From contig JAHDFM010000003.1 of the NCBI GenBank assembly GCA_020628165.1, positions 62,001-126,000 on the forward strand: a DNA stretch of 64,000 nucleotides, read 5' to 3'. Under the pieces are notes generated by a model, which saw only the letters and a program-made list of their open reading frames with translations, searched no databases and was not told the DNA's origin. The first letter of the stretch is position 1. The number at the start of each line of letters is the position of its first letter. Source of the DNA: Bdellovibrionales bacterium (lineage in GTDB: Bacteria > Bdellovibrionota > Bdellovibrionia > Bdellovibrionales > UBA1609). This document shows, in pieces, positions 1 through 64,000 of the stretch. The translations under genes were made by a program, and so were the position numbers.

Positions 1-77
1 GCTGAAAGGTGAGCTATAAAAGCTAATAAAAGAGGTATGATGAGTTTACAGAAATGGAATTAGCGAATGCATAAAAA

Positions 78-815
78 TTAGATGAGAGCAGAAGCAGCCA
101 TAACTATAGCCATAATAATCATTATTAAGTTTTCAAATAAAGTGACGTAGGTCATTGGCAAATTGAAAATAGTTCCAAGGCAAGCGCATTGAATGGATTG
201 TTTTTGTTTTAAGACTTGAATTACTCCAAGAGATGTTGAAGTTAAAATTAATATAACAGCAATGTTTAAAGTTAAGTTTAAAGGATTAAATAGATAAATA
301 AGCCCTGCTGTTAGCTCTAAGAAGACATATAAATATCCATAGTTTGTCCACTTTTTAGCGAATGGGTCATAGGTTTGGAAGGCTTCAACAAAGCCTTTTA
401 AGTTCAATAATTTAAAAAAAGAAAATACAATAAAAAAACCACCCATATAATGAGACATCAAGCTATGCATTGAAAAGTTGTTATTAATAATAGCTACGGT
501 TAAAGTAACTAATATTAAATATCCAAAAATTAAAAATAAAGGATACAGTTTTTTACAAAAAGATAAAATATCGCCTATCAAGCTTTTTTTGTAAGTCGCT
601 ACAGAATATTTAGCTAAAGATTTTTGACTAAATATAATTTTGAATTGTTTTAAATCGATATCTTGATTATTTTTGAAACTAACTAGGGAGTTGTTTAAAG
701 AGACATTTATATTTGAGATGTCTAGTGGAGAGTTTTTTAAAGCTGCACTTATTTTTTTCACACATTTTGTGCAAGTCATGCCACTAACTTTATATTGAAA
801 ACTACCCATATTCAT
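78..815 (-). CDS. HMA heavy-metal-binding domain fused to a MauE/DoxX-like membrane domain
   Basis: N-terminal GMTCTKCVKKI (HMA CxxC) followed by several TM segments; start overlaps the stop of the upstream gene (812..1330). Confidence 0.7.
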   Translation of the reverse strand: MNMGSFQYKVSGMTCTKCVKKISAALKNSPLDISNINVSLNNSLVSFKNNQDIDLKQFKIIFSQKSLAKYSVATYKKSLIGDILSFCKKLYPLFLIFGYLILVTLTVAIINNNFSMHSLMSHYMGGFFIVFSFFKLLNLKGFVEAFQTYDPFAKKWTNYGYLYVFLELTAGLIYLFNPLNLTLNIAVILILTSTSLGVIQVLKQKQSIQCACLGTIFNLPMTYVTLFENLIMIIMAIVMAASALI

Positions 816-1330
816 AATCCATCATATTGAGAATTTAAGTTGATTTTAGTTAAAAATATTTTTCTATGCAGAGAGTAAGAAAATAAAGCAACACCAAGCC
901 AACCAATAGTGTACAACATAGAGAACTCTGTAATAGAAAAATATGGAGTCATTGAAAATGCAAAGAAAGTAGACATTAAAATAATAGGGATATAGCCCAG
1001 GTTATTTAAGATAAGAACTCTTTCATAGTGATTCAAAATATAAATGGAAACAAGGTGAGTTGTTATAAAAAAAACTGCACCACAATAGAGTCCACAAACT
1101 AACAAGTTATTGTGAAAAATATGGTGATAAATTGGAAAATTTTCTCTTAATAAGCCGACTCCATTTTGTGGGCAAATAACTAAGCTAATAAAAATTGAAA
1201 AAATAAACAAAACAGCATATTTTAATAAGACTCTTATTGTGGGTGGCTCAATAAAAACTTTAGAGTCCGCAAGTATTTTTTTTGAAACTGAACTAGAGAC
1301 CTTTAAGGGTTGAATAGTATTAAAATCCAC
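812..1330 (-). CDS. Integral membrane protein, candidate anti-sigma or sigma-associated factor
   Basis: 172 aa with about 4 hydrophobic segments; directly follows and abuts the ECF sigma gene. Confidence 0.5.
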   Translation of the reverse strand: MDFNTIQPLKVSSSVSKKILADSKVFIEPPTIRVLLKYAVLFIFSIFISLVICPQNGVGLLRENFPIYHHIFHNNLLVCGLYCGAVFFITTHLVSIYILNHYERVLILNNLGYIPIILMSTFFAFSMTPYFSITEFSMLYTIGWLGVALFSYSLHRKIFLTKINLNSQYDGL

Positions 1331-1848
1331 TACATATCCTCCATTGCCTGTTTTTTTAAGAAGTTCCGACCTCTAGACAAGATTTTTCTCACATTTACAT
1401 TAGTCAAAGACATTTTTTCAGCAATTTCTTTGGTGCTAAAGCCATCAACATACTTTAATGTTAAAACCTCTTTATAAGGAGAACTTAAATTATCTAAATC
1501 TAATTTTTCAATTAAATTTGAGTTATCTAATTGCGGCTCCTTTGAAATGTTTGTTTGATCAAAATGATCATTTTGTTTTGACTGTTTTCTAAAAAAGTCA
1601 TTAACAGAGTTTGTAGAGACAGTAAAAAGCCATGTAGAAAATTTTTGATTTGCATCAAATTTGTGTGCAAATCGATACACTTTCTCCCAAACGAGTTGAA
1701 AGATTTCCTCGCTGGTTTCATGGTTTTTAACTTTAGAATAAATGTAGCCCATGACTTTACTTTTATACCTCGTGTAAATAACCTCAAATGCATTTGAGCG
1801 GCCTTTAGTGATTTCCTTAATGAGTTGTTCATCAGTCATTTCTTGCAT
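1330..1848 (-). CDS. ECF-type RNA polymerase sigma-70 factor
   Basis: Region 2 (AFEVIYTRYKSKVMGYIYSKVKNHETSEEIFQLVWEKVYRF...FSTWLFTVSTNSVNDFFRK) and region 4 (LSSPYKEVLTLKYVDGFSTKEIAEKMSLTNVNVRKILSRGRNFLKK). Confidence 0.93.
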   Translation of the reverse strand: MQEMTDEQLIKEITKGRSNAFEVIYTRYKSKVMGYIYSKVKNHETSEEIFQLVWEKVYRFAHKFDANQKFSTWLFTVSTNSVNDFFRKQSKQNDHFDQTNISKEPQLDNSNLIEKLDLDNLSSPYKEVLTLKYVDGFSTKEIAEKMSLTNVNVRKILSRGRNFLKKQAMEDM

Positions 1849-1868
1849 TTTTGTTTAATTCTCTCAGA

Positions 1869-1900
1869 TAATAGTACGTAAAATTTTTAAAAAATGTGAC
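1869..1900 (-). promoter_or_regulatory. Candidate ECF promoter, minus-strand GTCACA-N15-ACGTACTATTA
   Basis: Read on the minus strand GTCACA TTTTTTAAAAATTTT ACGTACTATTA; same motif and spacing as the plus-strand copy at 1923..1954. Confidence 0.6.
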
Positions 1901-1922
1901 TATAAATAAAAAAATAATAATT

Positions 1923-1954
1923 GTCACAAAACTCAATTTTTTTACGTATTATTA
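1923..1954 (+). promoter_or_regulatory. Candidate ECF promoter, plus-strand GTCACA-N15-ACGTATTATTA
   Basis: GTCACA AAACTCAATTTTTTT ACGTATTATTA just upstream of the ATG at 1958; divergent copy at 1869..1900. Confidence 0.6.
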
Positions 1955-1957
1955 GGC

Positions 1958-2596
1958 ATGAAAAAGTTTATATTATTACTAATCATCATTTTATTTCCAC
2001 TGTATTCGTTTTCACATCCAAGTTCTTATGAAGGTGGTCTTGATTTGATGGGATCAAGCCATAGTAAATATCAAAATCTGGAACTTGTTTACTCGCCAAA
2101 GTATTGGCTCGGAACAGGTCTAGTCCTCGAGAGAAGCCCTAAACTTTGGGAGTCCATAGCTATTCAACTTGGACTTTTAGTAAAGCGTTGGAATTTACCT
2201 GCTGCTCAAGGGAATTTATATATCTTAGCCGGACCAGGTTATGGTTCTAAGTTTAATTTAAAAGAAGATAAAGATACAGATTTATTATATAGGGTAGGAG
2301 CTCAGGCTGATTATGAAACTAGGCAAATCTATACTTTTGTGAAATACACTGAGCAAAGATTTTTTAGTTCTAATAATCATTTATACAAAAGACTTGAGTT
2401 AAGAGCCGGTTTTGCCCCTTACTTGGCTAAATTTACTGAGTTAAACTCTTGGTTGATACTAAAAACAATATTTATTAACGATTTTAAAGATGTCATTTAT
2501 GTTCCAACAGCTCGTTTATTTTATAAAAACTTTTTGATTGATTTAGGTGTCGATTTAGATGGAGGAGCTCAACTTAATTTTATGGTTAGAAATTAA
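1958..2596 (+). CDS. Exported hypothetical protein, possibly outer membrane
   Basis: Signal peptide MKKFILLLIIILFPLYSFS; alternating hydrophobic/aromatic pattern; first gene of the divergent metal operon. Confidence 0.6.
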   Translation: MKKFILLLIIILFPLYSFSHPSSYEGGLDLMGSSHSKYQNLELVYSPKYWLGTGLVLERSPKLWESIAIQLGLLVKRWNLPAAQGNLYILAGPGYGSKFNLKEDKDTDLLYRVGAQADYETRQIYTFVKYTEQRFFSSNNHLYKRLELRAGFAPYLAKFTELNSWLILKTIFINDFKDVIYVPTARLFYKNFLIDLGVDLDGGAQLNFMVRN

Positions 2597-2616
2597 ATTT
2601 AAAAAAGGATTGTAAT

Positions 2617-2961
2617 ATGAAGAATATATTAATTGTTTTAGTTTTTTTAATTGGAAGTCATTTAGTAAATGCAAAAACTCCAAGTAATAATAAAACAGTA
2701 AAAACTACTTCAGAGATAGAAAAAGAAGCGAATGCTAAGACTAATACTAAAAAAATAAAAGTTCATGGTATGGCTTGCCCTCTATGTCAGAGCAAGGCTG
2801 AGAAAAAGTTCAAAGAAGTTGCAGCCGTTGAAAGTGTTGATGTTGATATGGAAAAAATGCTTATCACCTTAAAGCTAAAAAAAAATATGGATTTATCTGA
2901 AGAGAAGATTAAGTCTATTGTAAAATCTTTAGGTCTGTCATTTGTTAAGGTGATAAAGTAA
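2617..2961 (+). CDS. Periplasmic HMA-domain (MerP-like) metal-binding protein
   Basis: Signal peptide plus VHGMACPLCQSKAEKKFKEV HMA motif. Confidence 0.8.
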   Translation: MKNILIVLVFLIGSHLVNAKTPSNNKTVKTTSEIEKEANAKTNTKKIKVHGMACPLCQSKAEKKFKEVAAVESVDVDMEKMLITLKLKKNMDLSEEKIKSIVKSLGLSFVKVIK

Positions 2962-2963
2962 CT

Positions 2964-3338
2964 ATGCTAAAGCTGAACAGTCAATTTACGTCATATCTTT
3001 CTTTATTTACTTCACTTGGAACTATTTTTTGTTGTGCCTTACCAAGTCTGTTAGTTTCAATTGGAATGGGAGCTGCTTTGGCTGGGTTTATTGGTATATT
3101 CCCACAAGTTGTCTGGTTGTCGCAAAATAAATTATTAGTTTTTGGACTGTCTGGTTTTTTAATCGTTATTAGTTTTTTTATATTATATTTACAAAGAAAT
3201 GCTCCTTGCCCGATTGACCCCATTAAAGCTAAGGCATGTTCTTCTGCAAGAGTTTGGTCTATTAGGATCAGTTTTTTGTCGGTTATACTCTGGGTTGCAG
3301 GAGCGATCTTTGCATTTATATTACCAAAATTTGTGTAA
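2964..3338 (+). CDS. Small MerT/MerC-like membrane protein
   Basis: TM protein with a CC pair in TM1 (FCCALPSLLVSIGMGAALAGF) and further cysteines; directly downstream of the MerP-like gene. Confidence 0.55.
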   Translation: MLKLNSQFTSYLSLFTSLGTIFCCALPSLLVSIGMGAALAGFIGIFPQVVWLSQNKLLVFGLSGFLIVISFFILYLQRNAPCPIDPIKAKACSSARVWSIRISFLSVILWVAGAIFAFILPKFV

Positions 3339-3350
3339 AAGGGGTTACTT

Positions 3351-3685
3351 ATGAAGTTTTTAGCAATAATTTTATTATTTTTAACAAGTTGTTTAGACAA
3401 CAAATCAAAAAAAATACTTTTAATATAGAAGTTACAGAAAAAGGCTATATACCCTCAAAAATTCAAATCGATAAAAGTTTAAAAAAAGTATATTTGAAGT
3501 TTTTAAGAAAAACAGATCAGACCTGTGCCAGAGAAGTGATATTTGAAGAGCAAAATATAAATGAAAAGCTACCCCTCAATAGGGAAATTGAAATTCTGTT
3601 TGATGTAAGCGGATCGAATGAACTGATTTTTGGCTGCCATATGGATAAAATGTTTAGTGGTAGAATTATCAAAGTTACAAATTAA
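3351..3685 (+). CDS. Cupredoxin-like lipoprotein split over two frames (candidate -1 frameshift at A8, or frameshift mutation/sequence error)
   Basis: Frame 0 from ATG 3351: MKFLAIILLFLTSCLDNKSKKILLI* (lipobox LTSC, stop 3426-3428). The -1 frame continues NTFNIEVTEKGYIPSKIQ...FGCHMDKMFSGRIIKV. Slippery A AAA AAA (3407-3413) is in phase. Confidence 0.6.
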
Positions 3686-3710
3686 TAACTGTAATATGTA
3701 AACTAATTTA

Positions 3711-3986
3711 TTAGGCAACTTCATGTTTAAATTTGGGGTCAAGTCTTTCAGCAAATTCAACGATTTTATCTATTGTGAATAAATCTATACGGTATTTCAC
3801 AATTTCATTAACTCTTGACGGGTTCACTTGAATTTGTCTGGCAAGCTTAGCTTGAGTGATATTTTGTTCAAGAATATAAGCTAAGAATTTTTCACAAATT
3901 TTATATTTGACTTGGTCAGCAACACTTGCATTCTTAGGTAGAGTTCTTGATGGTTCAGTCTTTTCTAAAAAGTGTTCGCATTTTTT
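3711..3986 (-). pseudogene. XRE/HTH antitoxin-like (COG5606-like) remnant without a start codon
   Basis: Manual minus-strand translation: KKCEHFLEKTEPSRTLPKNASVADQVKYKICEKFLAYILEQNITQAKLARQIQVNPSRVNEIVKYRIDLFTIDKIVEFAERLDPKFKHEVA*. No ATG/TTG, and the only GTG is internal to the HTH; absent from the ORF track. Confidence 0.6.
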
Positions 3987-4008
3987 TTAATTTTTTATTA
4001 TCAGGAAA

Positions 4009-4340
4009 TCATGCAGCTCCATCCCTAATATTTTTATTACCTAAAGGAGCACGGCCTGGAAACCATCCGTTTTTTGCCTTTTGCCGCATGCCTTTATCGA
4101 CCTCTCTTGCTATGTTTAGACCAATGTATTTGCTAACTGAAGTCATCGTGTCATCTATAAAAATATCAGCAGGACCGTAGGTGCTATCAAATATTCTACG
4201 ATCTTTATAATAATGTATTTCAAGGTGGCTACTCACGACATACTTTTGTAGTTGCTCGCGGTTAGTAAAATTTCTTATAAGACAATTGGGTTTTTCAACT
4301 ATAAGCCTTACTTGAAGTGAGCTTTTAAGATCGCTTACAT
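4009..4340 (-). pseudogene. Serine recombinase (resolvase) fragment
   Basis: IVEKPNCLIRNFTNREQLQKYVVSSHLEIHYYKDRRIF...IDDTMTSVSKYIGLNIAREVDKGMRQKAKNGWFPGRAPLGNKN resembles the middle of large serine recombinases; catalytic N-terminus and DNA-binding C-terminus missing. Confidence 0.65.
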
Positions 4341-4393
4341 AACATTCTATGTATTTCATTGAATTTAACCCATATATTGCTAGCTCCAATTTT

Positions 4394-6313
4394 TTATTTT
4401 TTATTGTAATTATAAAAAATATTTGCCCCATTAACACCGGCATTATCAATAACATATTTACGAACAGTTGAGGTTTTCAACTTATTATAACTATAAGGAA
4501 TAGTTGGCTGTTTAACATTAGCACTGGGAGAAGATCCTGGCTCAAAAACAAACTTATTTTTACCACTTTGTCCTAAGAATATGTTTTGACCATCGGTGAA
4601 AACATAACCTTGAATTTTCATCGGAGTGGGTGTGTCGACATCTACAGTGTCACCAGCTAGGCCTATATTGTTGTCGTCATATACAGAAGACTCAGCAATT
4701 AAAACAGGAGTTGCCGTCCCAGTTCGATTTGGTTTACTACCATGAGATGCGACATTACCGCACAAGTCATAACCAAAACCATGTACATAATTGTTAAATC
4801 CATGGGCATAATTTCCACCTGACAGCCTGAAGTTTCTACAACTAGCACTTAAATCAGAATACGCCACAGTAACTTTTCCATGTCGTCCCGCATTTTGTCC
4901 AACAAGTTTATCTTGCGCAATTAGTAAGCCTTTTCCAGCTTGATATACTTTGTAATGAGTTACAGTTACATTAATGGCTGCTTTAGTTCCGCCGTTACCT
5001 ATTCCAAACGAGTCATCTTGTAAATTGGAACTTTCAATATGGTCGAACCAGTAGTCTTGTCCTTCAGAGACTAATATACCCGTATATGCCTTTCCACCGG
5101 GTGTTTGACGTTGAAGGGGGCCATATATAACTCTGTGAACTATAGCATTACTTTCATAAAAGCGGATCATTGTTAAATTATTTCCCACTGAAGGGTCTGG
5201 CACGATCCGAACTAATGCATCACGACCATCCCAAGTGATATTAGCAGCAGGGCGTAATGAACTTTTAATATAAATGTTTTTCCCTTCTAAGCTAGGGTCA
5301 TAAGTCACCCAGGTATTTTTTTGTGAAAGGCCAAAGCGAAGTGATCCCGGGCCAGAGTCGTTTGTATTAGTTACAACATAAAGTTTCCCATTGTATCCAG
5401 CTCCAGTGGCATTTCTTCCAAATCCAATTTTCCATGGAGACTCTAATAAACTGGCCTTGCGGTCATTACTATTTACCGTAGTAACAACACAAAATGTTAT
5501 TGTTAAGTTTTTGTTAGTCCAATCTGTCCAAGTTCCGTTTTTACATGTTCTTTGTTTTTTCATTGGAGTACAGGTTTTGTCTGTTGCTGCGATATAATAA
5601 TTTTTTGGATCAGTTTGTACGTAATCATTTGCATAACTATCACACGTTTCAGCTTGAATTGTGCAGTTAGTGATTGTTAAATTATTGTTTGTCCAATCTG
5701 TCCAAATGCCGTCTTTACATGTTCTTTGTTTTTTCATTGGAGTACAGGTTTTGTCCGTGGCTTCGATATAATAATTTTTTGGATCGGTTTGTACGTGGTC
5801 ATTTGCAAAACCGTTACAGGTTTCAGCTTGAATTGTGCAGTTAGTGATTGTTAAATTATTATTGCTCCACTCTGTCCAAGTTCCGTTTTTACATATTCTT
5901 TGTTTTTTCATTGGAGTACAAGTTTTGTCTTTAGCTGCTATGTAATAATTTTTTGGATTAGTTTGTACGTAGTCATTTGCAAAACCATCACAATACTGTG
6001 CAACAATATTGCATGTTGTAATTGTTAAATTTTTATTAGTCCACTCAGTCCATTGACCACTTTCACAAGAACGTTTTTTTTTATAAGGGGTACAATTAGC
6101 ACTTTCACTAGATGTATAATAATTTAATGGATCTATTTGTTGGGTGCCATCACTAAGGCCGTCACATTGATTGACTTTTGAACTTAAGTTTGAAGTTTCA
6201 TCTAGGTATTTAGCTGCTTGAAAGCCTTCGCCACAATTATTATACATAAATAAAATAAAAGTTAAGCTAGTAAACATTATAACTTTTTTTATAATTTGTT
6301 TCATAAATAACAT
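4394..6313 (-). CDS. Secreted lipoprotein: four Cys-rich tandem repeats plus pectate-lyase-like beta-helix
   Basis: Signal plus FMYNNCGEGF; four ~58-aa repeats (CxGFANDxVQTxPKNYYIxAxDKTCTPMKKQRxCKxGxWTxWTNxNLTI); then YVVTNTNDSGPGSLRFGLSQ...ITWDGRDALVRIVPD, typical of pectate-lyase-type beta-helices. Confidence 0.75.
   Translation of the reverse strand: MLFMKQIIKKVIMFTSLTFILFMYNNCGEGFQAAKYLDETSNLSSKVNQCDGLSDGTQQIDPLNYYTSSESANCTPYKKKRSCESGQWTEWTNKNLTITTCNIVAQYCDGFANDYVQTNPKNYYIAAKDKTCTPMKKQRICKNGTWTEWSNNNLTITNCTIQAETCNGFANDHVQTDPKNYYIEATDKTCTPMKKQRTCKDGIWTDWTNNNLTITNCTIQAETCDSYANDYVQTDPKNYYIAATDKTCTPMKKQRTCKNGTWTDWTNKNLTITFCVVTTVNSNDRKASLLESPWKIGFGRNATGAGYNGKLYVVTNTNDSGPGSLRFGLSQKNTWVTYDPSLEGKNIYIKSSLRPAANITWDGRDALVRIVPDPSVGNNLTMIRFYESNAIVHRVIYGPLQRQTPGGKAYTGILVSEGQDYWFDHIESSNLQDDSFGIGNGGTKAAINVTVTHYKVYQAGKGLLIAQDKLVGQNAGRHGKVTVAYSDLSASCRNFRLSGGNYAHGFNNYVHGFGYDLCGNVASHGSKPNRTGTATPVLIAESSVYDDNNIGLAGDTVDVDTPTPMKIQGYVFTDGQNIFLGQSGKNKFVFEPGSSPSANVKQPTIPYSYNKLKTSTVRKYVIDNAGVNGANIFYNYNKK
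5491..6170 (-). repeat. Four tandem ~174-bp repeats within the pectate-lyase-like lipoprotein
   Basis: Repeats of (t)ccaatctgtccaagt...gtacaggttttgtc...ataataattttttggat...acgta(a/g)tcatttgca at ~174-nt spacing. Confidence 0.85.
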
Positions 6314-6486
6314 CCCTACAAGAAGATCATAAGAGTCATAATCTTCTTAAATTTATTATACATAGCCTTATATGAGATTTAAATTTTATGTATGTTTTTA
6401 CAATTTTAATTTTTTTTTTGTTTCAATATGATAAGAGGTCTTGTCCCTGACCCCCATTTCGTCTAGACACCTCCAGCTATGCAGGA

Positions 6487-7071
6487 ATGTATATGTTTAT
6501 GGCTATGGCTAAATATTTTACACAGACAGGTAAAAAACCAATTTCAGCTATATACAGTGGCACGGCTAACGATTTTGTGAAAGAGGCCAAGGTGCGGCAT
6601 GACTGGTGGTTTAAAAAACTTATTTATAGACCTGATGGATCAACTGAATGGAGTCACTTTATGAATAGAAAAAGTGGGGGTACACGTTGGTATTATTCAT
6701 TACAAACAATCAATTATATTTACACTTTACATTGGAATCGTTTTTATGATTTTGCAGATGATAAAGTTATGGAAGGATTTGCTAAAGTCTATTATAATGG
6801 AGTCTCTGATTCTGATCAGGATATCTTTGACAAAGACAATACAGAAACTATGACACAATTGTCTGACGGCAGAGGCGGAGATGTTCCTCTGTATATGTCA
6901 TCAGCATCTTTAATAGGTTGTTGGGATAATTCTGGTGAAATTTTATCATTAACAGAACAAATCATCGTAAGTCCAACCAAACATAAAATTAAAGGAAACA
7001 CGTACAAACACCATAACTCTCACCATAATGCATTGTTGTCATGTGAATTAAAGCGTATCTATGACCAGTAA
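6487..7071 (+). CDS. Hypothetical protein, possibly a 5'-truncated gene fragment
   Basis: Ordinary-looking composition; open frame extends upstream to the stop at 6448 without a signal peptide. Confidence 0.35.
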   Translation: MYMFMAMAKYFTQTGKKPISAIYSGTANDFVKEAKVRHDWWFKKLIYRPDGSTEWSHFMNRKSGGTRWYYSLQTINYIYTLHWNRFYDFADDKVMEGFAKVYYNGVSDSDQDIFDKDNTETMTQLSDGRGGDVPLYMSSASLIGCWDNSGEILSLTEQIIVSPTKHKIKGNTYKHHNSHHNALLSCELKRIYDQ

Positions 7072-7515
7072 GTACTTTACTGTGACCGGCCGGGAGTTTT
7101 AGTACCAATACTGAAGTTAATATTTCATAGCAAGTATTTCCATAAACTATTTATTATCTGTAATCTCAGCATGTCTTTAGTCAATGCTACAGTTTTTTTC
7201 GAAAAGGTTTATAGCTCTCCCAATAGTAGAGGTAGTGAGGCCGTCCTTATTCTTTCAGTTTTTACATAGGGTATGTCTCTAAGGGAAATTAAATCTGGAT
7301 GAATAAATAAAAAATTTTTTAAATCTAAGTTTATTTATATTTAAAATGATTTTAATTCTATAATACTGACTTTTGTATTTTAAAGAAATCTACATAAAAC
7401 GACTTAGACAAGCTATAATTTTAATTTATTTGAAGCCTTGGTTTGCGCATTTTTTACCTTCATCCTTATTGTAAAATCTATTTTTCATTAATTCGTTCAA
7501 AGATTAAGTAAGTCT

Positions 7516-8358
7516 TTGATAATGTTGATTTTTATTTTTAAAGAGGGGGGAGTGGTGAGAAGCCATCTAGCTAGTTTTTTGATATTAGTACTGATTAATT
7601 TTTACTCACTACAGTTACACGCTAATTTTTGTGAAACAAGAGCTCAGCATTTCAAAGCTTTGAATGCTACAAATTTTTCTAAAAACTTATCTAATTTTCA
7701 AGAACAAGACATTGATTTGTTAGTGCTCGGTGAGTCTCATGGATCTCATGTGTTAGAACGACTGCCTGACGTGGTAACAACTCTTATGCCAAAAAAGTTA
7801 CAATGTGCCTTTGTCGAGTTCCCTCACACAGTATCACAAGTAGAAATTCACAATCTCATTCGTGGGAACAACACGGATTATTTTCAAACTCAAGCAAGTT
7901 TTGATTATGTTCCTTTCTTGAGCTGGTTAGTCAGTAATGATGTAAAAATCATTCCTGTCGATGACCCTATGGCTAAGCATATGCCTAGCCGATTAGAGGC
8001 ACTGTCGTGGATGAACCTACGAGATGATGTTATGTTCGAAAACATAATGAAGAATTTGCCTACGTGTGAAAAATCAGTCTTCTTAGTTGGAAAACATCAC
8101 TTAACACCAGATCTTGCAGATTATACTGAAACTCTTGGTCATCGATTAAAAAAAGAGCTCAAACAAAAAGTTGCAATTGTTGACTTAACCGTGAATAGAA
8201 ACTTTGAAGAAGAGTACTGTAGTTATACACAAAATCAATTATTTAAAGAGAAGACTTTAATTCCCACCCAGGATTTAGATGTGGCCTACTCGCTTTTTGT
8301 TTCGCACAGTTTTTGGAGTGATTTTGATTGGGCTTTTTACTTACCTAAGAATAAGTAA
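7516..8358 (+). CDS. Exported ChaN/EreA-like (TIKI superfamily-like) protein
   Basis: LLVLGESHGSH...CAFVEFP...SVFLVGKHHL resembles the ChaN/erythromycin-esterase fold. True start probably GTG near 7550, before RSHLASFLILVLINFYS. Confidence 0.5.
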   Translation: MIMLIFIFKEGGVVRSHLASFLILVLINFYSLQLHANFCETRAQHFKALNATNFSKNLSNFQEQDIDLLVLGESHGSHVLERLPDVVTTLMPKKLQCAFVEFPHTVSQVEIHNLIRGNNTDYFQTQASFDYVPFLSWLVSNDVKIIPVDDPMAKHMPSRLEALSWMNLRDDVMFENIMKNLPTCEKSVFLVGKHHLTPDLADYTETLGHRLKKELKQKVAIVDLTVNRNFEEEYCSYTQNQLFKEKTLIPTQDLDVAYSLFVSHSFWSDFDWAFYLPKNK

Positions 8359-8366
8359 AAACTTTT

Positions 8367-10352
8367 TTAATCAGGCAAAGCAAAGCTGCAGTTTTCACAG
8401 CTCACGTTTTCAAATGTCAAGCCGAGCTCACTGGCTTTAAAACCGGCTCTTTCTTGAGCATATTTTTTGACATTGATCAGTTTTGAATTTTTAAGCACAT
8501 TTCCAGTGGACTTTAAGCCCACTCTAAAAAGCGGTGCGATGGGGTCGATGACAGTGATGTTTTCCATCACATTATTTCTTGCAAGACCTTTATAATCATT
8601 GGCGTAATCATTAAACCCAAAGACGGCATATCTGATTCTTTCCATTTTAATATTTCTAAACACATTGCTTTCGGCGGCAATGGGTTGAGCCAGTTTAATA
8701 TTGGCTTTGTCTTCAGTGCCAGTAAAAAATGTGATTCCAAAATAAGCATCTTTAATAGTTATATCTTCAAAAAGATTGTTCTTTGCTCCATTGTTAGCTG
8801 AAACACCTGAGCCTCGAATGACACTGTTATTGCGATAGGTATTGTTCATAACTCCACTGTGCCTAGCGACAAAACTACCGTTGGTCATATTGACGGCTGT
8901 GTTGTTAGTGAACAAGTTGTTTTCCCCTTGCTTCTTAACGGTGAAACCATGTCCACCATGAAAGGGCTGGCCTATGCGTTCCATATAGTTGTTTTTAACA
9001 ATATTGTTATTGGCAAAAACGTTACGGCTAGGGTTTCCACTCACAATGAAGTAATAATCTGTACCATTTTTATCACCATTACCACCGCCATAGATCTTAT
9101 TGAACTCTGCCAAATGATGACTTCCATAGAGGGTTGCACTTTGGCCGCCAGCATCGATGGTTATGGAGTTTCTCAGGGTGTTGTTGGAGCCGTAAAGCCA
9201 AAATCCAGACCCGGAGTAGTCATCATCAAGGTCTCCATTTTCAGTAACAATTATATTGTCTAGGACTCCAAATTTCCCAAATAGCCCAGCGCCACCGTGA
9301 AAATTGGTGATTTGAAAGTTTTTAATATGGACATAACTGCCATCCACGCGAATAGCGGTGTTTGTGTTCTTTCTATTTTGCCCATCTAACAGGGGCATGA
9401 CTGCAGGGTTGTGCCGACTTTCATTATTAAAATTTAAATATCTTGGATTGTCTCCAGGCTTGTTTTTATATCCCTCTACAATAATAGGAAGGTCTTTAGT
9501 GCCAGACTGACTCACCCTTAAGCTTTGATTGCCGTAATCTCCGGCTTTGACGTAAAGAGTGTCTCCTGGTTTTAATTTTTTGGCGGCAAAGTTTAAAGAT
9601 TTAAATGGTTGTTGGGCATTTGTTCCTATGTTTGCGTCGGAGCCGTTAGTGGCAACATAGTAAGCGTTTTGGCGCGTCTCTTGAGTGATTGAGCAGGTGC
9701 TTGAGCAACTGTCACCATCATTTTTATTGCCATCATCACACTGTTCTGTAGGCTCTCTAACATTATTGCCACAGGTGGCGACACCGCTGGCTTGCCCGAT
9801 TTCACGATTGTCAGTAAGAGCTTGAGTAGGTTCGCGACTTGGTGGCATTGAGGAAGGTGGTGTATCAACCATTTCCATTTCATTTGTTGTAAAGTATTTT
9901 GTTTCTGACTGAAGGATGTCACCATCTTTGTTTTCAGCAACCACGGCATAGTAATATTTTGTGTCAGCTTTCAACCCATTAAGAGTCTGTCTATGAGTTT
10001 TAAAGGTGAACGAATCTTCACCCATATTTTGTGAGCTTAGTGCGTTGGTTTCACCGTATTTGATGTAAGACTTTACATAATCGTTGAGAGTCCATGTGAG
10101 ACGAACACTATCTTGGGTGGATGAGATTTTTTCAACGGCTAAAAACCGTAGTTCTTCTTTTATGACAGCCGGGTTATTGGTCTCAGGTTGTCGTTGATCA
10201 TTTTCATTGGCTGTGTTTTCGGCGTTAGCAGGGCTGTCGAGAATATCAGGTCGGTTAGAGTTTCCATCAACTGTTAAGGAGTCAAAATCAGAACAGTTTT
10301 GATAGCTCAACATAATGATAAATAAAGAAATGAGTTGTAGAAAACGTTGCAT
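8367..10352 (-). CDS. Lipoprotein with FN3, Cys-rich (DUF4215-like) and parallel beta-helix domains
   Basis: Signal plus SYQNCSDF; FN3-like segment; CGNNVREPTEQCDDGNKNDGDSCSSTC; then many N-rich beta-helix rungs starting YYVATNGSDANIGTNAQQPFKSLNFAAKKLKPGDTLYVKAGDY. Confidence 0.8.
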   Translation of the reverse strand: MQRFLQLISLFIIMLSYQNCSDFDSLTVDGNSNRPDILDSPANAENTANENDQRQPETNNPAVIKEELRFLAVEKISSTQDSVRLTWTLNDYVKSYIKYGETNALSSQNMGEDSFTFKTHRQTLNGLKADTKYYYAVVAENKDGDILQSETKYFTTNEMEMVDTPPSSMPPSREPTQALTDNREIGQASGVATCGNNVREPTEQCDDGNKNDGDSCSSTCSITQETRQNAYYVATNGSDANIGTNAQQPFKSLNFAAKKLKPGDTLYVKAGDYGNQSLRVSQSGTKDLPIIVEGYKNKPGDNPRYLNFNNESRHNPAVMPLLDGQNRKNTNTAIRVDGSYVHIKNFQITNFHGGAGLFGKFGVLDNIIVTENGDLDDDYSGSGFWLYGSNNTLRNSITIDAGGQSATLYGSHHLAEFNKIYGGGNGDKNGTDYYFIVSGNPSRNVFANNNIVKNNYMERIGQPFHGGHGFTVKKQGENNLFTNNTAVNMTNGSFVARHSGVMNNTYRNNSVIRGSGVSANNGAKNNLFEDITIKDAYFGITFFTGTEDKANIKLAQPIAAESNVFRNIKMERIRYAVFGFNDYANDYKGLARNNVMENITVIDPIAPLFRVGLKSTGNVLKNSKLINVKKYAQERAGFKASELGLTFENVSCENCSFALPD

Positions 10353-10512
10353 AAATCCCCTCTGATCTTTTATTTTATAAAATCTTGAAGGCTTGTGCTG
10401 AGTTAATCTTGAAAGTGTTGTTTATTGAGACGGTGATAAGCGGGATAGGAATGTGTCAAATTGAGCTTCAGCGATTAGTCTTTCGCTGTCGCTCAAGATG
10501 ACAGATAGGTTC

Positions 10513-12252
10513 TTATAAGCCCATATGCTTTTTTCTTAAGGTCTCACGGTCTACGTAGATACCATTGACGTAAACAGAGTGAATGTCGCGGGTGTTGTTG
10601 ATGTCATCAATCGGTGAGGCATTTAAGACCACGAGGTCTGCTTTAAAGCCTGTTTTCAATTGACCGCGGTAGTGGTTAAGGAAGTCGTGAATCTTCGAAG
10701 TGCTGGTTGCTAAGACACTCATATTGCTAATTGGTTTTAAAGGTGTTTCTTGGTCTGTGATCAGATTTGATAGGTTCATCAGTTCAAGCTCGCGGTGCAA
10801 AGAAAACCCAAAGAAAGTGCCTTCCCACATGGTGTCGGTACCAGATAAGACAGGGACATCCCAATGCATCATCTGTTTGAAAGTTTTTTGACGATAGCCA
10901 AGCTTGTTGTGCTCAACCCCCCATTGAATCCAAGGATTACCAGAGTAAAAGTTAAAGTCAAAATAGTGATCGAGTAATTTTTTTGGAGCCACATTTTTTA
11001 ACAGTGGATCATTAAAGAAGTGATCACTTCCTGTAAGAACGCCAGACTCAATGGTCTTCTTGCAAATGGTGTTGATACAAAAACATTTTTCTTCACCCTC
11101 TGTGCAAGATTGGCTCAAAACATTTACATTGAAGAGGTTTTCTTTGATCATTCCCCCTTCCATATAAGTGGTCATGGTTGTGATCACAAATAAGCCGTAG
11201 TCTTTCATTTTTTTAAAAATACCTTCAGGAATACTATATGTTGGATCTTTTGGGTTGCTAAATGGTAGATGAGTGATGGCGGCCACTCCAGCATCCATAC
11301 AGTCTATGACGTCTTGCCAAATGCCAACGTGGCAAATGACCTTAGAATTAGGTTCGATCTCTTTAGCTATGCTGACAAAATCCATTAATACAGCTTTTGG
11401 CAGTCCATTGATCTTTTTGCTGCCAGGCCTGTGTGGGTTATGATCGTAGCTAATTTTTAAAACTTTTGGGCTGTACTTTGCGATGTGTTTTTTTAGTAGC
11501 TTATAAAGGGCTGCTTTTCTTTTTGTTTGATCTTGTTCAAGGACAATGGTTTCAAGGTCAAAAAGAATGACGGTCTCTTTTTGATCACCAACAAGCCAGT
11601 TAAGGTCTCCATGATGACTAGTTTTAAAGGTGAACAGGCCTCCAGACATATAGATATTACTGCCCGGAATAAATCCTTTGGGGCGCATTTCAGGAGATTC
11701 AATCATTTTTCGTTGGTAGTCTCTTTGGGCCATTGTGTCCTCGTTGTAAGACACAAGGTCTAGGTAAGTGGTGACACCTGAGTACAACATTCTGTAGTTC
11801 ATAGCATCTATGCCAGGGAAATCTAAGTGGCTGACAGCAGATCCATCAGAGCTGACAATAGCACTGTTTGGCAAGTCAGAGTTCATGCCGTAGTTGTGAA
11901 CGTGGAGGTCATGCAAGCCTGGTATTATGAACTTTCCTTTTAGGTTTGTAACATTATAGCCTTTGAATAAGTTGGTCTTACAAGCGCCAGGCCCCTCAAC
12001 GACTGTTTGAATTTCATCATTCACTAGAATCAAATGACCGAGAGTTTTGTTTGTTACTTTTTTTTGAAACGAGTCATCTGTTTCAGATGATGGTTTTACA
12101 ATAGTTGCGTTGATTAAAACTTGACTGGTTGTTTTAGAAATTTCAGCTATTTTTTGTTTTAATTTTAAACAAGTTTTTGGTGTTTGTGCGTAGGTCGTTT
12201 GTAGCAAAAGCGCTAATGTCAGCGCGACAAATAATTTGATGATTATTTTCAT
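10513..12252 (-). CDS. Periplasmic amidohydrolase (imidazolonepropionase-like)
   Basis: Signal peptide; GKFIIPGLHDLHVHNYG metal motif; VICHVGIW; LSGTD; C-terminal GFKADLVVLNASPIDDINNTRDIHSVYVNGIYV. Confidence 0.85.
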   Translation of the reverse strand: MKIIIKLFVALTLALLLQTTYAQTPKTCLKLKQKIAEISKTTSQVLINATIVKPSSETDDSFQKKVTNKTLGHLILVNDEIQTVVEGPGACKTNLFKGYNVTNLKGKFIIPGLHDLHVHNYGMNSDLPNSAIVSSDGSAVSHLDFPGIDAMNYRMLYSGVTTYLDLVSYNEDTMAQRDYQRKMIESPEMRPKGFIPGSNIYMSGGLFTFKTSHHGDLNWLVGDQKETVILFDLETIVLEQDQTKRKAALYKLLKKHIAKYSPKVLKISYDHNPHRPGSKKINGLPKAVLMDFVSIAKEIEPNSKVICHVGIWQDVIDCMDAGVAAITHLPFSNPKDPTYSIPEGIFKKMKDYGLFVITTMTTYMEGGMIKENLFNVNVLSQSCTEGEEKCFCINTICKKTIESGVLTGSDHFFNDPLLKNVAPKKLLDHYFDFNFYSGNPWIQWGVEHNKLGYRQKTFKQMMHWDVPVLSGTDTMWEGTFFGFSLHRELELMNLSNLITDQETPLKPISNMSVLATSTSKIHDFLNHYRGQLKTGFKADLVVLNASPIDDINNTRDIHSVYVNGIYVDRETLRKKHMGL

Positions 12253-12467
12253 TCCGTCCCCCCTCAGAGATGTTTATGACAAATTGGTGACATATCTAAG
12301 AAGGAGGGTCAATTTTTAACGCGGAATCAGACAAAGTAATTGTTAAATGTGAATGTAAAGTTTTTTAAGATTCACAACAATTGATGCTAAATTAGGATAT
12401 GTGAAACTGATTGTTTACAAAAAGAAGTGTTACATAAAAGATTTAATCTTTTAAAAAGTAGAGGGTG

Positions 12468-13961
12468 CTACTTAGTTGAGCTAAAACCAAAACGACCCAC
12501 ATTATGTACGTGGAAGTATAATTTTTTAAAATCCAAAGTGACTGGGCGAGGAGTTCTGTCTGATTCAGTGTCTGGGTTTGATAAAATTTCAACGCCTAAA
12601 TTAACATCACTTAAAACCATTTGCTTTGAAGGGGCTATAATGCGTTTGCGAACACCATCAACATCTTCTAAGTTGCCGGCCGCATCGAGCAGTTGTTGTA
12701 GCTTACCATCTGTTAAAAAATCTACAAAACGCTTGTACCTAATCACAGGCTGAATACCACCCTTGGCAAATTCAGTGCTTTCACGGTTTTTTACAAATGA
12801 AATGTACTTAAACTTTTTATTACTAGCTGTTTCAATTTTGTATCTAACAAAGTACTCAGCTCCATCAATAACAACGGGCTGATTATTGTTGAGCTTTATA
12901 CCACCTGAAGTTTCAAAGTAGGCGGACTTGTGATACCAAATCATCATAGCCCAGCGCTTAGTGGTGTCTTTAAGAGAACTCATTTTTGTCCCGTAGATCT
13001 CTCCAGACGAATCATTGATTGCGTTGAGTGAGTTCACAAACGAGTTATTGAAAACGTAATTTGAATTGCCAATGTCATGAAAGTACGAGTCGACCGCAAA
13101 AAAGTAATTTCCGTATTTATCTTTCTCAGTGACGGCATCAGACCCACCAGAGAACTCCACATCCACATGAATGTCGATTTCAGGCATATCAGCAACTTTT
13201 ACAGGAAGTCCCACTCTTTTTTTGATTTCGTATTGATCAATAGTTTTTACACCAGCTGTGGTCGTTGTTGGTAAATCAGTTGGAGAACCTGATGTCACAT
13301 AGGGCTGGCCAGAGGCAGAGCCTATGCCCATTCTTGGGTAGGCCTTTACGTCATTGCCACCTTTAGCGTTGTTGTAATACCAACCTTGTTCAGGCTTGCC
13401 ACTAAAGTTGCGGTGGTAACCGCCAACAAACCATCTCAAGCGCAAGCGGTCGCTGTTATCTTGGTAGCTCCACCTAACGAAAGCTTGAGTGAGTGGGTTC
13501 GTGCCGCCAGCATAACCACCAAATCCCCAAGCATTAGCTCCGATATAAGCATTGTTGAGAGTGTCACTGCCCCATCTGTTGCCACTGACATATCTGTTGG
13601 AAGCTGAGTTTTTAACTGTGTTTACATTTTCTTGCTGAGTTTCAAAAAACCAGTCTTGTGGGGGTCTTTCTAGAGCTATATTTTCATCTACTATACTATT
13701 TTCTGTTTGAGTTTGTTCTTGGTTTTGTTCATTATCTACTTTTGGGCTTTCAACTTGATTTTCATTGTCATCTTTGTCAGGGTCGTTACCCGTGACGATG
13801 TCTAAGTTGTCTTCTGGTGGATTGATGTTGTCACCAGAGCTTGAACCTAAAGTTAGCTGCTCAGTGTTTGTATTATTTAGAGAATTGGCACTGAAGGAGT
13901 TAGATAAACACCCAGTGGAAATAAACCCGATTATAATAAAAAGTGTGATTCGAAGTCTCAT
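12468..13961 (-). CDS. Lipoprotein of unknown function
   Basis: Start at the internal ATG (13961) gives MRLRITLFIIIGFISTGCLSN with a normal lipobox; acidic linker then a beta-rich globular domain. Confidence 0.65.
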   Translation of the reverse strand: MRLRITLFIIIGFISTGCLSNSFSANSLNNTNTEQLTLGSSSGDNINPPEDNLDIVTGNDPDKDDNENQVESPKVDNEQNQEQTQTENSIVDENIALERPPQDWFFETQQENVNTVKNSASNRYVSGNRWGSDTLNNAYIGANAWGFGGYAGGTNPLTQAFVRWSYQDNSDRLRLRWFVGGYHRNFSGKPEQGWYYNNAKGGNDVKAYPRMGIGSASGQPYVTSGSPTDLPTTTTAGVKTIDQYEIKKRVGLPVKVADMPEIDIHVDVEFSGGSDAVTEKDKYGNYFFAVDSYFHDIGNSNYVFNNSFVNSLNAINDSSGEIYGTKMSSLKDTTKRWAMMIWYHKSAYFETSGGIKLNNNQPVVIDGAEYFVRYKIETASNKKFKYISFVKNRESTEFAKGGIQPVIRYKRFVDFLTDGKLQQLLDAAGNLEDVDGVRKRIIAPSKQMVLSDVNLGVEILSNPDTESDRTPRPVTLDFKKLYFHVHNVGRFGFSSTK

Positions 13962-14109
13962 GTGCCCCCAGCTTATACAAAGAAGTGCAACAACTGGACC
14001 AAAAAAAAATAGTTTATACACAATACAAGTTATATAAACAGACAAACTTTTAAGTCTCGTAAACTATATCTACAGATAATAGAGAAAGTGTTTCATTATG
14101 AAATACGAT

Positions 14110-15138
14110 TTAATTGCGCGGTTTTAAGGTGATCACAGATTTGTATTCATCAATGTGATACCAGCTTTTGCTGTCTTCGCATTTATTTTTACTTTCACAA
14201 GTGAAAGAACTTATATTTCCAACAGTGATTTTACGCTCGTGGATATAGATTCTATTTTTATCTTTAGCCACATATTCATTAAGCATTTCAAAGCTGTAGT
14301 AATCTGCATTGTAAATGGGTTTGTCTTTGTAGAAGATCTTTTGATTGTCTTTAAAAAAGAGTCCTTGTAGGTGATAAAAGCTTCCCAAATCTAAATTGTT
14401 AATCTTTTCTCCGAAAATATAGATATTTTCATTGTCTCGATAAAATTGTGAGTCCTTGACCTGTTCAAAGCTTCTTATGTCGGCACCTTCGATAGCTTTG
14501 AAGTTATAATAGACTCCTCTAGAGTCTATGGAGTAATCATTTCCTAAACGTTTAAAGTTCTCTGGATCGTTAGAAACTATGTCACAGCCAATAAAGACAT
14601 GATCTTGGTCACGGTAAAAATTGTTTTGTGGGTCAAAATCAAAAGTATTCGGGTCAGCATCAGATAAGATTTGAGATTTACAAAAGACATGGCTTTGGTC
14701 TTCTGAAATGTCGTCTTTAATAATTGCAAATGTATTTCGATCAGCATTATTAATGATTTGGTCTTGATAAAACACAAGCTGTGAATCCGACCCATACTCA
14801 CCATCTTTTAATACATAGAAGTCAACGGCACTGGCCTCTGCAAGTTTATTTTCTTTGAGGTAAACGTGTCCTTTGTAAACATAGTAGTTATTGTAATCTG
14901 TTTTGATCTGATTGAATTCAAGAATGTTATAATCAATGATGGGTTCTTCTTCAATAATTGGGCGAGGAGGGGGTTCATCTATAGGTTCTTCTGAGATAAT
15001 GGGTTCGTTAATATCTTCGGGAATGGCGAAAGAGCTAAGATCGAAAGATTTTTGTTGAAAGCCATCAAAACAATTAGTGAATGCTAAAAATAAGACAGAG
15101 AGAAGGCACAATACAAAAAGTTTTTTAAACAATGCCAT
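14110..15138 (-). CDS. DKNYY-family-like repeat lipoprotein
   Basis: Signal plus AFTNCFDGF; repeated Y-D-x-x-x-V-Y/F...I-x-x-A-D-x-x-(T/S)F units. Confidence 0.7.
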   Translation of the reverse strand: MALFKKLFVLCLLSVLFLAFTNCFDGFQQKSFDLSSFAIPEDINEPIISEEPIDEPPPRPIIEEEPIIDYNILEFNQIKTDYNNYYVYKGHVYLKENKLAEASAVDFYVLKDGEYGSDSQLVFYQDQIINNADRNTFAIIKDDISEDQSHVFCKSQILSDADPNTFDFDPQNNFYRDQDHVFIGCDIVSNDPENFKRLGNDYSIDSRGVYYNFKAIEGADIRSFEQVKDSQFYRDNENIYIFGEKINNLDLGSFYHLQGLFFKDNQKIFYKDKPIYNADYYSFEMLNEYVAKDKNRIYIHERKITVGNISSFTCESKNKCEDSKSWYHIDEYKSVITLKPRN

Positions 15139-15271
15139 TCGAAATAAGCTCCTTTTAGTTCTATTAAAAGTATCGGAAAATAGAGGTCTAAATATTATCT
15201 TGGAGGGCTATTTCGTTGTTAAGTGACTCAATATGATTCAACTGTGTTGGGAAAGCGTCTAGGTAGATTTA

Positions 15272-15583
15272 TTAAAAACCGTTTTTCATACAGTTTCTAT
15301 AGCATTTTGAAGCAAAAGGAATGAGAGCATTCTTGCATTTTTCTATACAAAAGTCATGAAGACTTGAGTTTTGGTTTGCAGCTTCGAGGAGCTGAATTTC
15401 TACATCAGTTTTAGGTTCACATGTCATGTCTACATAATCTTGAAAGTTGCAAATGTCAGGCTGGATGTCATAGTTTAAAGTAGTAGAGTTTTCGTCAGTG
15501 CTTTCAGCAAAGGAAAATATAAGAGTTGCTTGAGTCCCTACTAAAAAACTGAATAAAATAAATAGAAAGAAATGGTTTTTCAT
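15272..15583 (-). CDS. Small cysteine-containing secreted protein
   Basis: Signal peptide and paired cysteines near the C-terminus (CIEKCKNALIPFASKCYRNCMKNGF). Confidence 0.5.
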   Translation of the reverse strand: MKNHFFLFILFSFLVGTQATLIFSFAESTDENSTTLNYDIQPDICNFQDYVDMTCEPKTDVEIQLLEAANQNSSLHDFCIEKCKNALIPFASKCYRNCMKNGF

Positions 15584-15908
15584 ACGATATTTCCTTTACA
15601 TATTTGGCTTAATATAATTTCATTTTTTTCTAGTTAGTGACTTATTTTATTTTGCAGTTAATAAACACTAAATTTTTAGAAGTTGAAAAATAAATCGTGA
15701 TGTATAAAAAATTGTGATGTCTTAATTATTATTTGTTAAAAAAATCACTTTTTAAATGGAAATTGCTAACTAAGTTGTTGTTATGATAGCTGTTTTTAAT
15801 TTATACCTGGAGAAACTCTAACTTAAATGAACTCATAAGTTTTATGTTTTTTATATTCTTATGGCTTACTCGGCTCAATCAATTAGAGAGCTACTTAAGG
15901 ATCAACCC

Positions 15909-18900
15909 TTAATTAAAATTGATGTCGATTTCATCAATAGAACACTGATTAGTCTGTGTAGGGTCAGACTTTAGATAACCAATGACCTCTAGTTCTCCAG
16001 CACCAAATTGTGTGGCAAATTGTTTGATGTGAGTCGTTACTTCTGAAGCAAGGTTTCTATGAGACTCGTCACTGACTAAGACCCATGATGCTCCATCGTG
16101 ATAATAACTGTTTGGGTTTCGGTGAAGTCTGAAACTAGCACAAGAGTCTGCACTGATACTGGCATCACTTAGAGTTGTAAAGTTGATTGGCGATTTTGGT
16201 TTTATTTCAACGTATTCACTGGCGTACTTGATAGCGCCACTTGGGTTCAGGCTCACTGCTGTGAGCTCTGGCAAACAAGGCTCACCTCCACAGGCTGTGT
16301 TGTCATCAGCTTCCATGTAGACACGGTATTGTGCATACCTGTTTGCTGAAGGAGTTATAAACTGTGTGTAATCAATGTTTAAAAATTCAGGACCTGTTGG
16401 CTTAGAGCTTCCAGCAATTGTGATCTCATCTTCAACACAAACACCAGGGTCACTATCTGTCGCGTTCAATGAGCAATTAAAGGTCACATCTGTTGAGCTC
16501 CTGCTATAAAGTTCACTGTAATAAGTTGTTCCGTCACCACCAGGGCCGATGAATTCAGCTTTATGGATGTCATCTGTATCTAGGGTATTGAGCGTTCCAT
16601 CTCCATCACAATCTGTTTCGCTGCCAGCTGGAGCTAAATTATAACTCTTGCAGTTGCATGAAGAGTCTACGCAGCTCTTTACTTGCAACTTCACTCGATT
16701 GGCTCCTCTGCGGTAGAGTTGTCTGATTTCATCTTCAGATAAAAATCGAGACCAGATGGCGATTTCATCAGCCTCGCCATTAAAAAAGTGGCTTTGTCCT
16801 GAACTACGGTCAAGGGCACCTATAGTGAACCTATCTTGTGAGCTCAATATATTTAACCAACTACCATCGTTTGTGCCTGTAAAAACAGATATAGGCTCTT
16901 CTTTGCCGTTGATATAAAACTTATATTCAGATCCGTTTGAGGATGTGACTATATGATACCATTGGTTTTTTTTGAGTGGTGTTGTTCCATGAATGACATT
17001 AAAAATTATTGAACCTGCGTTGCGGAAAAATACTGAAATCACTCCTGTAGTATCAATCCGTAAGAGTGTACCTATCGGGGTTGAGGAAGAGCTACTTCCA
17101 GATGCAACCACATGTTGGATGTTTGTTAAGTCATTAAACTTAAACCAACCAGACAAAGTGCCTTCAGTTGATAGTGTGATTGTGTTTTGAAAAGTAATAT
17201 GTTGTGAGACTCCATCAAATGACACTCCTCTGTTTAACTTCCCAGATGAGTTTGTGGTAGCACCATTTACAGCTTGACCGTCATTGCCAACTCCTGAAAG
17301 ATCTATCACTTCATCCACACTACCTGTCCATATGGGCTCATTGAGTGGCCAGTAGCCGATAAGTCCATCACTTAGATCTTCAATCACAGATGAGTAGTGT
17401 GCTATGCTTTCATTGTCAGGGTTTCCATTATTATTAAAATCACCAACAAGTTCTTTACCAAACGGCAAACTTGTAGACCACGATAAGTCTGGCCAAGTTG
17501 CAGTTGTATTCCCTAAATCAATCACTTCTGAATCGAAGTGACTGGCATATTTTTGTTTTTGGCGGTTATAAATTACACTTACATCAGTTGGAGATAGTGG
17601 CTTATTCCAAATGGCAACGTCATCAATTTCTCCATTAAAATCAGATATACTTGGAGTGTTGATTTGTCGCACTCCAAGGGCCGCATTAAAAGTAGGTAAA
17701 CTTATATTTCCTGCAGTAGTAACAGGGTAATGTTTTCCATCAATATATAGCTTAGTAATTCCAGCTTCCCTTACCACCATAAGGTGATACCATCTATTTA
17801 ATTTATATTCTGGACCCCAAAGTATATTAGAAGTTCCGTCTCCATGATAAACAAATATTCTATTTAATCCGCCTGTATATCGAACTCCAATTTGATAGCC
17901 AGTGTTTATTGATCCATCATAGCGACCAAAGATAGATTTATCTGACTGAGCTTTTGAATAAAACCAACTGGATATTGTAAAATTATTAGTGAGATCTAGT
18001 GAGGCATCATTGCCAAGATCAACATAATCAGTGGTGCCATCAAATGTTCCAGCAAACCCACTTACCTGTGCGTTGGAACTAAAGCTTGCTTCGTTATAAG
18101 GTGAGCCATGATTTCCATTTCCAGAAGAGTCTTGCCAGTTCTCATTCATTTGCCAGTAGCCAACTATATTGTCCCAATGTGGAGTCCAGGATGGGTGCAA
18201 ATGATTTTCACTGCTAAAACTTTGTAATTGTGCATTGTATATAGCAACGCCTTGTTCATTGCTCAATGCTGTATCCCAAAAAGCTAACTCATCAAAAGCA
18301 CCATCCCAGTGGCGTAATGCAGCTGAATGCCAGCTAGATAAATAACTTGCGCCAATCGAAGTATCAAGGATCGTTCCACTCGGAGTGTGGAACTCCTCCA
18401 ATGGCAGTGGCTGACCGTTCACTAGAATATTTGGATTGTTTGAGTTAGATGTCGAATCATAAGAGACAAAAACGTGATACCATTCGTCTAAATTAAATGT
18501 AAAGTTATCTGAGGTCCAATGTCCTTTATTACCATCATGTCGGACACGTAAATTAATCTCTTTTGATGAGCTTGAAACCCATAGCGCCATCTTATCATCA
18601 CCTAAAGAGAAGATTCTAGGGAAGTCATTAGCGTAAGAGTCTAACTTTACCCAGGCAGAAAAAGAAACTTGAGTGAATGGATCTGAAAGAATACTTAATG
18701 CCTCATCAGTTCCATTTAACTTGAGACTGTATCCTTTTGAGCTCGCAACAAAATTTGTGCTGATTCCTGAGCCAGTATAATTACCATTGTTAGCTATTAC
18801 ATCTTTAAAGCTTCCATCAAATTTCCAGTAGTATTTCATATCACTAGCCTGTGATGGTAGAATTTTTCGAATATCTAAATTTTGGTTTAGACTTAAATTG

Positions 18901-19184
18901 TTCGAGCTATTTAGGTGAGAGCCTGCATGGTTTCCACTACTAAAATTATTGCCAGATTGTTCTAGGTCTAACGGCTTTAGAAATACTTTTCCATTTTTAA
19001 ATTGTATTAGGTTGTCATCAAACTCGTAGTCGTTACTTGAATTAAACTGCCATGTGCTATCGAAAGCGGATCCTAAATTCAACTCCGTTTTATCATAGCT
19101 ACATGAAGTGTTGACTAAGATTAAAACTGTTACTAATGCACAGTAATTTCTAAAAAAAAATTTTTTAAAATCAAAGTAAAACAT
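15909..19184 (-). CDS. Lipoprotein with three LamG/concanavalin-A-like domains
   Basis: Three repeats of GLxYW(P/K)...FDGxxDYVxLGND...SxWFxxx...WYHxxVxx...YIDGK...G.xDExAIWxxxLSxxE; signal ending LVNTSC. Confidence 0.85.
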   Translation of the reverse strand: MFYFDFKKFFFRNYCALVTVLILVNTSCSYDKTELNLGSAFDSTWQFNSSNDYEFDDNLIQFKNGKVFLKPLDLEQSGNNFSSGNHAGSHLNSSNNLSLNQNLDIRKILPSQASDMKYYWKFDGSFKDVIANNGNYTGSGISTNFVASSKGYSLKLNGTDEALSILSDPFTQVSFSAWVKLDSYANDFPRIFSLGDDKMALWVSSSSKEINLRVRHDGNKGHWTSDNFTFNLDEWYHVFVSYDSTSNSNNPNILVNGQPLPLEEFHTPSGTILDTSIGASYLSSWHSAALRHWDGAFDELAFWDTALSNEQGVAIYNAQLQSFSSENHLHPSWTPHWDNIVGYWQMNENWQDSSGNGNHGSPYNEASFSSNAQVSGFAGTFDGTTDYVDLGNDASLDLTNNFTISSWFYSKAQSDKSIFGRYDGSINTGYQIGVRYTGGLNRIFVYHGDGTSNILWGPEYKLNRWYHLMVVREAGITKLYIDGKHYPVTTAGNISLPTFNAALGVRQINTPSISDFNGEIDDVAIWNKPLSPTDVSVIYNRQKQKYASHFDSEVIDLGNTTATWPDLSWSTSLPFGKELVGDFNNNGNPDNESIAHYSSVIEDLSDGLIGYWPLNEPIWTGSVDEVIDLSGVGNDGQAVNGATTNSSGKLNRGVSFDGVSQHITFQNTITLSTEGTLSGWFKFNDLTNIQHVVASGSSSSSTPIGTLLRIDTTGVISVFFRNAGSIIFNVIHGTTPLKKNQWYHIVTSSNGSEYKFYINGKEEPISVFTGTNDGSWLNILSSQDRFTIGALDRSSGQSHFFNGEADEIAIWSRFLSEDEIRQLYRRGANRVKLQVKSCVDSSCNCKSYNLAPAGSETDCDGDGTLNTLDTDDIHKAEFIGPGGDGTTYYSELYSRSSTDVTFNCSLNATDSDPGVCVEDEITIAGSSKPTGPEFLNIDYTQFITPSANRYAQYRVYMEADDNTACGGEPCLPELTAVSLNPSGAIKYASEYVEIKPKSPINFTTLSDASISADSCASFRLHRNPNSYYHDGASWVLVSDESHRNLASEVTTHIKQFATQFGAGELEVIGYLKSDPTQTNQCSIDEIDINFN

Positions 19185-19308
19185 CCATATGTGTTTTCGG
19201 TTTTTTTAGCTAAATTGTTAAAACGTTTAGGGTTTAATTTACTAAAAAGTTATCAATTATTTTTGTTAGCAAGTTTTATCACTGGTTTGTTTCATATTGA
19301 GATTTGTG

Positions 19309-19452
19309 GTTTGCCTTAGATCTCTCGCTCCCTTCAGGATGATGGCTACAGTGCTCAATATGATTTTTTTTATTCCAAAAACACAGTTGTTGTACTAGTA
19401 GTGGCTGTCATTCTGAAGAGAGTGAAGGGTCCCATCGCAAACCAATGATTTA
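19309..19452. repeat. Imperfect palindromic intergenic element
   Basis: ggtttgccttagatctctcgctcccttcaggatgatggctac is an imperfect reverse complement of gtagtggctgtcattctgaagagagtgaagggtcccatcgcaaacc. Confidence 0.6.
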
Positions 19453-19564
19453 CGTAACTTCACTTATCACTAGTTCAATGTGTTTTATTGAGACGAAAGC
19501 TTATCTATTCGGACAAATTGTTCGATATTTAATATACTTGAAGAGTTAAGGGGAATTAAAAAAG

Positions 19565-21241
19565 TTGAATATGATGAGACTTGTATTTCAATTTTTGATG
19601 CTTATGTTATTGGTTTTGTTTTACCAAAACTGTGGTAATTTTGAAGCTAATATTTTACAACCTGCAGACTCATCTCTTGATTCAGGAACAAGTGCTAATG
19701 ATCAACTCCCGATTGGAACCAATAATCCTGTCGATAATCAAAATAGTGGCAATACTTTCAATTCAAAACTCATTTTAAATTGTGATGTCCCTAGTAACAT
19801 TGCAAAGACAGAGCTGTCTCGTATGACTCGCAAAGAGATCGCTTTGAGTTTGATAGATATTCTTGGGGTGCGCACATTTGATGATATGAACATGCTGCCT
19901 ACAGACTCTTACAACGACAAAGGCTTTGCCAACGAAAGTTCAATCCAGCTTTTGTTTGAAAGAGATGCCAGCAAGTACTTTGATTTTTTTGAAAAAGCGA
20001 TTGATACAGCTATTCAAGAAAAAAGTAGCAAAGTTTTTACTTGCGATATTAATAGCACAAGCTGTTTGCAAAAAATCATTGACGACATTTCTTATTTAGC
20101 GCATAGAGGGGCTTCAACGGTTGCAAATAAAATTAAAGAGAATCTCAGCCAGTACAGTACAGCTTCTGATAAATTAAAGTACAGTTTGATGAGTGTGTTT
20201 CTTGCGCCTGATTTTTTGTTTCACCAAAGCACTTTAGAAAATGTCACAAACAAGAACTTAACTCAGATGCAACTTGCCGACCGCTTGGCAAGTTTGTTGT
20301 GGTTTTCAAACCCTGACAAAGTGTTATTAGATGCTGCTAAAAATAATGAATTGTCTACAGACCAACAGCTGTTTGCTCAGATCGACCGTATGATAGCAGA
20401 TAGCAAGTTCGAACGATTTATTTACAACTTCATAGATCAGTGGTTGTCGGTGGAACAAGGGAAAGTTGTTTTAAGCAGCAATCCAAAAGCAAATGGTGAT
20501 GTGATCAAAGGTTTAGAGGATGAAACCAAAGCTCTTCTTCGTCATGTTATTGACGAAAACCTACCTATCAATCAGTTGATCACTGCAGATTATACTTTTT
20601 TAAATACTTTGACAGCAAACTATTACGGACAGTCTTCAGTGAGTTCTCAAGACTTACAAAAAGTTAGCATAGACAGCTCAAGGCGAGGAGTTTTTTCCCA
20701 TGCTTCAGTGATAGCGGGCATGAGTGGCCTCGGTGAAACCAACCCAACACACCGTGGGTATTGGTTTTTAAAGCGAGCTTTTTGCTTGCCCCCAGATCCC
20801 ATTCCAGGAAACTTGATGGCCGCAGTTGATAGCGTTAAGCTTGATAGCACTCTTCCTATGAAAGAACGCTTAGCTGTTCTTTCAGAAACAAAGCTTTGTG
20901 GTGACTGCCACGTACAAATGGATCCCATCGGCATTGCCTTTGAAAGCTTTGATGCCTTTGGCCAGTACCGCACTCACAATGGAGTGCATCCTGTCGATAC
21001 CAGCGGTCGCAACATCGCTGGAGTCGAGTTCAATGACTTCCCTCAGTTGGTGAGTCAGTTGCAACAAAGTGATCTCTATAATTTTGAGAGTTGTTTTTCT
21101 CATCATATGATTTCTCTGGCGAGAGCTAAAATTTCTGACAAAAACTTATTATGTGAAACAAATAAATTGGTCACCCAGAAAAATATGACCTTTAAAGAGA
21201 TCATTAAAAACATAGTGTCGAGCGAGTATTTTAAAAAGTAG
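19565..21241 (+). CDS. DUF1592/DUF1588-like lipoprotein with a CxxCH motif
   Basis: Signal plus FYQNCGNF; TELSRMTRKEIALSLIDILG; RRGVFSHASVIAGMSGLGETNPTHRGYWFLKRAFCLPP; CGDCHVQMDPIGIAFESFDAFGQYR. Confidence 0.8.
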   Translation: MNMMRLVFQFLMLMLLVLFYQNCGNFEANILQPADSSLDSGTSANDQLPIGTNNPVDNQNSGNTFNSKLILNCDVPSNIAKTELSRMTRKEIALSLIDILGVRTFDDMNMLPTDSYNDKGFANESSIQLLFERDASKYFDFFEKAIDTAIQEKSSKVFTCDINSTSCLQKIIDDISYLAHRGASTVANKIKENLSQYSTASDKLKYSLMSVFLAPDFLFHQSTLENVTNKNLTQMQLADRLASLLWFSNPDKVLLDAAKNNELSTDQQLFAQIDRMIADSKFERFIYNFIDQWLSVEQGKVVLSSNPKANGDVIKGLEDETKALLRHVIDENLPINQLITADYTFLNTLTANYYGQSSVSSQDLQKVSIDSSRRGVFSHASVIAGMSGLGETNPTHRGYWFLKRAFCLPPDPIPGNLMAAVDSVKLDSTLPMKERLAVLSETKLCGDCHVQMDPIGIAFESFDAFGQYRTHNGVHPVDTSGRNIAGVEFNDFPQLVSQLQQSDLYNFESCFSHHMISLARAKISDKNLLCETNKLVTQKNMTFKEIIKNIVSSEYFKK

Positions 21242-21248
21242 GAACAGC

Positions 21249-22637
21249 ATGAATAAAAAATGGCATATAAATCGACGAACATTTCTAAAAGGGCTTGGGG
21301 CCACGGTGGCCTTACCGACTCTTGATATCATGATCCTCAATGAAAAGGCCTATGCCAATACGAACACTCCACATTTCTTTTTTGATTTTGTACCCAATGG
21401 GTATTTTGCAGAAGAAGAAACTAATTATATACCACGGCATATGATTCCGGTAGTGGAACGCTTAGGAGATCAAGGTGGGTATGTTGCAAGTCTCTCGAAT
21501 CCATTCCGACACAAACCTTTGGCTTACCCACATATGGAGAATTTTTTATCATTCATGAGAGCCCAGCCTTTCAGGCATACTGACGTCATGAATAACTTGC
21601 CAGCTCCAGGCAATCAAAACTTTACCAAAACATTTGATCAGTACTTGGTGGATGCTAACAGTGGTATGGCGAATGCTCGCATCAGAACTTTAAGTGTCAT
21701 CTTAGGTTATAATACCAACAGAGGCTTTAGCTTTAGAACCCTTTCTTGGCGCGGTCCTGGTAAACCAATTGCTCATTATTACAACCCAAGAGAAGTTTAT
21801 AATCAGCTGTTCAGTTTAAAGCCAAACACAGTCGTTGTTAACTCGAATAATAGAAATAAGAATCTTAAAAGTGTTTTGGATGTGGTAAAGGAAAGTATTA
21901 ATAACCTCAATAAAAAAGCTAGTGCCAAAGACAAAATTAAATTAGATCAGTACTACACAGGCATTCGCGAGATTGAAAGGGGCCTAAGCAGTCTTGACGA
22001 TGCAACAAAAGAGTTCAACTGTGAACTTAGCTCAAATCTCAATAAAGACTTTAAAGAACAAAACTACCAACACCAAACCTTTAAGCAAAGACTAGATATC
22101 ATGCAAGAGTTACTGCTTATTGCCCATGAGTGTGAGGTCACTCACTGTAGCAATATCATGAGGGCTTATCCAGCAAGTACTATACAAAACAGTTGGGTCT
22201 CTGGATTTAAAGGGCCTAATAAAAGTTGGCATGGACTCTCCCATTACGACACCGTGAAAGATGCAAATGGCAAACCTTATCAAGGTAATGGGGCGAACAT
22301 TTCACATAATCGTCACGACTTTCAGTTAATTAACAAGTGGCACGCCAGTAACTTTGTTGATTTTGCCCTTAAAATGAAAGGCAGAGTGGACCCAGTTGGA
22401 AAAAGCTTGCTAGATAAAACCTTGTTGGTTCATGGTAGCTGCCAAGGGAAAGGTCCTGTGCATAAACCAGATGGTTTGTTCTATTTATTGGCAGGAAATG
22501 CCGGTGGTCGTATTAAACCCAATCAAAAACTAGAAAAAAAACAAACTTTAGCCAATTTATGGCTCACGGTCATGAAAAGGTATGGAGTGGACATCAGCAA
22601 ATTTGGAGATGCCACTCAAGTGATACCGAGCATTTAA
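21249..22637 (+). CDS. DUF1552-like protein with twin-arginine-like N-terminus
   Basis: INRRTFLKGLGATVALPTLDIM; C-terminal LLDKTLLVHGSCQGKGPVHKPDGLFYLLAGNAGGRIK; 7 bp after the DUF1592-like gene. Confidence 0.8.
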   Translation: MNKKWHINRRTFLKGLGATVALPTLDIMILNEKAYANTNTPHFFFDFVPNGYFAEEETNYIPRHMIPVVERLGDQGGYVASLSNPFRHKPLAYPHMENFLSFMRAQPFRHTDVMNNLPAPGNQNFTKTFDQYLVDANSGMANARIRTLSVILGYNTNRGFSFRTLSWRGPGKPIAHYYNPREVYNQLFSLKPNTVVVNSNNRNKNLKSVLDVVKESINNLNKKASAKDKIKLDQYYTGIREIERGLSSLDDATKEFNCELSSNLNKDFKEQNYQHQTFKQRLDIMQELLLIAHECEVTHCSNIMRAYPASTIQNSWVSGFKGPNKSWHGLSHYDTVKDANGKPYQGNGANISHNRHDFQLINKWHASNFVDFALKMKGRVDPVGKSLLDKTLLVHGSCQGKGPVHKPDGLFYLLAGNAGGRIKPNQKLEKKQTLANLWLTVMKRYGVDISKFGDATQVIPSI

Positions 22638-23012
22638 TCAGTTCAGTGAAAAACCTTCTATGTTGCAGTCCAAGTAAAAGTAAGCATCGTCAAAATCTTT
22701 TAACACCTCGATAGAGTTGTGGTCGTATATTTTTTCACAAGCAGTGATCGCTATTGATTTACCATTGTGAATGTCTTCAGTAGCATCTATAGGTAGATAA
22801 ATCATAGACCAATCGTAGTCGTAGTATTTAAGACCAACTTTATTGTTGGTTTTTGCGTCTGTTATAAAAACAACACATGCATCACCAACGGCAAAGGGAT
22901 CAAACTCAGCACAGACAACGTAGTCAATATGACCATGAATAGTCTCAGTACTATTATCTGCTAAAGCATTAAAAGAGAAAGTTATTAAGAGTAATGCTAG
23001 TAATGTTTTCAT
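22638..23012 (-). CDS. Small exported hypothetical protein
   Basis: Internal ATG start gives MKTLLALLLITFSFNALADN; 3' end abuts the convergent DUF1552-like gene. Confidence 0.55.
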   Translation of the reverse strand: MKTLLALLLITFSFNALADNSTETIHGHIDYVVCAEFDPFAVGDACVVFITDAKTNNKVGLKYYDYDWSMIYLPIDATEDIHNGKSIAITACEKIYDHNSIEVLKDFDDAYFYLDCNIEGFSLN

Positions 23013-23235
23013 TGAAGTCCCCCAATCGTTTTGTAAGTCACTGTGTTTTACAGCGTTCTGAGGGTGACTTGAAGTGTATAAAAAGTTAATTATCATTCAT
23101 AAGATGAATATTATTTAAGTTATTGATATCACTTGTCTATTGGATTGGTCGTTGCCGATTTTAGAAACTTGATATTGTTTTAACAAATGAAGCTCGCTAA
23201 AAAAAGTGATGCCTTAATAGTCATTTTCATAGTAC

Positions 23236-24261
23236 ATGCCTGTTATGGATTTAACGAGTTTGATGTATGATTACCCCGAGAGCTTAATTGCAACTCACAA
23301 ACAAGCCGAGTCACGTATCATGTACGTTGCTAAAGACAGCACTCCCATTGAGTTTAGTAAAGTTGATCTCTTCAATAGGTTTTCAAAAGGAGACTTGCTT
23401 GTGATCAATGACACCAAAGTTGAAAAAAGACGAGTGAAGTCACAAGAAGGCTTTGATGTTTTGTTTGTCGAACAAATGGATGCACTCACTTGGCAAGTAT
23501 TATTTCCGGCAAGTCGAATTAAAAACAAGCAAACTGTGCATTTGCCAAACTCTGTGACTTTTACGTTGCAAGAGCGCGGGTTACCTCAAACAGTTACTCT
23601 TAATAAACCATTGCCAGACAATTACTTCATGGAGTTTGGTGAGATGGCCTTACCTCCATACATTCAGAAAAAAAGACAAGTCGGCCAGCGCTTTAATGAT
23701 GAAACAAATTATCAAACGGCCTGGGCTGACAAGATGGGAAGTTGTGCTGCTCCGACGGCAAGTTTGCATTTTACTTCTGATGATTTGTTAAGTTTAGAAA
23801 AGCGGGGAGTACAAATTCAAAAAGTCACTTTGCATGTGGGCTTAGGTACATTCCTGCCAATCAAAGTTCAAAATTTACAAGATCACAAAATGCATTCAGA
23901 AAAAGTACTTATCAGTAACGAAAGTATAGATGCAATTAAAAAGGTGAAAGCAAAAGGTGCCAAGCTTTGGTCTTTGGGCACCACCACCACTCGCGTACTA
24001 GAATCCATCAATAAAGGTTATTTTAAAAAAACAAATTCAGGTTTTGAAGGTGAAACAGATCTATTTCTCTACCCAGGGAAAAAAATTGAAGTGGTTGATA
24101 ATTTACTGACTAACTTTCACCAACCGGGCTCAACTTTGATGGCTCTAGTTGCAAGCTTCAGCGATTTAAATCAGGTAAAACAAGCTTACAAGTGGGCCAT
24201 TGACAAACAGTTTAAACTGTTCAGCTACGGAGATTTGTCTGTTTGGGAAAAATCTTCATAA
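23236..24261 (+). CDS. queA: S-adenosylmethionine:tRNA ribosyltransferase-isomerase
   Basis: YDYPESLIATHKQ, HVGLGTFLPIK, LTNFHQPGSTLMALVASF. Confidence 0.93.
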   Translation: MPVMDLTSLMYDYPESLIATHKQAESRIMYVAKDSTPIEFSKVDLFNRFSKGDLLVINDTKVEKRRVKSQEGFDVLFVEQMDALTWQVLFPASRIKNKQTVHLPNSVTFTLQERGLPQTVTLNKPLPDNYFMEFGEMALPPYIQKKRQVGQRFNDETNYQTAWADKMGSCAAPTASLHFTSDDLLSLEKRGVQIQKVTLHVGLGTFLPIKVQNLQDHKMHSEKVLISNESIDAIKKVKAKGAKLWSLGTTTTRVLESINKGYFKKTNSGFEGETDLFLYPGKKIEVVDNLLTNFHQPGSTLMALVASFSDLNQVKQAYKWAIDKQFKLFSYGDLSVWEKSS

Positions 24262-24325
24262 ACTTGTAATTGAATCTAATTTTATATTTTATTGGTTTTT
24301 TTTACGGTCTTTTAAAGGTAAATAA

Positions 24326-25465
<1,140 letters not shown>

Positions 25466-25658
25466 ATAAATGAATCAAACTCATTTAGAGCTATATTTAT
25501 TGATGGCTTTGTAAAAGGGTTTATATCAATCCTAAATAACAGGCACTTAACGCGGCAAGCAAATTGCTTTCTGTTTCTGAAACTAAGTCTTTAAAATTAT
25601 TATTGCTTTTTTAATGAAACCTTATACAAAAGAGGTTTAATTTAAGAGGAGATAATTT

Positions 25659-25991
25659 ATGTTTATTTTAGATGCAGTTGCTCAGGCAGCCGCGGGTGCG
25701 CCTAAACCATCCATGCTTGAACAGTTTATGCCGTTCATATTTATTTTTGTTATCTTTTACTTCTTTTTAATTCGTCCACAACAAAGGAAAGCCAAAACGC
25801 ACCAAGACTTTGTGACCAATTTAAAAAGGGGTGATTCCGTTTTGACAACAGGTGGAATATTGGGAACCATAGAAGGTCTAACTGAACAATTTGTAACATT
25901 GCAAGTATCTACCGGAGTGAAATTGCGCGTGCTGAGAGCACAAATTGCATCTCCGATGGAGAACAACAAAGAAGACACAAAGAAAAAGTAA
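25659..25991 (+). CDS. yajC: Preprotein translocase subunit YajC
   Basis: FIFIFVIFYFFLIRPQQRKAKTHQDFVTNLKRGDSVLTTGGILGTI. Confidence 0.95.
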   Translation: MFILDAVAQAAAGAPKPSMLEQFMPFIFIFVIFYFFLIRPQQRKAKTHQDFVTNLKRGDSVLTTGGILGTIEGLTEQFVTLQVSTGVKLRVLRAQIASPMENNKEDTKKK

Positions 25992-26004
25992 AGGGGTTCG
26001 TACT

Positions 26005-27777
26005 GTGAGTTTAAAAGCAAGATGGTTTACGATTGCCGTTGTGTTGATCGGTGCTTTCATTAGCATCTATCCCAACCTCGTAGATCTAGAAAAACAAGTT
26101 GAGAAAACATCCATTACAGATGCTGGCGAAAAGGTGACTGAAACAGTCATGGAAAAAAAGCACTGGTGGCCAACAACTAATAAGATTAACTACGGCCTTG
26201 ATATTCAAGGTGGGTTGCACTTGGTTCTTGGTGTTGACGTTGAAGAGGTCATCATCGAGAAAACTAAGAGGCTAGCTAGAAGTGTGACCACTGACCTAAG
26301 TGAAAAAGGTCATGGACATATCAATGTCTCAATAGACCCAGAAAATAAATTACTCATGAACTTCAACACATCAAAGCCTGATGATGAATCAAAAGTTGCA
26401 GGCTTCATCAATGAGTTTTACCCAGCTACATTGCAGGTCATTGACAATGTTCCTGGCAAAACAGTGGTTCAGTACTATCAAACCAAAGCAGATGAGTATA
26501 AAAAGCAAGTGGTCGACCAAGCTATTGAAGTTATCCGTAACCGTATTGACCAAACGGGAACCAAAGAGCCAAGCATCACTGCACAAGGCTCTGAAAGAAT
26601 CCTAGTTCAGTTGCCTGGTTTTGATGATTCTACCAAAGCAAAAAACTTGATCAACAAAACAGCGAAACTGAACTTCCGAGTTATTTCTGACAAAGTTCAA
26701 GGGGAAGCCTTGTTCAATTTGATCAAAAAAGGGGAGCAAGAAGGTAACATCAAATTAAGTGTTAAGGATGATGAAGCCACTGGCCAGTACACTTACACTA
26801 AGTACATAAAACGATTGAACGAGCAGCTTGAAAAAGAACTTCCAAAAGACACTCGTCTTGTGTTTGAAAAACTGGACGGTGCTAAAAATATTTTAGCAGG
26901 TAAGCGTCCTTACCTCATTGAAACCAGCTCCAGCCTTACGGGTGACTTGCTAGAAGATGCCAACGTCGGTGCTGACCAATACGGTAAGCCAGAGGTGAAC
27001 TTCCGCTTTACGGTGGAAGGGCGTAGAAAGTTTGCTGACCTTTCAGAAAAAGCCATCGGTGGTCAACTTGCTATCGTTCTCGATGATGTTGTTAAATCAG
27101 CTCCATCAGTGAGCGAAAGAATTGACAGTGACTCCGCTCGAATCACCCTCGGTGGTGGCGGCAACTACGAAGACACTTACGATGAGGCACAGCTCATTAC
27201 TATGGCTTTAAGAGCTGGTGCTTTGCCAGCCGCTTTAGAGCAGCTCGAGGAAAGAACGGTGGGCTCATCTCTCGGTGAAGATTCTATTCGTAAAGGTAAA
27301 ATGGCTGGGATAGTTGGTTTGGTTCTAGTTCTTATCTTTATGGTGATCTACTACCGCAAGCTCGGTGTGGTTGCATGTGTGTCTCTTGTGTTCAACATTC
27401 TTTTAATTCTTGCTATCTTGACCATGTTAGGGGCAACGCTCACACTTCCTGGTGTTGCTGGTATCATCTTAACAATTGGTATGGCGGTGGATGCTAACGT
27501 GATCATCTTTGAACGTATTAAAGAAGAGCTTAATAAAGGGTCGGGTCTTGCCTTGTCGGTAAAGAACGGTTTTGATTTTGCTCTTTCTGCAATTTTAGAC
27601 GCCAACATCACAACAGCGGCAGTGTGTGTGGTTCTTATGTACTTTGGTACTGGGCCAATTCGAGGATTTGCTGTGACGTTGCTCGCAGGGATTGTCACTT
27701 CCATGTTCACATCCATCTTTGTTTCCAGAACAATCATCGATTGGGCTATTGTAAAACGCGGACTTAAAAGTATTTAG
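26005..27777 (+). CDS. secD: Protein translocase subunit SecD
   Basis: YGLDIQGGLHLVLGVDV; RIDQTGTKEPSI; six-TM RND-type C-terminus (TIGMAVDANVIIFERIKEE). GTG start at 26005. Confidence 0.96.
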   Translation: MSLKARWFTIAVVLIGAFISIYPNLVDLEKQVEKTSITDAGEKVTETVMEKKHWWPTTNKINYGLDIQGGLHLVLGVDVEEVIIEKTKRLARSVTTDLSEKGHGHINVSIDPENKLLMNFNTSKPDDESKVAGFINEFYPATLQVIDNVPGKTVVQYYQTKADEYKKQVVDQAIEVIRNRIDQTGTKEPSITAQGSERILVQLPGFDDSTKAKNLINKTAKLNFRVISDKVQGEALFNLIKKGEQEGNIKLSVKDDEATGQYTYTKYIKRLNEQLEKELPKDTRLVFEKLDGAKNILAGKRPYLIETSSSLTGDLLEDANVGADQYGKPEVNFRFTVEGRRKFADLSEKAIGGQLAIVLDDVVKSAPSVSERIDSDSARITLGGGGNYEDTYDEAQLITMALRAGALPAALEQLEERTVGSSLGEDSIRKGKMAGIVGLVLVLIFMVIYYRKLGVVACVSLVFNILLILAILTMLGATLTLPGVAGIILTIGMAVDANVIIFERIKEELNKGSGLALSVKNGFDFALSAILDANITTAAVCVVLMYFGTGPIRGFAVTLLAGIVTSMFTSIFVSRTIIDWAIVKRGLKSI

Positions 27778-27789
27778 GAACTAATAATT

Positions 27790-28761
27790 ATGGCAAAAAA
27801 TAATACAACTCAAAATAGTAAAATGATTAAACCGTCAGGTCGCTTCAATTTTAACTTCATGGACTATGCAAAACCAGTCGGTCTTGTTGCTTCATTGGTA
27901 GTTATTGGTTTTCTAGCGATCATTTTTTCAAAAGGGTTTGAATACGGTATTGACTTCGCTGGTGGAATTGAAATGCAATTGCAATTTGATAAACCGGTAG
28001 AGGTTGCAAAAGTAAGGTCTTTCACGACGGATCTTGGGTACGCAGGAGCCACTGTTCAGTCTTTTGGTGACGAGAACGAGTTTTTGATTCGTTTAAAATC
28101 TGAGATCGGCAAAACTGAAAAAGAAACAAACACATTGATCAATCAAAAAGTGAGCAAAATCACTGAAGGGCTGCCAGGCTTCTTTGCAGGGCTCAAACCT
28201 GCAGTGAGGAGTGTGAGCAGTGTTGGACCACAGATTGGTGACGAGCTCAAGAAGAATGGCTTACTAGCAATTTTATACAGTTTACTTATGATTCTAGTGT
28301 ACGTTGGCTTGCGTTTTGATTACAAATACGCACCAGGTGCTGTGTTTTGCTTGTTTCACGATGCTGTGATCACTCTTGGTATTTACTCTTTGTTTGCTCG
28401 CGAGGTGAACGTGCAAACCATGGCTGCAATTCTCACCATCATTGGTTACTCATTGAACGACACCATTGTGACTTTTGATAGAATCAGAGAAAACAGCGAA
28501 AAATACAAAAGAGCAAACTTCAAAAACCTTATCAACGTGTCTATTAATGATGTGCTATCAAGAACGATGCTAACATCAGTCACAACTCTTTTAGCTGTGG
28601 CAGCGATGTACTTTCTTGCTGGTGGCGTGATCAGAGACTTTGCCTTCACTCTTGCTATTGGTGTGGTTGTCGGTACATTCTCGTCGATTTACATTGCATC
28701 ACCGCTGGTTTTATTTGCAGATCATATTCAAAATAAAAGAGACGAAGCCGCGAAGGCTTAA
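27790..28761 (+). CDS. secF: Protein translocase subunit SecF
   Basis: FEYGIDFAGGIEMQLQF; SVGPQIGDELKKNG; IIGYSLNDTIVTFDRIREN. Confidence 0.96.
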   Translation: MAKNNTTQNSKMIKPSGRFNFNFMDYAKPVGLVASLVVIGFLAIIFSKGFEYGIDFAGGIEMQLQFDKPVEVAKVRSFTTDLGYAGATVQSFGDENEFLIRLKSEIGKTEKETNTLINQKVSKITEGLPGFFAGLKPAVRSVSSVGPQIGDELKKNGLLAILYSLLMILVYVGLRFDYKYAPGAVFCLFHDAVITLGIYSLFAREVNVQTMAAILTIIGYSLNDTIVTFDRIRENSEKYKRANFKNLINVSINDVLSRTMLTSVTTLLAVAAMYFLAGGVIRDFAFTLAIGVVVGTFSSIYIASPLVLFADHIQNKRDEAAKA

Positions 28762-28766
28762 GCTTG

Positions 28767-28797
28767 AAAAAGCCACCATAGGGTGGCTTTTTTTTTG
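28767..28797 (+). terminator. Rho-independent terminator after secF
   Basis: aaaagccacc-ata-gggtggctttttttttt. Confidence 0.9.
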
Positions 28798-28901
28798 TAC
28801 GACATCAGATTATTAGTAGGGAGGGGCCCATTATTCAGCATCAGAGTGTTTGGCAGCAAAGAAACGAAAATCCGGCAAAAATCCCTAAGTCTCCTTACAA
28901 T

Positions 28902-30563
28902 ATGCCGCAATTGATTTGGCGATTGTTGATCTCTAAAGGCATCACAGAAAAAAGTGACATCGATGATTTGGTCAATCCAAGTCTCAATGATTTGTCTCAT
29001 CCTTATGTCATTGATGGTATGAAAGTCGCTTGTGAGCGTTTTTTTCAAGCTTTGCAACAAAAAGAAAAGATCTGCATTTATGGAGACTTTGATCTCGATG
29101 GCAGCTCAGGGGTGGCCTTGTTGTATCAAGGTCTCACTGGACTTGGTTTTGAAGATTTAGTTTTGTATCAACCGAAGCGTCTTTCAGAAGGTTATGGTTT
29201 TCATGCCAATGTGGTTGAAAAACTTAAAAAAGATGGAGTCAGTTTAATAATCACTGTGGATGTGGGGATTACTGCCGTAGAAGCCGTTGCAAAAGCCAAC
29301 TCCCTTGGCATTGATGTGGTGATCACAGATCATCACTTACCCAAAGAAGAATTCCCAGAAAGTCTTGCCATTCTTAACCCCAATAAAGGGAGTTGTCCTT
29401 CAGGTCTTGGTCATTTGTGTGGTTGCGGTGTGGGTTTTTATTTTATCATGGGTTTAAAGATTCTCTTGGAAGAGCAAGGAATAAAACATAGCTTAAATTT
29501 AAAGTCTTTGCTCGACCTTTTCACCATTGGAACTCTCACAGATATGGTGCCGTTGATCAAAGAAAATAGGTCACTTGTAAAATACGGCATGCGCGAGCTT
29601 AAAGAAACCAAGCACCCAGGCTTAAAGTACCTTTTGAAAGAGTTAAAATTATTAGAAAAGCCAAGTTTAACCAGCCAAGACATTGCCATACGTTTTGCTC
29701 CTAAGCTCAATGCTTTAAGTCGCCTTGAAAAAGGCATTTTGCCATTAGATGTATTTATCGAAGAAGAAGAGGCTAAAGCAAAGTCGTTGATTCAAGAAGT
29801 GATTGATAACAATGAAATGCGAGTTCGCTTACAGAAAGAAGCATGTGAAAGTGCAAAAGAGCTGTCGGTCAGTTTTAGTGATAAAAACTTTATCTGTATT
29901 GCCAGTGAAGATTATCACAAAGGAGTGGTCGGTCTTGTTGCGACAAGATTAACTGGTGACTTTAACAAGTGTTCTTTTGTGGGGTCGATCAAAGAGGGAG
30001 TTATCACGGGCAGTGCACGTGTGCCTAAGAACACTGATTTCAATTTGGTTGAGGCCTTAGAAAGTTGCAGCGACAGCTTGATGGAGTTTGGTGGTCATGC
30101 ACAAGCGGCTGGGTTTAAATTATCACAAGACAAATTGCCTGAGATGATTGAACAGCTGAATGAGCATTTTAGCGCTGAGCTTATAAAAGAAAAAGGCAGT
30201 GCTGCTAAAAAGCAATTTTACAACGTGAAGGCCAGTTTAACTGAGTTCAATGCCGATGTGTTAAAGTGGATGAATCGTTTGCAGCCTTTTGGAGTTGGGT
30301 TTGAAGAGCCCATTTTTCTTATTGATGATATCTATTTACAACAAGTTAAAGAAATGCGAGGTGGGCACTTGCGGTTGACGGTGGCCAGCTTAGTGCATAA
30401 AAAGGCCATGACTGCAGTGTGGTTCAGCCCTGAGGTCTCTTTTGATGAGGTCAGTGCTCAGATCAATCAGCCCATAAAAATGCTTGTTGAAGCTCAGGGC
30501 AATTACTTTGCTGGTCGTGAAACATTGCAGTTGCTAGTGAAGGAGTTTGCACTGAATGCCTAA
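28902..30563 (+). CDS. recJ: Single-stranded-DNA-specific exonuclease RecJ
   Basis: IYGDFDLDGSSGVALLYQGL (DHH motif I variant); DVVITDHHLPKEEFPESLAILNPNK; FGGHAQAAGFKL. Start may lie slightly upstream. Confidence 0.92.
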   Translation: MPQLIWRLLISKGITEKSDIDDLVNPSLNDLSHPYVIDGMKVACERFFQALQQKEKICIYGDFDLDGSSGVALLYQGLTGLGFEDLVLYQPKRLSEGYGFHANVVEKLKKDGVSLIITVDVGITAVEAVAKANSLGIDVVITDHHLPKEEFPESLAILNPNKGSCPSGLGHLCGCGVGFYFIMGLKILLEEQGIKHSLNLKSLLDLFTIGTLTDMVPLIKENRSLVKYGMRELKETKHPGLKYLLKELKLLEKPSLTSQDIAIRFAPKLNALSRLEKGILPLDVFIEEEEAKAKSLIQEVIDNNEMRVRLQKEACESAKELSVSFSDKNFICIASEDYHKGVVGLVATRLTGDFNKCSFVGSIKEGVITGSARVPKNTDFNLVEALESCSDSLMEFGGHAQAAGFKLSQDKLPEMIEQLNEHFSAELIKEKGSAAKKQFYNVKASLTEFNADVLKWMNRLQPFGVGFEEPIFLIDDIYLQQVKEMRGGHLRLTVASLVHKKAMTAVWFSPEVSFDEVSAQINQPIKMLVEAQGNYFAGRETLQLLVKEFALNA

Positions 30564-31209
30564 ACAAAAATCGATCGTGTTGTTGTCTGCGGGTCTTGAT
30601 TCGACCGTGAATTTTTATGAAAGCATTCAAACTTTCAACACTGTCTTAGCCCTTACTTTTGATTACGGTCAACGAGCGGCTCCCAATGAAATTGCTACAG
30701 CAAAAAAAATATGTGAACTATATGGTGTCCATCATCAAGTCATTCAACTGCCATGGTTGCAAGAGGTTTCAAAAAGTTCTTCTTTAACTAATTCTGAAAA
30801 AGAGATTCCGACAGACTCAGTGAACATAACGTCACTGGCAGCTTCCAATGAATCGGCAAAGTCGGTGTGGGTGAGCAATCGCAATGGTTTGTTTTTAAAC
30901 ATTGCAGCTTGCTTTGCTGAGCAGCTTGCCGCCGATAAAATCATCGTAGGCTTTAACAAAGAAGAGGCGGCCACCTTTCCAGATAACTCTGCCGACTTTA
31001 TCACAGCGGCCAATCGGGCTTTGTCTTACTCCACTCAAAACAAAGTACAAGTAGAGTCATTCACCATTGCTATGAATAAGAAACAAATCGTTCAGCATGG
31101 TCGTAGTTTAGGTGCTGACTTTGACTTAATGTGGCCTTGCTATTTTTCCGGAGAAACAATCTGCGGCCAATGTGAGTCCTGCAAACGCTTTCTAGCAGCC
31201 CTAACCTGA
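30556..31209 (+). CDS. queC: 7-cyano-7-deazaguanine synthase
   Basis: VLLSAGLDSTVNF; LTFDYGQRA; VSNRNGLFLNIAACFAE; zinc site CGQCESCKRF; start overlaps the recJ end. Confidence 0.93.
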   Translation: MPKQKSIVLLSAGLDSTVNFYESIQTFNTVLALTFDYGQRAAPNEIATAKKICELYGVHHQVIQLPWLQEVSKSSSLTNSEKEIPTDSVNITSLAASNESAKSVWVSNRNGLFLNIAACFAEQLAADKIIVGFNKEEAATFPDNSADFITAANRALSYSTQNKVQVESFTIAMNKKQIVQHGRSLGADFDLMWPCYFSGETICGQCESCKRFLAALT

Positions 31210-31525
31210 ACGGAATACTATGGTCTTGAGTAAACACCGTTACCCTGAGAAAAGTGCAGTGCTCAGTGCAAACTAAGCCTCACCATCACTCATTAACAAA
31301 CCCATAGAACTACATACAGTAAGCAAGTCATTGATTTCCTTTTGTTTTATATACTTTTGCTGAGGCTTTTTAGTCTTTTTACCAGTCCTAGTGTTTATAT
31401 TATTTATGTATTTACATATTTTCACACTCGGTACATTGCTTATTTGTAGTGTGTTATAAAAGCTTATTATGAAGTAGTAATTCAAGACACTGATTGCTCT
31501 TAAACTTATCTTATGAAGGTAAACT

Positions 31526-32182
31526 ATGTTGCGTGTATTTATATTAATGGTCAGTTTAGTAGGTCACATTGTTCTTGCAGGTGATGATTTTTCACACTTT
31601 CCAAAGCTGAAATGTGATCAAGCAATTAGTTCAAGCCTTGCTCCTCACACAATTTATTTAAGTGGTTATCAAACTGCTTTGGGTGATATTTTACAGCCTT
31701 ATGCAGAGTCTTTCACATTTGACAATGTTAATAGTACATTCGACGAAGAGAAACTAGAAGCTCACACCCAAAGTTACAATAGAATCATTGGATATCTCAA
31801 CTTCATGAAACAACCTATGGGTCTGCAGGAAGAGTTAATCGCCATGTACGACGAGGCTTTAGAGGAAAAGCCAGATTTAACAGATTTTGAAAAATCATTT
31901 GTTCGTCAATATCATGAGGCAATTCTTCACCTTAAGCAGTTAAGTCAAAATATAGATTCAATAATTGGTCAGTTATCTAATTACCACACATTGCTGCATG
32001 GTTATGCGAGTGCGTATATACAGCATGATGGGGATGAAGAATTGATGGCAAGTGATATTGGTGCTGAAAGATATGCTCAAATGATTGCTATCGATAATGA
32101 TATTCCTTTCTACTTATTAGATCAGATAACTCAAGGTAAGTACGATTATGAAAGGTCGCCTTTTATAATCAGTGCTGAATAA
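31526..32182 (+). CDS. Exported hypothetical protein
   Basis: Signal peptide MLRVFILMVSLVGHIVLAGDD. Confidence 0.5.
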   Translation: MLRVFILMVSLVGHIVLAGDDFSHFPKLKCDQAISSSLAPHTIYLSGYQTALGDILQPYAESFTFDNVNSTFDEEKLEAHTQSYNRIIGYLNFMKQPMGLQEELIAMYDEALEEKPDLTDFEKSFVRQYHEAILHLKQLSQNIDSIIGQLSNYHTLLHGYASAYIQHDGDEELMASDIGAERYAQMIAIDNDIPFYLLDQITQGKYDYERSPFIISAE

Positions 32183-32260
32183 AACCGATGTTAATAGATT
32201 TTAAATTTTCAATGAATTGATAGGTCAATGATTTAACTATTGTTATCTTAGGTTATAAGA

Positions 32261-32830
32261 ATGAAGAGTTTATTTGTTAAAAGCAAAATTAAATATGATG
32301 GGTCGCAGTTGCACTCACTTTACTCCTATCTCGAGCATAAAGTTCTGGGCGACTCCATTTTATCTTGGGTGGGGCCATGTGATGTTACTTTTGATCACAT
32401 GGTCGATGGTGAAGACCTTTTACAAAAGGCATCGATCAAAGCAGAGTCGATGCTTCATTTCATTATTGAAGTGTTTGATCTCAATTTGTTTTCTGGTGTT
32501 TGTATGCAGAGACTTTTTGCAGAAAAGCTCATTAGCTACATTCGGCATCAGTCAAAAAACAAAGAGCTTGCAAGTCAGCTAGTTCGCTGCGGTGACGATA
32601 TTTATTGTGGTGATGGAAAGCTTAACATTAGCATCGCCACTGTTAGCCCGAGTTCTGTTATGATTCATTTTGCTGTCAATGTGGACGGGATTGGAGCTCC
32701 TGTAAAAGTGGTGTCTCTTAATGAATTTGGGTTAGAGCCCAAAGAAACAGCTCTCGCATTGATGGAGCTGTTTGTGCAAGAATTTGAACATATGAAAAGG
32801 GCCACTCAGAAAGTGAAGTGGGTTAAGTAA
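32261..32830 (+). CDS. DUF366-like protein
   Basis: GSQLHSLYSYL..GDSILSWVGPCDVTFDHMVDGEDLL..IRSESMLHF-type pattern recalled for DUF366; not searched. Confidence 0.55.
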   Translation: MKSLFVKSKIKYDGSQLHSLYSYLEHKVLGDSILSWVGPCDVTFDHMVDGEDLLQKASIKAESMLHFIIEVFDLNLFSGVCMQRLFAEKLISYIRHQSKNKELASQLVRCGDDIYCGDGKLNISIATVSPSSVMIHFAVNVDGIGAPVKVVSLNEFGLEPKETALALMELFVQEFEHMKRATQKVKWVK

Positions 32831-32843
32831 ATAACTTAATTAT

Positions 32844-33434
32844 TCAAACCGATGTGACTTCTTTCACTTCAGGAATGATTTCTTGAATGCGTGATTCGAT
32901 GCCCATCTTTAACGTCGCCGTTGAGCTTGGGCAGCCATCGCAGGCGCCGGTCATGTTGATTTGTAACAGGCCCGTGCCTTCGTTAAAATTATTGAAAGTC
33001 ACATCGCCTCCGTCCATTGCTACAAAGGGGCGGATTTCTTGATCGAGAAAGTTTTTGATTTTTACAATCAGCTCAGTGTCGCTGTCTTCAATCTTGTGTT
33101 TCATGCCGGAGTGGCTTTCTTGGCTGACGTCCACTTCTTCTGCAAAGATGGGAAGGCCGTCTTCAATATGTTCTTTCAATAGGTTCGCCAAGGGCTCAGC
33201 AATCATGCTCCACTCAACCCAATCTTGTTTGTTGATAGTGACAAAGTTTTCACCAATAAATACTGAATTCACCCATGGGAAGCCAAAAATTTTATTAGCT
33301 AAAGGGGAACGACTGCTTTTGACCGGGTCATCAAAGTTGACGTTTTCATCAGATATTTTCTCATTAAAAATGAACTTGTACGAGTCTGGGTTGGGAGTTG
33401 CTTCTGGAGTGACTGAAATATTTTTATTTTCCAT
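32844..33434 (-). CDS. Nfu/NifU-type Fe-S cluster scaffold
   Basis: TPNPDSYKFIFNE N-terminal Nfu domain; C-terminal FVAMDGGDVTFNNF...GACDGCPSSTATLKMGIE. Confidence 0.93.
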   Translation of the reverse strand: MENKNISVTPEATPNPDSYKFIFNEKISDENVNFDDPVKSSRSPLANKIFGFPWVNSVFIGENFVTINKQDWVEWSMIAEPLANLLKEHIEDGLPIFAEEVDVSQESHSGMKHKIEDSDTELIVKIKNFLDQEIRPFVAMDGGDVTFNNFNEGTGLLQINMTGACDGCPSSTATLKMGIESRIQEIIPEVKEVTSV

Positions 33435-33694
33435 AATTAATTCCTGCTTTGCTAACTTTTAAAGAGCATTATCATTATTATGATTCTGTTGCCAATAGGA
33501 ATTTACTCTGTTTGTTGGTCGTTGGGTGGACCCTTTTGAATTCTGTTAAATGAGCGTTAATTTTATAGTTTTGAGGGGAGAGAAGGTTTGTCACCGCCTG
33601 CGAAATTGGGTATATCTGCTGTTAAATGACGAAAAATATACTGCAGGCAAAGCCTGAGCTAAAGCTTGTAAGTTAACGATATGTTTAGGTTTAT

Positions 33695-34579
33695 ATGACA
33701 CCTCGAGTGAGAGAGATTTTAGAGTGGTACAATGGCGAGCCCTTAGGCGTTGTCACAAACATGGCAAGAATGCTCAATGCTGGTTTTCTAGGGGGTAGTG
33801 GCAAGCTAGCCTTTTTGTCTGAATCGATGGTCTCTCAGCAAGCATCTTTCAAAACATATTCAACCAACAAAAATTATCATGATCCCGTTCAAAGATACAA
33901 ACTTGCCTGTGAGCTTGGAGCCAACGCTTATATTGCACCATTGGGCACTCTTCAGTCTCAAGCGAGAGATTTTGCCGGCGAAGTTCCTCTCATTGTTGAA
34001 ATGAATCAATTGTCAGTAGAAGGACGTTATCAAGAGCTAGTTTCGTTTTCATCAGTTAAGGATACTGGGTGTGTGGCTATACAGCTTAATTTAGATATTT
34101 TTGAATACAAGAATGACTTATCCTTAGTTTCTCAAGTGATTAGTGAAGCCAAGAGCCAAGGCGTGCCCACTCTGGTGCGTGGTGTGTTAGTTAAATCAGA
34201 TGTCATAGCTGGTTTAGATATGTTTGCTGATTTTGCCCACACAGTTTGTGAGCTTGGCGCTCATATCATATCTTTGCCATACCCAGAGTTAGAGTTTTCA
34301 AGTGAGGCCAAGCAAAAACAGTACCGACAGCTACAAGTGAAAGTGAATAAAGATTTCGACCGCATCAAACATTTGGCGGAGAGCGCTTTCAATGGAAAGC
34401 GACTTATTGTGTTTCAATTTCAAGCACACACATCAGTTAATGATCAAAGTCATTGTTGGAAAGAGATTGCCCGCGGTGGTGGATTTGGTACTATGTTGAA
34501 CTCAGAGTTTTGGTATCAATTAGCCGCCGAAGAGGCTTCGGCAAAAGCCAAGGAATTAATGAGTTTATTTAAGTTTTAA
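33695..34579 (+). CDS. Class I fructose-bisphosphate aldolase-like (DhnA/FbaB-like) protein
   Basis: TIM-barrel pattern, AYIAPLGTLQSQARDFAGEVPLIVEMNQLS, ELGAHIISLPYP; assignment by fold impression. Confidence 0.45.
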   Translation: MTPRVREILEWYNGEPLGVVTNMARMLNAGFLGGSGKLAFLSESMVSQQASFKTYSTNKNYHDPVQRYKLACELGANAYIAPLGTLQSQARDFAGEVPLIVEMNQLSVEGRYQELVSFSSVKDTGCVAIQLNLDIFEYKNDLSLVSQVISEAKSQGVPTLVRGVLVKSDVIAGLDMFADFAHTVCELGAHIISLPYPELEFSSEAKQKQYRQLQVKVNKDFDRIKHLAESAFNGKRLIVFQFQAHTSVNDQSHCWKEIARGGGFGTMLNSEFWYQLAAEEASAKAKELMSLFKF

Positions 34580-34596
34580 AACTAAGGATAAAAAAA

Positions 34597-36099
34597 GTGC
34601 AAAGAGAAAACCCCATAAAAGCTGAAAAAAGAAGAAAGCTCCATGAGTTGCGTGAAAAAGGCATCAACCCTTACCCGCACAACTATAAGCCCACACACGT
34701 AGCTTCAGACTTAGACGGTAAGTACGATGATCTGCAAGCCGGTGAGTTGCGCGAAGACGATGTGGTCACCATGGCTGGTCGCCTTATGACCAAGCGAGAT
34801 ATGGGGAAGGCCTCGTTTTTTAATATTCAAGATGAATCGGGCTCCATGCAAATTTACGTGAGACTTGCTGACCTTGAGGAGCAAGATGTGCTTGCCTTTA
34901 AACAGTCTGACATCGGTGATATTGTTGGAGTGACAGGGTATGTGTTTAAAACTAAAAAAGGCCAACTCTCTATTCGCATCAATAAATACTGCATGCTTTG
35001 TAAAACTCTAGAACCACTTCCTGAAAAGTATCACGGCATTGCCGACGTTGAAATTAAGTACCGTTATCGTCACTTGGATTTAATTATGGACCCTGTGGCC
35101 AGAGAGACTTTTAAAAAACGCTCGCAAATCATTAAAGAGGTTCGAGCTTATCTTGACGGTAAAGGGTTTTTAGAAGTGGAAACTCCAGTTCTTCAGCCTA
35201 TTTATGGTGGAGCTTCGGCGTATCCTTTTTCAACTCATCACCGCGCCTTAGACATGAAGTTGTTTTTAAAGATCAGTCCAGAGTTGTACTTAAAAAGACT
35301 GATCGTCGGTGGTTTTAACAAAGTTTATGAAATTGGTAAGAACTTTCGCAACGAAGGTATAGATCGCTCTCACAATCCAGAGTTCACCATGCTTGAGTAT
35401 TACGAAGCTTACACAGATTACAACGATCAGATGGAGCAGTTTGAAGACATCATAGCAACCGTTGCTGAAAAAGTGACGGGCTCTATGAAGGTGATGTACC
35501 AAGGCAAAGAGATTGATTTTTCACCACCTTGGCGCAGGCTTTCAGTTGTTGATGGCGTCAAACAGTATGCCGGCTTCGACCCTGATGAGTGTAGTGATGC
35601 TCAGCTTTTCGAAAAAATCAAATCTTTTGGTTCAGATATGGAAAAACCAAGCTCGCGTGGCGAGATGATCATGGAAGCTTTTGAACTCAAAGCAGAGCCT
35701 GAAATTTTTCAACCAACATTTATCATTGATCATCCTGTCGAGATCTCTCCGCTCACGAAAGAGCACCGAACCACCTCAGGTTTAGTAGAGCGCTTTGAAC
35801 CATTTTGTGCTGGTATGGAAATCGGCAACGCCTACACTGAGCTCAATGACCCAGAAGAGCAGCGCCGTCGTTTACAAGCACAAGATGAAAAGCGTGTTGT
35901 CGATGAAGAAGCTCAGCCAATGGATGAAGACTTCATGCACGCCATTGAAGTGGGAATGCCTCCAACAGGTGGCGTTGGTATTGGTTTAGAAAGAATTGTC
36001 ATGCTTTTGACAGACCAACCAAGCATTCGTGATATTTTATTTTTCCCGACAATGAAGCATAAAAATCAATTTTCGCAAGGCAAAGACAACGAGGAGTGA
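34597..36099 (+). CDS. lysS: Lysyl-tRNA synthetase, class II
   Basis: KRRKLHELREKGINPYPHNY; FRNEGIDRSHNPEFTMLEYYEAY; GGVGIGLERIVMLLTDQPSIRDILFFP. Confidence 0.97.
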   Translation: MQRENPIKAEKRRKLHELREKGINPYPHNYKPTHVASDLDGKYDDLQAGELREDDVVTMAGRLMTKRDMGKASFFNIQDESGSMQIYVRLADLEEQDVLAFKQSDIGDIVGVTGYVFKTKKGQLSIRINKYCMLCKTLEPLPEKYHGIADVEIKYRYRHLDLIMDPVARETFKKRSQIIKEVRAYLDGKGFLEVETPVLQPIYGGASAYPFSTHHRALDMKLFLKISPELYLKRLIVGGFNKVYEIGKNFRNEGIDRSHNPEFTMLEYYEAYTDYNDQMEQFEDIIATVAEKVTGSMKVMYQGKEIDFSPPWRRLSVVDGVKQYAGFDPDECSDAQLFEKIKSFGSDMEKPSSRGEMIMEAFELKAEPEIFQPTFIIDHPVEISPLTKEHRTTSGLVERFEPFCAGMEIGNAYTELNDPEEQRRRLQAQDEKRVVDEEAQPMDEDFMHAIEVGMPPTGGVGIGLERIVMLLTDQPSIRDILFFPTMKHKNQFSQGKDNEE

Positions 36100-36106
36100 A
36101 AGTCGT

Positions 36107-36982
36107 TTGAGGTCGTTTGTTAAGTTTTCAGTTTTAATATGTGTGACGCTTTTGTTGGCAAGTTGTCAGCAAGCAACAAAAGTGAGTGATGTCTCCAATT
36201 CACGCTATGAATTTTTAATAAAAAAGCTTGATGAGCCCATTTTGCTGGGTGAAAAGACGGTGATCTTCGATAGTCGCCCCAAGTTTCAGTATTTAATGTA
36301 CTCTTTGCCGGGCGCTATCCATTTAACGTGGGAGCAGCTTCTTTCCGATCCGAGCATCGACAATTCTGTAGTTAAAGGCGATAAAGCTTTTTACTCGGCT
36401 CGTCGTTTAGCTCGTTTAGGGGTAAATCCAAAGAGCGAAGTCATCATTGTTGGGTCAGAAGAACGCGGTCAAGCTAGAGCCGGTCGGTTGGCTTGGTCAT
36501 TGCTCACGATGGGATTTAACAATATACAAGTGACTTCCATCGAGAGCGTTAAAAAGTCATTAACGCCATTTAATGAACGCAAACATAAATCCATACCTAT
36601 TTGGAAACCCACTGATCGCACCATCCTTGAAATTTCAACGGATGAGTTCATCAATGCCATACGCAATTCAGAGGAAAATTTATTAGTCTTAGATGTGCGC
36701 TCAGACAAAGAAATGCAGAAAGTCAATTTGAAGGGGTTAAAAAAGAATTTAGCGAAATTCAAAAGCGTTTATATTCCTTGGGTTCATTTTTACAATGAAA
36801 AGGGTCGCCCCAACAAAAAGTTTTTACGTCAGCTGAATGCAAATGGCGTGACAACAGATCAAAATATCATTGTGATTAGCAATGAAGGCATTCGTTCGGC
36901 CTCTGTCACATATGCCCTATTAGCTCTAGGTTTTCCTAGCGTTAGAAATTTATCGGCCGGTTATAAGTCGTTGTACAAATAG
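36107..36982 (+). CDS. Lipoprotein with two rhodanese-like domains lacking the catalytic Cys
   Basis: Lipobox LLLASC; two rhodanese-like domains; active-site loops read VGSEERGQARAGR and ISNEGIRSA. Confidence 0.7.
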   Translation: MRSFVKFSVLICVTLLLASCQQATKVSDVSNSRYEFLIKKLDEPILLGEKTVIFDSRPKFQYLMYSLPGAIHLTWEQLLSDPSIDNSVVKGDKAFYSARRLARLGVNPKSEVIIVGSEERGQARAGRLAWSLLTMGFNNIQVTSIESVKKSLTPFNERKHKSIPIWKPTDRTILEISTDEFINAIRNSEENLLVLDVRSDKEMQKVNLKGLKKNLAKFKSVYIPWVHFYNEKGRPNKKFLRQLNANGVTTDQNIIVISNEGIRSASVTYALLALGFPSVRNLSAGYKSLYK

Positions 36983-37001
36983 TAGAAAAGGAGAATTTAT
37001 T

Positions 37002-37658
37002 ATGCGTATTCTGGGTTTGTTAATTCTTTGTTTAGCGTTATCAAGTTGCACTAAGAAAAAAGTCCCTCAAGTTGAAGACACCAATAAGAACAAAAAAGTG
37101 ATGGACTTCAGTTCACAAGAAAACTGCATGTATGACATTGACCGCGAGTCAGTAAAACTCACTTGGACCGGCTATAAGTTCACTAGTAAAGAGCCTGTGA
37201 GCGGTACTTTTGAGGATATCATGTGGACCATTCAGCCGGGTAAAAACGCAAATGCATTGATGGCCAATTTGAAATTTCAAATTAAAACTAAATCCATTGA
37301 TTCAGGTATGCGAATTCGCGACAAGCGACTTTACAAATACTTATTTCAAAAAATGAAAAATCCTGAGTTCATCGAGGGCTACGGCATCAGTTTTGATGAA
37401 ACTAAAAACCAAGCTCTCATTGAGCTGAATATGAATGAAACAAGAACTCCCGCTGTATTTACAACCAAAATATTTGACGATTGGACCTTTGAGTTAGTCG
37501 GTGTTATCGATATGTTGAAGCATTATAAGATGAATGAAGCTGTAGAAAGTATATCTAAGAAGTGTGAAAAGTTGCACACAGGCGAAGACGGCGTTGCCAA
37601 AACTTGGACCGAAGTAGGCCTCAAACTCACAGGCAAAATGCTCAAAAATTGTAATTAG
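37002..37658 (+). CDS. YceI-like lipoprotein
   Basis: Lipobox ALSSC; YDIDRESVKLTWTGYKFTSKEPVSGTF lipocalin-like YceI start. Confidence 0.65.
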   Translation: MRILGLLILCLALSSCTKKKVPQVEDTNKNKKVMDFSSQENCMYDIDRESVKLTWTGYKFTSKEPVSGTFEDIMWTIQPGKNANALMANLKFQIKTKSIDSGMRIRDKRLYKYLFQKMKNPEFIEGYGISFDETKNQALIELNMNETRTPAVFTTKIFDDWTFELVGVIDMLKHYKMNEAVESISKKCEKLHTGEDGVAKTWTEVGLKLTGKMLKNCN

Positions 37659-37672
37659 TTATAATTTTGTAA

Positions 37673-37717
37673 AACTGTTGCAGCTAATAGTTGTAAAGAT
37701 AATTTGCTGCAACAGTT
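37673..37717. terminator. 12-bp inverted repeat between convergent genes, possible bidirectional terminator
   Basis: aactgttgcagc (37673-37684) / gctgcaacagtt (37706-37717), 21-nt loop. Confidence 0.5.
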
Positions 37718-37725
37718 ATTAGTGT

Positions 37726-38898
37726 TTAATTTTCACATTCAATTGTTGCTTTATAATTTTTAGCTTTAATGGTTTTATCTGTAATTTTGATAATACTTTT
37801 TATATGTTGAAACGATTCTGTTTCGACTGATATGCCGTTCAGTTTTAGCGACGTTACATTTAAACACAAGCCGGGAATTTTAAAAATAATATCATTCGAT
37901 TTTCCAACTTGTTCAATCATGCTCTGAATGGCTTGAGTCCAATTCGAGTTAACAATATTAGTGGCTATGCCTCCAGTGCTTTTTATAAAGTCTAAGTAAT
38001 GAAAGCCGTGAAGACCTTCATTTGTCATCTCTTTAACTTCATCGAAAGTGTTTTTAAGGTCCCCAACGACATTGAGGTTCTTTAGAAGTGGATTGTTTTT
38101 TTCTGGCAGAGGAACGATGCCATTAAACTTTATGCCTGAGATGTTTTCATTATTACTAAGAAGTGATTGTTTTAACTCATTTACAGTTAATGGTGTTGTG
38201 TATGCGTTGTTTCTTCCGTAATAATTTGCGCCTGGATCGTGTGTATCTGAAACAAATATAATATTTACTAAAGCGCCATCTCTGAATAATTTTTGTTCTT
38301 CAGAGTTGTATTTTTTTATTAGTTGGTGCAAAGACACAGTCCCTGCCTCAACTCCAGTTGGAAATAGTGTAATTTGTGAATTGGCAAGTAAGCAGTTAAC
38401 ACCGTAAGAGTTTTTAGATGTCGGTTGAAACCACTCACTACATCCTGGTTGAGTGAAGTTGCTTTTGTACTTTATTTCAGTTTCGGAGTTATAATAAAAG
38501 TCCATAATAGTTGAATGACTCACCAGCTTCATAAAGCCGGGAAAATCACTGACTTGAGTTCTAGGAACGAATTGGGTATTAAAGTCAATCTCGTTATTTT
38601 TAACTTGAGCTGGAGCCATGTTGGTGATTGCCATCCTTGTGTTTTTTGGATAGTTAGCTTTGCTCGCACTGTCAAAACCATCCATAATTTTACTAAGAAC
38701 CCGTTTCATAGAAATGGATTCATCAAGAACAAATAATATGTCAACATCTTCAAAGCTTTTCTCAGGGCTGTAATTAACAGTGTATGAAGGGTTTAGGTTT
38801 TTTTTTGAGTTATTATCTAATGATTCATCGAATTTTACCTGTGAACAATTTTGAAATAAAATGATCGTCAATATTAATATAAAAATTGAGTTAAACAT
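37726..38898 (-). CDS. von Willebrand factor A-like lipoprotein
   Basis: Signal plus LFQNCSQV; VDILFVLDESISM (DxSxS MIDAS). Confidence 0.8.
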   Translation of the reverse strand: MFNSIFILILTIILFQNCSQVKFDESLDNNSKKNLNPSYTVNYSPEKSFEDVDILFVLDESISMKRVLSKIMDGFDSASKANYPKNTRMAITNMAPAQVKNNEIDFNTQFVPRTQVSDFPGFMKLVSHSTIMDFYYNSETEIKYKSNFTQPGCSEWFQPTSKNSYGVNCLLANSQITLFPTGVEAGTVSLHQLIKKYNSEEQKLFRDGALVNIIFVSDTHDPGANYYGRNNAYTTPLTVNELKQSLLSNNENISGIKFNGIVPLPEKNNPLLKNLNVVGDLKNTFDEVKEMTNEGLHGFHYLDFIKSTGGIATNIVNSNWTQAIQSMIEQVGKSNDIIFKIPGLCLNVTSLKLNGISVETESFQHIKSIIKITDKTIKAKNYKATIECEN

Positions 38899-39204
38899 AC
38901 AAAGTTCTCCTTTTGTCTTTTTTCATATTAAGAATTTAAACGATTATTAAGAACTGACAGATCTGTCGCGAACCCAATGAAATTGAACTAAACCTATAAC
39001 AAAAGGCGTTTTTTTGTATGTATAGCAATTAAAAGCTATAAGTTATAGGTATGTATCGAAGTGAAAATGTGTTTTACAGTGAGAAAAAAATAATACTATT
39101 TAATATTTTTTTGATTTAAAATGAACGAGTTTTTTGTATGAGTCGCTTTAGAAGCAAATCTTTGTAATTGTGTTGTAAATAATAGCAATTGTTTTAAAAC
39201 AAAA

Positions 39205-40146
39205 CTATGCAGCTGATTTGAGCTTAAACAAGACAGAATACATAGCCTCGAGGAAGTCTTCGTCGTACTTTCCCTTTAATTTGTTTTTCATAAAATTCAA
39301 GGCTTCTTCAGGGGTCTTGGGAACGTTATAAGTTCGTTGTGTCGTCAACGCATCGTAAGTGTCTGTGATGGCAATGATGCGCGCAAAGGGGTGAATCTCA
39401 CTGCCAGGTAATTTTTGTGGGTAGCCAGTGCCCATCATGTTTTCGTGGTGCTCAAAGGCACAAGCTTTGATGGCATTGGAAACATTGTGGTCATTTAATA
39501 TTTTTAAACCGTAGAGAGGATGTTTGCGCATTTGCATCCACTCCATATCGTCAAGAGGCCCTGCCTTAGTGATGATATCAACATGCACTTGTCGTTTACC
39601 AATATCGTGAACGAGAGCCCCTTCTCCAAGCTCTTGCAGGTCCTTACCAGAGTAGCCTATGATCTTACCTAAGCCGAGACTATAAATACTCACATCCAGT
39701 GAGTGGTTGTAAGTGTAAAAGTCATGACTGGAAAGTTTAATGAGTTGGGTGAGTGCCGCGGGGTCAGTGTCCATAAAGTGCATGAACTCTTGGATGACTT
39801 GGTTGGAGCAATCAAGAGCGTCTTCCACCTCTGGGCTCTCGAAAAGTTCCTCGATGAGTGACTTGGAACTTTCCCTTAGTAAAAATGCTTTTTCATTGGT
39901 TGAAATATCCGGAGAAGACATCTTGTTATGGATGAATTCTTTGTACTTTTTTTTCTGAGCCATTGGGATGAGCACAGAGTTGTTGAGTCTGGTTTTGAAT
40001 TTAGCAATTTTCTCTTCACTCAACGAATCACCAGCTTTCAAGTAATGAATTTGTTTTTCGTTGATAGTTAAAAAGAGATCAAATGGAATTTCTTCATCGG
40101 CGTTGAATGAGCCAATTTGAATTTTAAAATATTCAAGATTAGACAT
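39205..40146 (-). CDS. HD-GYP domain phosphodiesterase
   Basis: LVHDIGKRQVHVDIITKAGPLDDMEWMQMRKHPLYGLKIL; FEHHENMMGTGYPQKLPG; IIAITDTYDALTTQRTY. Confidence 0.93.
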   Translation of the reverse strand: MSNLEYFKIQIGSFNADEEIPFDLFLTINEKQIHYLKAGDSLSEEKIAKFKTRLNNSVLIPMAQKKKYKEFIHNKMSSPDISTNEKAFLLRESSKSLIEELFESPEVEDALDCSNQVIQEFMHFMDTDPAALTQLIKLSSHDFYTYNHSLDVSIYSLGLGKIIGYSGKDLQELGEGALVHDIGKRQVHVDIITKAGPLDDMEWMQMRKHPLYGLKILNDHNVSNAIKACAFEHHENMMGTGYPQKLPGSEIHPFARIIAITDTYDALTTQRTYNVPKTPEEALNFMKNKLKGKYDEDFLEAMYSVLFKLKSAA

Positions 40147-40331
40147 ATTAATATCTTACAGCAGTGGAAAGCAAAGTCCACGTGTATGTCTTGTTTTAAA
40201 ACAAAATTGTTCAAGCTAACGTGAAATTTTACACAAACCAAACCAAGGTCTATGGACCTTGATTGTGCGCTCACTCTACTTAAGAATTATATAGTGAAGA
40301 CTGAATCATTAAAAAAAGAGGCTGGTGAGTT

Positions 40332-41015
40332 ATGAATGGGCTAAGTGAAATAGTTAGAAATGGAGTTTTGATAATATGTGTTTTTGTTATGTTCAGTATG
40401 AACGAAAGCTTCGCGCAAAAAATTCAATTAGAGAGACCATCGATAAATCGCTTAACTCGTCCAATCACTTTGTTTGCAAATTACAGTTATTTTGAATTGT
40501 GGATCCCTAATAAATACGGGGCTAGCCTTGCTTTAAACACAAGAAACAATGTCACTTGGGAACTAGAGTACTTGACTGGCAGCATTGGCATTGATTGGTC
40601 GTTTTTAGATATTGGTAAGTTTGAAGAAAAAAAGATATCTTTAATTCGGAGAAAGTTCAAAAGCACAAGTTCGTTCAATTACTTCATTGGTTTGACCTAC
40701 TCAGAAGTTGGAATAAAAATTGGTAATGAGATTATTAATCGCATTGTCGCTTTTGATGGGACAGATAGCATGGAGCTATCGCGATTGAATGTGACCCTTG
40801 GTTTAGGCAATCGTTGGGCAAGGAAAAATGGCTTGGTGTTTTCATTTGATTGGGTTGGCCTCAATATCCCTGTTTATAACTTTGATGTAAATAAAGATTT
40901 TATCTACCAAACTCTTGATCCAGAAGATGCTGACAATGTCGATAAAACTTTGAAGTACTTGCAGAACATCCCGGGGCTGATGCTATTGAAATTTCAATTA
41001 GGTTACAGTTTTTGA
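40332..41015 (+). CDS. Exported hypothetical (outer-membrane-like) protein
   Basis: Signal peptide and alternating beta-strand-like pattern ending LLKFQLGYSF. Confidence 0.5.
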   Translation: MNGLSEIVRNGVLIICVFVMFSMNESFAQKIQLERPSINRLTRPITLFANYSYFELWIPNKYGASLALNTRNNVTWELEYLTGSIGIDWSFLDIGKFEEKKISLIRRKFKSTSSFNYFIGLTYSEVGIKIGNEIINRIVAFDGTDSMELSRLNVTLGLGNRWARKNGLVFSFDWVGLNIPVYNFDVNKDFIYQTLDPEDADNVDKTLKYLQNIPGLMLLKFQLGYSF

Positions 41016-41201
41016 GGCTAGAAAATAACTTGCACAAACCTCTATTTCGAAACCGAAGACTTAAACTAATTCGTGTTTTTTAGTATCTCGGTAGAAATAA
41101 AATTTCTATTGGCAACTAAAATTGGAATATATGTAAGGTTCCTTTGTTTTAATAGGGGCAATTCTTGACCCTGCAACAGAAATTCGGTTTATTGAAGTGG
41201 T

Positions 41202-43334
41202 ATGCCGACCATTTATCATGACACTGAGATTCAATTTTTTAAAGGCGTAGGCCCTAAGCTTGCACAAGTTTTTCATAAAAAAAACATTCGCACAGCTACG
41301 GATTTGCTGGGGTGGTTGCCTCGAACTTACGAGGATCGCAGGCGCGCAAGAAACATAGCAAGTCTGATGCCGGGTGAACTGGTCAGCCTTGTTGCTAGCG
41401 TTGTTAAAGTAAATTCCATTCCTATGGGTAAAAGCTATCGCAAAATGTACGAAGTGATATTAGCGGATGAGTCGGGGCGTTTGTCGTGCAAGTACTTTCG
41501 CGTGCCCTACAAGGGGTATTTCAATCGCTTTTTGCCCCATATGAAGGTGAGAGTGTCTGGAAAGGTTGGGGAGTATCGCGGACGCATACAGATGCAGCAC
41601 CCTGAAATTCACCCTTACCAAGAAGACGAAAAAGAAGCCGATAAAGTCATTCCACTTTACTCTGAAATTGACGGCATCAAGCAAGGAAAGTTAAGAAGCT
41701 TATTACAGCAAGCCATCTACCACGTTATCGAAAACCCACCTGAACTCACTGATTATGATTTGGAAATGAAGCGCCACAGAGGCGTGCCTGAATATATCCC
41801 GCAGTGGATATGTGATAAATATCAGTTGATTTCTCGCAGTCAAAGTTTGCGACACTTGCACAAGCCCAATGAAAGTCAGTACTCCGTGAGTGATTTTTTA
41901 GACTTCAAAACCAAGGCTCATGAACGAATTATTTTTGAAGAGTTCTTTTGGTTAGAACTTCACTTGGCACTTAAAAAACAAGGAATTCAAAAACAAACAG
42001 CCATCGCTATTGAAGACAAAAACAACTTGGTTCAGAAAGTCATTGCGAGCCTGCCGTTTGAGCTAACAAATGCACAAGTGCAAGCTATCGCCGACATAAA
42101 AAAAGACTTGGCCATCAGTGTACCAATGCACCGAATGGTGCAAGGAGATGTGGGCTGTGGAAAGACTTTAGTGGGTTTGTTGTCCTGTTTGCATGTCATT
42201 GAAAATGGTTACCAGGCAGCCTTCATGGCCCCCACAGAAATCCTAGCAGAACAGCACTACAAAAACGCAGAGAAGCTCTTGCAACCTCATGGCATTAAGG
42301 TGGGTTTGTTGGTGGGCTCTATGCGCGACAAAGAGAAGCAAGAAATGTATCGGCAATTGGCTACAGGCGAAGTGCATTTGTGCATTGGAACACATGCCTT
42401 GATTCAGGAAAAAGTGGAGTTTAAGTCTCTTTGTTTATCCATCATCGATGAGCAGCACCGATTTGGGGTTGAGCAGCGCAGTCAGTTGATGAAAAAATCA
42501 ATCTCTCCTCACTTTTTAGTTATGACGGCAACTCCCATCCCTAGGTCCCTCGCAATGACGGTCTACGGTGATTTGGATGTTTCAATTATTGATGAAAAGC
42601 CTGCCGGACGCACTCCAATTATAACTCGCAAAGCCTTTGAATCAAAGCGCACCAAGGTGTTTGGTTTTGTGATCGATCAGCTTAAAAAAGGTCGTCAAGC
42701 TTACATCGTTTATCCTTTGGTTGAAGAAAGTGAAAAAATGAATTTAAAAAATGCCATCGACGAGCATGCTCGTTTGTGCAAAGAGTTCCCTCAATACAAG
42801 TTTGGTCTCTTGCACGGAAAGATGAAGGCTGCTGAAAAAGACGACATCATGAGGCGGTTTCGAGATGGGGAGCTGCATGTCTTAGTCGCCACCACAGTGA
42901 TTGAGGTAGGGGTGGATGTTCCCAACGCCAATATTATGGTCATTGAGCACACCGAACGCTTTGGCCTTTCGCAGTTGCATCAGTTGCGCGGTCGAGTTGG
43001 ACGAGGGGAGCACAAAAGTTACTGTGTGTTGATGTTAGGGTATTCTTCCTCGGACCTGTCACGAGAGCGAGCAGAGATCATGGAGTCTACCGATGACGGG
43101 TTTAAAATTGCCGAAAAAGACCTCGAAATTAGAGGACCAGGAGAATTCCTAGGACGTAGACAATCAGGCCTACCCGGGTTTCAAGTGGCCAACTTGGTGA
43201 GGGACCAAAAGATCCTTAATATGGCCAAAGAGGCTGCTTTTGATCTTATTGCCAAGGACCCTCAGCTCAAAAGCCCTGACCATCAAAAGCTTGTAAAAAT
43301 TATAGAGAAAACAAATGAGATAACAGTAGGATAG
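41202..43334 (+). CDS. recG: ATP-dependent DNA helicase RecG
   Basis: MVQGDVGCGKT; IIDEQHRFGVEQR; TATPIPRSLAMTVYGDLDVSIIDE; RGRVGRGEHKSYC. Confidence 0.97.
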   Translation: MPTIYHDTEIQFFKGVGPKLAQVFHKKNIRTATDLLGWLPRTYEDRRRARNIASLMPGELVSLVASVVKVNSIPMGKSYRKMYEVILADESGRLSCKYFRVPYKGYFNRFLPHMKVRVSGKVGEYRGRIQMQHPEIHPYQEDEKEADKVIPLYSEIDGIKQGKLRSLLQQAIYHVIENPPELTDYDLEMKRHRGVPEYIPQWICDKYQLISRSQSLRHLHKPNESQYSVSDFLDFKTKAHERIIFEEFFWLELHLALKKQGIQKQTAIAIEDKNNLVQKVIASLPFELTNAQVQAIADIKKDLAISVPMHRMVQGDVGCGKTLVGLLSCLHVIENGYQAAFMAPTEILAEQHYKNAEKLLQPHGIKVGLLVGSMRDKEKQEMYRQLATGEVHLCIGTHALIQEKVEFKSLCLSIIDEQHRFGVEQRSQLMKKSISPHFLVMTATPIPRSLAMTVYGDLDVSIIDEKPAGRTPIITRKAFESKRTKVFGFVIDQLKKGRQAYIVYPLVEESEKMNLKNAIDEHARLCKEFPQYKFGLLHGKMKAAEKDDIMRRFRDGELHVLVATTVIEVGVDVPNANIMVIEHTERFGLSQLHQLRGRVGRGEHKSYCVLMLGYSSSDLSRERAEIMESTDDGFKIAEKDLEIRGPGEFLGRRQSGLPGFQVANLVRDQKILNMAKEAAFDLIAKDPQLKSPDHQKLVKIIEKTNEITVG

Positions 43335-43464
43335 AGCTAACAATTAAAATATTTTAGCGAAGACAAAGTTATTGATAAGTTGTGTCATAAATGCTATACA
43401 TCACAAATAAACAATAGGTTATATTGCTTGAAAGGCAATGTAAAAGGTGCACTTGGAGGTTTTG

Positions 43465-43956
43465 ATGGTAGAATTTAAAGTAGGAGACAATGCGGTTTAC
43501 CCTGGACATGGTGTTGGGAAGGTCTCAGCTATTGAAACTAAAGAGATCTGCGGTAATAAGCAAACTTTCTATTCCATCAAAATTGCTGAAACAGGCATGA
43601 AAATCATGGTGCCAAAAAACAATGCAACATCTGTAGGTCTTAGGCCAATCATTTCTAAAACAGAAGCCGGCAAAGTGATCAGCATTCTTAAAGAAACAAA
43701 AGTTAAAATCGACAACCAAACTTGGAACCGACGTTACCGTGAGTACATGGAAAAGATCAAAACTGGTTCTGTTTATGAAATCGCCGAAGTACTCAGAGAT
43801 CTTTATCTTTTAAAAGCTGAAAAAGAATTGAGCTTTGGTGAAAGAAAGATGCTCGATAACGCAAGGAACTTACTTTTGAGTGAGTTGACCATTGCAACCA
43901 GTGAAAAAGAATTAGTGGCGCAAGACGATGTGGCTGCTATCTTTGGAATTCAGTAA
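43465..43956 (+). CDS. CarD/CdnL-family transcription regulator
   Basis: FKVGDNAVYPGHGVGKVSAIE...RRYREYMEKIKTGSVYEIAEVLRDL; internal ATG with ggagg RBS. Confidence 0.95.
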   Translation: MVEFKVGDNAVYPGHGVGKVSAIETKEICGNKQTFYSIKIAETGMKIMVPKNNATSVGLRPIISKTEAGKVISILKETKVKIDNQTWNRRYREYMEKIKTGSVYEIAEVLRDLYLLKAEKELSFGERKMLDNARNLLLSELTIATSEKELVAQDDVAAIFGIQ

Positions 43957-43965
43957 TAAAAGTCA

Positions 43966-43990
43966 CTGTCTCGCCTTGAGACAGTTTTTC
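43966..43990 (+). terminator. Rho-independent terminator after the CarD-like gene
   Basis: ctgtctc-gcctt-gagacag-tttttctt. Confidence 0.85.
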
Positions 43991-44069
43991 TTAAATCATT
44001 GTTAAGGATTCAAATCCTTGTTTTAAAATAAAAACTAAGCCATCATGTTAGCAAATTGAGGAGTGGCCT

Positions 44070-44912
44070 ATGTTTTTATTTTTGAAACTTATATTGTCTT
44101 TTTCATTGTACGCGCAAAGCCCAACTGCTGTCCCAGCAGGTTTTGACCATTCGTATAGCAAATTAAACACACTATTGAGTAAAGCGGTTGTTATGAAAAA
44201 CAATGGACAAAAAAGCATAGTTAAATACAAAGCTATCACATCGGGTGAGATCGACGCTGTTGTTAAAGAACTCCTCGCTGCTGAAAAAAAGCAAGTGATG
44301 AAAGACTTCAGTTATAAGCAAAGACTTAGCTATTTCATCAACCTTTACAATGCGATGACTATAAAATTGATCAAAGACAATTACAAAAAAGTGAAATCTA
44401 AAAACAACAGCATTAAATCCATTGGCAGTTTGTTAAAAAACACATGGAAGATAAAGTTTTTCACTCTTTTTGGCAAAAAAACTTCGTTAGACGAAGTGGA
44501 GCACGGCTACATTCGTGGCGATTTGAGCGGTTTTCCGCAAAGTAAAAAAGAATACAAAGACCCACGCATTCATTTTGCAGTGAACTGTGCCTCTAAAGGC
44601 TGTCCTTCTCTGCTAAATAAGGCCTTTCTTGCCACATCTGTAACCACTCAGATGCAAACAGCCATGGAGAATTTCTTAAAAGATCGCAGTAGAAATTCAG
44701 TTAAAAATGGCAAAGTTTATCTTTCACCCATTTTTAAATGGTATAAAAAAGACTTTAAGAGAGGTTTTTTAGGGTACAGCTCATTGAAAGGTTTTGTTCA
44801 GAAAAATTCTAAGCACTTAACTGGCGATGCCAAACAATTGAAGCTCATACAGAGTGGAGACTTTTCGATCAAATATACGGATTACGATTGGACTCTTAAC
44901 GACGCTATTTAG
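44070..44912 (+). CDS. DUF547-like exported protein
   Basis: RLSYFINLYNAMTIKLI; DPRIHFAVNCASKGCPSLLNKAF. Confidence 0.85.
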   Translation: MFLFLKLILSFSLYAQSPTAVPAGFDHSYSKLNTLLSKAVVMKNNGQKSIVKYKAITSGEIDAVVKELLAAEKKQVMKDFSYKQRLSYFINLYNAMTIKLIKDNYKKVKSKNNSIKSIGSLLKNTWKIKFFTLFGKKTSLDEVEHGYIRGDLSGFPQSKKEYKDPRIHFAVNCASKGCPSLLNKAFLATSVTTQMQTAMENFLKDRSRNSVKNGKVYLSPIFKWYKKDFKRGFLGYSSLKGFVQKNSKHLTGDAKQLKLIQSGDFSIKYTDYDWTLNDAI

Positions 44913-45129
44913 ATAGGTAAAAAATTTTAATCATAGTTGTGAATTGAAGCCTTTTATCATAAAAGCGCTCTCAGCTCATACAGTCTTTGGACTTTAGAAA
45001 AAAATAATAATTAACAGATAAAGGCTCAGTTTTGATCAATTTGGTCATCGCTTAAAAAAGACATAGATTTTATTGCTGTTTTCTTATTAATATATTACCA
45101 CGATCTTATCAGGTACCTAGGAGAAAACT

Positions 45130-46593
45130 ATGAGTGAGCAGCAAGTTCGCGTTCGATTTGCCCCAAGCCCAACTGGCTATTTGCACGTAGGTGGTGCTAG
45201 AACCGCCCTTTACTGTTATTTGTACGCCAAAAGACATGGTGGCAAATTCATTCTGCGCATTGAAGACACTGACCTTGAAAGATCTACAGAAGAAGCTATG
45301 CGCATGCAGATTCAAGACTTAAATTGGCTCGGGTTGCACTGGGATGAGGGGCCTCACCCAGAAACTTTAAAAGACATGGGAGATTATGGCCCCTACAGAC
45401 AAAGTCAAAGAAAAGAAATTTATCAAAAGTATGCCGACCAGTTATTAGAGCAGGGCGATGCTTATTACTGTTTTTTATCTGATGAAGAGATCGAAGCACA
45501 GCGAGAGCAAGCGAAAAAAGAAAAAAGACCTCCACAAGTGAAGAGTCCTTACAGAGACTGGACCGTTGAAAAAGCTTTAGAGTTCAAAAAAACATGTCCG
45601 ACTCCTCCGGTGATTCGTTTCAAAGTGAAAGACGAAAAAACAGATTACGTCTTGCAAGACTTAGTTCGCGGAGATGTCACGTTTCCATCAGACATGGTCG
45701 GAGACTTTGTGGTGATCAGATCTAACGGCATGCCGGTTTATAACTTTTGTTGTGTTGTGGATGATGCTCTTATGAAAATGACTCATGTCTTTCGTGGTGA
45801 AGATCACTTGAGCAACACTCTTAGGCAAATCATGGTTTATGATGCCTTAAATTTTGAAAAACCGAAGTTTGGTCATCTGTCTATGATCTTAGGTGAAGAT
45901 CGACAAAAGCTTAGTAAGCGTCATGGTGCCACCAGTGTGAACGACTTTAATGAAAAGGGTTTTTTGCCGGAAGCTATGAATAACTTTTTAGCTCTTCTAG
46001 GTTGGAGCTCTCCAAAGGCCCAAGAAATTATAACCATGGATGAACTTTGTGAACAGTTTCACCACGATCGCTTAAACCCAGCCAGTGCCGTATTTGACGA
46101 GAAAAAGCTCACATGGGTGAACGCAACTCACTTGAGGCAACTCCCTCATGCAGAACTTTGGAATAGGCTACAGCCATTCTTTGCGAAGGCTGGTATCAAT
46201 TTGAGTGATGATCCTGCTTGGCAAAACAAAGCCTTAGAAACTATGAAAACATCAATGGAAACGTTAACAGATGCCATCGAGCTTTTTAAGCCTCTTTCAA
46301 ACGAGCCTTTTAAAGTCAGTGACAAAGCTGCCGAAGTTTTATCTTGGGAAACCACTTCTGCTGTGATCAACAAATGGATCGAGCTTGTTAGCGCCAAAAA
46401 CGAACTTTCGGCGGATGACTTTCAAGAGATTTTAGCTCAAATTAAGACTGAATGTGCTGTTAAGGGCAAGCAACTTTTTATGCCTATACGTGTAGCTATC
46501 ATTGGTGAGCCGCAAGGAGCTGAAGTGAAATTATTAGTTCCATTGATGGCTAAGCAAGAGCTGATTGACCGAGCTAATCAATGCCTCAATTAG
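45130..46593 (+). CDS. gltX: Glutamyl-tRNA synthetase
   Basis: VRFAPSPTGYLHVGGARTALY; LRIEDTDLERS; KLSKRHGATSV. Confidence 0.97.
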   Translation: MSEQQVRVRFAPSPTGYLHVGGARTALYCYLYAKRHGGKFILRIEDTDLERSTEEAMRMQIQDLNWLGLHWDEGPHPETLKDMGDYGPYRQSQRKEIYQKYADQLLEQGDAYYCFLSDEEIEAQREQAKKEKRPPQVKSPYRDWTVEKALEFKKTCPTPPVIRFKVKDEKTDYVLQDLVRGDVTFPSDMVGDFVVIRSNGMPVYNFCCVVDDALMKMTHVFRGEDHLSNTLRQIMVYDALNFEKPKFGHLSMILGEDRQKLSKRHGATSVNDFNEKGFLPEAMNNFLALLGWSSPKAQEIITMDELCEQFHHDRLNPASAVFDEKKLTWVNATHLRQLPHAELWNRLQPFFAKAGINLSDDPAWQNKALETMKTSMETLTDAIELFKPLSNEPFKVSDKAAEVLSWETTSAVINKWIELVSAKNELSADDFQEILAQIKTECAVKGKQLFMPIRVAIIGEPQGAEVKLLVPLMAKQELIDRANQCLN

Positions 46594-46610
46594 TTAGCTC
46601 GTTTTTTTTG
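46571..46610 (+). terminator. Possible terminator overlapping the gltX stop
   Basis: gagctaa ... ttagctc followed by gtttttttt. Confidence 0.5.
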
Positions 46611-46728
46611 TTAAATTTTTTGACACAAAGAGTGTCAGTTTAATAACTGCTGTATAAGTCCATGTATTAATTTGAGAAATTTTAATAAAAGTTAAGTTTA
46701 AGCCCTTGTGATCATTTATACTTAAAGT

Positions 46729-48405
46729 ATGAATTTTATGGGGAAATGTTTTGCCTTAGCTGGGCTGATTCTAATTCTGTCTTTGTACAACAATTGTGCG
46801 CCTTCTTTTCAGTCAATGAATGATCTTGGTAGCACAAAAGACACCTTGATTGATCCTGGTAACAACAATCAAGGAAACCCTGGTGGATCACTTGGAGGAG
46901 CACCTATACCTCCGCCACGCGTGTCTTCCAAAACTATGGTCATTAATAAACACAAATTCAACCCAGGTGGTGATCAGTTTAAATTCAGTTGTGAAGGTTC
47001 AGAATTAGAGATTCCACAACTTCAACCAGGCAAGCTGACAAAAGTTGAATTGCAAAACTCTCTTAAAAATGTTTTGGGAGTTGAGGGAATTAATTTAAGT
47101 ATTTATCCAGATCAATCAGACACCAACAAATTTAGGGCTTCTAATCTATATATCACTGAAAATAGTTTCTTTTCATCTATGTCAACCATTGCTAAAGATG
47201 TGGCCAATCAGTTTATTAAGAGCTTAGAGTCTAATAGCAATTCAAGTTGGAATTGTGATTTTAAAACTGAGTGCATGAACTCGTTAAAACAGAACCTACC
47301 AAAATATATCTGGAGAAAAAAACTGAGCCCCGCTGAATTGGCAACATTGAATAAAATGTTTCAATACAATCAAGGAGACTCTATAGAGGTCGCTAAAGAA
47401 AAATTATATGATTTTGTCTTTATGCTTGTTAATTCTCCTCAGTTTTTCATTAAAAAAAATCTATCGACAAATTTTAATACGACAAAGCGCTTAGCAACGA
47501 TGCAGATATTGAATCGTTTAAGTTTCTTTCTAGCATCATCTGCGCCAACAAAAGAGCTAATCGACAGTTACAGTGATGAAGCTGAGTTAAGTACAGATCA
47601 AATCAGGTCCATTGCGCAACAAATTTTATCTGATAATGACACCAAAATGAAATTTATTAAGCAGTTTTTACTTTCATACTTAACATTGAATAATACCATT
47701 CAAAACCCTAATAAATTTTACGGGACACCGATAAAAGATATTGTTAGCAATGATATAGAAAATCTTTATCAGTTGTTTGCTAGTAACAAGCCTTTGTCCG
47801 AGTTAATTTCCAATGTTGAGGCGGGAATACTAACTAACAAAACATTCTCTTTCACTACTTTTGGAACAACGAAGGACTCATCACCCATAAAGCGTGGAAC
47901 GACGATTCTTTCAAATATTTTATGTGAAGAGTTGCCATCATTGCCTCCGGCTACATTTATGCAAATTAGAGAGGTGGCATCGACAATACCGGAGCACTTC
48001 AACAACATGCAGGTCATGGAATATCACCGGAGCATTGGTAGCTGTGCCTCTTGTCACAATGTTATTGATCCTCCTGCGATTGGTTTAGAAGTTTTGGGAC
48101 CATCAGGTGAGTTAAGGGTCAACTACCCCAATGGTGACAAAATTGAAGCTGTGGGCTCTTTAGGCGACAACCCATTTAATGATCTTCCCAGTTATTTAAA
48201 TGTGATGTCTAATTCAATAGATTTTAAAAGTTGTTTTGCCAACCACTTAAATTCAGCGGTGAACTTCTCAAGTCAATACAAGTACAACTCGTGTTTGGTG
48301 AACTCATTGTTTGGTGAAAATGAGGACGTTGGCATGATGGACTTAGTTTATAATTTTGTAACTTCGAATAATTTTTTATGGGCTAAAAAGCCAACGTACA
48401 ATTGA
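46729..48405 (+). CDS. DUF1592/DUF1588-like lipoprotein with a CxxCH motif (second paralogue)
   Basis: Signal plus LYNNCAPSF; KLTKVELQNSLKNVLG; KRGTTILSNILCEELPSLPP; SCASCHNVIDPPAIGLEVLGPSGELR. Confidence 0.78.
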   Translation: MNFMGKCFALAGLILILSLYNNCAPSFQSMNDLGSTKDTLIDPGNNNQGNPGGSLGGAPIPPPRVSSKTMVINKHKFNPGGDQFKFSCEGSELEIPQLQPGKLTKVELQNSLKNVLGVEGINLSIYPDQSDTNKFRASNLYITENSFFSSMSTIAKDVANQFIKSLESNSNSSWNCDFKTECMNSLKQNLPKYIWRKKLSPAELATLNKMFQYNQGDSIEVAKEKLYDFVFMLVNSPQFFIKKNLSTNFNTTKRLATMQILNRLSFFLASSAPTKELIDSYSDEAELSTDQIRSIAQQILSDNDTKMKFIKQFLLSYLTLNNTIQNPNKFYGTPIKDIVSNDIENLYQLFASNKPLSELISNVEAGILTNKTFSFTTFGTTKDSSPIKRGTTILSNILCEELPSLPPATFMQIREVASTIPEHFNNMQVMEYHRSIGSCASCHNVIDPPAIGLEVLGPSGELRVNYPNGDKIEAVGSLGDNPFNDLPSYLNVMSNSIDFKSCFANHLNSAVNFSSQYKYNSCLVNSLFGENEDVGMMDLVYNFVTSNNFLWAKKPTYN

Positions 48406-48415
48406 TTGAGGAATA

Positions 48416-49873
48416 ATGGGTATGAATCATTTAAAAAAACCATCACGTCGAGAGTTTTTAGCAAATATGTCTTACTCCCTTGGGTTGATTTCTGCAGGTC
48501 ACATATTTAGTCAAAAAATATTTGCGCAAAGTGTGAACCCCATTCAACGAGTGATACATGTTTATTATCCGCATGGCATTTTATCAAAAGGCGATCTGAT
48601 GCGGGGTAATTTCGTGATAAATAACCAAAGCCCTTTAAAGTCATTAGTTCCTATAGCTGGTGATTGTCGCTTTATCAGAAATGTGAGCAAAAAATATAAG
48701 GCTCTAAGGCAAAAGGGCAGTCACTCAGTTTGTCAATCATCAGCTCTTACTGGCTGTGCCACTAAAAAAACACATGGAGCCGGCAGTGATCTTGGTAACA
48801 ATACGGGAGCTTTTGGTGGAAAAAGTGTCGACATAGTTGCTGGTGAATTCTTACAAAAAAAATACAAAACCAAAGAGCCTTATCTGGTTTTAGGAATTTC
48901 AGATCAACACGGTGATGGCAACTCTGGTTCAAGTCCTTATTTGTGGGAAACGGTGAGTTGGACGGGAAATAAAAAGCCGTTGTTGCCGACTCTTAGGCCG
49001 AGCAAGGTGTTCGCTGATTTACAAAAACACAAACAAAGTTTAGTGTCTTGTGGCGTTAGCGGAGTGAATCCTGATGAGATTAAAAATAAGATTAAGTTAT
49101 TAGATAAAGATATTGGTAAGTACAATTTAATCCGTGAAAATTTAAAAAATTATTACAGCACCAATTTAATGCCAAAAGTAGAGATGGAAAAACTCGAACA
49201 GCAAATTGTGCGAGACATAGCTAGTAAAAATCAGCAGAAAGTTGATTTTCAAGCGACTCTAGATGGAACGGCAACTCAAAATAACAACCAAGACGCTTGC
49301 GTTGATTTAAAAAATCCAGGCAATCAGTTTGACCGAGTCCCAGGCCTATCTACTTTTATTAATGGCGATAGATCACAAGATCGTGGGTTTAACGCTAAGG
49401 CCGCAGCTCATATGGATTTAATGATGTATGCTTTGCAAAGCAATTACACTCGCAGCATCACTTTAAATTTGGGCGGCCGTATTTACAAAGATGCTCACGG
49501 AGCCGGCCACTTGTCCCGCGACGTTGGTTCAAGAGATCATTGTTTTAACTTGTCATTTGCCTATGGGGTTATGATTGCTAATGTTGTTAAAACATTAGTA
49601 GACAAATTGAAAGCAGCAAATCTTTATGATTCGACTTTGATTGTTTTTACGGGTGAGTTTGGCAACCAAAAAACAGACGCCCACTATAATTTACATTCAC
49701 CTTGGATGGTGATTAATTCTGGAAAGAATGGTGAGTACAACAATGGAGACGTGCATATTGGTGACATCAATGTCAGCACGATGAATCGTATTGGCGACAC
49801 ATCTGTGAAAAACTTTGGCAGTTCTGACAGTGCTTTGAACAGAGAAGGACGATTCAATCCAAATATTTTTTAA
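48416..49873 (+). CDS. DUF1552-like protein (second paralogue)
   Basis: SRREFLANMSYSLGLISAGHIFSQKIFA leader; YHPHGILS-like start; DSTLIVFTGEFGNQKTDAHYNLHSPWMVI. Confidence 0.75.
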   Translation: MGMNHLKKPSRREFLANMSYSLGLISAGHIFSQKIFAQSVNPIQRVIHVYYPHGILSKGDLMRGNFVINNQSPLKSLVPIAGDCRFIRNVSKKYKALRQKGSHSVCQSSALTGCATKKTHGAGSDLGNNTGAFGGKSVDIVAGEFLQKKYKTKEPYLVLGISDQHGDGNSGSSPYLWETVSWTGNKKPLLPTLRPSKVFADLQKHKQSLVSCGVSGVNPDEIKNKIKLLDKDIGKYNLIRENLKNYYSTNLMPKVEMEKLEQQIVRDIASKNQQKVDFQATLDGTATQNNNQDACVDLKNPGNQFDRVPGLSTFINGDRSQDRGFNAKAAAHMDLMMYALQSNYTRSITLNLGGRIYKDAHGAGHLSRDVGSRDHCFNLSFAYGVMIANVVKTLVDKLKAANLYDSTLIVFTGEFGNQKTDAHYNLHSPWMVINSGKNGEYNNGDVHIGDINVSTMNRIGDTSVKNFGSSDSALNREGRFNPNIF

Positions 49874-49888
49874 ATTTAAGGTTTATTT

Positions 49889-51289
49889 ATGAAATTATTT
49901 TTTCATATTTTTATTTTTTCCACCTTAATTTTGTTCTATCAAAATTGTGGAGAGGGTTTTGTCAGTCAGACGAATGGATCGTTTCAAGTCTCAGATTTTG
50001 AGCCAGATTTAGCAGGGTCTCCAGGTGATTCAACGGACACAATAAATTCAAATCCACAGTCAGATATTGAGTCGACACAAGATCAAAACAACGATGATCA
50101 ATTGACAGAAAACAATCCAAATGATGGAGAAGCTAATAACAATGACCCAATGAATGAAACTGATGAAGAGGTGGGTCCTGAATTCACTTTGATCACACAA
50201 GTGAAAGTCGTGTCGAAAACTCACACTCGTTTAGTGATTGAATGGAGCACTGGAGTTAATACAACAGGCTATATCAACTATGGACTGAACAAAGAGCTCG
50301 GCTCTGTGCAAAAAAAAGAAACTTCATTTAAATATAACATTCACCAACAAGAGTTAATCGATTTAACACCAGACACACCCTATCATGTACAGGTGATTTC
50401 TAAATCTGAAGATGGCAAAGAGTTTCGTTCTAAGGTGATGATCATAAAAACCAATGAAGCCCCCAAAATAGATTCAAATGGATCCGCAAACTACTTAAAC
50501 TTTGCTGACTTTAAAGAATCACGTAAACTAAAAAACTTTCAAGTTGGAGATTGGCGCAAAGATGGTTATGAGGAACCAAGGCGCGACATTGCAAATTGGG
50601 AAAAGGTGTTTATTTTACCGAATGGTCATGATGGTGCGAGTGCAAAGATGATGCTTGACCCAAGCATAAAAGAAGCTTGGGCCACATATAAAATGCAGTT
50701 GGGAAAAAACTGGACACCGGCAGGCTCTGTGAAGTTACCTGGTTTTGCCTCACATATTAATGAAGGTAGATACAGTTATTCTGGTGGGAATGGTGGTGGC
50801 TGGGCTGGACTGTGCCGGTCGTGGTCGGCTCGCTCATTTTTGGCTGCGATAAAGCCGGGTGTCAGCTGGTCTGGAAAGTTATCTATGGAAGTGTATCATA
50901 GAGATAGTAATAACTATGCAGGTGGGGCAACACCTAAAGATCATCCTTGTAAACTGAGTAACTTCAACCCAAAGTCGTACACAAAGTATCAATTCGGACA
51001 GCCGTTGAGCAGTAAAGGTTTTATAAGAGATAAAAAGTGGCACACTGTCACTCATCATATTCGCCTAAACACCATAGGCCAATCCGATGGACTCATTGAG
51101 CTGTATTTGGATGGAAAATTAGCAGGTAAAATGACCAATTTAAATTTTACCGACAATCCAAAGTACCACAACATTGCCTTTTGGTTCATTGTCTATCATG
51201 GTGGTGGCCCCGACACGACAGGAACCTTTCACGACATTTACTTTGCAGATTTCAACTGGAACTCCGGCCCCATTAACTTAACCCGATAA
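49889..51289 (+). CDS. Lipoprotein with FN3-like domain and polysaccharide-lyase-14-like jelly-roll
   Basis: Signal plus FYQNCGEGF; FN3-like segment; KLPGFASHINEGRYSYSGGNGGGWAGLCRSWSARSF...DGLIELYLDGKLAGKMTNLNF. Confidence 0.6.
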   Translation: MKLFFHIFIFSTLILFYQNCGEGFVSQTNGSFQVSDFEPDLAGSPGDSTDTINSNPQSDIESTQDQNNDDQLTENNPNDGEANNNDPMNETDEEVGPEFTLITQVKVVSKTHTRLVIEWSTGVNTTGYINYGLNKELGSVQKKETSFKYNIHQQELIDLTPDTPYHVQVISKSEDGKEFRSKVMIIKTNEAPKIDSNGSANYLNFADFKESRKLKNFQVGDWRKDGYEEPRRDIANWEKVFILPNGHDGASAKMMLDPSIKEAWATYKMQLGKNWTPAGSVKLPGFASHINEGRYSYSGGNGGGWAGLCRSWSARSFLAAIKPGVSWSGKLSMEVYHRDSNNYAGGATPKDHPCKLSNFNPKSYTKYQFGQPLSSKGFIRDKKWHTVTHHIRLNTIGQSDGLIELYLDGKLAGKMTNLNFTDNPKYHNIAFWFIVYHGGGPDTTGTFHDIYFADFNWNSGPINLTR

Positions 51290-51586
51290 TTTCATCACGT
51301 GCAGAACGTCATCTTCTCGAGTTAAGCAATCGTCGCGGGCCTAGCTTTGTCATATTTAGCATAGTTCTATCAATCTGAGAAAAACCCCGTCACCCTGAGG
51401 AGGAGCCGAAGCACCTAAGCGCATTTGTAGAATTAACGTTAAGAACCCCAAAAATATCGAAAAAAAACAAAAAAATGAGACGAAATCTGTAACTAACGTA
51501 AATCTTTGACTTATTGTTTTCACATTCTTGTTTCATAACTAGACAAACGTTTAAGTATTTACTGGACCTACCGATAGATAAAGGTA

Positions 51587-54500
51587 ATGATTTTACGAAT
51601 TTTAACTTGTACGTTTTTTGTTATTTTCTCATTAGAGGCTTTTGCGGTCTTAGCGCCAAGCCTTATGACCTATCATGGTCGCATTATCGAACCAAGCACA
51701 ATGCCTCTAGAAAGGTCGGATGTGACCTTCACAGTGCAAGTTCTTTCTCCTGGAACTGAAGAGTGTGTTCTTTACGAAGAAACACACCTTATAGATATGA
51801 CAGGCTCTGAAGGTTTATTTAATTTTAATATTGGACAAGGTGCTGTCACAGCTGGTGATCCAGGCATAGGTCTTATGGGAACTATGGACAACAGCCGTAA
51901 TCAATCAGGACTGTCTTGTTCCATCGGAACCAGTTACACACCTGTGGCTGGTCACGGACGAAGGCTTCGCATCAGTTTTGACTACACAGGAAGTACAGGG
52001 CCTGTCACCATCACGCCATATTCTGAAATACAATCGGTTCCTTTTGCTACTTACGCCTCAAGGTTAGAAGGTTTAGGAAAAGACGATCTTATCCAAGTGA
52101 ACAGTGGTGGCACGCAAGTGTTAAACCAAGGAAACATTGACGCTATTTTTACCACAACCAATTACCCTTTATTGATTGATGCCATAGACGGTACGCACTC
52201 AGCTTATGCCAAGTCTGTTGATCTACCCGTCACCGGCGGTACCCTCAATATGAGTGGCGGTGGACAAGATGTTGTTGTGAGTGACACTCCAGCAACTGGT
52301 GATTCTGCTGTGAACCAAGATTACAGTGATGGTCATTTAGGTGGGAAAGTTTTGGACCCAACGAGTATGTCTGGTTTAACTGGAGCGGCTGGTGATGGCT
52401 TTATCCTTGCTTGGGATGAAACCACACAAACGTTCATAGCTCAAGCAGCACCTGGTGACGCCACAAAGCTACCTTTAGCTGGTGGCACAATGACTGGAAA
52501 CATTGTGATGTCAGGAGTGAGTAACCCCGACATTGAAATGAATGACAATGACATTATTAATGTGGGTGATATCACTGACATCAATAATTTAAGTTTGTCG
52601 GGCAGTGGGCAAGCTGACTTTAACGATAGCAATTTAATAGAGCTTGGCTTTGTCACTGTGATGCCAGAAAGATCTGTGCATTTAGGAAGCTTTACATCAG
52701 CTCAAGAGACAACTTACACTGGTACCTTAGGGGCACTTGATGCCGGTAAAGTTTGGTACAATTCTACAGATAACTCTTTTAAATATTGGGACGGCACTCA
52801 AGCCGTTGATTTAAAATCAGAGGCTGATGATAAGTTACCATTGGCTGGCGGCACCATGACAGGTGATATTAACATGGACACCAATGACATCAGCAATGTG
52901 GAGTCGATGAATTTTAGCGGTGTTCCAGGGAGTGATCACTTAGATTTGAACAATCAGTTCATTATAAATGCAGGTCACATCACTTTGACAGATCAGCACG
53001 TACTTAGGTTAGGTAGCTACACCGGTGCGCAAGAAACAGCCTTTGAAGGTACGTTGGGCGCAACCGATGTAGGTAGCTTATGGTATAACAGTGATGACAA
53101 CCAATTAAAGCTTTGGACCGACGCTGGAACTTCAAGAACTTTAGCAGGCCTTGGCAACACAGCGGGCAGTGCTGTAGACATCGGAACCATTCCAAATTGC
53201 AGTGCCAGTCAAAAATTACAAATGAGCGCAGGTCCTACTTATGCCTGGAGTTGTGTTGCGGACAGTGGAGATATTGAAGGTGTGACTGCTGGCGATGGTT
53301 TGACCGGTGGGGGCACAAGTGGATCTCCGACGATCGATGTGAATGTTGATGACGCCACTATTGAAATAGCATCTGATATTGTGCGTGTGAAAGACTCTGG
53401 GATCACCACGGCTAAAATTGCTGATGACGCTATAACAAGTGCAAAGATTTTAAATGGAACCATTGGTGCTGGAGATATTGCTAATAACTCTATTCAAAAT
53501 AATCATTTGATCGATGGAATTGTGAATTCAGCTAAAATTGCTGATGGCTCCGTCGGAAATATAGACTTAGATAACAACGCTGTTAATTCTGCGAAAGTGC
53601 AAGATAACACTTTAACGAGTTCTGATATTTTAGACGGCACCATTGCCACTGCTGACTTAGCTGATGGTTCAGTCACCTCTGCTAAGATTGCCGATGGCAC
53701 AATCACCAGTTCAGACATCGCCACAGGAAGTGGAATCATTTTAGATGGTGGTAATACTGAAGGTGCTGCTGTCACTATTGGTACTAATGATAATTTTGAT
53801 TTGAATTTAGAAACTAATGGAAGCACACGTTTAAGAATTGATAATAATGGTCGCATTGGTACAGGAGTTGTTTCAGGTGCTGCCAAGCTTTATGTTAGTC
53901 ATGCTACGGCAGATGGCGACACTTCAGAAAGAGCGGTAGAGATAAACCGATCGACAACAACAAGTTCAAATGTCACCAGTTTTGACAAAGGCATGGTCAG
54001 TTATTTGATAGATTATGACATTCCTTCTGGAATCACTGATAGTGGCTATAAAATTGCCGTCGATGCTAGTGCCTACGCAAGTAACAACACAGGTTTTGCA
54101 GGAACACTCAATCAAAACATGGCCGTATGGGCCCGTTCTGGAGTGAATGCCTCTGCGCCGGGTTCATTGATCAATAATTCTTATGCTGTGAAAGCAGAAA
54201 TTCTCAATTCTGATGCCGATTCAACAATCACCAACGCCTATGGTGTTCATATTCAAAACGGGAATGGGACGGGCACGATTACGAATAACTATGGCCTTTA
54301 CCAAGTTACAGCAAGTGCTAGAAACTATTTTGCTGGAAATGTAGGTCTAGGTGACAACACTCCTGATACTCGTTTAGATGTAGAAGGGACCATTAAAATG
54401 GGTGATGGCGGAGAAACTTGTTCCGCTGCCGGAGATGGTGGGATGATTCGTTACAATGGGAGTGTTTTACAATTTTGTAATGGTTCAGCTTGGACAACTT

Positions 54501-57500
54501 TAGGGACTGGCACAGGTGACATTACAAGTGTGACTGCTGGCACTGGTTTGTCTGGTGGTGGTTCTTCAGGTGGAGTGACCCTAAATTTAGCGAATACAGC
54601 AGTGAGTGCTGGGTCTTACGGTTCAGCGACACAGATTCCAACTTACACCGTTGATGCCCAGGGGCGATTGACTGCAAGTAGTAATGTCAATGTGCACACA
54701 TCTGGCTTAACAACAGCTGAGATTGATCAATTAGAAAACATAGGTGCAATAACGATCAGTGCCGCTCAGTGGGGTTACTTAGGAAGCATGTCTGGTTCTC
54801 CAGTGATTACTGAAACAGATCCTAAAATGCAGACACTAACATCTACTGAGGTCGACCAACTAGAAAATATTGGCTCAAGCACAATCAGTGCCTCACAGTG
54901 GGGTTACTTAGGCGCTTTGTCTGGAGCTCCACTAACAAGTGAAACAGATCCCAAAATGCAAACTCTAACAACTGCTGAAGTTGATCAATTAGAAAACATA
55001 GGTGCAACAACGATCAGCGCTGCTCAGTGGGGCTACTTAGGAAGCATGTCTGGTTCTCCAGTGATCACCGAAACAGATCCAAAAATGCAGACACTATCAT
55101 CTACAGAGGTCGACCAACTAGAAAATATTGGTTCAAGCACAATCAGTGCCTCGCAGTGGTCTGTTCTCGGTGGTAACACTACAACTGCTGCTGAAATCAA
55201 TCAAATTGAAAACATTGGTTCTACAACAATAAGTGCCGCTCAATGGGGTTACCTCGGTGCTCTGTCTGGAGCTCCGCTAACAAGTGAAACAGACCCAAAA
55301 ATGCAGACTCTTACGACGGCTGAAGTCGATCAATTAGAAAATATTGGTGCAACAACTATCAGTGCTGCTCAGTGGAGTTATGTTGGGGCCCTTACGGGAA
55401 CACCTGGAGACATTTTTGATGGCGGAAATACCACTGGCTCTGCTGTGACAGTTGGTACTAATGATAACTTTGATTTAAATTTTGAAAGTAACGGCATTAT
55501 TAACATGACTATCGAGAATGATGGTGATGTTGGTATTGGAACAACAGCCCCTGAAGCAGCCTTAGATGTCAGTGCTTTACGATGGGGAGCTGGAACGCAC
55601 TTGCCACCACAGGTTGGAATTCGAGGAACGCGAGCTTCCATTGCTTTGTACGATACAAATGAAGCGACTAATGATGTTTTTGCAATAGAACATGGTGAAA
55701 GTGTTTTGCAAATTTACTCAACTGACTACACTGCTGATGATTGGGGTTTTGATGAAAGAGTGTCACGTTTGTCAATAAATGGAGATAATGGAAGGGTTGG
55801 AATTGGAGTGACATCTCCGGATACAATATTAGAAATCGCTGGAACACTTAAGCTAGGAAATGGTGGTGAGGCATGTAGTGCAGCTGGTGATGCCGGTATG
55901 TTTCGATATAACAGCGGTAATATGCAGTTTTGTGACGGTAGTAGTTGGGTTACGCTTGGCACGGGAAGTGGCTCCGGTGATATTACAGCGGTGAACACCA
56001 GTGGTGGCATCACCGGTGGGGTGACCAGTGGTGCAGCTAATATTAGCATTGCCGGTTCTGGAGTGACAACTGCTAAAATTGCGAACTTAAATGTGACTGG
56101 CGCAAAGATTGCTGCCAATGCCATTACTACTGATAAAATAGCAGCTGGTGCTGTAACAACCACTGACATTGCAACAGACACAATTTTAGCTGCAGACATT
56201 GCAGCCAATGCCGTCGGCTCTTCAGAGATAGCAGCTAACGCTGTGGGTGCATCAGAGTTATCTTCGACGACAGTTTCTGCAGGAAGCTATGGTTCAGCAA
56301 CACAAATCCCAACCTACACTGTGGATGCTGATGGTCGACTAACTGCTAGTAGTAATGTCAATGTTCACACTTCAGCTTTAACATCTGTTGAGATCGATCA
56401 ATTAGAAAACATCGGTGCAAGCACAATCAGTGCTTCTCAGTGGTCCGTTCTTGGTGGCAACACGACAACCGCCGCTGAAATCAATCAAATTGAAAACATA
56501 GGTTCCACAACAATCAGTGCTGCACAGTGGGGTTACCTAGGCGCAATGTCTGGAGCTCCTGGTGATATTATCAATGGAGGTAACAGTACTGGAGCACAGG
56601 TGGTGATAGGAACCAACGATAGTAATAACCTTGCTTTCGAAACAAATGGCGTCACAAAAATGTTATTAAGTAACTCAAATGATCGACTTTATTTGCAACA
56701 AGGTATTGCCAATATGAGTTCAGCTAATAACGCCTCAGTAGAATTGTACACGTCTGGCACCATGGTTTCTAGAAATGTAGCAGATGCCAACACGGCGTTA
56801 AGAGTTCATCAGATCAATGCAAGTAGCACTGGTGACATCTTAGACTTGATGTCAAATGGGAGTAGCAAAATGGTTGTGACTCAGCCAGGACTTGTGGGAA
56901 TAGGAACAGAGTTTCCAGAGCATTATTTAGATGTTCGCCCGTCACCATTTATCAAGGTAAAATCAGAATATCATGGTTTAGGAGTAACAGCTGCCGCTGG
57001 TTCTAGTGCTTATAGTGATCCGCGCTTAAACTTTTACAAATCAAGAGGAACTTTTGCGGCACCAACAGTGTTACTCAATGGTGACACTCTTAGTGAAATG
57101 AATTTTTTCTCTCACGATGGAACAGACTTTAACAACTACTCTGCAGCTATTAAAGTACGAGTCGATGGGTCTCACGGTACAGATGACACTCCTGCTAGGT
57201 TAGAGTTTAGAACAACCCCTGACGGATCAAACGTAACTCAAGCTCGTATGACCATTAGAAATGACGGTGACATAGGAATAGGTACTGAGAATCCTGATAA
57301 TTTATTACATTTATTTGGCAATAACAAAGACATGATCATTGAAAGTGACTCCACCTGCACAGGCTGTAGTGCTGATTTACAATTTAGAAGAAAACGAAGT
57401 GCTGGTTTGATAGCTGATGACGATCAATTGGGTTCTATTTATTTCCAAGGCTATGATGGTGATGAGTACCCAGGCACGAGCACGTCTCGTCAAGCTTATA

Positions 57501-58561
57501 TCAGGGCTCTTGTTGATGGGACTCCAGGAAATAACGATATACCAACTCGTTTGACATTTGGAACTACACCCGATGGCAATGATGAGGCCATTGAAAGAAT
57601 GCAAATCACCAATAACGGGACTCTGTTAGTTGGGCACACAGCCCCTCTGACCGGCAGTCATGCCTTTCAGTTTATCAGTGAAGATAACAAAGATGGATTG
57701 TTTGCAAACTACAGTTCATTAGCAAGCACGGCTGGTCCAGACGTCGATTTTCTTCGGGCTCGTGGCAGCTTATCGGCTCCTTCAAATGTCATTGTTGGAG
57801 ATAAAATTGGCTCTATAAGACCGAGACCCTACATCAATGGAGGCCATGGTTTTAGTGCTGAGATAGGTTTTTATATGGACAGTGGCACTATCAGTAGCAC
57901 GAGTCGTCCCACTAAGATTGTTTTTGGCACAGCCGCAAATGGAGCCACTGCCGTTTCAACTCGCATGACGATCAAAGAAGATGGTGATATTGGTATTGGA
58001 ACTACAGCACCAGGTCATAAACTTCACGTTATCGGAACAGCAGGTCTATCTACTGGAACAGCTTGGACTAACACATCTGATCGTCGCTTAAAGGACATTC
58101 AAGGTGAATACCAGTATGGTTTAAAAGAGATTTTAGATTTAAAAACCATTTGGTTTAATTATAAAGAGGGCAACAAACTCGACTTGCCTCACGACAAAAA
58201 AATCGCAGGTTTTATAGCCCAAGAAGTGCAAAGTGTAATTCCTGAAGCAGTCTTTGAAAGAGAAGATGGCTTTTTAGAATTAAATGTTGACCCAATTCAT
58301 TGGGCTACAGTCAATGCTGTTCAAGATTTACATGAGCTAACGGTTGAAAATAAAAACTATTGTGAAGTTAATTTTGAACAGATGCGTAAATCTATCAAAG
58401 GCAACCAAGAAAATATCACTCAGTTACAGAACAAGAGTGATGAGGTCGAGCGCCGCATTTCTAGTCTTGAAGATGAACTGGCTCAAGAAAAAGAGAATAA
58501 CAAAATGTTGTTACAACGCCTCATTGAGTTAGAGAAAAAGTTTGAGCAATCGCAGAAGTGA
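51587..58561 (+). CDS. Giant repetitive fibre/adhesin with C-terminal S74-type intramolecular chaperone domain
   Basis: Signal peptide; trimeric-fibre-like repeats; several GIGTTAPxxxLxV modules; C-terminal NTSDRRLKDIQGEYQYGLKEILDLKTIWFNYK...KKIAGFIAQEVQSVIPEAV plus coiled coil. Confidence 0.88.
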   Translation: MILRILTCTFFVIFSLEAFAVLAPSLMTYHGRIIEPSTMPLERSDVTFTVQVLSPGTEECVLYEETHLIDMTGSEGLFNFNIGQGAVTAGDPGIGLMGTMDNSRNQSGLSCSIGTSYTPVAGHGRRLRISFDYTGSTGPVTITPYSEIQSVPFATYASRLEGLGKDDLIQVNSGGTQVLNQGNIDAIFTTTNYPLLIDAIDGTHSAYAKSVDLPVTGGTLNMSGGGQDVVVSDTPATGDSAVNQDYSDGHLGGKVLDPTSMSGLTGAAGDGFILAWDETTQTFIAQAAPGDATKLPLAGGTMTGNIVMSGVSNPDIEMNDNDIINVGDITDINNLSLSGSGQADFNDSNLIELGFVTVMPERSVHLGSFTSAQETTYTGTLGALDAGKVWYNSTDNSFKYWDGTQAVDLKSEADDKLPLAGGTMTGDINMDTNDISNVESMNFSGVPGSDHLDLNNQFIINAGHITLTDQHVLRLGSYTGAQETAFEGTLGATDVGSLWYNSDDNQLKLWTDAGTSRTLAGLGNTAGSAVDIGTIPNCSASQKLQMSAGPTYAWSCVADSGDIEGVTAGDGLTGGGTSGSPTIDVNVDDATIEIASDIVRVKDSGITTAKIADDAITSAKILNGTIGAGDIANNSIQNNHLIDGIVNSAKIADGSVGNIDLDNNAVNSAKVQDNTLTSSDILDGTIATADLADGSVTSAKIADGTITSSDIATGSGIILDGGNTEGAAVTIGTNDNFDLNLETNGSTRLRIDNNGRIGTGVVSGAAKLYVSHATADGDTSERAVEINRSTTTSSNVTSFDKGMVSYLIDYDIPSGITDSGYKIAVDASAYASNNTGFAGTLNQNMAVWARSGVNASAPGSLINNSYAVKAEILNSDADSTITNAYGVHIQNGNGTGTITNNYGLYQVTASARNYFAGNVGLGDNTPDTRLDVEGTIKMGDGGETCSAAGDGGMIRYNGSVLQFCNGSAWTTLGTGTGDITSVTAGTGLSGGGSSGGVTLNLANTAVSAGSYGSATQIPTYTVDAQGRLTASSNVNVHTSGLTTAEIDQLENIGAITISAAQWGYLGSMSGSPVITETDPKMQTLTSTEVDQLENIGSSTISASQWGYLGALSGAPLTSETDPKMQTLTTAEVDQLENIGATTISAAQWGYLGSMSGSPVITETDPKMQTLSSTEVDQLENIGSSTISASQWSVLGGNTTTAAEINQIENIGSTTISAAQWGYLGALSGAPLTSETDPKMQTLTTAEVDQLENIGATTISAAQWSYVGALTGTPGDIFDGGNTTGSAVTVGTNDNFDLNFESNGIINMTIENDGDVGIGTTAPEAALDVSALRWGAGTHLPPQVGIRGTRASIALYDTNEATNDVFAIEHGESVLQIYSTDYTADDWGFDERVSRLSINGDNGRVGIGVTSPDTILEIAGTLKLGNGGEACSAAGDAGMFRYNSGNMQFCDGSSWVTLGTGSGSGDITAVNTSGGITGGVTSGAANISIAGSGVTTAKIANLNVTGAKIAANAITTDKIAAGAVTTTDIATDTILAADIAANAVGSSEIAANAVGASELSSTTVSAGSYGSATQIPTYTVDADGRLTASSNVNVHTSALTSVEIDQLENIGASTISASQWSVLGGNTTTAAEINQIENIGSTTISAAQWGYLGAMSGAPGDIINGGNSTGAQVVIGTNDSNNLAFETNGVTKMLLSNSNDRLYLQQGIANMSSANNASVELYTSGTMVSRNVADANTALRVHQINASSTGDILDLMSNGSSKMVVTQPGLVGIGTEFPEHYLDVRPSPFIKVKSEYHGLGVTAAAGSSAYSDPRLNFYKSRGTFAAPTVLLNGDTLSEMNFFSHDGTDFNNYSAAIKVRVDGSHGTDDTPARLEFRTTPDGSNVTQARMTIRNDGDIGIGTENPDNLLHLFGNNKDMIIESDSTCTGCSADLQFRRKRSAGLIADDDQLGSIYFQGYDGDEYPGTSTSRQAYIRALVDGTPGNNDIPTRLTFGTTPDGNDEAIERMQITNNGTLLVGHTAPLTGSHAFQFISEDNKDGLFANYSSLASTAGPDVDFLRARGSLSAPSNVIVGDKIGSIRPRPYINGGHGFSAEIGFYMDSGTISSTSRPTKIVFGTAANGATAVSTRMTIKEDGDIGIGTTAPGHKLHVIGTAGLSTGTAWTNTSDRRLKDIQGEYQYGLKEILDLKTIWFNYKEGNKLDLPHDKKIAGFIAQEVQSVIPEAVFEREDGFLELNVDPIHWATVNAVQDLHELTVENKNYCEVNFEQMRKSIKGNQENITQLQNKSDEVERRISSLEDELAQEKENNKMLLQRLIELEKKFEQSQK
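53395..53730 (+). repeat. Degenerate AKIADGTITSSDI-type repeat tract in the fibre gene
   Basis: Repeats of (S/T)AKIxDxxxxxxDIxxxxI; a related tract occurs at ~56050-56265. Confidence 0.7.
54719..55400 (+). repeat. Tandem repeats of ~43 codons in the fibre gene
   Basis: Repeated (V/I)(D/N)Q(L/I)ENIGxxTISAxQWGYLGxxSGxPxxxETDPKMQTLxxxE; variant copies at ~56386-56560. Confidence 0.9.
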
Positions 58562-58824
58562 TTCTTTTGCAAAATCTACAATACTTAAATATTTGAGCCC
58601 AAGCCCCCCGAGTGTTTTCTTATGACGTCTAGGAATGGCTTGATTTGAAATTATTCCTTGAGTTTTTTACCCACAACGTCGAATATAACTGTATGAAGTT
58701 TTATAGAAAATTCAACATTCATAATAAAACCATTGCCCTCTTCGCAGATTGTTGCCTATAATCTAGCGTTTTTACTTAATTTTTTAGCCACATTAACAGA
58801 CTCAATTTAAACAGGAGTTCGATC

Positions 58825-60282
58825 ATGTCGATCACGATATATAATTCAATGAGCAAGCAAAAAGAAACATTTAAACCCATCAAGGCTGGTGAGGTTTCTA
58901 TGTATGTTTGTGGCCCAACGGTTTATGATTTTTTACATGTGGGTAATTTTAGGGGAGCGATATTTTTTAATGCCGTTAGAAATTGGTTTGAAAAACAAGG
59001 TTATAAAGTTAACTACGTATACAATTACACAGACGTCGATGATAAAATCATCAAACGTGCCAATGAGCTCGGGCAAACCTCAGAAGAAGTCGCGACCATG
59101 TATATCAAAGAGTTTGAAAAAGACTACAGAGGTCTGCGCCTGAAACCACACACGGCCAACCCAAAAGTGACAGAGCATATCGACAACATCATAAAAATGG
59201 TGACCAGTCTTATTGAAAAAAATAAAGCCTATGCTGTGAACGGCGATGTTTATTTTAACGTTGAAAATTTCAACGACTACGGAAAGCTCAGCAATAAAAA
59301 TATCGAAGAGCTAGAGGCGGGTGTGCGCATAGAGGCCAACACAGATAAAAAACACCCAAGTGACTTTGCCTTGTGGAAAGGTGCAAAGCCAGATGAGCCG
59401 TCTTGGGACTCTCCTTGGGGCAAAGGGCGTCCGGGCTGGCACATCGAGTGCTCTGTGATGGTTAAAGAAGTTCTTGGTGATAGCATTGATATCCACGGCG
59501 GGGGGTTAGATTTACTTTTCCCGCACCATGAAAATGAAATTGCTCAAAGTGAAGCGTGCAATGGAGCAAAGTACGTTAACTATTGGATGCACAACAATAT
59601 GCTCGAGTTTGGCAATCAAAAGATGTCAAAGTCGCTTGGCAATGTTCGCACAGGGCGTTCTTTCATTGAAGAGTACAATGGTGAAGTTCTTAAGTTTTTA
59701 AATTTGTCGTCTCACTATCGCAGTGTGATTGATTTTAGTGAAGTGCAGATAGGTCGTGCTATTGCATCTTTAGGTAAGTTTTATTCCAGCCTCAAACATG
59801 CAGAGAGTTTAGTGGCAAAAGACCTTGCGTTAGTGCCAGTGCCAGATGACTTTTTAAAAATGGTCGATGAGTGCACACAAGGCTTTGAACAGTCCATGAA
59901 TGACGATTTTAATACCGCTGAGGCACTAGCTAAATTTTATGAGATGATGCGCATGTTTAACAACTTAACTCGCAAGCCTGGAAAAGCAAAGCCCGAGCAC
60001 AAAGCGATTGCTGAAGTTTATTTGGGTTGGATTAAAGACAAGGGAGATGTGCTGGCTCTTTTTCAAGAAAATCCGTCTGAGTACTTGGTGGCTTTAGATG
60101 ATATGTTATTGAGACAAAAAAATATTTCTAGAGAAGATGTTGATGCTCTTATTGTAGAGCGCACAAAAGTGAGAGCAGAGAAAAACTATGCTCGCTCAGA
60201 TGAGATCAGAGATCAATTGATAGAAATGGGCATCCAGGTTATGGATGGTGTTGATGGCAGCACTTGGGAAGTGGAAAAGTAA
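58825..60282 (+). CDS. cysS: Cysteinyl-tRNA synthetase
   Basis: YVCGPTVYDFLHVGNFRGAIFF; GGGLDLLFPHHENEIAQSEA; KMSKSLGNV. Confidence 0.97.
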   Translation: MSITIYNSMSKQKETFKPIKAGEVSMYVCGPTVYDFLHVGNFRGAIFFNAVRNWFEKQGYKVNYVYNYTDVDDKIIKRANELGQTSEEVATMYIKEFEKDYRGLRLKPHTANPKVTEHIDNIIKMVTSLIEKNKAYAVNGDVYFNVENFNDYGKLSNKNIEELEAGVRIEANTDKKHPSDFALWKGAKPDEPSWDSPWGKGRPGWHIECSVMVKEVLGDSIDIHGGGLDLLFPHHENEIAQSEACNGAKYVNYWMHNNMLEFGNQKMSKSLGNVRTGRSFIEEYNGEVLKFLNLSSHYRSVIDFSEVQIGRAIASLGKFYSSLKHAESLVAKDLALVPVPDDFLKMVDECTQGFEQSMNDDFNTAEALAKFYEMMRMFNNLTRKPGKAKPEHKAIAEVYLGWIKDKGDVLALFQENPSEYLVALDDMLLRQKNISREDVDALIVERTKVRAEKNYARSDEIRDQLIEMGIQVMDGVDGSTWEVEK

Positions 60283-60324
60283 TTTAAAAAAAGTATTTTT
60301 TAATTTGTTAGGAGAACTCTAGCG

Positions 60325-62316
60325 TTGTCGATTTTTAAAATGGTGACAGATTTTACCCCTTCAGGAGATCAGCCTGGAGCGATTCAGCAGATTGTTGGCA
60401 ACGTTAAAAGTAAGCTCAATCACCAGGTTCTTCTTGGAGTGACGGGGTCTGGAAAAACGTTCACCATGGCAAAAAGCATTGAAAAGCTTGGGCTTCCCAC
60501 TTTAATTATGGCTCATAATAAAACTTTGGCCGCACAACTGTATGCTGAGTTCAAAGAATTTTTCCCAGAAAATGCGGTCGAGTACTTTGTTTCATACTAC
60601 GATTACTATCAGCCTGAGGCCTTTATTCCTTCGACGGGCACTTTTATTGAAAAAGACTCATCCATCAATGAGCAAATCGATCGCATGCGCCACTCGGCCA
60701 CACGCTCTTTGTTTGAACGCCCAGATGTGATCATTGTTAGCAGTGTGTCTTGTATTTATGGTCTAGGGAGTCCCGAAGCTTATCAAGGTCTGATGATTCA
60801 TTTGAATGTCAATGAAGAGATGGCACGCAATCATTTTTTAAAAGAATTAGTGCGCATTCAATATTCGCGCAATGACATTGATTTTCAAAGGGGGAGTTTT
60901 CGCGTGAGGGGTGACACCGTCGAAGTGCACCCTCCGTCTGAAGACTCCAAAGCTTTACGAGTGGAGTTCTTTGGTGACTATATAGATCGTCTTTCTTGGG
61001 TGGACCCATTAACGGGGAGTGTTTTGCAAGAGCTTGAAAAAGCGGCCATCTATCCAGGCAGTCATTACGTCAGCACCGAAGAAAAACAAAAAGATGCTGT
61101 GGAAGCCATTCGCGATGAGCTTCGCGAACGCATTCAACATTACCGACATAATATTTTGCACAAAGAGGCTGAGCTCATTGAGCAAAGAACATCTTACGAT
61201 TTAGAGCTAATTCTAGAGATGGGGTTTTGCCCAGGAATTGAAAACTACTCACGTCACTTAACAGGACGCAAAGAGGGGGAAGCTCCTCCCACTTTGCTTG
61301 AGTACTTTCCGGCCGAGTTTTTAACTTTTATTGATGAGAGCCACGTAACAGTGCCGCAAATTGGTGGCATGTACCGGGGAGACCGGGCGAGAAAATCCAC
61401 CTTGGTGGAGCACGGTTACCGTTTGCCATCGGCTTTAGATAACCGTCCACTTAACTTTCAAGAATTTGAAGATTACATTGATAAGGTGGTTTATGTCTCT
61501 GCTACTCCGGGTGACTATGAACTGCAAAAATCAGAAGGTTTGGTGATCGAGCAAATTATTCGACCGACAGGTTTATTAGATCCGATCATTGAAGTTCGCC
61601 CAGTGACCACTCAGGTCGATGACTTGCTTGGTGAAATTAAAGACCGAGTTAAGAAAAAAGAACGAGTTTTAATAACGACTTTGACGAAAAAAAGTGCTGA
61701 GAGTTTAACAGGCTATTATGAAGACTTAGGCATCAAAGTGAAGTACTTGCACAGTGAAATCAAAACAGCAGAAAGAACCGACATCATTCGCAACTTACGC
61801 TTAGGTGTGTTTGATGTGCTCATTGGCATTAACTTGTTGCGAGAGGGGCTCGACATTCCCGAAGTCAGTCTGGTTGCGATCACTGATGCCGATAAAGAAG
61901 GTTTTTTGCGCTCAGAGCGTTCTTTGATTCAGACCATAGGGAGAGCTGCTAGAAACTCAGAAGGGCGCGTGATTCTATATGCCGATAAGATCACTCAGTC
62001 GATGGACAAAGCCATGAAAGAAACTCAAAGGCGACGTGAGCTTCAACAAGAGCACAACAAAAAACATGGCATCACTCCTAAAACAATCATTAAAAAAGTT
62101 CACAAAAGTTTAGCAGAGATTTATGGTTATCAAGACCTTGAGTCGAACAAGAAAAAAATAATTGGCATTGAACAATTGACTTCAGCGGAGCTTATCAAAA
62201 AATTAGAGCCTCTCAGAAAAGAAATGAAACAAGCAGCAAAAGACTTGGACTTCGAAAGAGCGGCTGAAATCAGAGATCAAATTAAACAGATTGAGCTTTC
62301 CGCCTTAGAGAAGTGA
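60325..62316 (+). CDS. uvrB: Excinuclease ABC subunit B
   Basis: [61 protein letters not shown]-terminal UVR motif. Confidence 0.98.
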
Positions 62317-62415
62317 TTGTATAAGACTTAAAAATCTTGAATGAAGCTTTAACAGTAGACAAAGGCCTCACTCAGTTTTATCTTTCTAGATATCAGCTTT
62401 TTTACAGGAATGTTT

Positions 62416-64000
62416 ATGTCGATCAATTTACTACAGATTCAAAATGGCTATAAGTCTTATGCCACCAAGGACTTGTTTGATGACATAACAGTGTCGGTGA
62501 ACTTAGGCGAGCACATTGGCATTGTCGGAGCTAACGGAACAGGAAAAACCACATTTTTTAAAATTGTCATTGGTCAAGAGGAACTTGATTCTGGCTCAGT
62601 CATTAAGAGTAAAGAGCTTAAATTAGGGTACCTCGCTCAAGAAGACGTTTGGCAAAAAGACGAAACCATCACTGATTACATCGACGGTTTATCACGCCCC
62701 TTGTGGGAGCTCAAAGATTTAGGACAAAGCTTAGGGTTGAAGCCTGAAATGTTTGATCAACCTATTGAGTCTTTATCGGGTGGTTACCGTATGCGCTGTA
62801 AGCTCTTGCGCTTGATTGGTAAAGAGCCAAATCTGCTGTTATTAGATGAGCCGACAAACTATCTTGACCTTGAATCATTGATCGTGCTTGAGAATTTCTT
62901 AAAAAAATATGAAGGCGCTTTTTTGTTGATCACTCACGATCACGAGTTTTTAAAAAAGGTAACTAACACCACCATTGGTTTTCAAAATAAAAAGGTTGAA
63001 AAGATCAGTGGCAACGTCGATTTTTATTTTGAGCAAAAGCAATTGCAAAACGAAATCTTAACCAAGCAAAAGTTCAATCAAGACAAAAAGAAAAAACAAT
63101 TACAAGATTTTGTCACAAGATTTGGTGCTAAAAACACCAAAGCCAAACAAGCAAAATCTAAAATGAAACAGATTGAACGAATGGAAGACATTGATGCTCC
63201 TGACACTTTTATCCCAAAAGTAAATATTAAGCTACCACAACCGATCCGTACGGGACGATTTACATTTGCCTTAGAAGACGTGAATTTAGGTTACACAGAG
63301 CAACCAGTGATTTCTGATATCAGTTTTAACATTGAGCGTGGCGATCACGTGGCTGTGGTCGGATATAACGGGGCCGGGAAGTCGACCTTCTTGAAAGGTC
63401 TTGCTGGCCACTTAAAACCTCAGAAAGGGGAGCTGCAAATTGGTCAAAACAATGTGATTTCTTACTTTGGTCAGCATGTGCCAGAAGAACTGAACTTAAC
63501 CAATACCATTTTGTCAGAGCTTCATGAAGGCCTCGATCTATCGATAGATGATCAAATGGTTTTAGACATTGCTGGAGCTTTGATGTTTTCTGGCGATGAC
63601 CTCAATAAAAAAATATCGGTGCTGTCTGGTGGTGAGAAAGTACGAGTGGCCTTAGCTAAAATTTTACTAAAAAAGAACTCTTGTTTGTTACTAGATGAGC
63701 CCACTAACCATCTTGATTTTTATACAGTCGAGGCATTAGCAAATGCTCTCAATTTGTATGAAGGCACTGTGGTCTTTGTCAGTCACGATCGTAAATTTGT
63801 GCGCAACATTGCTCAAAAGATATTAATTGTAAACAAAGGAAAACTTGAGCTTTACCCAGGCAATTACGATGAGTACTTGTGGAGCCTTGAGAAAGGTTTA
63901 CTTGCCAATATCAAAACAGATGATAGCAAAGAGGAAACAAAGACGACCTGGGTGAAAAAAGAAACGCGTAAACCCAATGCTTACAAACGCAAAAAAGAAC
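62416..64000 (+). CDS. ABC-F family ATPase, truncated by the window end
   Basis: Two ABC domains: IGIVGANGTGKTTFFK...SLSGGYRMRCKLLRL..LLLLDEPTNYLDL and VAVVGYNGAGKSTFLK...VLSGGEKVRVALAKILL..LLLDEPTNHLDF. Absent from the ORF track because no stop lies in the window. Confidence 0.95.
   Translation, partial: MSINLLQIQNGYKSYATKDLFDDITVSVNLGEHIGIVGANGTGKTTFFKIVIGQEELDSGSVIKSKELKLGYLAQEDVWQKDETITDYIDGLSRPLWELKDLGQSLGLKPEMFDQPIESLSGGYRMRCKLLRLIGKEPNLLLLDEPTNYLDLESLIVLENFLKKYEGAFLLITHDHEFLKKVTNTTIGFQNKKVEKISGNVDFYFEQKQLQNEILTKQKFNQDKKKKQLQDFVTRFGAKNTKAKQAKSKMKQIERMEDIDAPDTFIPKVNIKLPQPIRTGRFTFALEDVNLGYTEQPVISDISFNIERGDHVAVVGYNGAGKSTFLKGLAGHLKPQKGELQIGQNNVISYFGQHVPEELNLTNTILSELHEGLDLSIDDQMVLDIAGALMFSGDDLNKKISVLSGGEKVRVALAKILLKKNSCLLLDEPTNHLDFYTVEALANALNLYEGTVVFVSHDRKFVRNIAQKILIVNKGKLELYPGNYDEYLWSLEKGLLANIKTDDSKEETKTTWVKKETRKPNAYKRKKE

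Follow-up and report, generated by a model that had tools for sequence, protein, structure and literature searches.

The window, i.e. the whole 64,000-nucleotide stretch of Bdellovibrionales DNA that was analysed, encodes seven proteins whose N-terminal leaders end in Asn-Cys, alongside others with ordinary lipoboxes (Table 1). The first-pass annotation had reported this family together with the ordinary lipoboxes LLLASC, ALSSC and STGC, and all seven leaders and all three comparison sites were recovered at the positions in the table. Its description of an Asn at -1, aromatic and Gln/Asn residues before it and a Phe downstream likewise agreed with all seven leaders, in which residue -1 is Asn, -2 is Gln, Asn or Thr and -3 is Tyr or Phe, with a Phe at +4 to +6 (Cys counted as +1).

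Table 1. Asn-Cys leaders, ordinary lipoboxes and neighbouring genes in the window (slash, predicted cleavage site)
Leader or lipobox	Leader position	Strand	Protein or ORF	Length (aa)	Features
FMYNN/CGEGFQ	6218..6313	-	4394-6313	639	no confident family
LSYQN/CSDFDS	10278..10352	-	8367-10352	661	purple-acid-phosphatase N-terminal/fn3-like domain, DUF4215/myxo disulfide repeat
STGC			12468-14045		ordinary lipobox, in-window comparison
LAFTN/CFDGFQ	15055..15138	-	14110-15138	342	DKNYY repeats
NTSC; S/C lipobox (CSYDKTELNLGSA)	at 19184	-	15909..19184	1091	ordinary lipobox, Laminin_G_3 protein
LFYQN/CGNFEA	19565..19648	+	19565-21241	558	DUF1592/1588/1587/1585, CxxCH
			21249-22637		DUF1552 protein, next after 19565-21241
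LLLAS/C	36107..36166	+			ordinary lipobox, in-window comparison
ALSS/C	37002..37049	+			ordinary lipobox, in-window comparison
ILFQN/CSQVKFD	38827..38898	-	37726-38898	390	MIDAS/VWA
LSLYNN/CAPSFQ	46729..46812	+	46729-48405	558	DUF1592/1588
			48416-49873		DUF1552 protein, next after 46729-48405
LFYQN/CGEGFV	49889..49963	+	49889-51289	466	fn3-like domain, polysaccharide lyase 14

The frequency of such leaders was assessed in a sample covering 48% of the genome (1.54 of 3.19 Mb, in 32 stretches or contigs with 1287 called ORFs), in which lipoprotein-like N-termini were selected on their hydrophobic core, their basic n-region and the position of the Cys, with -1, -2 and the mature side left unused, except that leaders with charged residues between the core and the Cys were dropped. 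Among the 173 N-termini so chosen, residue -1 was Ser in 63, Asn in 37, Ala in 27 and Gly in 16, counts that are lower bounds since the filter missed 37726-38898, whose n-region has no Lys or Arg. Asn was thus the second commonest residue at -1, although that position played no part in selection, and its share is a clear excess over the 7.3% of internal cysteines preceded by Asn. Gln, Asn or Thr occupied -2 in 34 of the 37 Asn-Cys leaders, and 33 of these 34 had Phe, Tyr or Trp at -3, the remaining one having Met; the motif common to the 34 is [FYWM]-[QNT]-N-C-[GAS]-x(1-4)-F-[E/D/Q]. Set against the A/G/S-Cys leaders, of which there were 106, those with Asn differed at -3 (F/Y/W/M in 34/37 versus 15/106, p=9e-18), at -2 (Q/N/T in 34/37 versus 19/106, p=6e-16) and on the mature side, both for [FY] with one of EDQAVTNI directly behind it, within +4 to +9 (27/37 versus 19/106, p=2e-9) and for [FY][ED] (17/37 versus 7/106, p=4e-7), these own-genome p-values being descriptive because the motif was picked from the same sample. 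The lipoprotein-like N-termini are split into two classes, of which the Asn-Cys leaders are a distinct one, with an extended lipobox-like motif of the form [FY]-[QNT]-N-/-C-[GAS]-x(1-4)-F-[E/D/Q].

The regularity of the motif is far beyond chance. A proteome scan for enrichment, which had been proposed at the outset, found [FYW][QNT]NC at 32 sites within the N-terminal 45 residues of proteins and at six sites in the other 392,015 residues, a 36-fold rate ratio (p=4e-23) that rules out chance frequency. The Cys lay at residues 18-34 in 28 of the 30 motif sites that were preceded by a hydrophobic stretch.

Independent support for the motif comes from cross-genome searches, in which a 26-residue leader profile was run against genomes of the class Bdellovibrionia and of its sister class. 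The own genome gave at least 59 matches, two congeners gave 49 and 56, and other genomes of Bdellovibrionia mostly had 5-40 each; in most genera of the class the best E-values lay between 1e-4 and 1e-9. The leader of 4394-6313 matched at E=9.3e-9 (G000:C12:68215-68283), a value to be read with this leader itself being contained in the alignment (A2). In the 47 genomes of the sister class (the class of genome G183, in the same phylum) there were at most five weak matches each, with a best E-value of 0.0017, and these matches are noise. The motif is therefore broad in Bdellovibrionia and absent from the sampled sister class. Within Bdellovibrionia, ten small genomes of one family (f1) had 0-3 matches each, and in one of these ten (G096), of which 328 kb was sampled, none of the 22 lipoprotein-like N-termini had a genuine motif. 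In a 400 kb sample of G007, of genus g30, Asn was at -1 in 3 of 39 such N-termini, two of the three with the full -3/-2 motif. Across the phylum, a strict DNA pattern had matches in 25 of the 144 genomes inside the class and in 3 of the 225 outside it, and its reversed control in one and two, respectively; the matches of the strict pattern were too sparse for correlation.

With the leaders removed, the 34 motif proteins of the sample fell by BLAST into 22 unrelated groups; nine of the proteins make up the largest group, a cytochrome-like family with DUF1592/1588. When 34 Asn-Cys proteins were aligned over their full length (33 from the sample's motif set plus window protein 37726-38898), the only invariant columns were the Asn and the Cys, and the hydrophobic cores, n-regions and synonymous codons vary between leader copies. 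The differing cores and codons indicate that the leader is not a copied one. The first-pass annotation had confined the Asn class to large modular proteins, a restriction that did not survive: the 34 proteins span 162-1084 aa, and the large protein 15909-19184 has an ordinary lipobox, as do all five members of its Laminin_G_3 group in the sample. The median length of all 37 Asn-Cys proteins was 467 versus 310 for A/G/S-Cys proteins (p=0.013). Among the domains of the Asn class are MIDAS adhesin relatives, CglD-like, MtsD-like, OmpL47-type, TSP3, astacin, polysaccharide lyase 14, Ig and fn3, and those in the A/G/S class include LemA, SBP_bac_5, LysM, TPR and transglycosylase D as well as the Laminin_G_3 group. 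From these unscored domain contents the Asn class appears mostly extracellular in type and the A/G/S class often periplasmic or housekeeping, as a tendency and not a rule.

Of the known signals, the nearest is the canonical lipobox, given in PMC8689077 as [LV]-[ASTVI]-[GAS]-C with Gly, Ala or Ser needed at -1. The Asn-Cys leaders resemble it in a mostly positive start, a hydrophobic core and an invariant Cys mostly 18-34 residues in, as in a type II signal peptide, and in that Lgt and LspA are encoded. However, they lack G/A/S at -1 in all seven window leaders and in 37 of the 173 sampled N-termini, and have Q/N/T at -2, an aromatic at -3 and F-[E/D/Q] on the mature side, so that they fit no position of the canonical consensus except for an occasional Thr at -2. 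The lipoprotein export signal of Bacteroidetes (LES), described in PMC5080379 as K-(D/E)2 or Q-A-(D/E)2 after the Cys and as experimentally sufficient for surface transport, is similar in being a short motif right behind the lipidated Cys, on unrelated surface-type lipoproteins of one lineage. Unlike the charged LES described there, the Asn-Cys motif, a putative signal, is centred on Phe and reaches upstream of the Cys, and the mature ends follow C-[GAS]-x(1-4)-F-[E/D/Q] and not LES. An Asn-Cys lipobox is not described in the portions seen of PMC11003981, PMC10127604, PMC8689077 and PMC5080379, and the matches of a full-text search for FQNC with lipoprotein deal, by title and abstract, with peptide hormones, copeptin, vasopressin and the like. 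As this literature negative is partial, the novelty of the Asn-Cys lipobox is provisional.

A link to a localised protein is offered by the MIDAS/VWA protein 37726-38898, which matched the NCBIfam model of Bdellovibrio MIDAS adhesins, NF052240 (MIDASAdhsBdello), at E=8.6e-8 and 31.7 bits, far under the 700-bit cut-off, and is therefore a relative and not an equivalog of the adhesin Bd0875. According to PMC11003981, imaging placed Bd0875-mCherry at the interface of predator and prey; lipidation at Cys22 was inferred from the lipobox, and the protein was inferred to be lipid-anchored on the predator surface. Equivalogs of Bd0875 are present in genus g30, which belongs to the order of the window's genome, with leaders LYVG/CSPVKF or FYVG/CSPV[KN]F; Bd0875 as an Asn-Cys lipoprotein was rejected since its lipobox is Gly-Cys. 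The family (NF052240; PMC11003981) resembles the Asn-Cys leaders in its C-S-x-V-x-F mature end and, in many members, an aromatic at -3, as in FQN/CSQVKF of 37726-38898, whereas the Bd0875 orthologs have Gly (or Ala/Ser) at -1. Across the class, MIDAS family leaders mostly have G/A/S at -1, most keep C-S-x-V-x-F or a close form, and Cys-x4-Phe is conserved across several GTDB families. Because the surface-located Bd0875 has Gly-Cys, Asn at -1 is unnecessary for surface display, and because it keeps the mature Phe without that Asn, the two halves of the motif are separable; where Bd0875 is found is no proof that Asn-Cys proteins reach the surface. A PDB search with the VWA protein gave no match, and a contig search with the Bdellovibrio VWA protein returned one Bdellovibrionales MAG with two FQNC leaders.

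A bipartite motif common to unrelated, largely extracellular-type proteins fits a dedicated signal, and it is considered somewhat probable that the leaders represent a second, lineage-specific lipoprotein signal, in which an extended lipobox is combined with a mature-side tag acting in envelope sorting. The invariant Cys would be diacylated by the ordinary Lgt, LspA would cut after the Asn, tolerated in the context of the motif, and envelope transport machinery would read the C-[G/A/S]-x-x-F-E exposed at the mature end and deliver the proteins to the outer membrane, most likely to its surface. The pre-Cys half would then be a variant lipobox and the mature half a separable tag, probably directing these proteins, of which many resemble adhesins or enzymes, to one specific location in the envelope; the mature-side Phe may be the sorting element, as a better candidate than the pre-Cys half. 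A possible if rather unlikely alternative is a tolerated lipobox variant without sorting meaning, with LspA accepting Asn at -1 and the surrounding residues reflecting Lgt and LspA constraints on polar c-regions. The normal Lgt and LspA encoded in the genome, the swapping of Asn with G/A/S at -1 among the MIDAS relatives and the few Asn-Cys leaders kept by Bdellovibrio (the 3/39 of the 400 kb sample) are all consistent with it. However, a merely tolerated residue should not bring particular residues at -3 and -2 and a Phe along with it, and this Phe lies three to five residues past the cleavage site, in the tether and outside the lipobox. That one ancestral leader was recombined onto many proteins and is still undiverged is highly improbable and already largely excluded: 9 of the 34 motif proteins do come from a single DUF1592/1588 expansion in the own genome, but the 22 unrelated groups, the differing n-regions, cores and synonymous codons and the persistence of the motif across many GTDB families of the class argue against it.

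The motif might instead mark substrates of a dedicated processing branch, in which a paralogous Lgt or LspA (the short Lgt or the long LspA) handles Asn-Cys leaders. The own genome encodes two Lgt and two LspA, as is usual across the class; the short Lgt adjoins lspA and ileS, and one of the two LspA has an extra C-terminal domain (the long form). Among f1 genomes of up to 2.2 Mb, those in which only the long Lgt was seen had 0-3 profile matches and those with two Lgt had 4-11, a comparison in which the Lgt type of one genome (G106) was unlisted and assumed. However, the low-match genomes are small and larger genomes have more matches per Mb (rho 0.71); these f1 genomes are reduced and may share one clade. 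Further, G099, for which only a long Lgt is listed and whose ileS-lspA locus is apparently without the short Lgt, has 32 matches; G098, G109 and G128, for which only the short Lgt is listed, have 39, 18 and 11. The sister class, which lacks the motif, likewise has long LspA-like frames or additional copies of LspA. In an alignment of LspA no residue could be assigned to a -1 subsite. Neither the Lgt nor the LspA paralogue pattern tracks the motif cleanly, and this explanation is judged quite improbable. The comparison of lgt, lspA and Lol components suggested by the first-pass annotation thus singled out no partner, given that G098 and G099 keep the motif with either Lgt and that a single copy of LolA was found in the genome. 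Of its claim of a dedicated sorting or processing signal, a distinct bipartite motif on unrelated proteins stands, and the candidate machinery is without a clean match.

A more elaborate version of the second-signal reading, regarded as doubtful, would posit a complete surface-lipoprotein route, in which [FY][QNT]N selects a specialised step and C-[GAS]-x-F-E is read by an undiscovered outer-membrane translocation machine. In this same joint proposal the specialised step would involve either a paralogous Lgt/LspA or cleavage specific for asparagine, and the adhesins and hydrolases would be displayed on the surface of the predator. The predation of Bdellovibrionia depends on surface adhesins and secreted enzymes, and the placement of lipoproteins on the Gram-negative outer surface is poorly understood beyond a few lineages, so that a class-wide motif carried by tens of proteins in many genomes offers a testable handle on surface placement. 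In addition, because Asn at -1 lies outside the [GAS] consensus at that position, as that consensus stands in PMC8689077, consensus-based rules would miss approximately one fifth of the likely lipoproteins in the sample.

Asn-Cys leaders, lipoprotein-like N-termini with Asn at -1 of the Cys, were present on all related DUF1592/1588-group proteins (9/9) in the sampled half of the genome. The second LspA of this genome, L004, contains the catalytic-type motifs GNVHDR and FNVAD, and beyond these its C-terminal extension carries more hydrophobic stretches. LspA-matching frames, of approximately 280-315 aa, also occur in the sister class.

Coordinates of the second LspA and the DUF1592/1588-DUF1552 pairs
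Feature	Location	Frame
Second LspA, L004	G000 (this genome):C53:187406-187825	311 aa
DUF1592/1588 protein with CxxCH, then DUF1552 protein	window 19565-22637	
DUF1592/1588 protein with CxxCH, then DUF1552 protein	window 46729-49873	

The 3' end of the gene at 4394-6313 is overlapped by a 148-aa ORF (window 4009-4455), the C-terminal sequence of which, by impression, looks like a serine recombinase fragment. G+C content is 30-35% across window positions 1-8000, compared with about 40% over most of the window.
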